Source: Daphnia carinata (Eukaryota; Arthropoda; Branchiopoda; Diplostraca; Daphniidae). Taken from it: a stretch of 64,000 bases of DNA. Under the pieces are notes generated by a model. That model saw only the letters and a list, made by a program, of their open reading frames with translations, searched no databases and was not told the origin of the DNA. Location of the stretch: positions 9,274,449 through 9,338,448 of the forward strand of contig NC_081335.1 in NCBI RefSeq assembly GCF_022539665.2, in the 5' to 3' direction. Below are positions 1 through 64,000 of the stretch, in pieces. The stretch's first letter is position 1. Each line of letters starts with the position of its first letter. Both the position numbers and the translations under genes were made by a program.

Positions 1-1194
1 AGCTTATTGTTATTTTCTTTAGAGAACAACATTTTCAAGCCAAATCTAGCTTCAGGACGCCTCCACTTGAGAGCAGTATAAGCAGATGGAAACCATGAGC
101 AATAACAAAGTTATGGCAATCCGTTTTACACACAAAAAAAAATCACACTTTTTTCTTTTTTTCCGACACGTAGCCATCTACCGCTCAGACTCGTTATTAC
201 TGGCGTAGGCAATTTCAGTCCATTTGATGCCATTCGCAGTTAGTTCAGTAGCGTGGATGGAGAATAACGCGTGGCTGGAGGAACAATTGGAAAATGGATA
301 AGATAATACAACAAAAGGATGGTAAGTATAAACATTATTTCAATTATTAATTATTGTTTATTAGATCAAATTATGAAGCTGCAGGCCCAATTATTGGAAC
401 AACACAAGTGTTACAGGATGGAAGAGTCAGCCTACAGTTGAAAAAACACTGAGAGTGCACTACCATTAAGGTATGAGGTAAAGTAATAGAGTATGCACAT
501 TGTCTAATGAGAAGTACCATCTTGTGTGAATGAATCCTGTATAACAGCATCCTTTATAGTTCTGTCACAGCTAGAAGCCTCAAATAATTCTGCTTCCCTT
601 GCTAAAGAACAACTTGTCCTTTACGCTCAGAGTGTTGGTGAAGCTGGGTACTTAAAAGGCCCTAAAGATGTTTCACTTCACTGGCATTGCAGCGATGAAC
701 ATCATACATGGACTCTTTAGGTATGAAAGGAATTTTCTTGAAAATTTTTTGAATTTATGATGAAGCTTTTCTCCTCCTTTTTGCCAACCATGTCTAATCT
801 ACAGAAAAAAGTTTATCCAATAGGAAAGGATTTTCAGCATACTGGGAACACAACTATCAACAATGCAACATTCTAGGGGTGCTATTTTGTCATTCAAGAG
901 CCTTATACAATGATTTTCATCTGCAATTTGTGCGTTTCCCAAGCTTCTGCCAGAAGTTGAATCTATAAGTCATGTAAGTCACATGAGCAACAATTGAGAT
1001 GCTTAATGATGTTGTTTTTCTTTTCTCAGCATAGGTTAATAGTAACATTGGACCTGAAAAGATTCTTGGTTGGGGCAAGACACTGAATAAATTGTAATGA
1101 TTGAATGGATGACATGACATTTCTATACTTAATTTGGATTCCCGAGACGGTATTTTGTATTTAAAAAATTGAAGTGCATATCTGGGCACCCTTC
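1..1194. other. Unassigned AT-rich sequence
   Basis: No recognisable gene or element. The only + strand ORF of any size (526-720, 64 codons) has no motif I know. It ends at a TAG directly followed by a GT that could act as a splice donor (gguaug near 720), so it could be an exon remnant, but nothing supports that beyond the ORF itself. Treat it as non-coding unless transcripts say otherwise. Confidence 0.3.
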
Positions 1195-1590
1195 CTTTCC
1201 GTAGCCCCGTTTCCCCTTGACTCGTAATAAGCCCGTAGAAGGGTCATGCCCCTACTGTACGGTATATATAAAAACAACATATACCGAGGTTTGGAGGGCT
1301 CTGGCCGGAAAGGGGACGTGGGGGTCCGCTTAGTCTGATGATGTGTTCACGGAGGGCGACGTGGCTACCCACAAATCCGAACTAAAGGTTAATCGCTCCT
1401 TTAAAAATGTTCCAAATCTTCCGCTCTTCTTCCGGCTTCTCTTAGCCAATCACCGGGTAATCTCCCCGGTGGGTCAACAAGGCAGTGTCTTCCCCTGCCT
1501 GGGTTGACGGTAACTTTTGAAAGGGCTATTGTGCCTTTTTAAAGTTGCAAAAATGATTGTAATGTGCAGAGAATTGTCAATAAATTTTTT
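1195..1590. other. GC-rich structured segment with serial hairpins
   Basis: A GC-rich island in AT-rich flanks. It contains a series of self-complementary blocks: cggtatat/atataccg (1260-1286), caccggg/cccggtg (1451-1471), gtcaac..ggcag/ctgcc..gttgac (1473-1508) and aactttt..gggc/gcc..aaagtt (1512-1546). An aataaa lies just downstream (about 1581). Compact serial hairpins next to a polyadenylation signal recall the structured 3' UTR of a LINE, but no coding part is attached and the family is unknown to me. Confidence 0.4.
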
Positions 1591-2583
1591 TTTATAACAT
1601 TTTTTTGCAAAATTTGTCTCTTTCATTGTCTGTGTTCGCTTTGTTCACACATTACATTTATGAATTTTTTTTTATTTAGCTTGCTCAATTCATCTTTATT
1701 GTTTTTGCCACCGTCATGGTAGAAAATTGATTTGTCATTATTAGTAGCTTTGTTAACGTAAAGTGTAAAGCTTCCTTATATCTCAATGTAGTATGTGATG
1801 TGTAATTAGGTAATCAATAGCCGCTTGAAAATGTGCAAAAGGTGAAAACAGGACACGAAGAACGAACAAAATCATTTATAGCAGTAGGTCATAATTTTAA
1901 TATATTTATTGGGCTCTTTGTAATTGTTAAAAGAATTGAAAACGTATAAGGAATAAATGGTATTAGAATCAATATTGAATTACAATAGTCTTTGTTTTGG
2001 TCCTTGCCTCAGACGATAGTTTAAGTTTGTAATATTATTCCTAAAAACATTATTTATCAAATGTTAATAATAACAAACTAGTCTTCGTGGTAACATATCT
2101 TTGTTCCGAGCAACCACAAAAGCCCCGCGGAACTCATCCAGTTTCCGTATTCACAACGAATCAGTGGTCTTTATCTATGGCATAAGCATCGACAAAGGGA
2201 AATAATAAGAGAAATGGACTGGGGGTTGGGAGGAATGATTAAAGAGGGTGGACCGAACAAGGCTAAGTGCGGAAAACATGTATTTCTTCTATTATATTTA
2301 AAGAAGCGATAGTTGTTCAGTAAACAAAAATTGTGAAAAATGAACCTTATGTAACGGGATATTAGCAATAGATAAATACTAACATAATCCGAAATTAGAT
2401 TGCAACCGAATAAATAATCAAAGATTAACTAGCGTACAAACGCTAACATTGTTTGATCGCTGCAAACCTTATAGAATATCACGGTTTCAGCAACCTTTGT
2501 ACATTCCAAATTCCACGGAATAGAGGTGGGAAATACAATTTTGGAAACAAATATAAAGTTTGTAGGAACATAGAAATTGAGCG
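1591..2583. other. Unassigned AT-rich sequence upstream of Gypsy gag
   Basis: No ORF with recognisable motifs, no RNA gene and no direct repeat that would mark a 5' LTR for the retroelement starting near 2735. If that element ever had a left LTR here, it is too degraded to see or lacks a matching right copy. Confidence 0.4.
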
Positions 2584-2727
2584 GAGAAAAAGGCCCAGTC
2601 CAATGGAGAAAAAGGCCCACTTTTGAATTTGGAAAAAAGTAGGCCTTTTTCGTATGGGCCTTTTTCGTCTGGGCCTTTTTCGCGGGCCTTTTTCGTCTGG
2701 GCCTTTTTCGTCTGGGCCTTTTTCTCC
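2584..2727. repeat. 15-bp tandem repeat with an inverted arm
   Basis: Positions 2641-2726 hold about six copies of a unit close to tgggcctttttcgtc. The reverse complement, gagaaaaaggcccag, occurs at 2584-2598 and again partly at 2606-2618, so the segment could fold into a long imperfect hairpin. Lysine-rich ORFs predicted on the - strand here are a by-product of the repeat. It directly abuts the gag remnant, so repeat-mediated loss of the element's 5' end is possible. Confidence 0.7.
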
Positions 2728-2734
2728 GACCTCC

Positions 2735-3404
2735 GCAGCAACTCAACAACGACCTAAAAAACCAAATCGAGATCCAAAACTATAACTTCCTTGGACTAGA
2801 ACAAAAATATCAGACTCTCAAACAAAAAATTGAAATGGGACCTTGACACAAAGAAACTTCGAGAATTGATCGAGACACAACAGATGCTGACGAATCCACA
2901 ACTCAACCCATTGTAAAAGCGCTAGGAGAATTATTTTCGAGAGAAGACAAAAAGTCAATTCCGATTCTTAAAGGAAAAAGCACTGATAAGCTTATAACAG
3001 AATGGCTGAAGGACGCAGAACATGTAGCACGTAACAACCACTGGGACGACAACCAAAAAATACGATTCTTCTCCGACAGATTAAAAGGTGATGCCTTAGA
3101 ATGGCATGGAAACTACGTTGAAGAGCAAGGTGACGAGTTAAGTTATGACGAATGGAAAACCGCCATCATTGCAAGGTTCCAGGATGCATACGAGTTAGCA
3201 GCACGAAGAAAAAAGTTATCCACACTAAAACAAAACCTGAAGAGAAATGCAAAGCCTTTATCTCAAGAATCAACAGTCTCTACGAGTCCCTTGAAGGCAA
3301 AGAAGAAAAATCAGACCAAAACCAGACCATCGTCGAAGGTCGACTCATAAGTACAGTCAAGAGAATGAGAGATCATACCAAAATCAAAATTCTGTTTGTA
3401 ACAA
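2735..3404 (+). pseudogene. gag: Gypsy gag remnant
   Basis: Structural Gag of a Ty3/Gypsy element, which forms the virus-like particle. An N-terminal coiled-coil-like stretch (about 2735-2845) ends at a TGA. A shifted frame from about 2905 then gives a typical retrotransposon gag core, including KLITEWLKDAEHVA, FFSDRLKGDALEWHG and WKTAIIARFQDAYE. Another frameshift near 3215-3240 moves the reading to the frame of CKAFISRINSLYESLEG. No zinc knuckle or aspartic protease motif (DTG or similar) follows; the sequence jumps within about 40 nt to the region preceding RT, so the gag 3' end and protease seem to be lost. Confidence 0.75.
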
Positions 3405-4800
3405 ACACGATGCCCTATTCGCAGAAAAAGAATCAGATCTGGGCCTAGCAACTGATGTAAAGCATCCCATTAACATAGGATACAACGCCCCCATTACTCA
3501 AAGATTGCGCAGAACTCCAGAAGTATTAAAACTTATTGTAAAAACAAAAATTGAAGTAATGTTGAGTAACAAACTTATTAGAGAGAGTCACAGCCCATTT
3601 GTAGCAGCCATTGTAATGGTACCCAAAAAAGATGGAGAAATGCGTATGTGTATTGATTATAGGGGCAGTGAACAAAATAACCGTAAAAGACAAATATCCC
3701 TTACCAAGAATTGACAACACCATTGATGCATTGAACGGATCAGTTTTTTTACAACATTGGACTTACTGAGCGGCTACTGGCAAATCGAGATAGAAGAAGG
3801 CGACAAACACAAAACCGCTTTCATCTGTGAATTTGGACAATACGAATTTAATTGAATGCCATTTGGGTTAACAAATGCACCAAGCACTTTTCAACGAGCA
3901 ATGAATAACATCTTAAAATCAGTATTGTTCAAATTTGCATTGGTTTATCTTGATGACATCATAGTGTTCAGTAATAATATTGCTGAACATGTGACACATC
4001 TGAAAACAGTGTTTAAGCTTCTTAAAGACGCAGGGCTTAAGTTAAAAAGAAAGAAATGTGAATTTTTTAAAGAAGAGTTAGATTATTTAGGATACATTGT
4101 TTCGAAAAAAGGAATAACACCATGTACGAAAAAGCTAGAAGCAATCATCAAATACCCAGCTCCCAAAAACGTGAAGGAATTGAGCTCTTTTTTAGGTCTG
4201 GCTAGCTATTATAGAAAATTCGTCCGGGCTTTTGGTGATAAAGCCCACCAATTGACAGCGCTAACGAGAAAATCAGCCGAGTGGAAATGGGGAGAGGAAC
4301 AAAAGGACGCTTTTGACTGTATCAAGAACTTTCTCATCATTAGACCTATCCTAGGGTATCCAGATTTCACGCGCGAATTTATCATCTACACGGATGCTAT
4401 AGGATACGGAATAGGAGCAGTCTTGGCTCAGATACAGACTCTACCTCAATCAGCGGATTCAGCGGAGTCCGACGTACAGGAACCCCGTGAATCAGACGGC
4501 GCGGAAGTCGTCATAGCGTATAGCTCTAAACATCTGAACGACCGCGAGGCCAAGTGGTCAACCACAGAGAAAGAGGCTTACGCAATCATCCATGCGATAA
4601 AAGTATTTAGAACATATTTATTCGGACGCAGATTTACCGTATTTACAGACCATAGACCTTTGGGATGGCTAATGAGCAAGACAGAACCCACAGGAAGATT
4701 AGCTAGATGGGCACTAAAACTCCAATAATTTGACATCGCTATTGGGTACCGGCCAGGAAAGTCACACCAAAATGCTGACACCCTAAGTCGTATTCCCATA
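3405..4800 (+). pseudogene. pol: Gypsy pol remnant: reverse transcriptase and RNase H
   Basis: RT copies the element RNA and RNase H removes the template. The RT starts with a segment containing RRTPEVLKLIVKTKIE and FVAAIVMVPKKDGEMRMCIDY (fingers). After a frameshift near 3680-3760 come the palm pieces LSGYWQIEIEEGDKHKTAF, then a TGA at about 3854 just before MPFGLTNAPSTFQRAM, and the catalytic box YLDDIIVFS (about 3946-3972). RNase H follows, with IYTDAIGYGIGAVLA, YSSKHLNDREAKWSTTEKEA and FTDHRPLGWLM. A TAA at 4726 separates this from a conserved tail (RPGKSHQNADTLSR). It is clearly Ty3/Gypsy-type, and at least three disabling changes make it non-functional. Confidence 0.9.
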
Positions 4801-5130
4801 GTGCCACTAGCAAGAGTAGAAACAAGGGCAACGGAAAAAGAAATTGTCATAAAAGAGCTCGAAAGAAATCGAAAAGAAAGTGAAAGATTAAAAAACAAAC
4901 TACAAATTGAAAGATTAAGGAAACAAGAACAATTTGAGAGAGAAAATGAAAGTAGTCAGACAGGAAGCGAAAGTTTCGAAAGGAAAAATCATAAAGAGGA
5001 AAGCAAAAGTTTTGAAAGAGAAATCGGAAGTGAAAGTAAAAGGTCTTGGAGAGAAGAAAGATGGCTAGAACAACAGCAAGCAGATAAAAATTACCAAAAA
5101 TTAATGATAAAAATACAAGAAGATATTTAG
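4801..5130 (+). pseudogene. Charged Glu/Arg/Lys-rich linker between RNase H and integrase
   Basis: An open stretch of about 110 codons follows the RNase H tail in place of a direct link to the integrase zinc finger. It is dominated by E, R, K, Q and S in a heptad-like pattern and would probably form a long charged helix or coiled coil. Ty3/Gypsy polyproteins usually have a shorter spacer here. It ends at TAG 5128. It could be element-specific or a local expansion; no domain is recognisable. Confidence 0.55.
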
Positions 5131-6378
5131 GAAAAGAAAAAACAATAGCCAGACTTGGAGAGCAATACTCCTTCCCACATATGCGACAAAACGTAACAGA
5201 ATACATCAAAAATTGCCTAAAATGCGCAAAACGCAAGGCTGTGGGAGGAAGTAAAGCACCATTGCAACCTATGCCCCCAGCCGAAAGGGTGTGGGAAAGA
5301 CTTGCGATGGATATTGTGGGTCCAGTTCCAATATGCGCAAAGGGACATAGGTACATCTTAGTCCTATCAGATTACGCCAGTCGCTTCGTTTTTCAGTGCC
5401 GATGAAAGATCAGACTGCCCAAACAATTGCTACAATCTTGGTTAATGATATTTTTACCAAATATAGATCCCCGAAGTAGTCTTAACCGATCAAGGGACTA
5501 ACTTCCTGTCGTTCTTAATCCAAGAAATTTGCAAAATGTTCAAGATCAAACAAATAAGAACAACAGCATACCACCCCCAAACGGACGGATTAGTAGAACG
5601 ATTTAACAGAACCCTATGTGACATGTTAGCTTGCTGCGTGGGGGATGAACCTGGAAATTGGGACAAATATCTTCCGTTCGTCACATTTGCTTACAACACA
5701 GCGAAGCAATCAACACTACAACAAAGCCCATTCTTTCTATCCTTTGGAAGACACCCCGTGATCCCAAACGACATCGAAATAGACAGACGTTGCGAGACAT
5801 ACGAGGACACCAATGTAATGTACTCACATCAATGGAAGAAGGCTCAGCAACTAGCGAAAGAACACCTATTTCGGGCGCAGACAAAATAAAAAAGATATTA
5901 CGACAAAGGAACAAAAGCAATCAAATACAACATTGGTGACTTTGTGCTACTGAAAGCCCCACTAACTGCCGGAAAATTCATCAAGAGATGGAACGGACCA
6001 TTCAAAATCACCAGAAGTTTCTCAGATCTCACATACGAGATTCAAAACACAGACAATGAAAAACTAAAATCGATAGTACACGTCAACCGCCTAAAACTGT
6101 ACGTCCCAGGAAACAAAAGAGCAGAAGGAACATCACGTGCGACACACCAACCGAGAAATAAAATAGTACGACGAAGACCAGGAAGGCCTAGAAAACACTT
6201 CAGTAACAACGAAAGAAGGCCTCCTCGTGAAACACGTATATTTAGAGCAGCAGAAGAGGAGTCTCGTATTATCATCGCACCAAATATTCCCGGTCCGATA
6301 CCAAATCATCCTGCGCGCACTAGAATGACGAGTCCACGATACAACTTACGGCAACGTAATGAAGTATCAAGATTCTAA
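5131..6378 (+). pseudogene. int: Gypsy integrase remnant with AT-hook-like tail
   Basis: DDE integrase that inserts the cDNA. The HHCC zinc finger end (CLKCAKRKA) is followed by the first catalytic Asp region (AMDIVGPVP), then broken frames across 5403-5535, where the second Asp region would read LTDQGTNF. The segment with the catalytic Glu reads TAYHPQTDGLVERFNRTL. A TAA at 5887-5889 interrupts the C-terminal region, which resumes with IGDFVLLKAP and a GPFKI motif. The last 80 codons are basic and contain RRRPGRPRKHF, close to an AT-hook (core GRP), which could help tether the integration complex to DNA. Confidence 0.85.
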
Positions 6379-6404
6379 AAAACCTTCAAAGTTTTATTTC
6401 ACAG

Positions 6405-8606
6405 ATGGAACTGATACTATTATTCATCCACTTACTTACCATTATTCCATCAACGTATCCCATCTATTCAACTGTATGCGACTGTACCAACGTAAAGACC
6501 AGAGGAGTTTTAGATAAAGAAGCACCATATTACTGCAGCAACAAGGAAACAGATACAGCACACTTACCCAGAATACCCACGCTGTACACTTTAAAAACGA
6601 CGCAGAAACCAGCAGCTTCTTGGAAAGGCTGGACATGCAAACAATGGATAAAAACGAAGAAAATAACAGGATCATTTTGGGTTGGATCTTTTGACTCAAT
6701 ATATTCACAAGAAACTAACTAATAACCCCACTGGAATGCTGGAAAATGGTGAACGACAAGAAGTGTGGCGATAACAACATGCAGACCGGACCAGCAGGAC
6801 TGAGTTTTATAGCCACTCCTACAGGCGAAGGGCAATGGTATGCCATTAAGCAATACCACACCCTCAACTGTGTAGCAGAACAAATCACGCTACGACAAGA
6901 AAAGCCAGAAGACCCCATTGAAAGCCCTTTTGGACCATTAAACACCACCCAGCAGGAAGGACACTTCATTCAAAATCAAAACACTACAGTGTGGGGAGAT
7001 AGGACAACAAATAACTCATACTCACAAACATTGATTAAAGGAAGCGGATATCTGGAACTTCCAAGAATGCCAGAACACGAAAACACCAGCCGTCTCTGAC
7101 ACAAATCGACAAATCGAGATATCATTCCTCAACAAACCAGATCGGGACATCACACCACAGGGCTACATAGTTGTCGGTATACTGCTAACATACCTAATTT
7201 TCCCGACGGAAACGACAAGGAAACTATATGAGATGTTTAAAACGACTATAAATACATGCATGCAGAATACTCACCTGGATACATCAGTATGCAAGGATTA
7301 TAGAGAACTCCAATTTGCCAGACGGGGACGATCCATCCAGCAGGAAGTTACATTTTTGCTAAACACTGCTATTGAAGATTCAGAAATAGGAAAACGCCTT
7401 TACAGCATTTCTTACGCCTGGGGATCAATAAGAATGGGATATCAACAAGCAAAAACCAAAGAAAAGGAAAGATTCATCATACATAACGCCACGATACACA
7501 TAATCTACACACCTGGAGATACCAACCAATTAACTGCTACTTTCATCTCAACAACGCCGATCCACTTCCACAAAAATCGGAATTCGAATACATCGTTGAT
7601 CAAACAATACGATTACAAAACAGCGATACCTGTGTCACGGAAGGAGAAGCAGACCAACTGATTGTAGCCAAATGTTCGCAATATTCAACACGATGGATCC
7701 TCGATCAACAAAATTGTCAATTAATCTCACAAGAATCACATCTATGTATTACACTAGGACCAATCCAAGATATCATACTGGAAGAATGTAGAGACAACAG
7801 CGTACAACAACAATGGATCTTCGAAACTGTAAACACCAACCCTGAGATCCTCGAAAATTTTCCGGATACAACATTAGCGGAAATGCTGGATATCCAGCAA
7901 GAACAACGAAAGGCAATAACAACCACGATTAATTCACCACTATTCGGAGGAATTTTAAAAACTAATCACGGTAGCGGAAATATAATCTGGGACATGATTG
8001 CTTGGGGATTGTTGAAAAATGGGAAAGCACCGAGGGAAAAATGTCTAACTCATCATGGAATAAACAAGCAAATGACGCTGGAAGAATGCGACACCGAATG
8101 GACAAAATGCCAAGAAGAATTAAGAACACTGGTGAGCAGTAATGACCCATTAGTGCGATCACAAACTACAGTTGCCAACTGCAGCAAAACAACAGAACGA
8201 GGACAAGCTTTCGAATATACATCTGATTTCACCATCAGAGCATTCAACATGAATATCTGTGTTAAAGCCAATACAGCAATGCTGATTCTTCAAGAATGCG
8301 CGAACAACAGCTGAATCTGGGGCACATTCGAACACACAGGCCAGCTCATGGCAAGAGATAGAACCGGATTACATTCACCTTCATCAGACAGGAAGTGGCT
8401 AACACAGAGAGTAGGACGTGTGAGCCTGGGGCATTGTCACAGCTCCAGTAAAAAGCAACACTTTAGCTTTGAATATCGCAATCCACATCAAATAAGGCAG
8501 CCATTATAGCGCTACACACTCAACAATCATTGGACGGGAAAACACTCCCATCTATACTGTCACTAATGCAAAGGGAGATCAGTAACCAATCAGAGAAGAA
8601 CAACAC
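6405..8606 (+). pseudogene. env: Envelope-like glycoprotein gene, 5' part (interrupted)
   Basis: It begins 26 nt after the integrase stop, the position of env in errantivirus-like elements. The first reading frame opens with a hydrophobic signal-peptide-like stretch (about residues 1-22) followed by a cysteine-rich ectodomain. At least four ORF pieces (6405-6722, 6746-7099, 7233-7661, 7883-8314) in two frames cover one protein, so several frameshifts and stops have accumulated. Multiple N-x-S/T sites are present. The BEL element enters at 8607. I cannot place the glycoprotein class from sequence alone; a membrane-fusion role is inferred from position, signal peptide and the membrane anchor in the 3' part. 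Confidence 0.7.
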
Positions 8607-9172
8607 TGTAAAAAATATCGGGAATTGCCCAGCTCTATGGTCACAATGAGTAGCATTCGTGAAAAAAGGGGGTTTGATTACTTACTTGTAGGATTTAGGG
8701 ATTAAGCCTAGGAACTTAAAACAACAATAATCCCGTCGACTTTACACCCACGACTCAGGCACCGTGATGTCAATTGATGAAGAACACAATTCGAACATCC
8801 AGTTCCCGTCACCGTGGGTGAACGCTCACAAGTCGCTCACTATCACCCACGGGCCCCGAAGGGAAGTATTGATAACACTTACGACACTATTCTATTTTAG
8901 TTTTAATAACTCTAATCCACCTAGTTAAAGTACACGACTATTTAATAGTTCGCACAAATAACGCACAAGATTCTTTAGTTAACACTATGATACTTCACCT
9001 TCTTCCGATAAAGGGTCTTGGTCACTCTGATTTTATCCTCATGATGCTCCTCTTTATAAGTTCGGCAAGACGCAATGTCGTCTACCGCTTCGCAACGTTC
9101 GCGTTGCGTCCAATTGAAGTTGAAAAGGGTCAATGGGGACGCTTTTCTTCACCTCCTCTTCCTTTTTTTACA
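8607..9172 (-). repeat. BEL 3' LTR
   Basis: 566 bp, the near-identical partner of 15247-15812. Relative to the element's - strand this is the 3' LTR. The pol reading frame runs 24 bp into it. Visible differences from the partner include t/a near 8834 versus 15475 and g/a near 9043 versus 15683. Confidence 0.95.
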
Positions 9173-12100
9173 CTCCCCTCTCGAATTGCCGTGGGAAGAC
9201 AATTCGAAATGTAAAGTCGGCTGTTGATCTCGTGGTAGTTCTTCAGCTTCCTTGTCGGAATCTCGCGCTATCTCCGTTTCCAGAGGGTACAACGACTGAA
9301 TGGCATATTCTGAAATATGACCAGTTGGCTTGCGTAAAGTGACGGATCTAATACGCCCATCCCGACTGGCATTTAGATGGGTTACAAGACCCACCTTCCA
9401 TTGAAAACGAGGACGGAAATCATCTCTTACCATGACTATTTGCTCTAAACGAATCGGATGTTGAAGGCCGGGACGATCTCGTTGGACAAAATTGCGTAGG
9501 TCTTGTAAATAATAGTTCTTCCAGCATCTCCATCCCCTGTCAAATATCATTTTTTGATGGCGAAGTCTCTTCGTTAGCTTCTCCGATCCTTCAATCGTTG
9601 AGAAATCACTTAATTGTGCTAGAGACGGTAAGGTGGAAGTTCGACGGCCGAGAGTAAGATCGCTTGGAGATATATAGGTTGGAGAATCATCCGGTGAATC
9701 TGCATCTTTTGCTAAGGGGCGGGAGCTGACTATTGCTTCAGTAGACTTGATTTGCGTCAGCATTTCTTCGTAATTCAGACACTGGAACCCCAAACTTTTC
9801 TTCAATGTGATTTTGATGATACGAATCAATCGTTCCCAGAACCCACCCCACCATGGGGCATGGGTTGGGATGAAATGCCATTCCATTCGTTTGTTGGCTA
9901 AAAAGGCTGATAGCCGTGGACAATCCTTGAGGTTACGTAACTGACGCGCCGTTTTCGTAAATGGCGTTCCATTGTCAGACATAAGTGTCGCGACATATCT
10001 ACGATTGGAAATAAGTCTTTCTAAGGCTAGGATGAAGGTATCTGTAGAAAGAGAACTGACAAGTTCTAGTTGAACAGCTCTTGAAACAGGACAGACGAAT
10101 ACGCAAACATATGCCTTCATCATCTCCTTATGTTTGCAAGGGGGCGTAACATAGATAGGTCCCATAAAATCGACTCCGGAAACGAGAAATGGGGATATTT
10201 CTGTAGTTCGTTCAATAGGTAGATTGGCCATAGGCTGGGCGAAAGGTCTAGCGTCATAGCGACGACATCTCCCACAGATTCCAATAACTCGTTTTATTTG
10301 CTGTCTTCCTTTGACTATCCAATATTGTTGTCGCAACTGGGCTAGTAGCAAGCTAACGCCTGCATGCAATGAAGTTAGATGAGTATGCCAAATCAGCAAT
10401 CGGACAATCCGATCGGTCGAGACTCGATCTACAACAGGTAATAGAATGGAGGGTGATTGGTCCTCGAATGCAAATCTGTCAGCCAATCGGCCCGTTACTC
10501 GTAGGATGCCGTTGGCCTTATCAAAAATAGGACGTAAAATCAGAATAGATGAGGATCGCGGTAGCATTTTTCCATTTTGGAGGTTTTCAAATTCTTTAGG
10601 ATAAGCAGTCTGTTGCGCGCATCTTATCCAGAACATCTCAGCCCTTCCTAACTCTTGTGCAGTAAGGCACTGTACCGGAACTTGTTCGTTTCTGCTTATA
10701 TTTATCATCTCCCATGCGTCAGTCGGGTCCTCCACATTGACTGGTTTCTTCTCTTTTCGTCTATTTCGTAGATAGCGGAAGATCCAAGCCGTCACTCTTA
10801 ACACTCGTAAGAAGGAACTATGTCGATCAAGAGGAAGCAAATCTTGAGGTGAAGAGCTAGACACGGTGGCGACAACGGTTCCCTTTCTTTGCTCCATACG
10901 AATCGATTGTTGTTCAGCTATGGTTATATTCGGAGAGGGACTGTTTGGCCAACTTGATTCTTCCATTCGTAGCCAAAGCGGCCCATAGAACCATTCGGAA
11001 CGGCGGAGCAATTCCTCAGCGGTGCAGCCTCTAGAGGCAAGATCCGCCGGATTCTCCCCTCCTGGGCAATAACGCCAGCGATGCGGTTCATTGTATCGTC
11101 TCATTTCTTCGATTCGGTTTCGTATAAAGAGCTTCCATCGATCGACAGGTCCCTTGATCCATCCTAAGGCGACAGTCGAGTCAGACCAGAGGTGGCAAGT
11201 AATTTTCGGGCATTGAAGGGCTCTTTTAATGTAGTCCAGTAAGCGGCTGGCCAATAATGCTCCAAGCAGCTCCAACCTGGGAAGAGTTACTTTCTTGGTG
11301 GGTGCTACCCTTGTTTTGCTTGCTACCAGGTTAGTATAGTAGGTGTCATTTGATGTACTTCGAAAATAAACCACCGCACCGTACGCCTTTTCTGAGGCAT
11401 CACAAAAGGCATGTAACTCGAGTTTTTTTGTTGGATTTAATTCACGGAAATACCAGCGAGGGATTTTTATTTTCGCTAGGTCGGAAAGACCCCGTATTAC
11501 TCTCGTCCATTCGTGTTGGATATCTTCCGGTATTAAGGAATCCCAGAGAGCGCCTTTTTCCCAAAGTCTCTGGAAACAAAGTTTTATACGGAGGATGACA
11601 GGGGAACTGAGTCCTAATGGGTCGAAGAGTCGAGCGGAGATGCTCAACATTTGTCTCCTGGTAACGCGCTCCGGAATATTGGACAACAGGCTTAATATTT
11701 TGGACAAGTCAAAGGTCCAATAGTCTTCATTCGGTTTCCAGATGACTCCTAAAATCTTTGAGTTTTCGTCACATCCGATAGGACGAGAGGCGGTGTTACT
11801 TGATGTAAGGGTGTCGGTTTGGAGTACCGAAAACTTTAACGAGGGTTCGTTTTTAACCCATTTAGTCAACCTCATACAAGCGCCACTAAAGGCGTTGATG
11901 ACGCGCTGGATGGTCTTTGAAGCTTCTTCGACAGAGTGGGACCCGGCTAGAAGATCATCCATGTACAGATTTTCTTCTATATAGCGAGCTAGGGAAGGAT
12001 CAATTCCAGCGGCCTCGGTTAAATGCTTCCGGATGACTATGCGTAACAAAAAGGGGCTAGGGGACAATCCGAACGGGACACGATTCCACCGGAAAATAGA

Positions 12101-13047
12101 GGGTTCTCTTTGCTCCCCACCTATTGGTACGTCGTCCGTCCAAATAAACCGGAGGGCGTCTCGATCTTCGGGATTTATTTCCACTTGAAGGAAGGCCTTT
12201 TCGATATCCCCCACCCAGGCTATGCGATTCCAACGGAATCTTAACAAAACTTCTAACAACTCGGGGTTCAAATTATCTCCTGTCTCCAAACAATCATTTA
12301 AGGAGAGCTCGAGATCCCCCCGAGCAGAAGCGTCGAAAACAGGCTGGATTTTTGTAGTAATGGCTTCGTTGCGAACTACAGGTCGATGTGGCAGATAATA
12401 CTCGGGTCCCGTTATCTGGCCATCGGAACTACTTCCCAATCTGCTTACATAACCTGACCGTATATATTCTTGGATTTGATGGTGATAGGCTTTAAATAAA
12501 CTCGGATCCTCTTGGAGGCGGCGTAGAAGGCGTTTATATCGGGACAAGGCCTGATGGTAATTGGAGTTAAGTAGATCCTTTTTGTCCGGTCGCCATGGAA
12601 GAGGTACCGAGTAACGGCCGCTTGAACTCCTCGTGATCAAGTTGCTAAATTCAGTTAATGGATTCGGCTCGTTTCCACCGTGGTGTGGGTCGGAAATACC
12701 AAAGTGTTCCAGGTCCCAAAATCTACGCAGGTCTTCGTTTCCATTTTCTTTTTCATCGGGAAATAATTCAACTCCCATAACCGTAGAAAGGGTTAAAATA
12801 CCAGACGCACCAGGGCGTTTTTCTTGTCCAAATACCAACCACCCAAACTTGCTTGAAATAGCAAGCAATCCACTTTGGCAAGAAATGGTTTTGTAGTTTA
12901 CTATGCGGGTACAATAATCGGCTCCTAAGAGGAAGTCGACACTATTAAGACCCGGGCAATGCGACGCAATTCGCTCATCTGCCATAATACGATCAGACAA
13001 TTCTGTCACCGCATATATTTTTGGTGCCGGTAAATCCAGACATAGTG
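9149..13047 (-). CDS. pol: BEL pol: RT, RNase H, integrase
   Basis: An uninterrupted frame of about 1,290 codons. RT motifs include FDASARGDLELSLNDCL, WVGDIEKAFLQVEI and the catalytic YMDDLLAG. RNase H shows LHAFCDASEKAYGAVVYF, LPRLELLGALLASRL and LWSDSTVALGWI. Integrase has the HHCC finger (HTHLTSLHAG ... CGRCRRY), then the Asp of SGVDFMGPIYV, the Asp of LMSDNGTPF and the Glu of APWWGGFWERLIR. The C-terminal part includes a typical BEL region (LEQIVMVRDDFRPR) and a basic end KKRKRR. The true protein is the continuation of gag-protease; the frame is split from it near 13,040. Catalytic residues are all present. Confidence 0.93.
9173..9183 (-). other. BEL polypurine tract
   Basis: On the - strand the sequence gagaggggag lies immediately before the TG of the 3' LTR. 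This is the expected place and composition for the plus-strand primer. Confidence 0.75.
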
Positions 13048-14648
13048 CCGGTTTTGGCTAGGGCATTGAGTTCAAAACGCTCACTCCCGGCTCGAGTACC
13101 ACTTATTTCAAGGCAAAGACAGCGAATAGCTGTGGGTTCAACAATATTTTTAGAGCCAAATGAGCATATAGGAAGCGTTTGAACTTGTACGACTTCGAGT
13201 CCCAATTCTTCAGCGACATGGTCAGTGACATAGGATCGTTGACTCCCCTCGTCGATAAGGCAAGTGACCTTCATTTTGCCTTTGGGCCCGTAAAGAAAAA
13301 CCGTAGCGGTCTTTAGAAAGATATCTCCGCCTTGCGGAAGAGTGGTGCATAGGCTAGCCGAGGTTTTGGTGGTGGACGTTGTTGGGTTGTTTCGTACGTC
13401 TTGATTAGGCTGGTCTTTATCGTCTCGACACAAGGCGGTGTGATGACGACGCTTGCATCTCCTGCAATTAGGATTTGGGTTCTTGCAGTTAGATACTTGA
13501 TGTCCTTTTCGCAGACAAGCGTAACAAAGCCTCCCAAGCTTTACCGCTTCTAATTTTTTCGGTAGAGGCAAGGGACATTTGAGTGGAGAATGGGGTAGGC
13601 GACAAAAGACGCATTCGTTCCGGGAATCCCCTTTAAACCCGGTTCTCGTCATCGAGGTCATCGAGGCGACCGAAGGAATCAACCTAGTCTTTTTAGTTTC
13701 ATAACCAGTAAAGGTCTCCTCCGTGTTCGTACGTTTCCGAACGGAGGATTCAGAAGACTGGCTCCTCTCCTGGCTCATTACTTCCTTACGAAGGAAGGCC
13801 AAAACATCCTTGACATCGGCTTGATCTTCCCGATCAGATGCGGAGCGGTACCAAGCGGTGCGTAGGTTTCTGGGTAAGCGGTCCACCAGATGAGATACGA
13901 AAGGTCGAGCATAACTGTCATACGCCACACCTAAACTTTCAAGGCTGCGTATTCGCACTTCTCCTTCCATCAAGAACTGTTTTAAAGCCTTATGATTTCC
14001 CGGAGGCACCACTGGTAAATTATGGAGCTGTCTAAAATTCTCTTGAATGATTACGTCTGTTGATCCATAGTGAGATTGTAACAGCTCAATAGCCGCACAG
14101 TAGTTAGAGCTGGTCAGAGGTAAACCCTCGACGACGGCTGATGCTTCTCCCTTTAAGGCTTCTTTTAACCTTACGAATTTTTCCAGCGAGGGAAGTCAAG
14201 GTTGATTATGAATCGTGAGCTCATAAAGCCCCCAGAACTCTGGCCACTTTAATGTTTCTCCGGCAAATGTTGGTATCTTGGTTGCCGTAAGTTTCGCTAT
14301 GACTGCTGAAAAAACATGGTGTGATGATATTGGTTCTGGTTCAGATGGGTCAGATGGAGGAGGGACGCTCTGACGACTTTCTTTTGTCTTAGCGATTAAT
14401 CCCCTCGCTTTGTGATATTGTGTTCGGCAATCCTCCATGGCATTAACCCGAGCTTCTAGTTCGTCAGTCTCGGAGTCATCGATCGCGGATTCGTAAAGAG
14501 AGCGGAGAGCATTCCATTTTGAGGCGAGGTCTTCCTCTACCCCATTAAGATCGGGGGCCTCGGGTTTGTCAACTTCTTCGCTAATTCTCCTTAAAACCTC
14601 CTGAAACCTCAGTCTATAAATTTCAATTAGCCGAAGTGTTTTCTCCAT
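12993..14648 (-). pseudogene. gag: BEL gag-protease
   Basis: Begins at ATG 14648 (MEKTLRLIEIYRLRFQEV). A helical N-terminal gag region and the conserved stretch KIPTFAGETLKWPEFW precede an in-frame TGA at 14196-14198. Without that stop the frame continues in register through LKEALKGEASAVVEGLP and the rest of gag. Zinc knuckles follow (CVFCRLPHSPLKC; CYACLRKGHQVSNC; CRRCKRRHHTALC), then a retropepsin-like segment CLIDEGSQRSYV, where DEG stands in place of the common DTG/DSG. A frameshift near 13,040 separates it from pol; BEL elements normally encode a single gag-pol frame. Confidence 0.88.
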
Positions 14649-14942
14649 TTTAACTGGGGTATATGTGCTGAAATGAGAATTATTTAAGATTAGAATTTAA
14701 CAATCAAGTATAGGCATGACAAAATGATAATAACATTTTTTTTTAAATCTAAGTTCCCCTTGGGTGTGAACAATCCTAACGATCTACATGCGTTCAATTC
14801 GTCGATACTTCGCAGTGACGTTTTTTTTTTTTTTTTTTTTTTTTTACTGTTAAAAATGGAACGTAGGTCGTACGCCATAGGACCGTCGTCTTGAACGCGG
14901 CTTACTAATTTCCCCGTTAAATTAGCGAAAGTATAATCTTTC

Positions 14943-15165
14943 CATAGAGCTTTTATCCGGCATCGCGCCGCCCTAGGAACCGACCGAATTTTAGAATTTT
15001 CCTTAGAGCTTCTGTCGACATCGCGCCACTCTAGGAACCGCCGAACTAGAATTTTCCGTAGAGCTTTCTATTGGCATCGCGCCGCTCTAGGAACCGCCGA
15101 ACTAGAATTTTCCGTAGAGCTTTCTATTGGCATCGCGCCGCTCTAGGAACCGACTTACTCAGTCT
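14943..15165 (-). repeat. Tandem ~56-bp repeats in the BEL leader
   Basis: Four copies, starting near 14945, 15004, 15059 and 15115 (spacing 59, 55, 56), share tagagctt, catcgcgccgctctaggaac and gaattttcc. They lie between the primer-binding site and gag, so they are in the 5' untranslated leader. A T-run of 27 nt at 14820-14846 (A-run on the coding strand) lies between the repeats and the gag start. A packaging or regulatory role is possible but unproven. Confidence 0.85.
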
Positions 15166-15228
15166 AATAGAGAGTAACTTATAGGAATGATTCTCACCCC
15201 CTCCCCTCATGAACCTTCTCATTGATTA

Positions 15229-15246
15229 TTCCGGTTCGACGGACCA
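15229..15246 (-). other. BEL candidate primer-binding site
   Basis: On the - strand, directly after the CA of the 5' LTR, the sequence reads tggtccgtcgaaccgg. The leading TGG is complementary to the universal tRNA 3' CCA. I could not match the rest to a specific tRNA. Confidence 0.5.
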
Positions 15247-15812
15247 TGTAAAAAATATCGGGAATTGCCCAGCTCTATGGTCACAATGAGTAGCATTCGT
15301 GAAAAAAGGGGGTTTGATTACTTACTTGTAGGATTTAGGGATTAAGCCTAGGAACTTAAAACAACAATAATCCCGTCGACTTTACACCCACGACTCAGGC
15401 ACCGTGATGTCAATTGATGAAGAACACAATTCGAACATCCAGTTCCCGTCACCGTGGGTGAACGCACACAAGTCGCTCACTATCACCCACGGGCCCCGAA
15501 GGGAAGTATTGATAACACTTACGACACTATTCTATTTTAGTTTTAATAACTCTAATCCACCTAGTTAAAGTACACGACTATTTAATAGTTCGCACAAATA
15601 ACGCACAAGATTCTTTAGTTAACACTATGATACTTCACCTTCTTCCGATAAAGGGTCTTGGTCACTCTGATTTTATCCTCAAGATGCTCCTCTTTATAAG
15701 TTCGGCAAGACGCAATGTCGTCTACCGCTTCGCAACGTTCGCGTTGCGTCCAATTGAAGTTGAAAAGGGTCAATGGGGACGCTTTTCTTCACCTCCTCTT
15801 CCTTTTTTTACA
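15247..15812 (-). repeat. BEL 5' LTR
   Basis: 566 bp, near-identical to 8607-9172. Relative to the element's - strand this is the upstream LTR, so it should hold the promoter. The ORF that appears to start at 15627 on the + strand is a fusion of LTR sequence with the interrupted env and has no meaning as one protein. Confidence 0.95.
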
Positions 15813-17515
15813 AACACTTTAGCCACTCCCCCTGCCACGCCCTCAACAGAAAAATCCACAACAACGAAAAGCGTTACGACGACTACAAAGCCCACAATAA
15901 AAACAACCTTGGGAACAACGACAAAAACAACGGTAAAAACCACGACAACAAATAATCCAGCTACAAGCACAGCAGCCAACAAACCGACAATAACACATAA
16001 AATAACAACGAAACCCAGTATAACAACAACATCAACAAAACCATCCATAACTACAAAACCAATAATCACGTCAACAAGCACTAAACCTACCACTACTACT
16101 AGGCCTACGACAACTATTAAAATAACTTCAACTTCAACTTCAACAACCACTACAACCACAAAGCCTACGTCAACAACAACAACGGCTACTACGACAAGCT
16201 CCACAACAACAGCAACAACAACAACGCACCAACCAAGCACAACTACGCAAAGTACGACGACAGTAAAAGAGATTCCAATGACCCCACAATCGTCAACACA
16301 GACAGCCAGAATGACCCCATTAACTACAACAGAAACAACGTCTACCACAGAAGAAAATCAAATTCGGGCCATCGAGAACAACTTTCCAAATTTACCACCC
16401 GCTGAGTCCCTGTTAATGGATAAAAAAACTAAAGAGTCATTAATTAATGATCATGTGGAAAGCGGTCTACCTAAACACATCGAAGAATTCAACGACAAGA
16501 TTAAATACGAAATAAGCAAAATGCACGACCAATATAAAATCAGCGTTGAAACAGAACACGAGAACAAACTCGCAAAAGAAATTCGAGATGTTTATTGTCA
16601 ACTATCGACAGTCAAAAGAACACAGGCCGTTATCTTAGCTCAAACCAACGGAATTTTGGCCGCAGCAGTAATAGGTTTACCTATCTCTACGAGACTACAA
16701 GGCTTTGGTCAAGCAATGACACTTCAACAATGCGAAGCCAAAAGAATTTTTATATCAGCAAATGAAACAAAATGTGGATTTCAATCGTTCTTTACTTACG
16801 AAGGAAAGAACTGTACGATCGGAACAGATGGATGGTCAATTCACCCATTTTCCGATTTTTTTGGAAAACACCGTTAGTGAATTTGAATGGAAATCCACAC
16901 ACCTGGGAACGCAACTCTACAACAGGAGATTGGATACGCCAGAAACCTAGCATTCACGTGCCTAATCTAGACCTCATTACAGAATTTGAAGAACTCCACC
17001 TTAATGATTTCCACTTCTCGCTGAAAAGTCACCCAGCACACGAGACAATGGAGATGGAACAATTAAATATCCTAAATGACCTAGTAGGCAGAATGCAAGA
17101 AGGAAATTCGAAGTCTGTTGGAGATATTGTGATGTCAGAGCAACAAGATAATCAAATAGGCCACATGTTATCATGGTTCGACAAATTGAAAATAATAGGT
17201 CTATCAGCGATTGGACTTGTGCTTTTCCTCGTATGCTTACGGATATTCATCATTTGCAATCCCATCTCGAAGATTAAAGAACATATACACAGAAAACGGA
17301 AGTTTACAAGCAGATACGATGATGGCATAGAGGAAGAACACGAACTCAATGATACCAGGACGAGAAACAAATTACCATTCAGACATAGCAATCGAACAAC
17401 CGTTCATAAGAGCGGCCGCCCCAGCACAACTGACAACAGAAAGACAAGGTCAAATGCGCTCTCCACGGCCAAGCGCACCAAATTCATTAATATACCCATT
17501 TGTCGAAGAAACTGA
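15813..17515 (+). pseudogene. env: Envelope-like glycoprotein gene, 3' part: mucin-like stalk and membrane anchor
   Basis: Continuation of the gene interrupted at 8606. The first 180 codons are almost entirely Thr with Lys, Pro and Ser, a mucin-like region likely to be heavily O-glycosylated. A helical region with polar and hydrophobic periodicity and a cysteine pair follows. A frameshift near 16,860 moves the reading to the frame that ends at 17,515. That part has a strong transmembrane segment (IIGLSAIGLVLFLVCLRIFI, about 17,191-17,250) and a basic, roughly 90-residue cytoplasmic tail. Together with the signal peptide at 6405 this gives a type I membrane glycoprotein layout. Fusion function is inferred, and the gene is inactive as it stands. 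Confidence 0.75.
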
Positions 17516-18637
17516 CACACCCAAACGATGTACAGGAAAACATACCACGTGCACTTACGTCGTTGGGTATGGGATGGTCTGGGAAGACCTATGTCGTTGC
17601 ATGTCAGAAGCAGATAGCGGTAATTCAGCCAAAAAGTGAAAATCCCCAAAGTCACTGAAATTAAAAGTAGCCACAAAACGTAGCCCTTGACAAGTTAGTT
17701 AATTACATAATAAATTAACAGCCCCCAATAAATAACGCACTTACCAGAATTTAAAAGCTCCAACAATTAAGTTGATTATCATTTTTTTAAATCCTTACCA
17801 TTATCCAATACTCTGAAACTTTATAGTAAAAACAAACAAACAAACAAACTCAAAATAACAATTATTGTATTTCCAACTAACACCTTATCTCCAAAATCAA
17901 AAATTGAACAGGCAAACTAACAAACTCGAATAACAACGTCAAAATCCCAATTAACAGCCTAACTACAAAATCAATAACAAAACCAAATAATAATACAAAA
18001 GAAGAATTTAAAAAATTTTTTTATATAAAGCAAAACAACACTTACGAATAATAGTAATCGTTGTGCGCCGGACGTTTGTACCCGAAATCCAGTGTCACCA
18101 AACCCGACACTTTAAATGCCAGTCGAAACAAACCGAAGAAGAGGCTCCGATCCTCTTCGCGGAATTTCCAGAAAAGGCTCGTAGAAAAAATCGCGTCATC
18201 AAGCCCACGCAAGGCCATATCAATCTGTGGTCGATAATGAAACACGTACACGTTTAGAAACACCCCACTGGAAAACGAAGGAACAAACATAACGACGGCA
18301 CAAGCAGTGTAATCTTCAAAGTAACGAAGAAAACTAACTCACAAAGAAGAATGAGAACACAAGGACCCCTATAAGAAAATGACAAAGACTAAAAAAGTAA
18401 TAAAGAAAGTTTGAAACGAACAGGATCGCCCTGCGGCAAATCCGCATGTCAGCGCGACACAAGAAGCAGACAACATATTAAATGCACGAAAACCTGTTAT
18501 TAAATTAAGAAAAATAGAAACAAGAACTTAAGGGAAAAGAAAAAGCAATGCGACAAACTTTGAAAGATTTTCAAAAATGCGAAACTCTTCCCAGTGTTTC
18601 AACGGCATAAATCCAACAAAGTTTCACAATTCAGAGT
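17516..18637 (+). other. A-rich non-coding stretch after env
   Basis: A-rich on the + strand, like the Gypsy coding strand. It holds a run of caaacaaa repeats (about 17,830-17,850) and a 64-codon ORF (18,063-18,257) with many charged residues and no known motif. No LTR, polypurine tract or RNA gene could be recognised. Confidence 0.4.
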
Positions 18638-19357
18638 GTGCATCACATACCATTAATTCATCTCAAAATGGCAAATAATTTCATCACCAAAGTTTACGAC
18701 TGTAAATGTACCATCATCCCCAGGAAGATGGAAAAGGTATACGAATTAATCACCATCAACGACACCGAAAGTGAGGATAGTCAACAGGACTGCAGAGCAA
18801 AAGAAAGTGCGAAAAGTGCGGATGAAAACAAGCAATTAGTGCAATACATGGGATGGAATGGAATAGAAACAGAAAAGAACGACTTCTTCGCAAATAAAGA
18901 GAAAGCGAATGACAGCAGTGAATCAAGTGAGGATGAAAACGAGGGTTTAACGGCGTATAGTGGAATAGCACCCGATTGCGAAAGTGTCTACAGTGTTGAT
19001 TTTATATTAGGAAATGACAGTAACACTTATCTTCAGTGTGAACCTTCCCAAAAACGGAATAAGCCGGACGACCAAAAAAGGGAAACAGAGGCATGCAAAA
19101 ATTGTCGGATGAAAACGATAGCATCGCTATCAGCAGCCCAAGCAGAAAAAATCCAACTACGAAGACAAGCCATGATAGACTTAGAAAACGGAAAACTTTC
19201 ATTGACGATGATGGGAGCTCCAATGCAGGTAATAAGAAGGTGCATCCAAAATAAATTCAAAAGGCAACAAGGTTGGCCGAGACAGAAGATGGCCACATTC
19301 CTCAATGAAAGATTCGAAGAGACAGACGCTACTCCACACCAGCATACGAAGATGTAG
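18638..19357 (+). CDS. Acidic, serine-rich ORF of unknown function
   Basis: 239 codons. The start may be 18,638 or the later in-frame ATG at 18,668. The middle is strongly acidic and Ser-rich (NDSSESSEDENEG), PEST-like. The C-terminal third is basic and predicted helical (AQAEKIQLRRQAMIDLENGK; RRCIQNKFKRQQGW). It overlaps the ankyrin ORF by 53 nt in a different frame. The first ankyrin helix already lies in the overlap, so the two may be one protein joined by a +1 shift, or one gene broken by an indel. The A-rich strand bias matches the Gypsy env, which suggests a shared origin. Confidence 0.55.
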   Translation: MHHIPLIHLKMANNFITKVYDCKCTIIPRKMEKVYELITINDTESEDSQQDCRAKESAKSADENKQLVQYMGWNGIETEKNDFFANKEKANDSSESSEDENEGLTAYSGIAPDCESVYSVDFILGNDSNTYLQCEPSQKRNKPDDQKRETEACKNCRMKTIASLSAAQAEKIQLRRQAMIDLENGKLSLTMMGAPMQVIRRCIQNKFKRQQGWPRQKMATFLNERFEETDATPHQHTKM

Positions 19358-20069
19358 GTACGACATTACCGATCTTTTACTGTCCTTCGGAGCGGACCCA
19401 GAGATACTCTATCACGGCAAAACAATTGGCCATATCGCAGCGGCCGAAAATGATCTACTGTTACTGAGGATCCTAAAGTATAAGAACTGCGAATTTACAG
19501 CTCGCAACTACAACGGAGAAACTCCCTTAATGTTGGCAATCTCACACGAAAACCAAGAATGTGCAAATTTAATATGGACACCAACTAACATCAACATTGC
19601 AACACCTGACGGCAGAACCGTTTTGCATTATTTAGCCATGTATGGCCTAGAGGACCTGGCCACCCAAATTTGCGCAAAGAGAATCATCAATATCAACCAA
19701 CAAGAAGACTCAGGCAAAACCGCCTTACACGAAGCAGCCGGATTCAACCGAATCGACATGATCGAGCTTTTACTGCTACACGGAGCAGACGCAAGGATGA
19801 AAGACTCCCATGGACGCGCGGCTGGATCAGAAACATGCAGCACAAGAGCGCAAACCATATTCCAAAAATGGGAACTAAAACATAACAGTAATTCCCTGGC
19901 TAAAACTAGAAGAAAAGAACACCAACAATACAGCCGCGAGGAAAATGATCAAGCCGTAATCAACATAGCCGAAATACCAGGCAGAAAGAAAAGCAAGAAT
20001 AAAAGAAGAAAAGAAAGAAGACAATACACCAACAACCTTATTAAAATCACATACAACTTTTTTTCTTAA
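19305..20069 (+). CDS. Ankyrin-repeat protein (IkB-like arrangement possible)
   Basis: About 254 codons with five ankyrin-like repeats. Recognisable units are TLLHTSIRRCRYDITDLLL, KTIGHIAAAENDLLLLRIL, GETPLMLAISHENQECANLI, GRTVLHYLAMYGLEDLATQI and GKTALHEAAGFNRIDMIELL, ending in LHGADARMKDSHGR. The C-terminus is very basic (KKSKNKRRKERRQ), a possible nuclear signal. Ankyrin repeats mediate protein binding; an acidic N-terminal region followed by ankyrin repeats resembles IkB proteins, but no DSGxxS degron is visible. There is no intron-like gap. It follows the env remnant on the same A-rich strand, so it could be a captured gene carried by the retroelement. Confidence 0.75.
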   Translation: MKDSKRQTLLHTSIRRCRYDITDLLLSFGADPEILYHGKTIGHIAAAENDLLLLRILKYKNCEFTARNYNGETPLMLAISHENQECANLIWTPTNINIATPDGRTVLHYLAMYGLEDLATQICAKRIININQQEDSGKTALHEAAGFNRIDMIELLLLHGADARMKDSHGRAAGSETCSTRAQTIFQKWELKHNSNSLAKTRRKEHQQYSREENDQAVINIAEIPGRKKSKNKRRKERRQYTNNLIKITYNFFS

Positions 20070-20075
20070 ATTTTA

Positions 20076-20388
20076 GGTGAAGGAACAAGTTTTATTTTTC
20101 AACCATAGCAACAACTGTAGTCGGTGACGGAAAATGCAAATTGGAGGACCAATTCTTCTTACCGTAGAGGGGAAGGAATGTAACGAGCCCAAAGGCTATC
20201 CAAAGGAAGCCACACCTCATACATCCCTCAAGCGTTTCACAAGTGAAAGTGAACGTATCTCCTCCCACTTCACCTTCATAATTTGTATCCTTTACTAGTA
20301 TAAATACTGCATGATTGTAACATGTAATTCGGAGTTGTTTCGGCAACTCACTGAAAATACACGAGGTATTAGAAACTTTACAACGCAA
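20076..20388. other. Boundary segment, unassigned
   Basis: Lies between the ankyrin ORF and the C-terminal end of the P-type transposase remnant. A 98-codon - strand ORF (20,092-20,388) has no family signature. The A-richness of the + strand ends near 20,080, which may mark the end of the retroelement. Confidence 0.35.
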
Positions 20389-21690
20389 TCAACGACGTTC
20401 GTCTTCCAAAACAGCCTTTAGGTCAGCGGCTTGCACGTCGCATTCTTTAGCAGTCCTTTGTATGCACTTAGTCATCTTTACTAAGATGTTCATTTCTTCA
20501 TAATTTTCAACGTTTGCAACCTTCACTACCGACGATAATCGGGCTCCGAGTGATACATAACGGATAATGTGTTGAAACGAAGTAACTGTAGGATGTGAGT
20601 CCACGGATCGAACTATACCAAATAACCTCTAAAAAGCGATGAAGGAAATTATCATCATAACATAGTCAAGACATAACATTTATGGCAATTACCTCCACAG
20701 GATCCTGGTTTAGTTTACCAGTTAGGACTACACTATAATTAGCGTTAAACAATTTTTCGGTGAGTGCAATGACACTCTGAATTGTAATCCTCCATCCGCG
20801 AAGTGTTGTATAGGAACAAAACATTTCTTTACTTTTATCCTTTTAATAAACCCTTTCGGTGTGGGCTAGAACTGCTAGCATATTGTCAAGAATGTTTTTC
20901 TTCTCAGCCCAATTTGCTATTGTAATACTCTCTTTGCAAAAGCGTCCATTCAGGACATCGAAGATGTCATTCAGCAGTTTCGTTAACCTTTCGATGGTAT
21001 TTGAATCTGAAAAAATAGGTTCAAAATTGACGAAATACATTGCTATGATTGATTCCTTTTATCTCTAGTTGAAAGGATCGGTTACCTGCAAACAGTGCCG
21101 TAATTTTCTCCTCCTCGGGTGATTCGGCAGTCTGATTGTGATACAAATAAAATCCTAGTGCATTGGTGTTTGAAAACAATCGCGCTGCCAACCGAACATT
21201 CATTTTTTGAAAATTATTTGGATGTAGCATGTCATTTGTAAGCCGACAACAAACCATAAGTTGTTTTCCTCTCTGAACGCAGAACAATCTTCATAAGACT
21301 TATAGTTCACTTCTAATTCTTGAAACCGGAATCAAATAAAACGTTAATACATTCTCGACAGGTATAACGTTGAGTAAGAAATTTTCAATTACCTGAACAA
21401 TTCTATGCTTCTCCATATGACTGCGTGTACATTTAAGAAGGTGTGGCACATCGGTTAACTAGTGAATTAAGATTTCGTCGTCCATTGGATGACTTATGGC
21501 ATTATTACCGCCTTTGTCACCAGAAATACAAAAATTACCCATAACTGATTTGTTGGTGAAACACCGTCACAAACAGTAGCTATGGCAATTGCACCGGCAC
21601 GGTCATCAATTCAAGAAATTCCTTTCGTTATCAGCTCAATCAGAACCATTGCTGGAGCAGCGCCCTCAGTGCCCCCACACGGCACGACTG
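20389..21690 (-). pseudogene. P-element/THAP9-type transposase, partial with introns
   Basis: Reading on the - strand, pieces of the transposase RNase H-like region occur in family order: VCDGVSPTNQLW (near 21,565), DVPHLLKCTRSHMEKHRIVQ (about 21,450-21,393), LHPNNFQKMNVRLAARLF, LTKLLNDIFDVLNGR, then LFNANYSVVLTGKLNQDPVE and RLFGIVRSVDSHP. Introns are visible: 21,007-21,085 (gtaacc ... tttcag, joining FA to DSNT) and about 20,632-20,691 (joining NQDPVE to RLFG); another probably lies near 21,330-21,392. Stops and shifts (near 20,843, 21,240, 21,470) disable it. The N-terminal THAP DNA-binding domain is absent. It ends at a TGA near 20,389. Confidence 0.75.
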
Positions 21691-22731
21691 GCTCCTAAGT
21701 ACCTCCGCAGAACATCCTACTATCCTCCCCAGTCTTCCCCATAACCGTCTTCAATTCCTCTTAGAACCTTCTTTTTGGTTACCTGGCAGCTGCCTGACAG
21801 GCTCTTCAGTCCCTCTTGCATCATCCTCAGGTAGTACCAATAACCTGCCATGGTATTAGCATATAGAATAGAACCAATACAGAAGCAATTATAGAACCAA
21901 GCATTTAAAAGTTATTAAAATAAAAAATGAATATTAAAAGGCAATAGAATATTTGAAATGGTTAATTCACATTCAAAACCTTGATCTTTTATTGGAATTG
22001 GCGATGAAATAGGACTGACTTAAAATATTTTAGGTCAATTCTATTTTTCCAAGGCATTAGTCCTATTTCTACTTAGAGATGGGACTATTTACACAAATTG
22101 ATTCAATTGGAACGATGAGCCTCCAATCCGGTAGGCAAGGCGTAAAAATCGTCGGCTTATATGCATCTTCCTTTTTAAAATACCGATGGTGTTTACTCAT
22201 TACTTAAATGATTCACAAAACCTTTTTTTCTTGTGCTATTTTAATTAAAATTACAGGAGAACATGGACTATGTTGTATTTCCTAGAGTTCATTTAACAAA
22301 ATACTATTAGAGCAAAATTTGAAATATGTATTTCTTATATTGCACTTTATAGTGGCCATAACAAACTTTTCCAATTTCATAAAATTTTTACTATTTCATA
22401 CTACTATCGTTACCTAATTCTAAATTTCTAATTTTTCATTCTAATTTGAAATAGTAAACCCAAAATTTACATTATCTAACAATTCTACTTGAAATGTTTT
22501 TGTGATACTTTAAAACTCACTAGTTTTACTTTCATGGAGGGATCTCCTAAAGCACTCCTAGCATATCACCAACAATTTCTTGAATTGAAAATATTGGCAT
22601 GTTTCTCCACAATTTTCCAGCCTCTTGTGGCCCTCCTCAGTACATCTCAACGGTTTGATTGATACGCTGGGGAGGCTAAGAGCCTTTTAGGAGGTTCCCA
22701 GGAAGGAGATGTGTCGTGTGGGGAGGACTTG
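21672..22731. mobile_element. Candidate DNA element with imperfect terminal inverted repeats
   Basis: The left end (ccccacacggcacgactggc...cctcccccag-type stretch, 21,672-21,740) matches the reverse complement of the right end (about 22,660-22,731) at roughly two thirds of positions over about 65 bp. Shared blocks are cacacg.cac, cct...acctcc and cctccccag. The 1-kb interior is AT-rich with no ORF. This fits a non-autonomous DNA element, but I see no clear target duplication. Confidence 0.4.
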
Positions 22732-22770
22732 CATGCGGAATGTGGCAATTGAAACAAGGTGTTCCATTCC

Positions 22771-23055
22771 CACGTGTGTTCAATGTGAATATAGTATACT
22801 ACAACGTGGTTTATGAAGCAAATCTAAACAGTATCAAATATACGTGTATTCTGTGTGAATATAGTGTGATACAATGAGTTGCGCGAACTACATTGAAATA
22901 GGATCAAATATACGTGTGTTCAAGGTGAATATAGTATGATACGATCAGTTTTATGAACTACATTCAAACAGTATCAAATATACGTGTATTCAATTGGAGT
23001 ATAGTGTGGTACAATGAGTTTCATGAACTACATTCAAACAGAATCAAATATAAAG
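22771..23055. repeat. 70-bp tandem repeat, about four copies
   Basis: The word tacgtgt(g/a)tt recurs at 22,771 (as cacgtgtgtt), 22,841, 22,911 and 22,981, exactly 70 bp apart. Each is followed by gtgaatatagt.tgatacaa..agtt and atgaactacattcaaacagtatcaaata. It is a small satellite-like array with no coding capacity. Confidence 0.9.
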
Positions 23056-23599
23056 TACCCACCAGAAGAATTGGATCACCTCGGTCCAATTTTCCTGTTT
23101 TAACACGCGTAGGATAGTCCCAACGGTGTCTTATGCAGGAATTTTTTTTTCGTATAGAAATATTTGCACGTAAAATTATCGGGTTTGTTGCATTAGAAAG
23201 ATAAAGGAATGTTCTTTATCTTTCTAATTTTTTATTTAAAATCCGTTCAGAATTCTATGAAATAAAAAGTAGACAAAATATTTGATCACCCCTACACAGC
23301 CACGTAGATTGCCCCTACCCGCGGCTTAGCCTTAAGATATGGGAGGTGGCAAAGGTGGGAGAAATCTATGCTATATAAAAAAACAAGGAAATCGGGAGAG
23401 GAGCCTGTCATGCTGTGCATTTGTTGTGATTGGCTGGAAACCACCGCCGGCTGCGGGATGTTGTGATTGTCTGGCGCCAAAACCGGCGTCTGCTACAGTG
23501 AATTGGTGGGATGGGGATTTGGAAAACTAAAATGTGGGTTGAAATGCGGTTTTAGGCAATTTTTCAGTCTACGGGCTTGGCTTAAAACGGGTTGGCGCT
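23056..23599. other. Unassigned sequence between tandem repeats
   Basis: No RNA gene or element recognised. Short ORFs on both strands show no motif. An unusual inverted stretch near 23,200-23,230 (aaagataaag...ctttatctttc) forms a hairpin. Confidence 0.3.
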
Positions 23600-24110
23600 A
23601 CAGTAGGTTAGCCGACGGGCAGGGATAGCGGGTGCGTTAAATAGGAAATAAAGAGGGGCATGACGGACAAAAGTTGTGGGATGGAAGATGGGCAGAGGCA
23701 AAGAGTGGGTGGATGGGCCACTAAAGCGGGCATTTCGACGGGCTGGGAATGGGAGGGAAGGGCAGGCCAATGCAACGAAAAGTTGATGGACCATACAGCA
23801 TGTGTGTTGGCGAACAGACAGAGAGTGGGCGGACGGGCCGAGAGTGGGCCGACGGGCAAAGAGTGGGCCGACGGGCCGGGATTGGGTTCGACGGGCAGAG
23901 AGTGGGCCGACGGGCAGAGAGTAGGCCGACGGGCCGAGAGTGGGTCGATGGGCAGAGAGGGAGCCGACGGGCAGTTAGGGGGCCGACGGACAGAGAGGGG
24001 CCGGTGGGCAGAGAGAGGGTCGACGGGCAGCAACGGCGAGTTTCTTGGTTAGCAAAGTGGGTTGACGGGCAGAGGCAAAAAGAGGGTTGACGGGCAATTA
24101 TAGCGGGCGT
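23600..24110. repeat. GC-rich minisatellite, unit about 19-20 bp
   Basis: Degenerate copies of gccgacgggcagagagtggg run through the whole interval, most regular at 23,815-24,030. Long ORFs on both strands here (Arg/Gly-rich one way, Pro/Ser/Leu-rich the other) are by-products of the repeat. It ends directly at a T-run that marks one edge of the small-RNA gene array. Confidence 0.9.
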
Positions 24111-24447
24111 TTGACGGTTTTTTTTTTTTTTGAAGTTTTTCGCTTTCAATTCACTTCCTCGGATGGAACAGCGAATTGTGTGAATGTGAGTTCGATTTGA
24201 AATGTAGAATGTTTGAATTTGCGGCCATCGGGCGCTTCGTGCCCTCGGCCGCGTTTTCAATTGCTATTGTGGATAGTACCGTGCTTCACTTTACATTTAC
24301 GTGAATTTGCAGCCATCGGGCGCTTCGCGCCCTCGGCCGCGTTTGCAATTAGACACCTCAATATTCTTTTATCGATTTTCATCCGAAATTTGCACCCAAG
24401 CTACTCCCTAGGTTACGTACAAGAATTTATTTGTGTTTTATTGGGGT
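24111..24447 (-). other. U5 downstream spacer with twin GC hairpins
   Basis: Part of the small-RNA repeat unit in - orientation (same as 39,294-39,672 and 59,940-60,274). It starts at a T-run (24,118-24,131). Two copies of a perfect hairpin, gggcgcttcgcgccc or its variant, within gcggccatcgggcgcttcg..., lie about 80-85 bp apart (about 24,220-24,250 and 24,307-24,340). Confidence 0.75.
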
Positions 24448-24570
24448 GCCCAGTCTAAAGACCAGGCAATTCAAAAATAAGGTCATAGACTCATATGCTT
24501 CCACCCACGGAAATCTTTAGTAAAAGGCGAAAGATTTATCCGTTTATTGAGTGGGAGCCAGAGTGAATAT
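24448..24570 (-). ncRNA. U5: U5 snRNA
   Basis: Core RNA of the U5 snRNP, which aligns exon ends during splicing. Reading - strand: 5' end near atattcactctgg, the invariant loop I gccttttac within aaatctttcgccttttactaaagattt, the Sm site attttt, and a 3' stem around gcctggtctttagactgggc. The length of about 120 nt is normal. It sits in the unit between U4 (upstream) and the hairpin spacer. The 5' stem differs from the other two copies (ggctcccactcaataaac), so function is uncertain. Confidence 0.85.
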
Positions 24571-25035
24571 CAACTGAAAGTAGTTGGTATTTATTCATTT
24601 CACAACTTCAAACCACTTTGGTAAAGTAACAATGGTAAACCCAAAAAATTCAACCATAAAGCAACTGCTGGTTTCTGTTAGATTTGAGACAGTGAGTAAA
24701 ACAGACGATGCTGTGTAAAGCTCATGTAAACATCATTTTTTCGTTAGATTGTGCACTAAATTAATTCTGGTTAGATGAAACATAAACGAAGTCTAGGGCA
24801 AACGAAATCGGTAAGCTGAATTGGGTAAGAAAACGAAGGACAAGTCTTCTGCTAGTTCTTAAACCTTTGTATTGAACTCTTTCGCTTAGTTGAACAAAGT
24901 GCGATTCGTTCAGTAATTCTACAAGTTTTTCGGCCTTCGATATCCATGGGAACGAGTAACTAATCGCTTGCTAAATGCTAGAACCTAGCAGACAATGCCC
25001 ATCACTAACGGAAAACTATGTTAACGTTCATTAAG
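24571..25035 (-). other. U4-U5 spacer
   Basis: Unit spacer, closely matched at 38,703-39,170, 53,199-53,595 and 60,399-60,867. It should contain the U5 promoter. No ORF; proximal sequence elements could not be assigned by eye. Confidence 0.6.
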
Positions 25036-25184
25036 GGAATAGCCCTCTGAGGAGCTATCAAAAATTGCCGACGACGAAGATTATTTCACTCCATCGTGGC
25101 GGGGTATTGGTTAAAGTTTTCAACTAGCAATAATCACATCTCGGTAGACCCTCATTGATTATGATATTGCCACTGCGCAAAGCT
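25036..25184 (-). ncRNA. U4: U4 snRNA
   Basis: Partner of U6 in the tri-snRNP. On the - strand it starts agctttgcgcagtggcaata, the conserved U6-pairing region and 5' stem-loop. It continues with gaaaactttaaccaatacccc, the central stem, the Sm site caatttttg and a terminal stem-loop tagctcctcagagggcta. About 149 nt, near the usual 140-145. The 3' loop differs from the other copies but remains base-paired. Confidence 0.9.
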
Positions 25185-25586
25185 AACCACTACATGAGAG
25201 GGCTCTACTACTTGAACCTTTCTCTCGCCAATTCTGCACGGACGTTGATATCAAGAAAACCAAGAGAGGTGCTGCTTTTCATTGAAATCTAACAGTTCGC
25301 TGCCCTCATTTTTACATTCACATACCTACAAAGATAATAGTTCACTTTACAAATATTCCACCTATGACCACACCACGCCATGGACTGGTAAAATTCATTT
25401 AAAGTGTGCATATTACGGTGCATTTCGCCAAATCAAATGAACGTGCAGGAATTGATTCAATTTGGAGTACAATTCCACTGAACCCGTCCCCGTTAACTTG
25501 ACAATAAAATCGATAAAATTCACATTAATACCGATCGAAACATTTCCAATTACTATGAAATAGTGTTTTACCTTCAAACTTCAGAA
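25185..25586 (-). other. tRNA-His to U4 spacer
   Basis: Unit spacer that should include the U4 promoter, conserved at 38,163-38,553, 52,648-53,049 and 61,016-61,416. No ORF of note. Confidence 0.6.
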
Positions 25587-25670
25587 TGCCGTGACCAGGA
25601 TTCGAACCTGGGTTACTACGGATTATCGTTTCCCCACAACGTAGGGTCCTAACCACTAGACGATCACGGC
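25587..25670 (-). tRNA. trnH(gtg): tRNA-His (GTG) with putative 12-nt intron
   Basis: The - strand gives acceptor gccgtga paired with tcacggc, D arm gtctagtggttaggac, anticodon stem ctacg/cgtag, loop beginning ttgtgg (anticodon gtg) and T arm ccagg..cctgg with ttcgaat. Between loop position 37 and 38 there are 12 extra nt (ggaaacgataat), exactly where eukaryotic tRNA introns sit. Removing them restores a 7-nt loop. tRNA-His in animals usually lacks an intron, so this is unusual. All arms pair well. Confidence 0.85.
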
Positions 25671-25782
25671 CAAATTCAAATTATTTGGCATCTGTAAAAT
25701 GCTCCACACGATCAAGTTTATGGTTCATCAACAAATTGTATTGGTGGAAACAAAAAAATTACTGAATGAAAGAAAAAGCAAT

Positions 25783-25817
25783 GCCAACAGCATCCCGTAT
25801 TCCCAAGCGGTCACCCA
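25783..25817 (-). rRNA. 5S: 5S rRNA, 3' fragment (about 35 nt)
   Basis: Reverse complement reads atgggtgaccgcttgggaat then acgggatgctgttggc, the 3' third of 5S rRNA including part of box C. It directly abuts the A-tail of the Tx1-type LINE at 25,818, so the LINE ends inside a 5S gene at about nt 82. The 5' part of the gene is not found on the other side of the LINE. Confidence 0.9.
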
Positions 25818-26016
25818 TTTTTTTTTTTTTTTTGTAAAATAACCTTTTATTCACAATTAATTTTCATGGCAATACAGCAATTTACAACAAAACAGGATGA
25901 AATACAAATAGAACAAAAACAAAACAAAAAATAAACAAAACAATGTCGGGTTAGGAATCTTAAAAACAAACAAAAAAAAAAAACAAACAAAAAAAGGGTT
26001 CTTGGATGCAGACGAT

Positions 26017-29000
26017 TTAAGGGAGCAGAGATAAATAAACAAAATTTGGCAATGCCGGGTTAGCATTCTTAATAAACAAACAAAAACAAACAAATGCAAA
26101 GAAAATTTGAGGTAGGCTAATTACAAAAAAAACAAAAATAAACAAATGTAAACAATTGGGAACATCGAAATCCATAGAATAACAACAAAACAACAATATA
26201 AACATAATAACATAATAACGAAAAAGGAAAGTCAAGGTTTTTTCCGGGAGAGCATTAAGGGTTTTCCATAAGCTCTCTACTTCTTCTTGACGAGGAGTGC
26301 GGTGGTGAAGTCTTGATTTCCAGGTGATGAAGATGTAAGCAGCCAGAAGAGTAAATGTTAGCCGGAGATTACCTATTGGCCCAAAATGGCCACGAATCAA
26401 ATCTTCGTTTGACGACCTGCAGCCCATTTGACGCATAGTTCCCTCCAACCAGCTCCAAACGATGAGGCGTGCAGGACACTGGAACGTCAGATGCTCATCG
26501 GTTTCTGGATGTTGAAGGCAGATAGGGCATGTAGCATCCTTGGTGGGATCTAACCGATGGCATCTGGTCCTGGTAGGGAGAAGTCGCTGGTTGAAGAGGA
26601 ACATGGTCTCTCGGATGTTGCTTGGCAGGGCTGCAGTCTCCTTCCAGATTCGTGGCCAATCCAGGTGAGGCCTTAGGATCTCCAGCTTTCCCTGAGTGAT
26701 TACCTCCAGGATCCAATGGTTATATGTTTTCCTGTGAACCATTGGATTCCCCTGCACCAGGATGGAAGCGGCGAACAGTTGTTTAATCTGATGCAGGGGT
26801 TCCTGAAGGTAGTTGGGCCTCTTCATGACTGCTACAGGTGCGGTGTTGTTCTTGTAGATGGGAAGTAAGGTGCGGAGAGGGAAGGACATCCAATAACGAA
26901 GTAGAGAGCTTTCTGGACTACTGGGGCCTACAAGGATTCTATACGTGGGACAGAGGAAAAGTGAACGGTAAAAGAGGTGTGTGTTGACCATTCCCAGTCC
27001 CCCTTGGCTCACAGAACGATATATTACAGTTTTGTTCGGCCTTTCTACTTTTCCCATCCATAGGAATTTCATAACAGCCTTTAAAATCTGGTCAGACATA
27101 TTTTGATTACATGGTAATACCTGTGCAATAAACACAGTTCCGGAGAGAGCCTTCGACTTGAGAAAAATTACTCTCTGGTAGAGATTGAAACGTCGACAGG
27201 CATTCTCTCGCAGGATACCATTTAGAGAGCCGAATGCATCACTCCAAACCCTATTAGCTGTCTCAACTATGGAATGGGAGAACTTAATTCCTAAGAGGGA
27301 CAATGTTGGTGCTGATACAAGCCACTCAAGAGGCCAAGTGGACCTAGAGCTCCAATTCCCAAGTCCAAGGGCTTTCGTTTTCTCTTTATTCATCCTTGCC
27401 TTTGTCCACTGACAGAACAAGTCAATGACTTGTCCTGCCCTGGTAAAATCTTCGTCACAAGAAATGAAAATGGTGACGTCATCAACAAAGGCTCTGACAG
27501 TGAGTTTTTCATTAAATAATGATATGCCCTTGAGAACATGAGATAAACGCACTAGCAAAGGCTCAATGTATAGTACAAAAAGATGGACAGATAGGGGGCA
27601 TCCCTGGCGAATCGATTGAATGTCAGAAATCACCCCAGCCACCTCCGATCCGTTGAGGATTGACATTCCTGTTACAGAGTACATCGTCTGCAACCAACGG
27701 ACGAAAGTGGTGGGATAGCCCATGACATCCAGAATTCTCCAGAGGACTTCCCTGTTAACCAGGTCGTAGGCCTTTTCAAAGTCGACTCCAACAATGGCAG
27801 CGCCCATACCCCGAATCGGAAAGTTGGAAGAGTCATGGCATCCCCGGTCATCAACGTATTGAATGACATCTCTGTAAAGTACTAAATTATCGAAAATCAA
27901 TCTACCAGGTACCCCACCTTTTTGGTGAGGCCCTATGGTAGATGACAGTGTCTGCTTCAAACGTCTCGCTAAGACAGATGCCATGACTTTGTAGTCACAG
28001 TTCAAGAGAGAAATTGGCCGAAAATTAGAAACCCCGCAAAGTCCAGACGACTTGGGTATTAGCCTAATCGCCGCTTGTCCCTGCGAAGACGTCAGAGTTT
28101 CCCTTTCCAGGATATGATTAAACATAGCCAAGAAATGGGGTGCGATCTCGTCCCAATATTCTACGTAAAACTCGTAAGGAATGCCATCGGTGCCAGGGGA
28201 CTTGTTTGATTTCATGGCTGTCAGGGCAGATCGAATCTCAAAAAGGGAAATTGGTGCTGTCAGGTTTGGGTTTGGTTTCAAGCAATCTCTTACTCCCTCT
28301 AAAAAATCATTCCCTGCCAGTATGTCAGGAGAAGGTTGGTTTTTAAAAATTTTAGTAAAATGGGAAACAATTTGCGGAAATGTCCTCTTTGGTCGATAAG
28401 CAAGTGCCATTTTGGGCAATGATCTTATCAATGCGACATTTGCGGTAGTTAATTCTAGCTCTATTAACATGGAAGATATTAGCTTCCTCGACTTCTTCGC
28501 CCTCAAAGCAGCGGGAACGAATCCCATACCCTTTGAGTGTGCTCTCCTCCCAAGACTTTGAGAATTTCCTCAACTGGTGAAAGGCAACCCAATCAAAGGT
28601 ATCTGCTTCGGCCATCTCCTGAATGCAAGTCTGGTAGAAAAACTTGGTTTCTCTAACCATTCGAGCTCTTTGCCTAGAATAATCTACCGAAATGCGCTTG
28701 ATACCCGGTTTCAGGACACTCTCCCACCAATTTGCTACATTGCTTTCCCTAAGAGGATGATTGGCAGATTCCCGAATAAAGTTAATGACATATTTCTGAA
28801 AACCTTCTTCTGACAGTATGGAAGTATTTAACTTCCACAACCCAGCAGGAGATCTAGTACGATGCGGGAGATCGAGATTGCAAGTAAAAGTAGATTGTAC
28901 TGACTGATGATCACTAATCGATAAAGATTGCAAACAAATATTTAAAAATTTGTCTGCAAAGGATCGACTAGCATATATCCTATCAAGCCTAGAAGAACCG

Positions 29001-29575
29001 GTAGGGTAGTGAAAGGTATGACCAGGTTCGTTATAATTTAGCTTTTTCCAGATGTCTACTAGATCAAGACCAGTAACCATCTCTTTCAAAGCATAGCTGA
29101 CGACATTAGGTGAGATAGGGAGAGACTGGGTTGTTGCCTTATCTTGGATGTCGTCAACGCAGTTAAAATCGCCTATCAACACGAAGGGCAGTCGAGTAGT
29201 AAGTGTGTAGGCAGGGACGGTTTGTCGAAAGAAATTGTTTCTCTCAGTCTTAACGTGACTACCTGACGGGGCATAGATGTTAATGAACGTGAAACATTTC
29301 ACGTCAATAGAAATTAGCCTTCCGTCAGGTTCTAGCAGTAAACGAGAATAGTTCAGACCATGTCTAATAAGAATGGCTGTTCCATTTTTGTTGGGACCGA
29401 CATTTGCCAACAAATGGTAGCGGCTTTCAATAATTGGGCAAGTATGAAATGCTACCTCTTGAAGTCCCACAATATCTAAGTTTCCGTCCCTGCAAAAGTT
29501 AAAAAGAATTTGACGCCGCTCGACTGACTTAATTCCTCCGATGTTGATAGATGCGATTTTTAAGTTTGTAGTCAT
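26017..29575 (-). pseudogene. LINE copy A ORF2: AP-endonuclease and reverse transcriptase
   Basis: The endonuclease part (29,575-28,380) has LDIVGLQEVAFH, FINIYAPSG, PFVLIGDFNCVDD, SRLDRIYASRS and SISDHQSVQ, all signature AP-endonuclease blocks. RT (28,380-26,017) shows NKSPGTDGIPYEFY, NFRPISLLNCDYKVMASVLA, VGVDFEKAYDLVNRE, SIRQGCPLSVHLFVLY and the catalytic AFVDDVTIF. A C-terminal zinc knuckle CPICLQHPETDEHLTFQC follows. Compared with copy B a 2-nt deletion near 28,380 shifts the frame, so the protein is split; otherwise the gene looks young. The extreme C-terminus runs into an oligo-T-derived tail. Confidence 0.9.
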
Positions 29576-30621
29576 TTGGTGGGTTTCTTGGGTTGGGTAA
29601 CGGGTAAGGTCGGTTTAGGGTTCTGGTTGGGTAAGGTGGGTTTAAATCTTTTGTTTCGGTTTGCAGGTGGGACTTTAACGTGGTCTGGTGTTTTGTCGGT
29701 TTCCATGGTCTCAATGTCCCCCATGTCGGGTTCGATCGAGTCCATGGAAACTATCATAGGTTCAGAGGTGCCGGGTTGGGTCTCGGGTATTATGGTTTGG
29801 AGTGGAATGATCTTTGGTAGGGGATTGTCGGTGGGTTGAACTAGTGGGGCTGGAGAGGATGGGGTTTCAAGGTGGGGAGCCCCTTCTGAGAGTGGGTCTT
29901 GCAACCCACACTCGAGAAGGGCTTTGGAAACTATGGGGTCTTCAACTAAAGGAATAGTGACGGGGATTACGGTAATTGTCTTTGTCTTTTTGGTGGCTTT
30001 TTCTAATGGTTTTTGGGCAATGGTAGGTTCCTTGTTTCGTCTCAAAGTTGGGCAGTTGTAACTAAAATGGGTTTCTTCGTCACACAGTCGGCAAGTAGGT
30101 TTCTGTCCATCATACTTAACCGTGGCACGATAACTGCCAATAGTTAAGTATGATGGAATATTTTTAGTTAATGTCATTCGTGCAATCATCCAAGTGGCAA
30201 GGACAGGGTATAAAACTTCGTCCTCTACCACTCGATAGCGTTCCCACCGAGCTTCTATTACTGTTCCAAATTCTTTTAGACGGGTTTGGACTACTCCCAA
30301 ATCTAGATTCTGTGGGATTCCTGCAATCCGAACAAATTTCTCCTGAATATTACTATCCCTGATAACTACTGAAACTTCTTTCCCCTCCAATTCTGTCCTG
30401 ACGATGCCACTGTGTTGGGACAAAAAGTTTGAGGTGTATGCCTCTGACGTAAACGTAAGCCTAGCAACCTGATTTCTCGTATCTAGCACAGCAACTAGGC
30501 CTAAGAGATCCTGCGGCTCAACTTTCAAACTACGTACGAAGCCATGCACCGCACGCATACTCAATCTCGGGCTTTGAAACCCGAAATCCACATCTACGCT
30601 ATTGAGCCACTTGGCAGCCAT
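29572..30621 (-). CDS. LINE copy A ORF1: RRM-like/zinc-knuckle RNA-binding protein
   Basis: 349 codons, intact. The central region has the Tx1/L1-type ORF1 layout: an RRM-like core (KFVRIAGIPQNLDLGVVQTR; RLKEFGTVIEARWERY), then NIPSYLTIGSYRATVKYDGQ and a CCHC knuckle CRLCDEETHFSYNC (near residue 185). The C-terminal third is Pro/Thr-rich with KKPTK at the end. It should coat the element RNA. Nearly identical over its full length to 57,183-58,232, which confirms the start ATG. Confidence 0.9.
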   Translation of the reverse strand: MAAKWLNSVDVDFGFQSPRLSMRAVHGFVRSLKVEPQDLLGLVAVLDTRNQVARLTFTSEAYTSNFLSQHSGIVRTELEGKEVSVVIRDSNIQEKFVRIAGIPQNLDLGVVQTRLKEFGTVIEARWERYRVVEDEVLYPVLATWMIARMTLTKNIPSYLTIGSYRATVKYDGQKPTCRLCDEETHFSYNCPTLRRNKEPTIAQKPLEKATKKTKTITVIPVTIPLVEDPIVSKALLECGLQDPLSEGAPHLETPSSPAPLVQPTDNPLPKIIPLQTIIPETQPGTSEPMIVSMDSIEPDMGDIETMETDKTPDHVKVPPANRNKRFKPTLPNQNPKPTLPVTQPKKPTK

Positions 30622-31138
30622 TGTCCCTCAGACAATGAAAAACTAAGTGGCCAAAGTAGAGGGGAAGATCCCCACACACGAAACGAGACACAAAATAAGT
30701 AAAAAGGGACACGCGAAAAATAACGACAAAAAATACTTTTAAACACAGCATCAGAAATAAATGAAAGTGCGGTTACATTAACTTTTACTAGAACAAAATA
30801 ATTTACAGTTTACAGATTAAATGAAGTTGTTAATGTGGGGGCCTAACAGTGACATACGTGTGGGGAATATGAAAAACGAAAAGGGGGTTGACGGCTGGAT
30901 TGGTTACCGGAAGGCCGACGTCAATTGACGCCGCGCAGTTTACGCCAAACCACACCTTCTCGCCGGCTGCCGACGTAAGCGATTACCCAGCCGTCAAGAA
31001 TTGAGAGCAGAGGAAAATGTTTGGAAGGAAGTGGGCCAAGATAACTTGAAAAGGTTTCAGGCAATCCGCAACACCACTTGGTCGAAAAATCAATCAATCT
31101 TAAATACCGGGGTTCATTTGAACCCGGTATTTATATAC
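30622..31138 (-). promoter_or_regulatory. LINE copy A 5' UTR, shared with Utopia-type elements
   Basis: On the - strand it starts with a hairpin accgggttcaaatgaacccc that resembles U2 snRNA stem-loop II, then gattgatttttcgaccaagt. The next 250-300 bp (ttgacggctgggtaatcgct; gcgtaaactgcgcggcgtca; catattccccacacg) are clearly homologous to the 5' UTR of the Utopia-type elements at 33,180-33,470 and 55,150-55,460. After gtaaactgtaaat the two families diverge. This should be the element's promoter region. Confidence 0.8.
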
Positions 31139-32958
31139 CTACTTACCTGACTCTGAAACAGACAATTTAGAATCGGGTGAGGGATCGATCCAAAAGCATT
31201 GGAGAGGTCCAACCAGGCAATCACCATCTCCCTCTTTGACTGTTTCGCCTGTTCGATAACAGTGTGAAGGAGATGTGTGTGTTCCTGGATGCCCCTGACA
31301 CCTGGAAGAAACCCTTTTGGCTCTGGTGACATCCATCCTAGTTTCGTCGCCGTGGCCATTATTCTCGAGGAGAGTATTCCTGAGAAGATCTTGTACATGG
31401 TTGGCAGAAGAGATATTGGCCGGAAGTTCCCATACTCTGACGAGTCGCCTTTCTTGTATATGGGGACTGTCTTCGATGTTTTCCAACAGGATGGAACCCC
31501 ATAAGTCCATACAGAGCGGTAGATGACAGCTAAGAGGTGGCCGCTCGCATCCAGAGCACGTAGGTGTCTGTATTCCAGGCCATCTCCTCCAGGCGCTGTG
31601 TTGCAAGCTTTACCGAGTTTGAGCTTGATTTCCTCTGGACTAGGGGGCGAGGAAAGAATTTCGAGTTCCTCTTGAGTCGGGTTTTGCCATTTGCATTCAT
31701 CGAAGTGAGTCTTGGCGAAGTTGATCTGTTCAGTTGGTGGTGGTTTTTGCGAGTACGTTGATTTGAGGAATGCGGCAGCCGAATCCTTGGTTCCCGTGTA
31801 GCCAATGGTTTGCTCCTCTAATATCTTTCTGACGGCTTTGCGAGGGTAAAGCGAGTAGAGACGTTGCAGTTTGCCCTTTTTTGCTGCTTCCTTTTTTCCT
31901 GAGCGCCTGATTTTCTGTTGTTGTCGGTTTTGATTACGCTTACTTCTTGTTCTCTCTGTTGAAGCTCTTGGTCTTCTCGGAGCTGGAATCGTGTCTTCTG
32001 GATTCGTTGCCAGTCTCAGCCACTCCGTTGTGCATTCGTTGAGAAGGGAATCAAGACCCTCTAAAGTGGTGCACAATTCTATCTTCGATGCCCACAACCC
32101 CCTAAACTCGTCTTCTGTTCCCACTATGTCGACGGTGGCTGGTGAGTTCACAAGTTGGCTCGTTGATGATAAAGGGGAAGAGAAGGAGGTGTTTGTACTA
32201 GAGTTAGGGGTTAAAGCAGGGGAACTAGAGGGTGTTGCGTTCGGATTGGGTGTTTGGACGCGCAATTCTGGTGGGGTATCCAGATTGGGTTCTTGACTAT
32301 GGACGTGAGGTGATGGGTTGGCGAGGTGAGCAAGGACGGGTGACTCTGTTACGTTTGGTGAATGGGCAGTTGGAAATGGGGTGCTAGAGGCTGTGGGTGA
32401 GGTGGGGGTGGTTGGTTGTTGGGAACTATGGATTTTAAAGTACTCTCTCATGGCATGACCGTGTAGTATGACGTTGCACGCTCTGCATTTCCATTTCCTT
32501 TTAGTGGACAAACCGTGTTCGCGCGCTACGTGGTGTTCGATAGATTGCGCTGCCACTGTTCCCCGGGCCGTTGTAGACCAACGGCAAAGTGGACATCTAC
32601 AGTTTCCACAAGGATAGGGAAGGATGAGATCCTCCCCTGCAATTTCTGATTGCTCTATGGAAATGCTTTCATCGCTACTACTATCTACGCTACATGCTTC
32701 GTCGCACACCGCGTGGTGTCTTTTGGCTCTGACTCGTTCTTCACAAATATGATTGCACGATTGGCAATAAAAGTTAGTGATGACGGTCAGACCATGCTTT
32801 GATTTTAAGTGATCGACGGCATTTTTAATATGGGTCTTTGAACCATATCTTCCACTTGGGCAGAGAGAGCACTTTAGAATGGAAGGTACAGGAAAGGGAA
32901 GCTTGAGAAAACCATCTACGACGTTGTAGAAAAACAACTCTGTTGACGACTCAGTCAT
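31139..32958 (-). pseudogene. Utopia-type ORF: zinc fingers, DNA-binding region, partial RT
   Basis: Open from ATG 32,958. The N-terminus has four C2H2-like fingers (CSLCPSGRYGSK...H; CQSCNHICEERVRAKRHH; CPLCRWSTTARG...HHVAREH; CRACNVILHGHAMREYFKIH), which should recognise target DNA. A Ser/Thr/Pro-rich linker and a basic region (RTRSKRNQNRQQQKIRRSG) follow. The RT begins with NTAPGGDGLEYRHLRAL, then NFRPISLLPTMYKIFSGIL, FLPGVRGIQEHTHLLHTVIE and WLDLSNAFGSIPH before truncation. The YxDD box and the restriction-like endonuclease are absent here. The last about 8 codons to 31,114 come from the adjoining LINE. Confidence 0.85.
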
Positions 32959-33504
32959 TATGGTCGTAACATTGTTATTTTTTGACAGTTTTTGTAAGCG
33001 AGTGAGACAAAAGTTATTTGGTTGAATTTACGGTAAGGACAATTTGGAGTTTCAAAACAGACACAAAATTATTCTTTAAAGGTATTCAAAAGTAAGTTCA
33101 AGTGATAAATCTACATTTACTATTACTTTTACAAGTACAAATTTATACAGTTTACTCTAGAGCCAATTTGTGAACTTGTTAGTTTGGGGGCCTAACCGTG
33201 ACGCACGTGAGGGGAATATGAAAAACGAGATGGGAGCTGACGGCCGGATTGGATACCGGAAGACCGACGTCAATTGACGCCGCGTAGTTTACGCCAAACC
33301 ACACCTTCTCGCCAGCTGCCGACGTAAGCGATTACCCAGCTGTCAAGAATTGAGAGAAGAGGAAATGTTAGTGAGGAAGTAGGCCAAGATTGCCCGAAAA
33401 GGTTTCAGACAATCAGCAGCACCACTTGGTCGAAAATTAATCAGTCTATGATACCCGGAGTTCAGTTGAACCCGTATCAGATATTACGCTGACGATTAAT
33501 TAAG
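31139..33504 (-). mobile_element. Utopia/NeSL-type LINE, 5' part (copy A)
   Basis: R2/NeSL-type element with N-terminal zinc fingers and RT, attached at its 5' end to a U2 snRNA fragment. Utopia elements of the NeSL lineage are known to target U2 genes, and the layout here agrees. It includes a 5' UTR of about 515 bp (32,959-33,474) and 30 nt of repeated U2 sequence (33,475-33,504). It is cut off inside the RT palm at about 31,139, where the 5' UTR of LINE copy A begins. The C-terminal half and endonuclease are missing from this copy. Confidence 0.8.
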
Positions 33505-33573
33505 CGTATCAGATATTAAGCTGATAAGAACAGATACTACACTTTGATATTAGCCAAAAGGCCGAGAAGCGAT
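33505..33573 (-). ncRNA. U2: U2 snRNA, 5' fragment (69 nt) at a Utopia 5' junction
   Basis: - strand reads atcgcttctcggccttttgg through the branch-point recognition sequence gtagta to ctgatacg. It then joins a second, imperfect copy of the last 20 nt (cagcgtaatatctgatacgg) that leads into the Utopia 5' UTR. The 3' two thirds of U2 are replaced by the element. Upstream flank matches that of the U2 gene at 45,640. Confidence 0.9.
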
Positions 33574-34245
33574 AACTGAGATTCAAGTTACTGGGTATTA
33601 TATGCTATGCTGTTCTCGAAAATCTGACTGATGTACAAAAAAAGCAAACCCCTATCCAAAAACAATGAAACTCATCAAGAAAACAGGTTGTTGCTAGAGC
33701 ACCACCTGGCACTGCTAAAAGCCAATACAACTCATAAGTTTTTATCTTCTATTTTGATAGGAATGCTATATTAGGATGAGTCGTTCAAATATTAAGTTAT
33801 TTGGGAAGCTGTTGAATGCAAGCACCCTGAATTTAAGTCGATGAACTCCACCTAGTAGAGAGTACTGCAGACTTTAAACTGCCTATTAAACAGACAGAGG
33901 AAGGTGTTAGTTAGAAACTTGGTAAAACGTTTTGTACGTAACTCAAATCCACGGTAGACGAAACGCAGCAATATTTACAACTAAATTAAAGTTACACAGA
34001 CAGAAAACCTAACAGCATTAAACAATGTTACATGAACCCAATAATGGACGAAACCCATCTAAATACTATGCCCCCAAATGTGTAAAATTCTCATTAAAAG
34101 TGCCCAAGGTTTCATTACTGAAATCTAAACATGGGTGCATTAGCAATTTCGACATCGATTATGATGTAATAGAGTTCGACGGGTTTACGTATGCCAGTAA
34201 ATTCATTTCTTTTTGGGTTGTTTAAATACCGCTCTGAAAACGCTA
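33574..34245 (-). promoter_or_regulatory. U2 upstream region (promoter-containing spacer)
   Basis: Reverse-complement match to 44,961-45,639, the spacer between U3 and U2. It should carry the U2 promoter. Small ORFs here (e.g. 34,025-34,225) recur as open or broken frames in other copies and are not conserved as proteins. Confidence 0.7.
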
Positions 34246-34326
34246 ATTTCCTTCCAGTGTACCACAAGGGAACATCGGAAACGGTCCTCAATAGCTACGA
34301 GTAGGAACCACAGAAGTAGTTACAAC
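34246..34326 (-). ncRNA. U3: U3 snoRNA, 3' fragment
   Basis: Reverse complement of the last 80 nt of the U3 copies at 44,761 and 54,538 (gtaactacttctgtggttcc ... ccgatgttcccttgtggtac). It breaks at 34,326, where a Utopia-type C-terminal fragment begins. Confidence 0.7.
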
Positions 34327-35097
34327 TCTCCTGCAGAACACCCCTAACATTTCAAGAATGGCATTACCTCCACCAAGCCAGACTCGGAAGACTACCAGTC
34401 AGAGGGTGTCCAGGATCTAAGTCCACAGTCAAGACGTGTCGTCTTGGTTGTGGCAAATTGGAAACAACAGACCATGTCGTCTGCTGTTGCCAAGTCAACT
34501 CAGCTCTGTCAATTAATCGACACAATTCTATTCTAGATCTTATGGTGGCAGAGGCGGAGGCACACGGCCACTCCGTCTCTGTAAATCGAGCAGTTGACTC
34601 CACTGGAATGCGACCGGACATAGTAGTTACCTCGACGAATCCTGCCATTATCATTGACGGAACGGTGCCTCTAAGCAGCGCAGAAGGGTTAGAGAAGGCG
34701 AGTGATAAGAAGATAGAGAAGTACAAACACCTCGGATCAGTACTCCCTCTAGTCGTTGGCTCACTCGGGTCTTGGCTACCGACCAACGACGCAATATCCC
34801 TAGCCCTCAGCATTCCTGGAAGACGGTGGAACAACCTGAAGAGGAAGAGCAAGCTCTTAGCTATACAAGGAACTAACAGGATAATAGCCAAACACTTGGC
34901 ATACCAAACAGAAGAAAGCGATCCACTACCTGAAGAAGATGAAGAAACAGAAGACATCAGTCTTCTGCAACTTTCTCTTTAGGGGTTTTTTAACGTAGCG
35001 TCTCGCGTCTCGCGAACTTTTTCCCTTTACATAAAAATGTAAAAATAACATTGTATATAAATTTATTCCTAGTCCATTGGAAAATACAATGCATAAA
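34327..35097 (+). pseudogene. Utopia-type LINE 3' part (copy B): zinc knuckle and restriction-like endonuclease
   Basis: The open frame covers the C-terminal end of an R2/NeSL-type protein. A CCHC knuckle (CRLGCGKLETTDHVVCCC) precedes a restriction-like endonuclease core: GMRPDIVVTSTNPAIIIDGT supplies the PD...D catalytic pattern, with candidate Lys in EKASDKKIEKY. The stop is at 34,979-34,981. The 3' UTR (34,982-35,097) ends in gcataaa directly joined to U2 sequence at atctgttcttatcagc. The N-terminal part and RT are missing, so this copy is 5'-truncated, opposite in orientation to copy A. Confidence 0.85.
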
Positions 35098-35150
35098 ATC
35101 TGTTCTTATCAGCTTAATATCTGATACGGGTTCAAATGGACCCCAGTATT
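35098..35150 (+). ncRNA. U2: U2 snRNA internal fragment between two elements
   Basis: atctgttcttatcagcttaa, atatctgatacgggttcaaa and tggaccccagtattta: U2 nt about 39-90 including stem-loop II. On the left it is the 3' target flank of Utopia copy B; on the right it merges with the 5' UTR of LINE copy B. Confidence 0.85.
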
Positions 35151-38100
35151 TAAGATTGATTGATTTTTCGACCAAGTGGTGTTGTGGATTGCCTGAAACC
35201 TTTTCAAGTTATCTTGGCCCGATGGTCTTGGTGGGAGAGTGTCCTGAAACCGGGTATCAAGCGCATTTCGGTAGATTATTCTAGGCAAAGAGCTCGAATG
35301 GTTAGAGAAACCAAGTTTTTCTACCAGACTTGCATTCAGGAGATGGCCGAAGCAAATACCTTTGATTGGGTTGCCTTTCACCAGTTGAGGAAATTCTCAA
35401 ACTCTTGGGAGGAGAGCACACTCAAAGAGTATGGGATTCGTTCCCGCTGCTTTGAGGGCCAAGATGTAGTAATATCTTCCATGTTAATAGAGCTAGAATT
35501 AACTACCGCAAATGTCGCATTGAGAAGATCATTGCCCCTAATGGCACTTGTTTATCGACCAAAGAGGATATTTCAGCAGAAATCGTTTCCCATTTCACAA
35601 AAATTTTTAAAAATCAACCTTCTCCTGACATACTGGCAGGGAATGATTTTTTAGAGGGAGTAAGAGATTGCTTGAAACCATCCCCAAACTTGATAGCACC
35701 AATTTCCCTGCTAGAGATTACATCTGGCCTGAAAGCCATGAAATCAAACAAGTCCCCTGGCACCGATGGCATTCCTTACGAGTTTTATGTAGAATATTGG
35801 GACGAGATCGCACCCCATTTCTTGGCTATGTTTAATCATATTCTGGAAAGGAAAACTCTGACGTCTTCGCAGGGACAAGCGGCGATTAGGCTAATACCCA
35901 AGACGTCTGGACTTTGCGGGGTTTCTAATTTTCGGCCAATTTCTCCTTTGAACTGTGACTACAAAGTCATGGCATCTGTCTTAGCGAGACGTTTGAAGCA
36001 GACGCTGTCATCTACCATAGGGCCTCACCAAAAAGGTGGGGTACCTGGTAGATTGATTTTCGATAATTTAGTACTTTACAGAGATGTCATTCAATACGTT
36101 GATGACCGGGGATGCCATGACTCTTCCAACTTTCCGATTCGGGGTATGGGCGCTGCCATTGTTGGAGTCGACTTTGAAAAGGCCTACGACCTGGTTAACA
36201 GGGAAGTCCTCTGGAGAATTCTGGATGTCATGGGCTATCCCACCACTTTCGTCCGTTGGTTGCAGACGATGTACTCTGTAACAGGAATGTCAATCCTCAA
36301 CGGATCGGAGGTGGCTGGGGTGATTTCTGACATTCAATCGATTCGCCAGGGATGCCCCCTATCTGTCCATCTTTTTGTACTATACGTTGAGCCTTTCCTA
36401 GTGCGTTTATCTCATGTTCTCAAGGGCATATCATTATTTAATGAAAAACTCACTGTCAGAGCCTTTGTTGATGACGTCACCATTTTCATTTCTTGTGACG
36501 AAGATTTTACCAGGGCAGGACAAGTCATTGACTTGTTCTGTCAGTGGACAAAGGCAAGGATGAATAAAGAGAAAACGAAAGCCCTTGGACTTGGGAATTG
36601 GAGCTCTAGGTCCACTTGGCCTCTTGAGTGGCTTGTATCAGCACCAACATTGTCCGTCTTAGGAATTAAGTTCTCCCATTCCATAGTTGAGACAGCTAAT
36701 AGGGTTTGGAGTGATGCATTCGGCTCTCTAAATGGTATCCTGCGAGAGAATGCCTGTCGACGTTTCAATCTCTACCAGAGAGTAATTTTTCTCAAGTCGA
36801 AGGCTCTCTCCGGAACTGTGTTTATTGCACAGGTATTACCATTTAATCAAAATATGTCTGACCAGATTTTAAAGGCTGTTATGAAATTCCTATGGATGGG
36901 AAAAGTAGAAAGGCCGAACAAAACTGTAATATATCGTTCTGTGAGCCAAGGGGGACTGGGAATGGTCAACACACACCTCTTTTACCGTTCACTTTTCCTC
37001 TGTCCCACGTATAGAATCCTTGTAGGCCCCAGTAGTCCAGAAAGCTCTCTACTTCGTTATTGGATGTCCTTCCCTCTCCGCACCTTACTTCCCATCTACA
37101 AGAACAACACCGCACCTGTAGCAGTCATGAAGAGGCCCAACTACCTTCAGGAACCCCTGCATCAGATTAAACAACTGTTCGCCGCTTCCATCCTGGTGCA
37201 AGGGAATCCAATGGTTCACAGGAAAACATATAACCATTGGATCCTGGAGGTAACTACACAGGGAAAGCTGGAGATCCTGAGGCCTAACCTGGATTGGCCA
37301 CGAATCTGGAAGGAGACTGCAGCCCTGCCAAGCAACATCCGAGAAACAATGTTCCTCTTCAACCAGCGACTTCTCCCTACCAGGACCAGATGCCATCGGT
37401 TAGATCCCACCAAGGATGCTACATGCCCTATCTGCCTTCAACATCCATAAACCGATGAGCATCTGACGTTCCAGTGTCCTTCACGCCTCATCGTTTGGAG
37501 CTGGTTGGAGGGAACTATGCGTCAAATGGGCTGCAGGTCATCAAACGAGGACTTGATTCGTGGCCATTTTGGGCCTATTGGTAATCTCCGGCTAACATTT
37601 ACTCTTCTGGCTGCTTACATCTTCATCACCTGGAAATCAAGACTTCACCACCGCACTCCTCGTCAAGAAGAAGTAGAGAGCTTATGGAAAGCCCTTAATC
37701 CTTCCCGGAAAAAACCTTGACACCCTTTTTAGTTATTGTTATGCTGATATTCGTTGTTTTTGTATAGATTTTCATGTTTCCAATTTGTTCGTATTTGTTT
37801 ATCTTTGTATTTTTTTTTGTAATTAGCCCAACTCAAAATTCTTTGCATTTGTTTGTTTTTGTTTGTTTATTAAGATTCCTAACCCGGCATTGCCAAATTT
37901 TGTTTATTTATCTCTGCTCCCTTAAATCGTCTGCATCCAAGAACCCTTTTTTATGTTTTGTATTTTGTTTTTGTTTGTTTATTAAGATTCCTAACCCGAC
38001 ATTGCCAAATTTTGTTTATTTATCTCTGCTCCCTTCCATCGTCTACATCCAAGAACCCTTTTCATGTTTTGTATTTTGTTTTTGTTTGTTGTAAAATGCT

Positions 38101-38160
38101 GTATTGCCATGAAAATTAATTGTTAATAAAAGGTTTTTTTACAAAAAAAAAAAAAAAAAA
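35151..38160 (+). mobile_element. Tx1-type LINE copy B, internally deleted
   Basis: Same family as copy A. Only the first ~75 bp of the 5' UTR (35,151-35,222) remain; then the sequence jumps into the end of the endonuclease region of ORF2, so ORF1 and most of the endonuclease are deleted. The RT, the zinc knuckle and 3' UTR with tttgtttgtttattaag repeats follow. It ends in an A-tail (about 38,143-38,162) that abuts spacer sequence lying just 3' of tRNA-His in other units. Confidence 0.88.
35226..37720 (+). pseudogene. LINE copy B ORF2 fragment (RT)
   Basis: Starts within WWESVLKPGIKRISVDYS and continues through RT motifs identical in order to copy A, including NKSPGTDGIPYEFY, FEKAYDLVNREV and AFVDDVTIF. 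A frameshift lies between about 35,570 and 35,670, and a TAA at 37,448 replaces the Glu codon of the zinc knuckle (HPETDEH in copy A). The frame ends at 37,720 (SRKKP), shorter than in copy A. Confidence 0.85.
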
Positions 38161-38553
38161 AAGAAGGTAAAACACTGTTTCATAGTAATTGGAAATGTTT
38201 TGATCGGTATTAATGTGAATTTTATCGATTTTATTGTCAAGTTAACGGGGACGGGTTCAATGGAATTGTACTCCAAATTGAATCAATTCCTGCACGTTCA
38301 TTTGATTTGGCGAAATGCACCGTAATATGCACACTTTAAATGAATTTTACCAGTCCATGGCGTGGTGTGGTCATAGGTGAAATATTTGTAAAGTGAACTA
38401 TTATCTTTGTAGGTATGTGAATGTAAAAATGAGGGCAGCGAACTGTTTGATTTCAATGAAAAGCAGCACCTCTCTTGGTTTTCTTGATATCAACGTCCGT
38501 GCAGAATTGGCGAGAGAAAGGTTCAAGTAGTAGAGCCCTCTCATGTACAATTT
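38161..38553 (+). other. tRNA-His to U4 spacer (unit C)
   Basis: Matches 52,660-53,049 base for base with few changes. The upstream tRNA-His and 5S of this unit are missing, replaced by LINE copy B. Should hold the U4 promoter. Confidence 0.7.
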
Positions 38554-38702
38554 AGCTTTGCGCAGTGGCAATATCATAATCAATGAGGGTCTACCGAGAT
38601 GTGATTATTGCTAGTTGAAAACTTTAACCAATACCCCGCCACGAAGGAGTGAAATAATCTTCGTCGTCGGCAATTTTTGTTAGCTCCATCAGGAGCAGAT
38701 TC
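38554..38702 (+). ncRNA. U4: U4 snRNA
   Basis: agctttgcgcagtggcaata at the 5' end, then the U6-pairing stretch, gaaaactttaaccaatacccc, the Sm site caatttttg and a terminal hairpin gctccatcaggagc. Length 149 nt. All conserved U4 parts are present, so this copy may be functional. Confidence 0.92.
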
Positions 38703-39170
38703 CCTTAATGAACGTTAACATAGTTTTCCGTTAGTGATGGGCATTGTCTGCTAGGTTCTAGCATTTAGCAAGCGATTAGTTACTCGTTCCCATGGATATC
38801 GAAGGCCGAAAAACTTGTAGAATTACTGAACGAATCGCGTTTTGTTCAACTAAGCGAAAGAGTTCAATACAAAGGTTTAAGAACTAGCAGAAGACTTGTC
38901 CTTCGTTTCCTTACCCAATTCAGCTTACCGATTTCGTTTGCCCTAGACTTCGTTTATGTTTCATCTAACCAGAATTAATTTAGTGCACAATCTAACGAAA
39001 AAATGATGTCTACATGAGCTTTACACAGCATCGTCTGTTTTACTCACTGTTTCAAATCTAACAGAAACCAGCAGTTGCTTTATGGCTGAATTTTTTGGGT
39101 TTACCATTGTTACTTTACCAAAGTGGTTTGAAGTTGTGAAATCAATAAATACCAACTACTTTCAGTTGAT
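38703..39170 (+). other. U4-U5 spacer (unit C)
   Basis: Homologous to 24,571-25,035 (reverse), 53,199-53,595 and 60,399-60,867 (reverse). It should contain the U5 promoter. No other feature recognised. Confidence 0.6.
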
Positions 39171-39293
39171 ATTCACTCTGGTTTCTAATCAATACCCGGG
39201 TAAATCTTTTGCCTTTTACTAAAGATTTCCGTGAGTGGGAGCATTGATGAGTCTATATGACTTATTTTTCGATCGCCTGGTCTTTAGACTGGG
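39171..39293 (+). ncRNA. U5: U5 snRNA
   Basis: attcactctggtttctaatc at the 5' end, loop I with gccttttac flanked by aaatctt and aaagattt, then gtgagtgggag closing the 5' stem region, the Sm site tatttttcg and a 3' stem gcctggtctttagactgggc. About 120 nt. Confidence 0.9.
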
Positions 39294-39672
39294 CACCCCA
39301 ATAAAACACAAATAAATTCTTGTACGTAACCTAGGGAGTAGCTTGGGTGCAAATTTCGGATGAAAATCGATAAAAGAATATTGAGGTGTCTAATTGCAAA
39401 CGGGGCCGAGGGCGCGAAGCGCCCGATGGCCGCAAATTCACGTAAATGTAAAGTGAAGCACGGTACTATCCACAATAGCAATTGAAAACGCGGCCGAGGG
39501 CGCGAAGCGCCCGATGGCCGCAAATTCAAACATTCTACATTTCAAATCGAACTCACATTCACACAATTCGCTGTTCCATCCGAAGAAGTGAATTGAAAGC
39601 GAAAAACTTCAAAAAAAAAAAAAAAAAAAAAAAAACTTCAAACGGCATTCAATATCTAGTATTCAGATTATT
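39294..39672 (+). other. U5 downstream spacer with twin GC hairpins (unit C)
   Basis: Contains two copies of gagggcgcgaagcgcccgat (near 39,407 and 39,495), each able to form a tight hairpin with a gcgaagc-type loop, and an A-run (39,612-39,635). The same spacer occurs at 24,111, 53,596 and 59,940. The DIRS element starts at its right end. Confidence 0.75.
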
Positions 39673-39797
39673 GTCTGTAAATTTTCGACATTAACTGTGG
39701 TGTTGACCTTGGTTTATTAGCTACTTTTAAGCAGGGGTAACAAAAAAATTTTAACGAGGGAATACGTCCCCCTTTTTACACTCAGACCTTTTTTAGC
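39673..39797 (+). repeat. DIRS left inverted terminal repeat
   Basis: Begins gtctgtaaattttcgacatt. Its inner part (tgttgaccttggtttattag to acactcagacctttttt) is the inverted copy of 43,843-43,948. The outermost 28 nt are complementary to part of the internal region at 43,518-43,550, as DIRS circularisation requires. Confidence 0.85.
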
Positions 39798-39809
39798 TCC
39801 AGCGAAAGG

Positions 39810-41477
39810 ATGTTGTCGGACAGTAGCTCCTCCAGCGAATCATCTTCAAATTCTAATTCATCTTCAAGTTCGTCAAATAGTACATCATCTAGTTCAGAAA
39901 AAGGCAGAGACCGTACCAAGAAATTTTCGCTGTCTTCAGCTAAATCGACTTCAGTGGCAAGATGGATAGTGGCAAACTCTTCATCGCAAGACGCAAAGGT
40001 GGCAAGAGAAGCATACAGGCCAAAATTAAGAGGGAGACAAGACTTGCTAGAAAATCCTGTTCTGGACGAATCCCTCTACTTGAGACTGAAAGCGGCCAGG
40101 CGTTCACAAGCTTCAAAGGCTAACATCGACTCAACTGAGAGAGCGGGCCGGAAACTTTTCTTTAAAATTTTAGACCTCGCCAAACCTCTTATTTTTCTTT
40201 TTAAACGCAGCCACCAAAAGAAGAAGACACGAGAAGATGCCAAAGCGATTCGTACGGCGATGAAGCTGTGGGGCGCGTTGTACGGAGAAGTGTTTTACTC
40301 CCGCCGCCTTAATATACTCTCACAGTTTTATCCAGAGTTCGTCAGCCTGTTGGATCAGAAGAAAATGCCAAGTGGTGGAAAGAATTTGTTCGGGACCAAG
40401 TTCATGGAACAGTTGGTTACGGAGGCCAAGGCGCAAGCCGCACTAAATGAGATCAGCCCAATAGGATCATCGACCACACGTCGTCCCAACAGGATAAACG
40501 AGGGAGCCTCATCGAGCAGAGCAGCGCAACCCCCGTCAAACATCCGCCCCGAGTATCACCCGTCTGAGCGGTATGAGATTTGTCATTTAGCTTTTCCAGG
40601 GGCCTTTGGTGGGCAAGTTGCTCGTTTTTTGGATGCCTGGTTAAGGGTTACAAGGGACCCATGGGTCTTGCAATCAATCTCTTTGGGACTTAAGTTGGAA
40701 TTTCTGTCTGAACCCATCCAAAGCTCTATACCAGAAAATTCAGTATCAAAATTTTCACAATGGAAGTTATGTACTTTGGAGGTGCATAACCTAGTTCAAA
40801 AAGGGGCAATCGTAGAAACAAACAATCCGGGCTTCGTTAGTGGGCTGTTTTTAATTCCAAAGAAAATGGGGGGTTTTCGCCCTACCATTAACTTAAAGAA
40901 ACTAAACAAATATCTAATTTCGCGGCATTTTAAAATGGAAGGGATTCATTCTCTACGCCACATTGTCAGAAAGGGGGACTGGTTTGCAAAACTTGACCTT
41001 AAGGACGCGTACCCAACCGTTCCCATTCATTCAGACTTTAGAAAATTTTTGTGTTTTAAATGGGAAGGAAAATTTTTCGAATATATTAGCATGCCCTTTG
41101 GGTTGGCCTCCGCACCCCGAGCCTTTACAAAATTGCTGAAACGCGCGGTTGCATATCTTAGACGGGCGGGAATTAGAGTGGTCATATACTTAGACGACAT
41201 TTTGATACTGAATTCGTCGGAGGAAGGAGCAAAGGAAGGAGTTAAGACAGTAAGGGCACTGTTAGAATCCTTAGGATTTGTTATAAGTGGGAAGAACTCT
41301 ATAGAAAAACCCGGGCAATCTATTGAGTACATAGGTTTGAACATTAGTTCCATCCCTATGACATTCTCACTGACAGAAAAGAAAATTGAAGACATTAAAG
41401 GTCTTTGTAAGAAAGCGCGTAGGTCGGGGCAAGTTTCGTTAAGGGAAATTGCAACTCTGCTTGGAAACTTTAACTAG
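39810..41477 (+). CDS. DIRS ORF: Ser-rich N-terminus and reverse transcriptase
   Basis: 555 codons. The N-terminus is a polyserine tract (residues about 4-35), followed by a basic region likely to act as the Gag-like part. RT motifs: FLIPKKMGGFRPTINLKKLN, KGDWFAKLDLKDAYPTVPIH, EYISMPFGLASAPRAFTKLL and catalytic VIYLDDILIL. The TAG at 41,475-41,477 falls where related elements typically have a Trp codon (FN-stop-ATPAV), and the next ORF is in the same frame, so this is probably a nonsense mutation. Confidence 0.9.
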   Translation: MLSDSSSSSESSSNSNSSSSSSNSTSSSSEKGRDRTKKFSLSSAKSTSVARWIVANSSSQDAKVAREAYRPKLRGRQDLLENPVLDESLYLRLKAARRSQASKANIDSTERAGRKLFFKILDLAKPLIFLFKRSHQKKKTREDAKAIRTAMKLWGALYGEVFYSRRLNILSQFYPEFVSLLDQKKMPSGGKNLFGTKFMEQLVTEAKAQAALNEISPIGSSTTRRPNRINEGASSSRAAQPPSNIRPEYHPSERYEICHLAFPGAFGGQVARFLDAWLRVTRDPWVLQSISLGLKLEFLSEPIQSSIPENSVSKFSQWKLCTLEVHNLVQKGAIVETNNPGFVSGLFLIPKKMGGFRPTINLKKLNKYLISRHFKMEGIHSLRHIVRKGDWFAKLDLKDAYPTVPIHSDFRKFLCFKWEGKFFEYISMPFGLASAPRAFTKLLKRAVAYLRRAGIRVVIYLDDILILNSSEEGAKEGVKTVRALLESLGFVISGKNSIEKPGQSIEYIGLNISSIPMTFSLTEKKIEDIKGLCKKARRSGQVSLREIATLLGNFN

Positions 41478-42617
41478 GCAACGCCAGCGGTTTGTTTCGC
41501 CCAAGCCCACTACAGAAACATTCAGGCGCTATACAATTGGAATTTAAAGAAGGTCAAAAGAAATCTACATTGCCAAGTATCCCTTACTCCGGAAGCTAAA
41601 GAAGATTTGGGTTGGTGGTATCGGCAGGCAAGATTTTCTGAAGGAAAACCAATATCACAGGCCAGCCCCTCCCTTATCATTTTTTCCGATGCTTCCAAAT
41701 CTGGATGGGGAGCGGTGTGTGAGGATGTCAAGACGGGCGGCCCATGGACGATGAGGGAAAGTGACTCTCATATAAACGAGTTGGAACTTTTGGCCGCTCT
41801 GAAAGGTTTAGAATGCTTTACGGCTTCAAGCCGAGCAAGCGGGGTGGAACTAAGGTTGGACAATACTTCAGCGGTTAGCTACATTAACCGGTTGGGAGGC
41901 TGCAAGTCGGCCGCGTTATGCTCAGTAGCTCTGAGTATCGCCACTTGGTGTGAAACAAGACAATTGGAGGTATACGCAACTTTTGTTCCTGGCACAGCTA
42001 ATGTTTTAGCAGATATAGAATCCAGGAGACAGATGGAGGCTGGAGACTGGAAGCTGTCAACAAGGGCTTTCGAATCGATCCAATTAATATGGAACACGGA
42101 GGTCGATCTATTTGCCAGCGACTGGAACCACCAACTACCCGCATTTGTGAGTTGGTTTCCGCAACAGAATGCCTGGAAGACAGACGCATTTTCGTTGAAC
42201 TGGCGGAGCCTAGAAGGATATGCCTTTCCGCCGTTCGGGCTGATCCCTATGTGCATCTCGAAGTTAATCAAGGACCAAGCTTCAGTGGTGCTGATTACCC
42301 CGTATTGGCCGAGCCAGCCCTGGTTTCCTACCCTGCTGGAGCTGGTAACAGAGATCCCGAGACTTTTGAAGCCCAGCAGCTACCTGTTGACGTCACCGTT
42401 GGGGGAATGCCATCCGTTGACACAGAACGACTCGATGCGGCTAATCGTTTGGAAACTCTCCGGAATTGCCTCGGAGCCCAGGGTTTTCCGTCAGAAGTTG
42501 TTGAACTTCTCTTGGCTGCAACAAGGAGCAATTCACACGCTGCATACCAGTCGGCCTGGTCTGCATGGCGTGATTGGTGCCATCGAGGGGATGTTGATCC
42601 CTTGTCGGTTGGCGTAG
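41478..42617 (+). CDS. DIRS RNase H and downstream domain
   Basis: In frame with the RT after the TAG. RNase H motifs: IIFSDASKSGWGAVCED, INELELLAALKGLECF, ELRLDNTSAVSYINRLGG and VPGTANVLADIESRR. The downstream part (VDLFASDWNHQLPAFVSWFP; DAFSLNWRSLEGYAFPPFGL) is typical of DIRS polyproteins. The 3' end overlaps the recombinase ORF by about 200 nt in another frame, a usual DIRS arrangement. Confidence 0.88.
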   Translation, partial: ATPAVCFAQAHYRNIQALYNWNLKKVKRNLHCQVSLTPEAKEDLGWWYRQARFSEGKPISQASPSLIIFSDASKSGWGAVCEDVKTGGPWTMRESDSHINELELLAALKGLECFTASSRASGVELRLDNTSAVSYINRLGGCKSAALCSVALSIATWCETRQLEVYATFVPGTANVLADIESRRQMEAGDWKLSTRAFESIQLIWNTEVDLFASDWNHQLPAFVSWFPQQNAWKTDAFSLNWRSLEGYAFPPFGLIPMCISKLIKDQASVVLITPYWPSQPWFPTLLELVTEIPRLLKPSSYLLTSPLGECHPLTQNDSMRLIVWKLSGIASEPRVFRQKLLNFSWLQQGAIHTLHTSRPGLHGVIGAIEGMLIPCRLA

Positions 42618-43451
42618 TCGAAGTACTTAAGTTCCTGACGGATTCTTTCAAAACGGGTAAGAGTTACAGCTCGATCAACATTTATCGTTCGATGCTGTCG
42701 TCTACTCTAAAGGTAGCCCCATCCGGCTTGTCGGAGGTGGGCAAACACCCTCTAGTAACCTGTTTGCTTAAAGGAATGTATAACAGACGGCCGCCACGTC
42801 CGAAATATACCTACACCTGGGATACCTACACCGGCATTGGTGTTAGACCATTTTAAAGCCACAGAAGCTAGAGTCCTCTCGCCACTTATGTTAGCGCGTA
42901 AGCTGGTAACGCTGCTGGCACTGACAACATTGTTACGCTGTGGAGAGTTAGCAGCGGTTCAAGCAAATTCAATTACTATTTCTCATTCGGAAGCTTCGTT
43001 TGAACTGGGAATACCGAGAAAGTCACAACACTCGGGTGCCTTAAAGAGAATTTCAATCGCAGCTTGGAGTCGGAACGTCGCTATCTGCCCAGTAGCCTGT
43101 CTTAAGGCTTACCTTACGATGACGGAGGCTGTGAGGAACCCCGAAAACGCCCTATACCTCTTCATTGGCTCAACCAGGCCACACAGACCGGTTTCCAGCT
43201 CGACCATAAGCCGATGGATAAAGGATCAACTAAAAGAGGCTGGTGTGGACACCAATACCTTCTCGGCCCACTCAACAAGAGGAGCTGCGGCATCGATAGC
43301 CGTGGCATCAGGTGTTACCATCCAATCCATCCTAAATCAAGACCATTGGAAGAATGAATCTACCTTTGCGAGATTCTATCATCGTGAAAGGACTCAACAA
43401 GATCAGTTTGGATCTGCCATTCTCGGAGATGAAGAATCTTCGTCAGATTGA
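42410..43451 (+). pseudogene. DIRS tyrosine recombinase
   Basis: Integrates the circular cDNA. The N-terminal core-binding part (RSNSHAAYQSAWSAWRDWC; FLTDSFKTGKSYSSINIYRS) is in the first frame to about 42,815. The catalytic domain continues in a second frame from about 42,830: LLRCGEL carries the first Arg, FSAHSTRGAAAS the His-x-x-Arg, DHWKNESTFARFYHRE the Trp/His position and catalytic Tyr. A small indel near 42,815-42,836 (tacctacaccggcattggtg) separates the halves. All catalytic residues are present. Confidence 0.9.
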
Positions 43452-43517
43452 GCGCTATTTTTGTATTCGTCTCAATGTAAACATTCGCTGGTTGTGTCAG
43501 ATGCTTTAAAGAAATCA

Positions 43518-43625
43518 CAGTTAATGTCGAACGAATTTACAGACAATTGTAAATTGTTCGAGCGAGCGAAGCTCGCGACGGACAATTGGGATTGTCTTTA
43601 AATGAAAGAGAAGACATTTAACTGT
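43518..43625 (+). repeat. DIRS internal complementary region
   Basis: The first part (cacagttaatgtcgaa...atttacagac) is complementary to the extreme left end at 39,673-39,700. The second part (ttgttcgagcgagcgaagct ... gacatttaactg) is complementary to the extreme right end at 43,949-44,018. This is the classical DIRS arrangement that templates circle closure. Confidence 0.9.
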
Positions 43626-43842
43626 CTTAAATTTCCTCCCACCCCACCCATCTCAATCAACAACAAAAACAACAACAACAAAAAAAAAAAAAAAATTTTT
43701 TTTTCTTTTTTCTCTTTCTATCTCAGATCGTTTCACCAAGGAACTGGAAACCACCAAACAAGAATGTGGCAGACGCGTGGCGCTTCTCGTGGTATTTTTC
43801 GTGAAGGAAGAGGAAGATTTGTTTAAGTTAGCACAATTCACC

Positions 43843-44021
43843 TAAGAAAAAAGGCCTGAGTGTAAAAAGCGGGGCGTATTCCCTCGTTAAAAATTTTTGG
43901 TTACCCATGCTTAGAAAGAAGCTAATAAAATCAAGGTCAACACTCAGTTAAATGTCTTCTCTTTCATTTAAAGACAATCCCAATTGTCCGTCGCGAGCTT
44001 CGCTCGCTCGAACAATTTTCA
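43843..44021 (+). repeat. DIRS right inverted terminal repeat
   Basis: Inverted partner of 39,701-39,797 (aaaggcctgagtgtaaaaag; gggaatacgcccc inverted; aaggtcaacactcag), followed by the outer 70 nt that match the internal complementary region, including the palindrome gcgagcttcgctcgc. Confidence 0.85.
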
Positions 44022-44159
44022 ATTATTCCGCATGAGCTTTGCACATATATAACCCTTTTCAAAAGGGCGGAGGTCACTGCCGTTGTAGTATTTCACATCT
44101 GAAGTTCAAAGAAACACATAGAAATAACAATTTTCCTAATCGAAAAAAAGGAAGAAAAA

Positions 44160-44458
44160 CGAAAGAGGTTTGACTGTTTCGCCGAGGCTAATCCATGTCG
44201 TACATTCACGGGCGCGATCCTACTACTGCCCGACACGGGAACGTTTGGCTGCTAAGTTTCCCTCCTGGCCCGTTTCGCTCCTCCTTAGCTAACCTGCACC
44301 CATCAAATTCCTCCGATGGGTCCATGTTGATGACGAGCTTAGTGCGGACGCTCGATCAACATGCACGATCACGAAGTAGGGCTCCTCGTCTCAAGTCATC
44401 CACACTATCAAGCCTCCCAGAAGCAGGATTACAGATGCGTGCCACACATCCAGCTGGA
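44160..44458 (-). ncRNA. SRP RNA: SRP RNA (7SL)
   Basis: RNA scaffold of the signal recognition particle. On the - strand: Alu-domain start (gtggcacgcatctgtaatcc), gcttctgggaggcttga, the central helix with gcgtccgcactaagctcgtc, the S-domain with ggttagctaaggagg and the conserved loop around gtgtcgggcagtagtaggat, cgcgcccgtgaatg, and a 3' end gcctcggcgaaacag. Length about 299 nt as in animals. A Pol III terminator of five T (- strand, 44,155-44,159) follows directly. It is transcribed divergently from U3. This copy looks intact. Confidence 0.92.
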
Positions 44459-44760
44459 ATATGTGTGTTCAGCTATCGAATGTATTTCTGCAAATGAGCA
44501 CGATGAAAGCAATTGGATGCCCTTCAAGAGACTCCTACGTTTAATTTCCGTAGTGGTATAAATATCGTCGTTGTTTTGCCATCGGGTTGATAGTGGTAAA
44601 TGAACAAAACGCAAAGTGTCGCTGTGTAGCGCTTTTTGACAAGATTCACTTCTAGAATGAACTCGTTAACTAGCAAAACCACGGCAACTTTCGTATAGAT
44701 ACGTTAATGCTGTTTCATTTTGCATAATCTATTTATTCTTTAGCAACTGAATTCAACATT
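44459..44760. promoter_or_regulatory. Divergent SRP RNA / U3 intergenic region
   Basis: 302 bp between the 5' ends of SRP RNA (-) and U3 (+); copied at 54,236-54,537. It must contain both promoters. A TATA-like gtataaatatc lies at about 44,553, but which gene it serves is unclear. Small overlapping ORFs are not meaningful. Confidence 0.55.
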
Positions 44761-44960
44761 AAGATCATACTTCACAGGATCATTTCTGTAGTATATCTTG
44801 ACGTGTTTCCCACCAGAAACAATCCTCCATTCAACCCGCGATGACGAGTAATGACGCTGGCTTCTGAGAGTGAAACAGGTTTCGGGTGTAACTACTTCTG
44901 TGGTTCCTGCTCGTAGCTATTGAGGACCGTTTCCGATGTTCCCTTGTGGTACACTGGAAG
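44761..44960 (+). ncRNA. U3: U3 snoRNA
   Basis: C/D-box RNA for early 18S rRNA processing. The 5' domain aagatcatacttcacaggat followed by catttctgtagta contains boxes A' and A. A gatgacga element (box C'-like) is at about 44,839 and the U3-specific box B, ctgagagtgaaacagg, at about 44,866-44,881. Box C and D near the 3' end (ccgatgttcc; acactgg) are less certain, so the 3' limit is approximate. About 200 nt, normal for animal U3. Confidence 0.8.
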
Positions 44961-45639
44961 GAAACTAGCGTTTTCAGAGCGGTATTTAAACAACCCAAAA
45001 AGAAATGAATTTACTGGCATACGTAAACACGTCGAACTCCATTACATCATAATCGATGTCGAAATTGCTAATGCACCCCATGTTTAGATTTCAGTAATGA
45101 AACCTTGGGCACTTTTAATGAGAATTTTACATATTCGGGGGCATAGTATTTAGATGGGTGTCGTCCATTATTGGGTTCATGTAACATTGTTTAATGCTGT
45201 TAGGTTTTCTGTCTGTGTAACTTTAATTTAGTTGTAAATATTGCCGCGTTTCGTCTACCGTGGATTTGAGCTACGTACAAAACGTTTTACCAAGTTTCTA
45301 ACTAACACCTTCCTCTGTCTGTTTAATAGGCAGTTTAAAGTCTGCAGTACTCTCTACTAGGTGGAGTTCATCGACTTAAATTCAGGGTGCCTTGCATTCA
45401 ACAGTTTCCCAAATAACTTAATATTTGAACGACTCATCCTAATATAGCATTCCTATCAAAATAGAAGATAAAAACTTATGAGTTGTATTGGCTTTTAGCA
45501 GTGCCAGGTGGTGCTCTAGCAACAACCTGTTTTATTGATGAATTTCATTGTTTTTGGATAGGGGTTTGCTTTTTTTGTACATCAGTCAGATTTTCGAGAA
45601 CAGCATAGCATATAATACCCAGTAACTTGAATCTCAGTT
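44961..45639 (+). promoter_or_regulatory. U3-U2 spacer with the U2 promoter
   Basis: Reverse-matched at 33,574-34,245 and 59,155-59,746, and partly copied at 54,741-55,104. It lies directly upstream of U2. No gene recognised; promoter elements are inferred from position only. Confidence 0.6.
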
Positions 45640-46018
45640 ATCGCTTCTCGGCCTTTTGGCTAATATCAATGTGTAGTACAGTACAGTAGAAAGAGTGAAG
45701 TACAGATGAAGAAACAGAAGACATCAGTCTTCTGCAACTTTCTCTTTAAGGGTTTTTTAACGTAGCGTTGACACGTCGTCTCGCGAACTTTTTCCCTTTA
45801 CATTTAAATGTAAAAACCTCATTGCATATAACTTTATTCCCAGCTGGATGGAAAATACAATGCATTAAATCTGTTCTTATCAGCTTAATATCTGATACGG
45901 GTTCAAATGGACCCCAGAATATTAAACTGATTTCTGAAAATCGGTGGGAACGCTGTGCTTGCATAGCCCCCGCCACGAGTTGACCTGGTATTGCAGTACT
46001 TCCAGGATCGGCTCACCC
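45640..46018 (+). ncRNA. U2: U2 snRNA gene split by a Utopia-type 3' fragment
   Basis: U2 pairs with the intron branch site. The 5' segment 45,640-45,678 (atcgcttctcggccttttgg ... gtgtagta) ends with the branch-point recognition sequence gtagta. After a 190-bp insert the gene resumes at 45,869 (atctgttcttatcagcttaa), with stem-loop II gggttcaaatggaccc, an Sm-like region (aactgatttctga) and the conserved 3' end acctggtattgcagtacttcc. The two parts together are about 189 nt, a normal U2 length. The insertion destroys this copy. Confidence 0.92.
45679..45868 (+). mobile_element. 5'-truncated Utopia-type insertion in U2
   Basis: Matches 34,925-35,097: the last codons of the endonuclease ORF (agaagacatcagtcttctgc), the 3' UTR (ttttttaacgtagcg; gcgaactttttccctttaca) and the 3' end near gcattaa. 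The short 5' lead-in (cagtacagtagaaagagtga) is not explained. The 3' end joins U2 exactly as at 35,097. Confidence 0.9.
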
Positions 46019-46661
46019 TTTAAAAGGGATATCTCTATGAATGAAATAAATGTATATCTGCTCATCTTTATCACGCATCATCTTGTTGGAACTAATGATG
46101 TAACACCAATGTCTGTATATTTACATCTCATACATATTTGTCATCCCCAGTATGTCAATATTGCATCTGCAATCATGTGGCTGCTGTAGTGTTATGGTTG
46201 TACCTCTTTTATTAAGTGTCAAACATGGTTAACTAATTGCAGCCCAACGAGTTATGTTCATCTAAAAAGGACAAACTGCCTTTCAGTTCTAACTGTTAAA
46301 GTTGTCTCGATTTGAATTGATTGTTCGGTAATCTGTCATGAAACATTTGTCTTACTGAATCTGTCGTTTACATCAGTTGAGCGTCTAACGAGGGTTAAAC
46401 AGTGCCGTTCGCCGTCTGCTGTTGGGCGCAGAAATTTTTCGTCAAATGGAAGCATTTTTCTTCTCACCTAAGAATGGCTGTAGATTTCCTATTATTTCAA
46501 CAAGAGCTTTATGGAATCAACTATGCTCAGTGGGATCTTTCGATTCTTTGCGCCATTCTATACGCAATGGCTCTTTGTTAAGCTCTTTGGTTTAGTGTGC
46601 TTCGTCAGTATTGTTTGGGTACCAAAAAACTATGAGTTATCGTCAAGTATTCACTAAACTC
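46019..46661 (+). promoter_or_regulatory. U2-U1 spacer
   Basis: 643 bp with no ORF or RNA gene recognised. It should include U2 3'-end signals (tttaaaagggatat just after U2) and the U1 promoter. This is the only copy in the window. Confidence 0.55.
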
Positions 46662-46825
46662 ATACTTACCTGGCTCAGAGGCAACCTTGATCAACAAGGA
46701 GGTTCCTCCAGAGTGAGGCCCTACCATTGCACTACGGCTGGGCTGACCTTTGCGATTAATCCAAATGTGATTAACTCGGGAGTACTATTTTTGGTAGTGG
46801 GGGACTGCGTTCGCGCCGTCCCCTG
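46662..46825 (+). ncRNA. U1: U1 snRNA
   Basis: Recognises 5' splice sites. It starts atacttacctg, the 5' splice-site complement. Stem-loop I contains gatcaacaagg (U1-70K site), stem-loop II has cattgcacta (U1A-type loop), then the Sm site atttttggt and the final stem-loop ggggactgcgttcgcgccgtcccc. The length of 164 nt is canonical and no disruption is seen. It is the only complete U1 in the window. Confidence 0.95.
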
Positions 46826-47105
46826 ATAAGCAGAACCTATAATATCAAGTGTACCATACATCACGGGATCCTGTTCATTAGGCAGATTTGTCAGTTAAGG
46901 TATGTCATTTGATTTAATAATGTTTTATTTCTTTAAGTATAGAAATCGTCAAGGAAAATTCTAACATTTAGTTGATCATGCACAATTACTAAGTGTTTTT
47001 TTATGTAGTAAACGAGGCCCAAGCGCTAAGCTAGAGGATTTTTAAGGTGACTGCAACTACACAATTTGCAACGAAACAGACGTTGTTACCTTTACGGTCG
47101 AAAGT
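46826..47105 (+). other. U1-5S spacer
   Basis: 280 bp with no other gene; it ends at the 5S start. It may carry U1 3'-end signals and upstream 5S promoter sequences. Confidence 0.6.
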
Positions 47106-47152
47106 GTCAACGGCCATACCACGTAGAACTCACCCGGTCTCGTCAGCACCCG
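47106..47152 (+). rRNA. 5S: 5S rRNA, 5' part of a gene split by a LINE
   Basis: gtcaacggccataccacgta, gaactcacccggtctcgtca, gcacccg: 5S nt 1-47. The gene resumes at 52,378. It breaks just before box A of the internal promoter. Confidence 0.92.
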
Positions 47153-47644
47153 GACGTGTATTTGACAGCTCCCAAAATATCATAAACTTGAAAATTTTTC
47201 CAATTATTTTTCTCATTTCTTAGTTTCTATCTACTTATCTAAATTCTTTTTTCTCTTTTCTTTAGTTTTTGTTTGAATAATATTATTTTCACTTCAAAAG
47301 TGAAAATAGTATTACTCTGTTAGAATAAATTCGTCTCTTCTTCTTTTGTTAGTTAATTTTCTCAGTTTTTGCATAAATTTTTGGTTCAATCAGTTTTCTT
47401 TCATATCCTTGCATTCTGTTTTCTCCTTTTCTCAAGTTATATTCTTTACTCTCTTACAATCTTGCAATCTTCTGTAGTAAACCTATTTATATCAATCTTC
47501 ACCTCATCTTCACTCATTCTTACTTGTTTTCAACATATTTCATATTTATATTTCCCTCTAAGTTCACACACAAAAACATAAAAACAAAATAAAATACATA
47601 TTCATCTTCACCCTAGCACAAAATAATAGCACCCTATTTGTAAA

Positions 47645-48728
47645 ATGGAAATAAAGAGAGAAAGAACAAGTTTCTTCGGTTTCAAAGAAGTCGAATACGT
47701 CCCTTTAGAAATTGAAATTCATCGTTGGTTTGGGTATAGTTGATGATCAACTGACGGTAATAGACTTACATTACCATACCAAGCAAGTAGTAGCCAAATT
47801 TAAAACCCGAGATCTTTTTGATAATTTTTTACAAAAACATGCAAATGGAATATTATATGAAAAAAGTGGGAAAATTTACAAAATCCCTGTAATTGTTGCT
47901 GGAAGCCCGTGGAAAAAAATTCAGGTTAAGTATGTCCCGGATGAAATGGACTTCAAATATATTTACACAGCATTCGAACAATATGGGAAAATTAAGGGGA
48001 TTGAGTGGGAAAAGCCAAACTTGGATTTATTAAAAACCAAAAGAGAAAAGTTAAGTGTGGAAATGATGATCCATAAAAACATACCTTCATTTATTACAAT
48101 TATGGGAATAAGATTTTCAGTTAATTATACAGGGCAGATTAAAACATGTGCCAGATGTGACTCTGATCAACATGAAGCTAGAAACTGTGATGGAGTCAAA
48201 AGGACCTACAGCCAAGCTTTAGGAAGTAGTCCTGCAGTTACATTAGCCATTAGGACGCTAAAAGAAATTGTCAAGGATGCCGAAAGTATAAAAAATACCG
48301 GAAAACATGAGCACAGTGATGTTGAAAAGACAGTGAAAGTGATTGAACAGATTCTGGAGAAGAAGCTGAATGGAAACAACAGAAAAAAAAAAGGGCGTAA
48401 AGGGTCGAAAGAAGAAGTAAAAGGAAACTATTATGGAAAAGTAAAGGAATCAGAAAGAAACGAAGTAAAAGGGCAAACGAAATTTATAAATACAGGGACT
48501 CGAAGACAACTCAAAAAATTAAAACCAAATTTAACTACATGTCGCCAAAGGTTTACTAAAAGAAATGAGATTCCATGCGAATATAAGGAAGACGGAGGAA
48601 ATAGGAAAAATGGAACCAGCGGATTTCCTTGGGAAGATAATGGAACTCAAATCATAGGCCCCGGAAAAAAAATGAAGAAAGTAATAGTATTGAAAGACAA
48701 GACACCGATGACGACTTATGCTTCATGA
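47645..48728 (+). pseudogene. 5S-LINE ORF1: RRM-like/zinc-knuckle protein
   Basis: The main frame (47,712-48,728) encodes an RRM-like core (KIQVKYVPDEMDFKYIYTAF; YGKIKGIEWEK), NIPSFITIMGIRFSVNYTGQ and a CCHC knuckle CARCDSDQHEARNC, the same layout as ORF1 of LINE copy A. The likely start is ATG 47,645, in another frame (EIKRERTSFFGFKEVEYVPL), which needs one indel near 47,715. The C-terminal part is Lys/Asn-rich. It is predicted to bind element RNA. Confidence 0.8.
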
Positions 48729-49038
48729 TGCAAAAACCATGTATGGAAATTGTAGAGGAGATGGAGAGTAATAGAAAGGAATACAATTTTTGTCAGTCTA
48801 CTCATGAAGAACAAGAATTACAAAGAACGAACCAGAAGCGACAAAAGAAAGTGAGGCGATATCAGATAAAACTCAATTTGTAGGACTACTTACAGGGGGA
48901 ATAGAGGAACCTCAAAATTATACCAAAAACCAGTTAGACACAAACAAAGGAAATGCAATGGAAGAAGAAGAGCCAGAATTCTTAGAGCCAAACCTTACCC
49001 CTTTTTTATAGTAAAAAACCCTGTATTTTATTAAACAT

Positions 49039-52000
49039 ATGGTTAGAATAATTACATTAAATATCAATGGTCTTAAATCAAAGAATAAAAAAGAATTTTT
49101 AAACCAATTTATAATAAAAAACAAGCCTGACATCTTAGCCTTACAAGAAACTAATATCGACGAAATCCCAGAACTACATACAGATTTTATTGCGATAATC
49201 AACAATAATGTTGAAAACAAAAGATCAGGAACCATAATATTATACAGAAAACAGCTAGAATTAATTAATGTAGAAAAGGCAGCAGATGTGAGAATAATAA
49301 GAGCACATTTTAAAAATTTTATTGTTGTCAATATTTATGTTCCAACCCAAAATGAAACAACCACCAACCGACACAAATTTTTTATCCAGACACTTCCAAA
49401 ATTTACCAAAGCAAGTGATGAAAAACTTATTATTTTAGGAGATTTTAACAGCATAATTGACTCAAGGGATAGAGAAGGTGTAAAAAAGAAAATAAATAAT
49501 CAATTAAAAAACCTAGTTGACAGACTGAAATTGGTAGATGCCTACAGAATCAAATACCCAACAACCACTGCCTTTACTTTTATAAGTCCCAATGGAAAAT
49601 CTAGAATTGACAGAATATATGTACAGTGTAAAAATAAAGATAATATTCACGAATGTAAGCATTTAAATTTTACTTTCAGTGACCATCAAGCAGTAATGCT
49701 AAATCTAGAAGGGACAATAGAAGAACAGAAGAAGAAGAAAAGGCTGTGGAAATTAAATACCAGTACACTTTATGACCCAGAATTCCAAAATATTTTAGAA
49801 AATTTTATTTTAAATGCAAAACAAAAGAAGCAAGAGTACAGAAGCATAACACACTGGTGGGAAAAAGAAAAAAAGAAAAATTTTAAAATAGTATGCACAC
49901 AATATTCAAAAAATAAATGGAAAGAAAGGAACTCAATGAAAAATTTTTATACGAAATGTCTCGACCAAGTAAAAGCCGAGATAGACCAAGGACAAAATAA
50001 CTTTGAAGATTATTACTTTTTAAAAAATGTTTAAAAAAATATGTATATAAAAGAGGAAGAAGGGAAGAAAATTAGAGGTAAATTAAATTTCCTTATTGGT
50101 AACGAAACTATTAGTGTGGCAAATTTAATTAGGGAAAAAACAAATGGAGAAGGCAGAATAATTACAGAATTGGAAGAGAATGAAACATTAACAAAAAACC
50201 CAGATGTACACCAAACAATTTTTTCATCCTACCAAAGATTATATTCCCTTGATAACCACAACCCAGTGAAAAGGCAGGAAATACTAAAAAATTTAAATTG
50301 TAAAAATAAGCCAGGATATGAATTTTAATCTAGTTAAAAAAATTAGGGAAGAGGAAGTATGGAACGCAATTGAAACAATGCCACAAAATAAATCACCAGG
50401 AATAGACGGACTGCCTGTTGAATTTTACAGAAAAATTTGGCCTTGGTTAAAGGAAGAAATTACAATAATGTTTAACCATGTATTAGATATCGAGGAACTT
50501 AGCGAAACCCAGACTACCGGAATTATAACTTTACTGCACAAAAAAGGAAGCCGAAGTAATTGGAGACCTATTACCCTTTTATGCTCCGACTATAAAATTT
50601 TAGCAAAAATTTTAACTTAGAGACTCAAAAAAGTTTTACCTTACATAATAAGTCAAGAACAAACAGGAGGGTTAGCCAACAGGGACATTAGCCAAAATTT
50701 AACCACATGCCGTAATGTTATTGAATGGTTTTCAACGCAGGACACATATAAGGGGGACAAGGTAAAAGAAAAAGGAGCGGCAATTTTAAGTTTAGATTTC
50801 GAAAAAGCATATGACATGGTAGATCGCACTTTTTTATATGAGATTTTATCAAAAATGGGATTTAGCCAAATATTTATTAGAAATATAAAATCCTTATATG
50901 AAAGGTCTTCAAGCAAGGTGTATGTAAACGGGGAAATGGGAAAAAATATTAAACTGAAAAGAGGGGTAAGGCAAGGCTGTCCATTAGCAATGTTTCTGTA
51001 TATAATTTTTATCGAGCCATTTTTAATTTCCATCAAAATAAAAATTCAGCCAACTTTTATTGCAAATTCTATGCATCTAGTCAACGCCTTCGTGGATGAC
51101 GTATCTATTTTTATACAAAATTTTGATGATTTGCAAAATCTAGAACTTTGTATAGAAGAATTTGAACAAGCAACCAACTCAAAAATAAGTAAAAAGAAAT
51201 CCAATTTAATGAAACTAGGAAGTTGGGTTAAGGAAAAAAACTTGTTTTTAACGTGGATAGAGGAAAGAGACTCAATAAAAATGCTGGGAATAGAATGGCA
51301 CCAAGACATCGAATCCACCATAAACAAGAACTGTGCTCATTTACTGTCAAAATTAAACAGAGCTTACATGGAACTTTTAACAGAATAATGACGCTGCAAC
51401 AAAAAGTTGCTTTCTTTAATAATTTTATATGCCCAAAATTTTATCATATTGCAAAGATTTTACCAATACCCAAATTTTACACAGAAAATATACAGCAGCT
51501 GGGACACACTTTTATTTGGCAACATAAACTTGAATCACTTGCCAAAAGTGAACTTTACCCAAATGTTACAGAAGGTGGATTAAGCCTCCTGAATGTAAAG
51601 ACAAAGTACGAATCCCTATTTTTAAAATCAATTTTAAAAGATTTAACAAAAGATCCAGTGAATGAAAATGGGAAACTGCTTAAATATTGGATAGGACTCA
51701 AATTAAGAAACATATTCCCAGTAAAAACAGGACCAAATAGCGAAATTAGTACCAAATTAAGTAAAACGGTAACAATAAACCAGTGCATAGAAACCAAAGA
51801 AATATACAGTGTTCTAATTTTAAAAGAATGTAAACAACCAAAAATTATTTTGAAAAATCCAGGAACAAATTTTAAATCAGCTTTTAAGGCATTAAAACAA
51901 AAATTTTTATCTCCTCAGCAAAAGAAACACCTTTTTTTACAAATACACAATGCCCTTCCAACAAAAGACAGACTTATCAAATGCAAACAACCACTTTCAG

Positions 52001-52344
52001 TAAAATGTGACCAATGTGAAGAGGAAGAAAATTTATTACATTTATTTCAATGTAAAATTACTCAGCCAGCAGTCAAACTAATACAGAGGCGCATCAGTAA
52101 TATTTATGAGAAAACGCTTTATCCAAATATTAAACAACTTTTTCTTTTAGATTTTCCAAACACACTGAGGAAAAAGAAAAATTATGCAACATTTTTAGCA
52201 GTAAATCTAAGTCTTATAGTCTGGAAAAAAAGAAAGAAAGCAAATTTTATGAATATTTTTGTAACTTCCCTAGCAAACGAGGAAAAAATAATAAAAGAAT
52301 GCGAGGACTACAAAAAATGGTTTTTAATTAAGTCACAGCAATAA
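49039..52344 (+). pseudogene. 5S-LINE ORF2: AP-endonuclease, RT, zinc knuckle
   Basis: Endonuclease blocks: LALQETNIDE, VVNIYVPTQNE, LIILGDFNSIID, SRIDRIYVQ and FSDHQAVML. RT blocks: NKSPGIDGLPVEFYRKI, NWRPITLLCSDYKILAKIL, LSLDFEKAYDMVDRT, GVRQGCPLAMFLYIIFIEP and AFVDDVSIFI. The C-terminus has CDQCEEEENLLHLFQC. Disruptions: TAA at 50,032, a frameshift near 50,320, TAG at 50,618 and a frameshift near 51,360-51,390. Only a few lesions over 3.3 kb, so all domains are still readable. Confidence 0.9.
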
Positions 52345-52377
52345 AAAAAAAAGTCAAGCTACGTCGGAAAAAAAAAC

Positions 52378-52446
52378 AGTTAAGCTACGTCGGGTCTCGT
52401 TAGTACCTGGATGGGTGACCGTTTGGGAATACGAGATGCTGTTGGC
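52378..52446 (+). rRNA. 5S: 5S rRNA, 3' part of the split gene
   Basis: agttaagctacgtcgggtct, cgttagtacctggatgggtg, accgtttgggaatacgagat, gctgttggc: 5S from box A to the 3' end. With 47,106-47,152 it totals about 117 nt, the expected length. A T-run occurs a few bases downstream (gctttttc), fitting Pol III termination. Confidence 0.93.
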
Positions 52447-52558
52447 ATTGCTTTTTCTTTCATTCAGTTAATTTTTTGTTTCCACCAATACAATTTGTTG
52501 ATGAACCCTAAACTTGATCGTGTGGAGGATTTTACAGATGCCAAATAATTTGAATTTG

Positions 52559-52647
52559 GCCGTGATCGTCTAGTGGTTAGGACCCTACGTTGTGGGGACT
52601 GATAACGCAAATCCATAGTAACACAGGTTCGAATCCTGGTCACGGCA
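52559..52647 (+). tRNA. trnH(gtg): tRNA-His (GTG), degenerate copy with 17-nt putative intron
   Basis: Acceptor gccgtga/tcacggc, D arm gtctagtggttaggac, loop ttgtgg. The insert after position 37 is 17 nt (ggactgataacgcaaat). The anticodon stem has a mismatch (ctacg/catag) and the T stem begins acagg instead of ccagg. Probably a decaying copy; boxes A and B are kept. Confidence 0.75.
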
Positions 52648-53049
52648 TTCTGAAGTTTGAAGGTAAAACACTATTTCATAGTAATTGGAAATGTTTCGAT
52701 CGGTATTAATGTGAATTTCATCGATTTTATTGTCAAGTTAACGGGGACGGGTTCAGTGGAATTGTACTCCAAATTGAATCAATTCCTGCACGTTCATTTG
52801 ATTTGGCGAAATGCACCGTAATATGCACACTTTAAATGAATTTTACCAGTCCATGGCGTGGTGTGGTCATAGGTGGGATATTTGTAAAGTGAACTATTAT
52901 CTTTGTAGGTATGTGAATGTAAAAATGAGGGCAGCGAACTGTTTGATTTCAATGAAAAGCAGCACCTCTCTTGGTTTTCTTGATATCAACGTCCGTGCAG
53001 AATTGGCGAGAGGAAGGTTCAAGTAGTAGAGCCCTCTCATGTACAATTT
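52648..53049 (+). other. tRNA-His to U4 spacer (unit D)
   Basis: Same as 38,161-38,553 and the reverse of 25,185-25,586 and 61,016-61,416. No other feature. Confidence 0.65.
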
Positions 53050-53198
53050 AGCTTTGCGCAGTGGCAATATCATAATCAATGAGGGTTTACCGAGATGTGA
53101 TTATTGCTAGTTGAAAACTTTAACCAATACCCCGCCACGAAGGAGTGAAATAATCTTCGTCGTCGGCAATTTTTGTTAGCTCCTTCAGGAGCAGATTC
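53050..53198 (+). ncRNA. U4: U4 snRNA
   Basis: Nearly identical to 38,554-38,702, with gctccttcaggagc as terminal hairpin and gggtttacc in the first region. All conserved blocks present. Confidence 0.92.
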
Positions 53199-53969
53199 CC
53201 TTAATGAACGTTAACATAGTTTTCCGTTAGTGATGGGCATTGTCTGCTAGGTTCTAGCATTTAGCAAGCGATTAGTTACTCGTTCCCATGGATATCGAAG
53301 GCCGAAAAACTTGTAGAATTACTGAACGAATCGCATTTTGTTCAACTGAGCGAAAGAGTTCAATACAAAGGTTTAAGAACTAGCAGAAGACTTGTCCTTC
53401 GTTTTCTTACCCAATTCAGCTTATCGATTTCGTTTGCCCTAGACTTCGTTTATGTTTCATCTAACCAGAATTAATTTAGTGCACAATCTAACGAAAAAAT
53501 GATGTTCACATGAGCTTTACACAGCATCGTCTGTTTTACTCACTGTTTCAAATCTAACAGAAACCAGCAGTTGCTTTATGGCTGAATTTTTTGGGCAAAT
53601 TCACGTAAATGTAAAGTGAAGCACGGTACTATACACAATAGCAATTGAAAACGCGGCCGAGGGCGCGAAGCGCTTGATGGCCGCAAATTCAAACATTCTA
53701 CATTTCAAATCGAACTCACATTCACACAATTCGCTGTTCCATCCGAAGAAGTGAATTGAAAGCGAAAAACTTCAAAAAAAAACAAAAAAACAAAAAAACT
53801 TCAAACGCCATTCAATATCTAGTATTCAGATTATTATTCCGCATGAGCTTTGCACATATATAACACTTTTCAAAAGGGCGGGGGTCACTGCCGTTGTAGT
53901 ATTTCACATCTGAAGTTGAAAGAAACACATAGAAATAACAATTTTCCTAATCGAAAAAAAGGAAGGAAA
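53199..53969 (+). other. U4-SRP spacer with U5 deleted (unit D)
   Basis: Follows the U4-U5 spacer to 53,595 (gctgaattttttggg), then jumps straight into the U5-distal spacer (caaattcacgtaaatg). The U5 gene and the first of the twin GC hairpins are missing. It contains the intact empty site for the DIRS insertion at 53,815-53,840. Confidence 0.75.
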
Positions 53970-54235
53970 ATGTGTCGCACATTCACGGGCGCGATCCTCC
54001 TACTGCCCGACACGGGAACTTTTGGCTGCTAAGTTTCCCTCCTGGCCAGTTTCGCTCCTCCTTAGCTAACCTGCACCCATCAAATTCCTCCGATGGGTCC
54101 ATGTTGATGACGAGCTTAGTGCGGACGCTCGATCAACATGCACGATCACGAAGTAGGGCTCCTCGTCTCAAGTCATCCACACTACCAAGCCTCCCAGAAG
54201 CAGGATTACAGATGCGTGCCACACATCCAGCTGGA
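53970..54235 (-). ncRNA. SRP RNA: SRP RNA, 3'-truncated copy
   Basis: Matches 44,160-44,458 closely from the 5' end through gcgcccgtgaatgt. About 36 nt, including the 3' strand that closes the Alu-domain stem and the T5 terminator, are deleted (gaaggaaaatgtgtcgcaca in place of the intact end). It is unlikely to fold or terminate properly, so probably a pseudogene. Confidence 0.85.
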
Positions 54236-54537
54236 GTATGTGTGTTCAGCTATCGAATGTATTTCTGCAAATGAGCACGATGAAAGCAATTGGATGCCCT
54301 TCAAGAGACTACTACGTTTAATTTCCGTAGTGGTATAAATATCGTCGTTGTTTTGCCATCGGGTTGATATTGGTAAATGAACAAAACGCAAAGTGTCGCT
54401 GTGTAGCGCTTTTTGACAAGATTCACTTCTAGAATGAACTCGTTAACTAGCAAAACCACGGTAACTTTCGTATAGATACGTTAATGCTGTTTCATTTTGC
54501 ATAATCTATTTATTCTTTAGCAACTGAATTCAGCATT
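54236..54537. promoter_or_regulatory. Divergent SRP RNA / U3 intergenic region (unit D)
   Basis: Second copy of 44,459-44,760 with few substitutions, including the gtataaatatc TATA-like box near 54,331. Confidence 0.55.
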
Positions 54538-54740
54538 AAGATCATACTTCACAGGATCATTTCTGTAGTATATCTTGACGTGTTTCCCACCAGAAACATT
54601 CCTCCATTCAACCCGCGATGACGAGTAATGACGGTGGCTTCTGAGAGTGAAACAGGTTTCCTGTGTAACTACTTCTGTGGTTCCTGCTCGTAGCTATTGA
54701 GGACCGTTTCCGATGTTCCCTTGTGGTACACTGGAAGGAA
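54538..54740 (+). ncRNA. U3: U3 snoRNA (second copy)
   Basis: aagatcatacttcacaggat at the 5' end, gatgacga and ctgagagtgaaacagg as in copy one; a few substitutions (e.g. aatgacggtgg, tttcctgtgtaac). May be functional. Confidence 0.8.
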
Positions 54741-55108
54741 ACTAGCGTTTTCAGAGCGGTATTTAAACAACCCAAAAAGAAATGAATTTACTGGCATACG
54801 TAAACCCGTCGAACTCCATTACATCATAATCGATGTCGAAATTGCTAATGCACCCATGTTAAGATTTCAGTAATGAAACCTTGGGCACTTTTAATGAGAA
54901 TTTTACACATTCGGGGGCATAGTATTTAGATGGGTGTCGTCCATTATTGGATTCATGTAACATTGTTTAATGCGGGTTCTGTCTGTGTAACTTTAATTTA
55001 GTTGTAAATATTGCCGCGTTTCGTCTACCGTGGATTTGAGCTACGTAGAAAACGTTTCCAAGTTTCTAACTAACACCTTCCTCTGTCTGTTTAATATAAA
55101 ATCATAAA
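54741..55108 (+). promoter_or_regulatory. Partial U3-U2 spacer
   Basis: Copy of 44,961-45,300; it breaks after cctctgtctgtttaata, before the U2 start, and joins a short A-rich piece ending cataaa that resembles the Utopia 3' end. The U2 5' end of this unit is therefore missing. Confidence 0.65.
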
Positions 55109-55180
55109 ATCTGTTCTTATCAGCTTAATATCTGATACGGGTAATTAATCGTCAGCTTAATATCTGATACGGGTTAAACT
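55109..55180 (+). ncRNA. U2: U2 snRNA internal fragments at a Utopia junction
   Basis: atctgttcttatcagcttaa, tatctgatacgg, then ggtaattaatc, then a second cagcttaatatctgatacgg. The doubled U2 segment is the same 5'-junction pattern seen at 33,475-33,573. It leads directly into the Utopia 5' UTR. Confidence 0.85.
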
Positions 55181-56733
55181 GAACCCCGGGTATCATAGAC
55201 TGATTAATTTTCGACCAAGTGGTGCTGCTGATTGTCTGAAACCTTTTCGGGCAATCTTGGCCTACTTCCTCACTAACATTTCCTCTTCTCTCAATTCTTG
55301 ACAGCTGGGTAATCGCTTACGTCGGCAGCTGGCGAGAAGGTGTGGTTTGGCGTAAACTACGCGGCGTCAATTGACGTCGGTCTTCCGGTATCCAATCCGG
55401 CCGCCAGCTCCCATCTCGTTTTTCATATTCCCCACAAGTGCGTCACGGTTAGGCCCCCAAAACTAACAAGTTCACAAATTGGCTCTGAAGTAAACTGTAA
55501 AAAAAAAAAAATTTTGTTCTAGTAAAAGTAAAGCACGGACTTTTGAATACCTCTAAAAAATAACTTTACATCTCTTTTGAAATTCCAAATTGTCCTTACC
55601 GTAAATTCAACCAAATAACTTTTGTCTCACTCGCTTGCGAAAACTGTCAAAATAACAATGTTACGACCATAATGACTGAGTCGACAACAGAGTTGTTTTT
55701 CTACAACGTCGTAGATGGTTTTCTCAAGCTTCCCTTTCCTGTAGCTTCTATTCTAAAGTGCTCTCTCTGCCCAAGTGGTAGATATGGCTCATAGACCCAT
55801 ATTAAAAATGCCGTCGATCATTTAAAATCAAAACATGGTCAGACCGTTATCGCTAATTACTATTGCCAGTCGTGCAATCATATTTGTGACGAACGAGTCA
55901 GAGCCAAAAGACACCACGCGGTGTGCGACGAAGCATGTAGCGTAGATAGTAGTAGCGATGAAAGCATTTCCATAGAGCAATCAGAAATTGCAGGGGAGGA
56001 TCTCATCCTTCCCTATCCTTGTGGAAACTGTAGATGTCCACTTTGCCGCTGGTCTACAACGGCCCGGGGAACAGTGGCAGCGCAGTCTATCGAGCACCAC
56101 GTAGCGCGCGAACACGGTTTGTGCACCAAAAGGAAGTGGAAATGCAGAGCGTGCAACGTCATACTACAAGGTCATGCCATGAGAGAGCACTTTAAATTCA
56201 TAGTTCCCAACAACCAACCACGCCCACCTCACCCACAGCCTCTAGCACCCCATTTCCAACTGCCCATTCACCATACGTAACACAGTCACATATCCTTGCT
56301 CACCTCGCCAACCCATCACCTAACAAACAACAGCATGTCGTCTGTTGTTGCCAAGTCAACTCAGCTCTGTCAATTAATCGACACAATTCTATTCTAGATC
56401 TTATGGTGGCAGAGGCGGAGGCACACGGCCACTCCGTCTCTGTAAATCGAGCAGTTGACTCCACTGGAATGCGACCGGACATAGTAGTTACCTCGACGAA
56501 TCCTGCCATTATCATTGACGTAACGGTGCCTCTAAGCAGCGCAGAAGGGTTAGAGAAGGCCAGGGATAAGAAGATAGAGAAGTACAAACAGCTCGGCTCT
56601 GTACTTCCTCTAGTCGTTGGCTCACTCGGGTCTTGGCTACCGAGCAACGACGCAATATCCCTAGCTTTGAGCATTCCTGGAAGACGGTGGAACAACCTGA
56701 AGAGGAAAATGAAGCTCTTGGCTTTTGTTGCCT
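55150..56733 (+). pseudogene. Utopia-type element with internal deletion (copy C)
   Basis: The 5' UTR to about 55,671 is followed by the zinc-finger N-terminus (ATG 55,672; a TAG near 55,794 after the first finger; fingers CPLCRWSTTARG and CRACNVILQGHAMREHF). At about 56,325 the sequence jumps to the C-terminal endonuclease part (ILDLMVAEAEAHGHSVSVNR; GMRPDIVVTSTNPAIIIDVT), in another frame. The whole RT is missing. It ends at 56,733 within the endonuclease ORF, where LINE copy C begins. Confidence 0.82.
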
Positions 56734-57182
56734 GAAACCTTTTCAAGTTATCTTGGCCCACTTCCTTCCTAACATTTTCCTCTCCTCTCAATTCTTGACG
56801 GCTGGGTAATCGCTTACGGCGGCAGCCGGCGAGAAGGTGTGGTTTGGCGTAAACTGCGCGGCGTCAATTGACGTCGGCCTTCCGGTAACCAATCCGGCCG
56901 TCAGCCCCCTTTTCGTTTTTCATATTCCCCACACGTGTGTCACTGTTAGGCCCCCACATTAACAACTTATATTTAATCTGTAAACTGTAATTTTTTTTTG
57001 TTTTGTTTTGTTCTCGTAAAAGTTAATGTAACCGCACTTTCATTTATTTCTGTTGCTGTGTTTAAAAGTATTTTTTGTCGTTATTTTTCGCGTGTCCCTT
57101 TTTACTTTTTTTGTGTCTCGTTTCGTGTGTGGGGATCTTCCCCTCCACTTTGGCCACTTAGTTTTTCATTGTCTGAGGGACA

Positions 57183-58232
57183 ATGGCTGCCACGTGGTTT
57201 AATAGCGTAGATGTGGATTTCGGGTTTCAAAGCCCGAGATTGAGTATGCGTGCGGTGCATGGCTTCGTACGTAGTTTGAAAGTTGAGCCGCAGGATCTCT
57301 TAGGCCTAGTTGCTGTGCTAGATACGAGAAATCAGGTTGCTAGGCTTACGTTTACGTCAGAGGCATACACCTCAAACTTTTTGTCCCAACACAGTGGCAT
57401 CGTCAGGACAGAATTAGAGGGGAAAGAAGTTTCAGTAGTTATCAGGGATAGTAATATTCAGGAGAAATTTGTTCGGATTGCAGGGATTCCACAGAATCTA
57501 GATTTGGGAGTAGTACAAACCCGTCTTAAGGAATTTGGAACAGTAATAGAAGCTCGGTGGGAACGCTATCGAGTGGTAGAGGACGAAGTTTTATACCCTG
57601 TCCTTGCCACTTGGATGATTGCACGAATGACATTAACAAAAAATATTCCATCATACTTAACTATTGGCAGTTATCGTGCCACGGTTAAGTATGATGGACA
57701 GAAACCTACTTGCCGACTGTGTGACGACGAAACCCATTTTAGTTACAACTGCCCAACTTTGAGACGAAACAAGGAACCTACCATTGCCCAAAAACCATTA
57801 GAAAAAGCCACCAAAAAGACAAAGACAATTACCGTAATCCCCGTCACCATTCCCTTAGTTGAAGATCCCATAGTTTCCAAAGCCCTTCTTGAGTGTGGGT
57901 TGCAAGACCCACTCTTAGAAGGGTTTCCCCATCTTGAAACCCCATCCTCCCCAGCCCCACTAGTTCAACCCACCGACCATCCCTTACCAAAGACCATTCC
58001 ACTCCAAACCATAATACCCGAGACCCAACCCGGCACCTCTGAACCTATGATAGTTTCCATGGACTCGATCGAACCCGACATGGGGGACATTGAGACCATG
58101 GAAACCGATAAAACACCAGACCACGTTAAAGTCCCACCTGTAAACCGAAACAAAAGATTTAAACCCACCTTAACCAACCAGAACCCTAAACCGACCTTAC
58201 CCGTTACCCAACCCAAGAAACCTACCAAATGA
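57183..58232 (+). CDS. LINE copy C ORF1
   Basis: 349 codons, collinear and almost identical to 29,572-30,621. CCHC knuckle CRLCDDETHFSYNC and Pro-rich C-terminus. Conservation of the full frame in two copies suggests the family was recently active. Confidence 0.9.
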   Translation: MAATWFNSVDVDFGFQSPRLSMRAVHGFVRSLKVEPQDLLGLVAVLDTRNQVARLTFTSEAYTSNFLSQHSGIVRTELEGKEVSVVIRDSNIQEKFVRIAGIPQNLDLGVVQTRLKEFGTVIEARWERYRVVEDEVLYPVLATWMIARMTLTKNIPSYLTIGSYRATVKYDGQKPTCRLCDDETHFSYNCPTLRRNKEPTIAQKPLEKATKKTKTITVIPVTIPLVEDPIVSKALLECGLQDPLLEGFPHLETPSSPAPLVQPTDHPLPKTIPLQTIIPETQPGTSEPMIVSMDSIEPDMGDIETMETDKTPDHVKVPPVNRNKRFKPTLTNQNPKPTLPVTQPKKPTK

Positions 58233-59020
58233 CTACAAAGTTAAAAATCGCTTCTATCAACATCGGAGGAATTAAGTCAGTCGAGCGGCGTCAAATTCTT
58301 TTTAACTTTTGCAGGGACGGAAACTTAGATATTGTGGGACTTCAAGAGGTAGCATTTCATACTTGCCCAATTATTGAAAGCCGCTACCACTTGTTGGCAA
58401 ATGTCGGTCCCAACAAAAATGGAACAGCCATTCTTATTAGACATGGTCTGGAATATTCTCGTTTGCAGTTAGAACCAGACGGAAGGCTTATTTCTATTGA
58501 CGTGAAATGTTTCACGTTCATTAATATCTATGCCCCGTCAGGTAGTCACGTTAAAACTGAGAGAAACAATTTCTTTCGTCAAACCGTCCCTGCTTACACT
58601 CTTACTACTCGACTGCCCTTCGTGTTGATAGGCGATTTTAACTGCGTTGACGACATCCAAGATAAGGCAACAACCCAGTCTCTCCCTATCTCACCTAATG
58701 TCGTCAGCTATGCTTTGAAAGAGATGGTTACTGGTCTTGATCTAGTAGACATCTGGAAAAAGCTAAATTATAACGAACCTGGTCATACCTTTCACTTCTC
58801 TGCCGGTTCTTCTAGACTTGATATGATATATGCTAGTCGATCCTTTGCAGACAATATTTTAAATATTTGTTTGCAATCTTTATCGATTAGCGATCATCAG
58901 TCAGTAGAATCTAACTTTACCTGCAATCTCGATCTCCCGCGTTGTACTAGATCTCCTGCTGGGTTGTAGAAGTTAAATACTTCCATATTGTCAGAAGAAG
59001 GTTTTCAGAAATATGTCACT
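58229..59020 (+). pseudogene. LINE copy C ORF2, endonuclease part only
   Basis: Starts in the ATGA overlap with ORF1. AP-endonuclease blocks LQEVAFHTCP, FINIYAPSG, VLIGDFNCVDD and SISDHQSVE are present. RLDMIYAS has Met where copies A has Arg. A TAG at 58,967-58,969 replaces the Trp of the conserved GLW motif, and the element breaks soon after. Confidence 0.85.
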
Positions 59021-59069
59021 AACTTTATTCTTCTAACACTTGGTCAAATATCAATCAGGCTATATATCT

Positions 59070-59154
59070 GGGGTCCATTTGAACCCGTACCAGATATTAA
59101 GCTGATAAGAACAGATACTACACTTTTATCTTAGCCAAAAGGCCGAGAAGCGAT
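59070..59154 (-). ncRNA. U2: U2 snRNA, 5' fragment (- strand)
   Basis: - strand: atcgcttctcggccttttgg, ctaagataaaagtgtagtat, ctgttcttatcagcttaata, then tctggtacgggttcaaatgg and acccc. It then passes into element 5' UTR sequence (gattgatatttgaccaagtg at 59,033-59,052). It keeps the canonical ctaagat, unlike the other copies (ctaatat). Confidence 0.88.
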
Positions 59155-59746
59155 AACTGAGATTCAAGTTACTGGGTATTATATGCTATGCTGTGCTCGA
59201 AAATCTGACTGATGTACAAATAAAGCAAACCCCTATCCAAAAACAATGAAATTCATCAAGAAAACAGGTTGTTGCTAGAGCACCACCTGGCACTGCTAAA
59301 AGCCAATACAGCTCATAAGTTTTTATCTTCTATTTTGATAGGAATGCTATATTAGGATGAGTCATTCAAATATTAAGTTATTTGGGAAGCTGTTGAATGC
59401 AAGGCACCCTGAATTTAAGTCGATGAACTCCACCTAGTAGAGAGTACTGCAGACTTTAAAGTGCCTATTAAACAGACAGAGGAAGGTGTTGGTTAGAAAC
59501 TTGGTAAAACGTTTTGTACGTAGCTCATATCCACGGTAGACGAAACGCGGCAATATTTACAACTAAATTAAAGTTACACAGACAGAAAACCTAACAGCAT
59601 TAAACAATGTTAGATGAACCCAATAATGGACGACACCCATCTAAATACTATGCCCCCAAATGTGTAAAATTATCATTAAAACTGCCCAAGGTTTCATTAC
59701 TAAAATCTAAACATGGGTGCATCAGCAATTTCGACATCGATTATGA
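59155..59746 (-). promoter_or_regulatory. U2 upstream spacer (- strand), fused to SRP RNA
   Basis: Reverse match to 45,040-45,639. At about 59,747 it joins a + strand SRP RNA fragment at the shared word gatggg, a rearrangement that skips U3 and half of SRP RNA. Confidence 0.7.
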
Positions 59747-59884
59747 TGGGTTCAGGTTAGCTAAGGAGGAGCGAAACGGGCCAGGAGGGAAACTTAGCAG
59801 CCAAAAGTTCCCGTGTCGGGCAGTAGTAGGATCGCGCCCGTGAATGTGCGACATGGATTAGCCTCGGCGAAACAGTCAAACCTC
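59747..59884 (+). ncRNA. SRP RNA: SRP RNA, 3' fragment (+ strand)
   Basis: caggttagctaaggaggagc, gtgtcgggcagtagtaggat, cgcgcccgtgaatgtgcgac, gcctcggcgaaacagtcaaa: the 3' 135 nt of SRP RNA followed by ctctttcattttcc. The 5' half is replaced by U2 upstream sequence. Confidence 0.88.
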
Positions 59885-60274
59885 TTTCATTTTCCTTCCT
59901 TTTTTTTCGATTAGGAAAACTGTTATTTCTATGTGTTTTTTTTTTTTTTTTTTTTTTGAAGTTTTTCGCTTTCAATTCACTTCTTCGGGTGGAACAGCGA
60001 ATTGTGTGAATGTGAGTTCGATTTGAAATGTAGAATGTTTGAATTTGCAGCCATCGGGCGCTTCGCTCCCTCGGCCGCGTTTTCAATTACTATTGTGGAT
60101 AGTACCGTGCTTCACTTTACATTTACGTGAACTTGCGGCCATCGGGCGCTTCGCGCCCTCGGCCCCGTTTGCAATTAGACACCTCAATATTCTTTTATCC
60201 ATTTTCATCCGAAATTTGCACCCAAGCTACTCCCTAGGTTACGTACAAGAATTTATTTGTGTTTTATTGGGGTG
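59885..60274 (-). other. U5-SRP spacer with T-run and twin GC hairpins (unit E)
   Basis: Reverse of 39,294-39,660. T-run at 59,938-59,957; hairpins gggcgcttcgctccc (60,056-60,070, arm partly broken) and gggcgcttcgcgccc (60,144-60,158). Confidence 0.75.
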
Positions 60275-60398
60275 CCCAGTCTAAAGACCAGGCGATCGAA
60301 AAATAAGTCATATAGACTCATCAGTGCTCCTAACCACGGAAATCTTTAGTAAAAGGCGAAAGATTTATCCGGGTATTGATTAGAAACCAGAGTGAATA
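60275..60398 (-). ncRNA. U5: U5 snRNA
   Basis: - strand: atattcactctggtttctaa, tcaatacccggataaatctt, tcgccttttactaaagattt, Sm site attttt and 3' stem gcctggtctttagactgggc. Very close to 39,171-39,293. Confidence 0.9.
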
Positions 60399-60867
60399 TC
60401 AACTGAAAGTAGTTGGTATTTATTCATTTCACAACTTCAAACCACTTTGGTAAAGTAACAATGGTAAACCCGAAAAATTCAGCCATAAAGCAACTGCTGG
60501 TTTCTGTTAGATTTGGAACAGTGAGTAAAACAGACAGATGCTGTGTAAAGCTCATGTAAACATCATTTTTTCGTTAGATTGTGCACTAAATTAATTCTGG
60601 TTAGATGAAACATAAACGAAGTCTAGGGCAAACGAAATGGATAAGCTGAATTGGGTAAGAAAACGAAGGACAAGTCTTCTGCTAGTTCTTAAACCTTTGT
60701 ATTGAACTCTTTCGCTTAGTTGAACAAAGTGCGATTCGTTCAGTAATTCTACAAGTTTTTCGGCCTTCGATATCCATGGGAACGAGTAACTAATCGCTTG
60801 CTAAATGCTAGAACCTAGCAGACAATGCCCATCACTAACGGAAAACTATGTTAACGTTCATTAAGGG
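60399..60867 (-). other. U4-U5 spacer (unit E)
   Basis: Reverse of 38,703-39,170. No other feature. Confidence 0.6.
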
Positions 60868-61015
60868 AATCTGCTCCTGATGGAGCTAACAAAAATTGCC
60901 GACGACGAAGATTATTTCACTCCTTCGTGGCGGGGTATTGGTTAAAGTTTTCAACTAGCAATAATCACATCTCGGTAAACCCTCATTGATTATGATATTG
61001 CCACTGCGCAAAGCT
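60868..61015 (-). ncRNA. U4: U4 snRNA
   Basis: - strand: agctttgcgcagtggcaata, gaaaactttaaccaatacccc, caatttttg and terminal hairpin gctccatcaggagc. All conserved blocks present. Confidence 0.92.
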
Positions 61016-61416
61016 AAATTGTACATGAGAGGGCTCTACTACTTGAACCTTTCTCTCGCCAATTCTGCACGGACGTTGATATCAAGAAAACCAAGAGAGG
61101 TGCTGCTTTTCATTGAAATCTAACAGTTCGCTGCCCTCATTTTTACATTCGCATACCTACAAAGATAATAGTTCACTTTACAAATATTCCACCTATGACC
61201 ACACCACGCCATGGACTGGTAAAATTCATTTAAAGTGTGCATATTACGGTGCATTTCGCCAAATCAAATGAACGTGCAGGAATTGATTCAATTTGGAGTA
61301 CAATTCCACTGAACCCGTCCCCGTTAACTTGACAATAAAATCGATAAAATTCACATTAATACCGATCGAAACATTTCCAATTACTATGAAATAGTGTTTT
61401 ACCTTCAAACACTAAT
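61016..61416 (-). other. tRNA-His to U4 spacer (unit E)
   Basis: Reverse of 52,648-53,049. No other feature. Confidence 0.65.
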
Positions 61417-61501
61417 TGCCGTGACCAGGATTCGAACCTGGGTTACTACGGAATTATCGTTTCCCCACAACGTAGGGTCCTAACCACTAGACGATCACGG
61501 C
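61417..61501 (-). tRNA. trnH(gtg): tRNA-His (GTG) with putative 13-nt intron
   Basis: Same cloverleaf as 25,587-25,670: ctacg/cgtag anticodon stem, loop ttgtgg, 13-nt insert (ggaaacgataatt) after position 37, intact T arm. Differs from the first copy by one extra T in the insert. Confidence 0.85.
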
Positions 61502-61518
61502 CAATTTCAAATTATTTA

Positions 61519-61572
61519 TCTAGCAATAATCACACCTCGGGAAACCCTCATTGGTTATGATATTGCCACTGC
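61519..61572 (-). ncRNA. U4: U4 snRNA fragment cut by a hAT element
   Basis: - strand: gcagtggcaatatcataacc, aatgagggtttcccgaggtg, tgattattgctag, i.e. U4 nt about 9-62. Its first 8 nt are expected beyond the hAT element, outside the window. At 61,518 it joins the sequence upstream of tRNA-His without the normal spacer. Confidence 0.85.
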
Positions 61573-61731
61573 CAGTGTTTTCCTACTTTTTCAAATAGAT
61601 CACATAAGATGAGATAAGATACGATAATATGATATGTTTTAGCATCTTTCATCTTCTGATTTTTCCTGCTATCTTTAACGTATCTTATTTGCATTTTTCG
61701 AGATACCGAAAAGATATTAAAAGTTACGTGA

Positions 61732-61812
61732 CCCCACGTAACCTTATCACGTGACCTTATCACATGACCTCATCACGGGACCTCACACGACCTTATCGCG
61801 TGACCCCAGGTG
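61732..61812 (+). repeat. hAT subterminal repeats (cacgtgacc-like)
   Basis: Five or six spaced copies of tcacgtgacc or close variants (tcacatgacc, tcacgggacc, tcgcgtgacc), about 14 bp apart, 160-240 bp from the terminus. Such clustered subterminal motifs are usual in hAT elements. Confidence 0.65.
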
Positions 61813-61918
61813 ACTGCAAATAAAGTGACTTTGCCTTTTGCTCTCATGTTGCAGTTTAGTCTGCCTACCAACTTTTTCACTGTTCTCATTCTAATTCTTA
61901 ATGTTTAGTGTGTGAACA

Positions 61919-64000
61919 ATGCCACGACCACCAAAAACCCCAAATCGAGGAAGAGGGACAACAGGTCAACAAGGAAGGTTAGAAGTAAGAAGTGTAGTTC
62001 ACCAATCTTCATTTAACGTTGTTGACTCACTAGAAGAAATGGCACAAGAACAACAAGATATCGACAGTTTAGAATCAAGCATCACTCCGAATACAGAAAA
62101 TATTTCTGATCTAGTTGAGGATGATGCAACAGAAAACAGTAGTACGTCTTCAAAACAGTAGCCTTCATTGCCACCAGGAAGCGAGCCAGTGCCATCATTT
62201 ACTGTTAATTCTTGGCCAAACTGGCGCTCACAGTTTTTTGAAGACTGGCATAAGACCCCTAAAGGAAAAATTTTTGCCTGTTGTAAGCTGTGTCATAAAT
62301 ATTTTGCGGGGGATAAAACTTCCTTCAGCAACTTCAAGATCCACTGTACATTGCTACACAAAGAGGAGCTGGACCGTTTTTCATCTTCTGCTGCTCTACA
62401 CCAAAGCAGGCTAAGTTCCACTTCTATGCTGGACTTCACCTACCCTAAAAAGCCAATGTGTAAGGCACGCAAGGAATCACTGGATGATAGTGTCATCAGG
62501 TTTCTGTGCGAAGAAAATCTTCCTCTAAACCTATTGAAACGTCCTGGATTTCGTGAATTACTTAAGGTATGTTTACTGCTAATTTCATTTGATCGAAGTA
62601 TTATGTTCTTTTTCCAAAAGGCAGCTCCTGGGTACCAACTACCCTCTCCCCTAAGAATGCGACAGTGTTTTTTTACCAAATTTGATGGCAACCGTCCGAA
62701 GACATGTCATGGAAAAACTAACTACAGCTGTTAGCTTTACCATTATACTTGACATCTGGTCATCAAAGAACATGAATGGATACACTGGATTTACGTGCCT
62801 AGCCGTGGCCGCTAATTTCCAGTTGTTCAATTGCTTCTTGGGTCTCAAAGAAATGAGTGGTCGTCATACAGCAGATGCTATCATTGCAGAATACGAAGAA
62901 ATGTTGCTGAAATGGAGAATTCTCTTTACAAAGGTGAGCTAATGCCTCTTATATTATACTTGAAAAATAAATTTTTTTGTCTATTTTTAGGTGCTTAAAG
63001 TAATGACGGATGGTGGCAGTAATATGATTGCGGCTCGGTTATGTGGTTTTCCTAGTTGGGAGGAAGATGAAGGAGGAAATCCTGATGAGCCAACTCACGA
63101 AGAGCAGCAGCAAGCTCAGGAAGCTGAAAGTGAAGGAATTCATTTATTTACGCCAATTGAATTTGTCGGAGTTTGACAGTGAGATGACGGAACTTCTAGA
63201 AGACAGGGAAGACGCTAGTGAAATGGAGGACGTCGAGTCAAGCTTAGAAGACACCTATCTCTTTCAACGACCCACATTGATGGTTAATGCAGACGACCAG
63301 CATTACGTTTTGACGTCGTCACTACGATCCACTTGCATTGCTCATACTGTCCAGTTGGTGATTAAAGACGCTTTGTCATCACTGATGGTAATTGTTATTG
63401 ATATAATCTTATTTCAATCTTGGATTAATATTTGATATCTCATTTACAGGGCGTGGCACGCATAGCTATCATTCGCTCTAGCAAAATTGTCAATTTCATT
63501 CGTCACAGTGTGATTGATACTAAAACATTAGTAAAATCGGTAAATTTTCGCATACCTGAGAAGAATTTGACGCGTTGGAGTTCGCAGTACTCAATGCTCA
63601 GCAAGTTGGTTGAAGCATTAGAGAAGGATCCGTCTCTTCAAGGAAAATTAAACGCAATGAAAAAGCATGGAAAATTTACAGCGATTGAATTGAAAACTTT
63701 GAAAGAGTTAGTCATCATTTTGGAGACTTTCAAAGAAGCCACCGATGAACTTCAAGCAGATCATGAAACAGTTGGGATTGTGATTCCAGCATATCTTGAT
63801 ATTCTTACAAAGGTGTCACTAACAATTCTTGATGTGAACGGGCGAATTGTAGTGAATACTGCGTGCCCACTGCACAATGGGAATTCGCATTGCAAAGATT
63901 TTGTTGCAGCCCTTAAGGTTTCGCTTGAGAAAGTTTATCTTATGTTTTGCAAAACAATTTCTATGTCCTTGGTAAGACATTATCACAACTCTATAATTTT
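61919..64000 (+). CDS. hAT transposase, partial, with introns
   Basis: Exon 1 from ATG 61,919 has an acidic leader; a TAG at 62,159 interrupts it. Then a BED-type finger (CKLCHKYFAGDKTS...FKIHCTLLH) and the hAT core start (VIRFLCEENLPLNLLKRPGF). Introns: 62,567-62,620 (LLK|AAPGY), 62,934-62,990 (FTK|VLKVMTDGGSN) and 63,388-63,449 (SSLM|GVARIAI), all GT-AG with maximal length 62 nt. Catalytic-domain parts include TIILDIWSSKNMNGYTGFTC and CIAHTVQLVIKDALSSL, and TRWSSQYSMLSKLVEALEK. A T-run indel near 62,668 and a shift near 63,140-63,170 break the frame, so this copy is probably inactive. The C-terminus is outside the window. Confidence 0.8.

Follow-up and report, generated by a model that had tools for sequence, protein, structure and literature searches.

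Eight small-RNA genes of Daphnia carinata are linked in a single unit that is repeated head to tail. COX1 places the genome near Daphnia; Brachionus, considered as a candidate host, was discarded on this basis. Rfam and BLAST searches gave the order 5S, tRNA-His, U4, U5, SRP RNA (reverse), U3, U2 and U1 in each unit, and the 5S-to-5S spacing of uninterrupted copies gave a length of 4,733-4,745 bp. An initial annotation had deduced this order, with the strands, and a unit of about 4.7 kb from the window (the whole stretch of 64,000 nucleotides analysed, from contig NC_081335.1, here C5); both hold in uninterrupted head-to-tail copies that lie outside the window on the same contig. The intact array is at C5:8.84-8.94 Mb, a stretch that contains a run of 100 N, about 0.34 Mb from the window; six uninterrupted units were read in it, three of them consecutive (L009-L016; predicted order at C5:8.86-8.94 Mb). 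Each of these units contains 5S together with the other families, eight in all, and every family reaches at least its Rfam gathering score, which rules out chance or annotation error as the source of the unit. When L011:409-5141 was used as the reference unit for BLAST, the five other uninterrupted units were 99.1-99.5% identical to it and array pieces longer than 1 kb 98.6-99.5%. Interrupted array units are broken in 5S or U2, several with insertions there. The unit recurs in a second block (C5:5.95-6.00 Mb). Near C5 7.2 Mb, a decayed unit retains the U1-5S-tRNA order, with its decayed 5S at the position predicted from the gene order, indicating that the linkage is old. U6 is absent from the unit, and when one unit was scanned with Rfam at permissive settings, the spacers yielded no further gene beyond a weak SCARNA7 hit (E 0.09), which fell short of the gathering score.

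The unit is a complex new form of 5S-linked repeat. The view in the initial annotation that 5S is known to be linked with single snRNAs was too narrow, since units with several partners have been published, but an eight-gene unit was indeed not found among them; our selective literature survey on linkage found no 5S-linked unit that also holds U3, U4, SRP RNA and tRNA. In Solea senegalensis, 5S is reported to be linked to U1, U2 and U5 together (Manchado et al. 2006, cited in PMC4696792, PMC3544641), thus to several snRNAs as in Daphnia, although by its title without U4, U3, SRP RNA or tRNA. As described in PMC10161547, Diplonema papillatum has an SL RNA-5S-U2 tandem repeat, whose three genes per unit are called exceptional; like that of Daphnia it alternates small-RNA genes including 5S and U2, but it belongs to a protist, has three genes and includes a spliced leader. 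Among crustaceans, Asellus aquaticus has 5S joined to U1, and in Artemia and Asellus 5S occurs with histone genes, again within another multigene repeat but apparently with one partner family per unit (PMC3215682). Oysters have a 5S-U2 repeat and razor shells 5S-U1 units, tandem like that of Daphnia but, by the titles cited in PMC3464664 and PMC3215682, with a single snRNA partner. The Daphnia unit goes far beyond the one to three partners found described in the literature, and brings together in one repeat RNAs that act in splicing and rRNA processing, in ribosome structure and decoding, and in protein export.

ARAGORN with default settings called the tRNA tRNA-Pro(ggg). Once introns were permitted, three of four copies read as tRNA-His(GTG), interrupted at 37/38 by an intron of 12 or 17 nt, and the Pro call was rejected, in agreement with the initial annotation; the fourth carries T35G and reads Pro(ggg). 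The GGG anticodon is present in 2 of 18 aligned copies. The tRNA-His of the unit has a 12-nt intron and no TTTT within 50 nt downstream, and variation in main-array copies falls within the intron, with a single change in the anticodon as the exception. A separate, much larger 5S array with a repeat of about 465 bp lies on C10. No other Rfam gene was found in the stretches of it that were scanned, and a 5S-only origin was rejected for this reason. Between the unit 5S and the C10 5S, seven pairs are changed, comprising four double compensatory changes, two single changes and one broken pair.

A sampler run at width 18 revealed a promoter-like (PSE-like) motif about 60 bp upstream of U1, U2, U5 and U3 and a weaker one at U4; width 12 gave no consistent position. 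In a leave-one-family-out scan of 15 of the 16 sampled promoters (U5 C10b, with its sampler site at -72, was left out), using motif instances originally picked by the sampler, the best site in -65 to -50 ranked first in 10 promoters and second in three, among 195-283 upstream positions per promoter. Scores near -60 were negative for 5S, His and SRP. The U4 of the unit has a higher-scoring site at -259, and the expected site ranked only fifth for U5 on C4 and U6 on C9. The sampled motif scored 10.2 bits versus 8.4-9.2 in shuffles, only a modest excess, and restarts and steps were fewer in the shuffle control; the score is therefore weak alone, and we relied on the positions instead. Each of the eight genes most likely has a promoter of its own: U1, U2, U4, U5 and U3 would have an external PSE-like promoter of Pol II type, and 5S, tRNA-His and SRP RNA would be of Pol III type. 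The unit, with promoter-like motifs and intact predicted structures, is probably working. We consider it likely that this daphniid multigene tandem array supplies eight house-keeping RNAs, with expression predicted from sequence, and that the window is a retrotransposon-broken outlier of it. Tandem repetition would give dosage; the linkage may have arisen by chance insertion and been retained by co-amplification rather than joint regulation.

All U1 (21/21) and U4 (30/30) matches returned for the genome are on C5 (42 and 41 candidates scored, respectively), and only a few C5 singles were found as sources beyond the unit blocks. Dispersed copies exist for 5S (the C10 array), SRP RNA (C6, C8), U2, U5, U3 and tRNA-His. 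Since some outscore the array copies in Rfam (SRP RNA, 256 vs 225 bits; U2, 185 vs 176), the array is not necessarily the chief source of those RNAs. The confinement of the returned U1 and U4 matches to C5, the order preserved in the old relic and the presence of U1, U2, U4 and U5 (which we take to be the four major Sm-class snRNAs) without U6 would fit selected co-regulation, in which joint copy number or shared chromatin balances cooperating RNAs (the major Sm-class snRNAs, U3, 5S and SRP RNA). We regard this as unlikely, given that a PSE-like site occurs at each snRNA gene and the predicted polymerase classes are mixed, that U6, which must balance U4, has its two full-length matches outside the unit, that the separate 5S array on C10 is much larger, and that random insertion and co-amplification require no selection. 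The U4/U6 duplex energy (-31.7 vs a shuffle minimum of -40.4) did not discriminate.

Between units, U1 and U4 are about 10 times more variable than the spacers. Across the six uninterrupted units, 15/152 sites segregate in U1, 12/142 in U4 and 20/3203 in the spacer, omitting columns within 6 of a gap and those with fewer than three bases. An earlier count gave 42/3,334 spacer sites, and the observed value was reached in 59 of 4,732 circular shifts; sites were recounted without near-gap columns because several spacer sites were clustered, probably beside gaps. No U2 site segregates in these units, and the excess there is therefore confined to U1 and U4. Differences from the reference unit amount to 52/1,640 compared bases in U1, 46/1,703 in U4, 101/36,704 in the spacer, 1/3,264 in SRP RNA and 3/2,453 in U3 (counted without BLAST pieces shorter than 150 columns, the poly-A stretch at unit 1764-1810 and the reference itself). 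The spacers are homogenised between units (0.3% difference), as in ordinary concerted evolution; its expectation that genes vary no more than spacers holds for SRP RNA and U3 but fails for U1 and U4. Among copies covering at least 55% of the gene, array alleles were common to dispersed genes for 13 of 20 in U1 (0.73 expected) and 6 of 13 in U4 (0.27 expected), while U5 and main-array U2 gave no clear sharing (P 0.07 and 0.03). The pairing test, which omitted copies below 60% and repeated variant sets in array and window, revealed that array U4 variants broke 0 of 28 pairs; pair 62-77 of the U1 model is broken in most U1 variants, and in the block at 5.99 Mb the U2 variants disrupt two pairs.

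Allele sharing points to gene-sized conversion inside a homogenised array. Unequal exchange and conversion would keep the spacers alike, while U1, U4 and U2 genes, and likewise the 5S gene of one interrupted unit, may swap sequence with dispersed paralogs by short gene-limited conversion tracts, so that the array would hold several structurally sound isoforms. That the variation is concentrated in transcribed sequence could instead reflect faster mutation of snRNA genes under heavy transcription, but this is quite unlikely, as SRP RNA and U3 barely vary although heavy transcription is expected of them too, and as 13 of 20 U1 and 6 of 13 U4 array alleles match dispersed genes where fewer than one match was expected for either gene. 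Returning to conversion, co-existing, stage-dependent U1/U2/U4 isoforms are described for Drosophila, mouse, Xenopus and sea urchin (PMC4291461), whereas the Daphnia isoforms, unlike those families as described there, are scattered among near-identical tandem units. It is possible, and we propose it tentatively, that the array works as an isoform exchange, in which gene-sized conversion with dispersed U1, U4 and U2 genes that have promoters of their own keeps loading structurally sound variants into otherwise identical units; a single chromosomal locus would then produce a changing mix of spliceosomal RNA isoforms, possibly used by life stage, in a cyclically asexual animal. As the eight families share one unit, they undergo the same unequal exchange, a natural experiment; with SRP RNA and U3 staying uniform and U1 and U4 diversifying at a distance of a few kb or less, conversion tract length and donor dependence become measurable in one locus.

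In the window, the Rfam check proposed with the initial annotation gave 21 matches over the gathering score: U1 x1, U2 x4, U3 x2, U4 x5 (including one chimeric piece), U5 x3, SRP RNA x2, 5S x1 (truncated) and tRNA x3 (Table 1). The three 5S pieces are all incomplete, and each of the four U2 matches is either broken or disturbed; the window alone is therefore no proof of a working array. It would be a decayed outlier, broken up by retrotransposons sitting in 5S and U2. The previously noted U4-U5 pair (38,554-39,293), the SRP-RNA-to-5S run (44,160-47,152) and the reverse copies (24,448-25,817 and 60,275-61,501) all proved to be unit pieces. The run at 52,378-54,740, read as 5S to U3, keeps the order but has lost U5, whose place thus rests on other copies, and the 5S sequences at 47,106-47,157 and 52,378-52,447 are halves of one gene split by a 5.2-kb retrotransposon. 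Such broken window copies, the insertions in 5S or U2 of several array units and the dispersed, sometimes better-scoring SRP, U2, U5 and U3 genes might suggest that the array is a dead repeat, an amplified satellite of pseudogenes, with the dispersed genes as the functional ones, but this is very improbable, given that outside the unit only a few C5 singles were found for U1 and U4, SRP RNA and U3 are nearly invariant, main-array tRNA variation is intronic bar the one anticodon change, and pairing is kept by most variants with PSE-like sites in place.

Table 1. Unit-derived genes, unit pieces and inserted elements in the window
Feature	Position	Strand	Evidence
Unit piece: 5S nt 84-120, tRNA-His, U4, U5	24118..25818	-	BLAST to reference unit 97.5%
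U5 snRNA gene	24447..24566	-	Rfam 78.3 bits; 85% to unit U5
U4 snRNA gene	25043..25184	-	Rfam 116.9 bits
tRNA-His(GTG), 12-nt intron	25587..25670	-	Rfam 54.1 bits; identical to unit tRNA (His by ARAGORN with introns)
5S 3' end, retrotransposon cut at nt 83	25782..25818	-	
Element A, APE-type non-LTR retrotransposon, 3' end at 5S nt 83	26020..30627	-	Exo_endo_phos, RVT_1, zf-RVT; 96.6% to array copy
Element B (U2-targeting retrotransposon), 5' part	31149..33504	-	RVT_1; 97.1% to copy at L010
Unit piece: U3 3' part, spacer, U2 nt 1-69	33505..34324	-	98.4% to reference unit
U2 fragment nt 39-102, adjoins element B 3' end	35098..35161	+	BLAST to unit
Element A, 3' part	35228..38162	+	93-95% to array copies
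Unit piece with U4, U5	38163..39672	+	98.0% to reference unit
U4 snRNA gene	38554..38695	+	Rfam 119.5 bits
U5 snRNA gene	39173..39295	+	Rfam 74.7 bits
DIRS-like insert	39741..43448	+	RVT_1 and Phage_integrase (tyrosine-recombinase) domains
Unit pieces SRP(-), U3, U2, U1 up to 5S	44022..47105	+	BLAST 98.2% and 97.3%
SRP RNA gene	44158..44454	-	Rfam 221.3 bits
U3 snoRNA gene	44761..44983	+	Rfam 124.6 bits
U2 snRNA gene with disturbed 5' end, matching the unit from nt 39	45828..46021	+	Rfam 110.1 bits (array copies: up to 176)
U1 snRNA gene	46662..46825	+	Rfam 145.2 bits; gene body 92.7%, 85 bp upstream = unit exactly
Split 5S gene, 5' half	47106..47157	+	
Element D, APE-type non-LTR retrotransposon inside 5S gene	47158..52377	+	Exo_endo_phos, RVT_1
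Split 5S gene, 3' half	52378..52447	+	Rfam 44.2 bits
tRNA-His, 17-nt intron	52559..52647	+	Rfam; ARAGORN
U4 snRNA gene; U5 deleted downstream, junction 53595	53050..53191	+	Rfam, BLAST
SRP RNA gene	53934..54231	-	Rfam 167.1 bits
U3 snoRNA gene	54538..54760	+	Rfam 114.5 bits
U2 gene, unit match restricted to nt 1-102	58976..59154	-	Rfam 97.8 bits
Unit piece tRNA-His, U4, U5	59936..61517	-	BLAST 98.3% to reference unit
U5 snRNA gene	60273..60395	-	Rfam 82.0 bits
U4 snRNA gene	60874..61015	-	Rfam 120.6 bits
tRNA-His	61417..61501	-	Rfam 54.0 bits
U4 fragment nt 9-72, breakpoint piece	61509..61572	-	BLAST to unit

Element B has the Utopia layout of RT, a C-terminal restriction-like endonuclease and N-terminal zinc fingers (RVT_1 domain; CX3CX7HX4C and PDX12D motifs by pattern search; zinc fingers by eye). 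Utopia elements are U2-targeting RLE retrotransposons, and their arthropod families, as characterised in PMC4640811, produce no target duplication; the insertion of element B lies in U2 and is accompanied by a duplication of 31 bp (U2 nt 39-69). A relative of element D (67%) in the C10 5S array ends at the identical 5S position.

Genome-wide searching, reading and scanning of the tandem copies leave no doubt that an eight-gene unit exists in this assembly. In a search of the 108-Mb genome (106 contigs) in which the best 47 of 3,900 5S candidates were scored, eight of the 11 top-scoring 5S genes fell at C5:8.866-8.920 Mb, on the contig that carries the window at 9,274,449-9,338,448. The main array was read and scanned with Rfam over C5:8,860,001-8,940,000, where 97 matches exceeded the gathering score. 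Six uninterrupted units were found, at array positions 15664, 20409, 25142, 36978 and 41718 and, reversed, at 70538, each comprising 5S, tRNA-His, U4, U5, SRP RNA on the opposite strand, U3, U2 and U1. The first three are directly consecutive. Units other than these six are found interrupted by insertions in 5S or U2. Genes occupy 1,344 of the 4,733 bases of a unit, and are predicted to be very likely functional. In most units seen, the spacer between U5 and SRP has two copies of a palindromic, GC-rich element of 49 bp. At the array's end, at C5:8,936,466, stand 100 consecutive N, either a gap or a withheld stretch, so the array may be longer than what is seen.

The initial annotation had proposed a unit of about 4.7 kb with this gene order from the broken copies in the window, and the uninterrupted units, with 5S spacings of, for example, 4,745 and 4,733 bp, bear it out. 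Rfam placed U1, U2, U3, U4, U5, SRP RNA, 5S and tRNA genes in the window at or near the positions first assigned. The window copies are interrupted, BLAST against the reference unit giving ten pieces longer than 150 bp, some inverted, and a domain search showed that inserts with reverse transcriptase (RT) separate them. The run read from 5S to U3 at 52,378-54,740 does contain unit genes, but Rfam and BLAST showed that U5 is deleted in this 52-55 kb copy; likewise, the pieces at 47,106-47,157 and 52,378-52,447 are 5S sequence, but belong to a single gene that a 5.2-kb element has cut in two.

Smaller linkages have been described: isopods and Artemia in which 5S is joined to U1 or histones (PMC3215682), fish with U2-U5 and U1-U2-U5 (PMC3464664), 5S with U1, U2 and U5 in Solea (cited in PMC4696792 and PMC3544641), and SL-5S-U2 in Diplonema, termed exceptional (PMC10161547). 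The suggestion that such a mixed unit is undescribed agrees with the linkage literature searched, which took in few subscription papers and yielded no eight-gene unit.

The unit's gene families are concentrated on C5. Only the best candidates were scored, so all counts are lower bounds; among the matches listed, C5 held 21 of 21 U1 (20 over the cut-off), 30 of 30 U4, 28 of 31 U2, 22 of 25 U5, 21 of 23 U3, 23 of 26 SRP RNA and 30 of 37 tRNA-His. The 30 U4 matches comprised 15 at C5:8.845-8.935 Mb, four at 5.96-6.00 Mb (spaced about 10.3 kb), five in the window and six elsewhere on C5. Coverage of the 5.95-6.00-Mb block comprised about 10 kb together with segments surrounding individual genes (L018, L026, L033, L066, L067). 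Every one of the 24 hits to a U3-U2 spacer probe was on C5; identity was 96-100% for 23 of them and 78% for the other. Among the SRP RNA matches listed, the two best lie on C6 and C8; they outscore the array copies, with which they share about 78% identity. U6 gave at least four matches, two full-length, with none on C5 among those listed. A second 5S array, of approximately 465-bp units, lies on C10 and two small contigs. Two further clusters, one with flanks unlike the array and one on C4, are tabulated. Contig C92, with COX1 twice 16,664 bp apart, probably represents a mitochondrial genome that was assembled as two head-to-tail copies. Translated with code 5, the C92 COX1 shares 97% identity with the Daphnia magna and D. 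carinata entries and 95% with Moina macrocopa, as in a daphniid-like cladoceran.

Between main-array units (C5:8,860,001-8,940,000), U1 and U4 vary about ten times as much as the spacers. When 14 other array pieces were compared with the reference unit, differences numbered 101 in 36,704 spacer bases (0.28%), 52/1,640 in U1 (3.2%), 46/1,703 in U4 (2.7%), 14/1,353 in U5, 19/2,022 in U2, 7/1,008 in tRNA, 4/1,145 in 5S, 3/2,453 in U3 and 1/3,264 in SRP. Segregating sites among the six uninterrupted units were 15/152 in U1, 12/142 in U4, 2/123 in U5, 0/164 in U2, 2/223 in U3, 0/280 in SRP, 0/120 in 5S, 2/72 in tRNA and 20/3,203 in spacer. The four snRNA genes hold 29 of these 53 sites (38 of 80 with 12 units), a share reached by 41 of 4,732 circular shifts, every one within 100 bp of zero shift. 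The U1/U4 pattern in the main array is the reverse of ordinary concerted evolution; the window shows a weaker contrast, with a drift of 1.6% in its spacers and a difference of 2.9% in genes.

Dispersed U1 (C5:8.604 and 4.164 Mb) and U4 (3.932 Mb) genes resemble the unit in the gene but not in the fetched flanks (48 bp upstream for the 4.164-Mb U1). Thirteen of 20 main-array U1 alleles occur in the two dispersed genes, against 0.73 expected; with other array copies, 18 of 29 are shared, which includes every dispersed allele. Sharing was also found for U4 (6/13 against 0.27 expected), 5S (6/8 against 0.44), U3 (2/2 against 0.19) and U2 over all copies (11/23 against 0.84), was less clear for main-array U2 (2/8), and was not significant for U5 (2/7). 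For the window U1, the 85 bases upstream match the unit exactly, whereas the gene differs by 7.3% and the second base downstream is that of the dispersed genes, not that of the unit. This flank/gene contrast and the shared alleles suggest that conversion limited to the genes, in either direction, is likely. Dispersed relatives of SRP and U3 are only 78-80% identical, and the near-uniformity of these two genes would fit a requirement for similar conversion donors. Use of RNA isoforms from the array would be speculative.

The linkage predates the present array, since a decayed unit near 7.2 Mb keeps the array order. A poor U1 match at C5:7,218,811 (34.8 bits, below the cut-off) and a tRNA-His at C5:7,219,442 have the unit's order and, within 43 bp, its spacing. 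A 5S was predicted between them, and the 151 bases fetched (L069) contained a decayed 5S; immediately before it stand 24 bases of unit spacer, of which 22 are unchanged. The 78% match to the spacer probe lies at 7.275 Mb, about 55 kb beyond.

A motif sampler given 16 regions upstream of unit and dispersed snRNA, U3 and U6 genes placed an 18-bp motif between -56 and -60 in 14 of them. In a leave-one-family-out scan of 15 of these regions (195-283 positions each), the best site in -65 to -50 ranked first in 10, second in three, and fifth for a U5 copy on C4 and a U6 copy on C9; within the unit, it came first for U1, U2, U3 and U5 and, scoring low, second for U4. Near -60 the scores of 5S, tRNA-His and SRP were negative, although each gene had a positive site somewhere else within 300 bp. 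A long T run lies 3' of SRP and six T 3' of 5S; tRNA-His has no TTTT in the 50 bases downstream. We take the polymerase class of each gene from its identity.

Unit and C10 5S differ at seven of 34 pairs (four double compensatory, two one-sided, one broken); these two 5S types are tabulated. Array U4 variants break no pairs and include compensatory changes (e.g., 27-46 and 93-109). U1 variants show compensatory pairs 26-39 and 51-88, with modelled pair 62-77 commonly broken, and U2 variants of the 5.99-Mb block show two double, five single and two broken pair changes. SRP against dispersed copies gave 6-8 double, 19-24 single and 13 broken changes in 120 pairs, gaps being partly responsible. 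Main-array tRNA variation is confined to the intron except for T35G (GTG to GGG), present in two of 18 aligned tRNA-His copies, one in the main array and one at C5:9.237 Mb.

Three kinds of retrotransposon, A, B and D, sit in unit genes. Element B has a single open frame, 1,244 residues long, that encodes RT together with an RLE-type zinc motif and a PD-D motif; on both sides of the element stands a duplicated 31-bp stretch, U2 nt 39-69. It appears related to or near Utopia. U2-targeting Utopia elements are recorded for Daphnia pulex, and the arthropod families are said in that account to produce no target duplication (PMC4640811), unlike element B. Element A encodes an APE endonuclease and RT, with its poly-A end at 5S nt 83. 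In two array copies its 5' end abuts U2 nt 85, so that the 3' half of U2, the U1 gene and the beginning of 5S are absent there; the element could be transcribed from the U2 promoter. Element D, also with APE and RT, lies within 5S near nt 52, and a 67% relative on C10 has its 3' end at the same position. D represents a second APE lineage, with 67% relatives at nt ~52 of C5 and C10 5S genes.

Coordinates of features in the window and in other stretches read from the genome (L numbers)
Feature	Location	Remark
Old decayed copy of the unit (relics of U1 and 5S, with tRNA-His)	C5:7,218,811-7,219,529	array order
Palindromic 49-bp element	L011:1963-2011, 2051-2099	
5S of mixed unit	L011:409-528	several compensatory pair differences from C10 type
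5S of ~465-bp C10 array	L021 repeats	
tRNA-His bodies with GGG (proline) anticodon	C5:8,892,477-8,892,560; L019:5498-5581	distant copies
tRNA-Ile, divergent U1, 5S	L017:3114-5368	one strand, within 2.3 kb; flanks unlike array
Four tRNA-His matches	C4:7,250,125-7,262,590	12.5 kb; weak SRP RNA match adjoins first
Element A copies	L014:12-5308; L015; window 26020-30627	3' end at 5S nt 83
Element B	L010:580-4314	
Element D	window 47158-52377	
Relative of D	L020/L021, 5.8-10.4 kb	C10
Retrotransposon domains, presumably DIRS-like	window 39741-43448	
Retrotransposon domains, presumably BEL/Pao	window 9152-14195	
Retrotransposon domains, presumably Gypsy-like	window 3856-4725	
Frame with ricin-type lectin domain	window 7487-8311	
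Frame with ankyrin repeats	window 19236-20066
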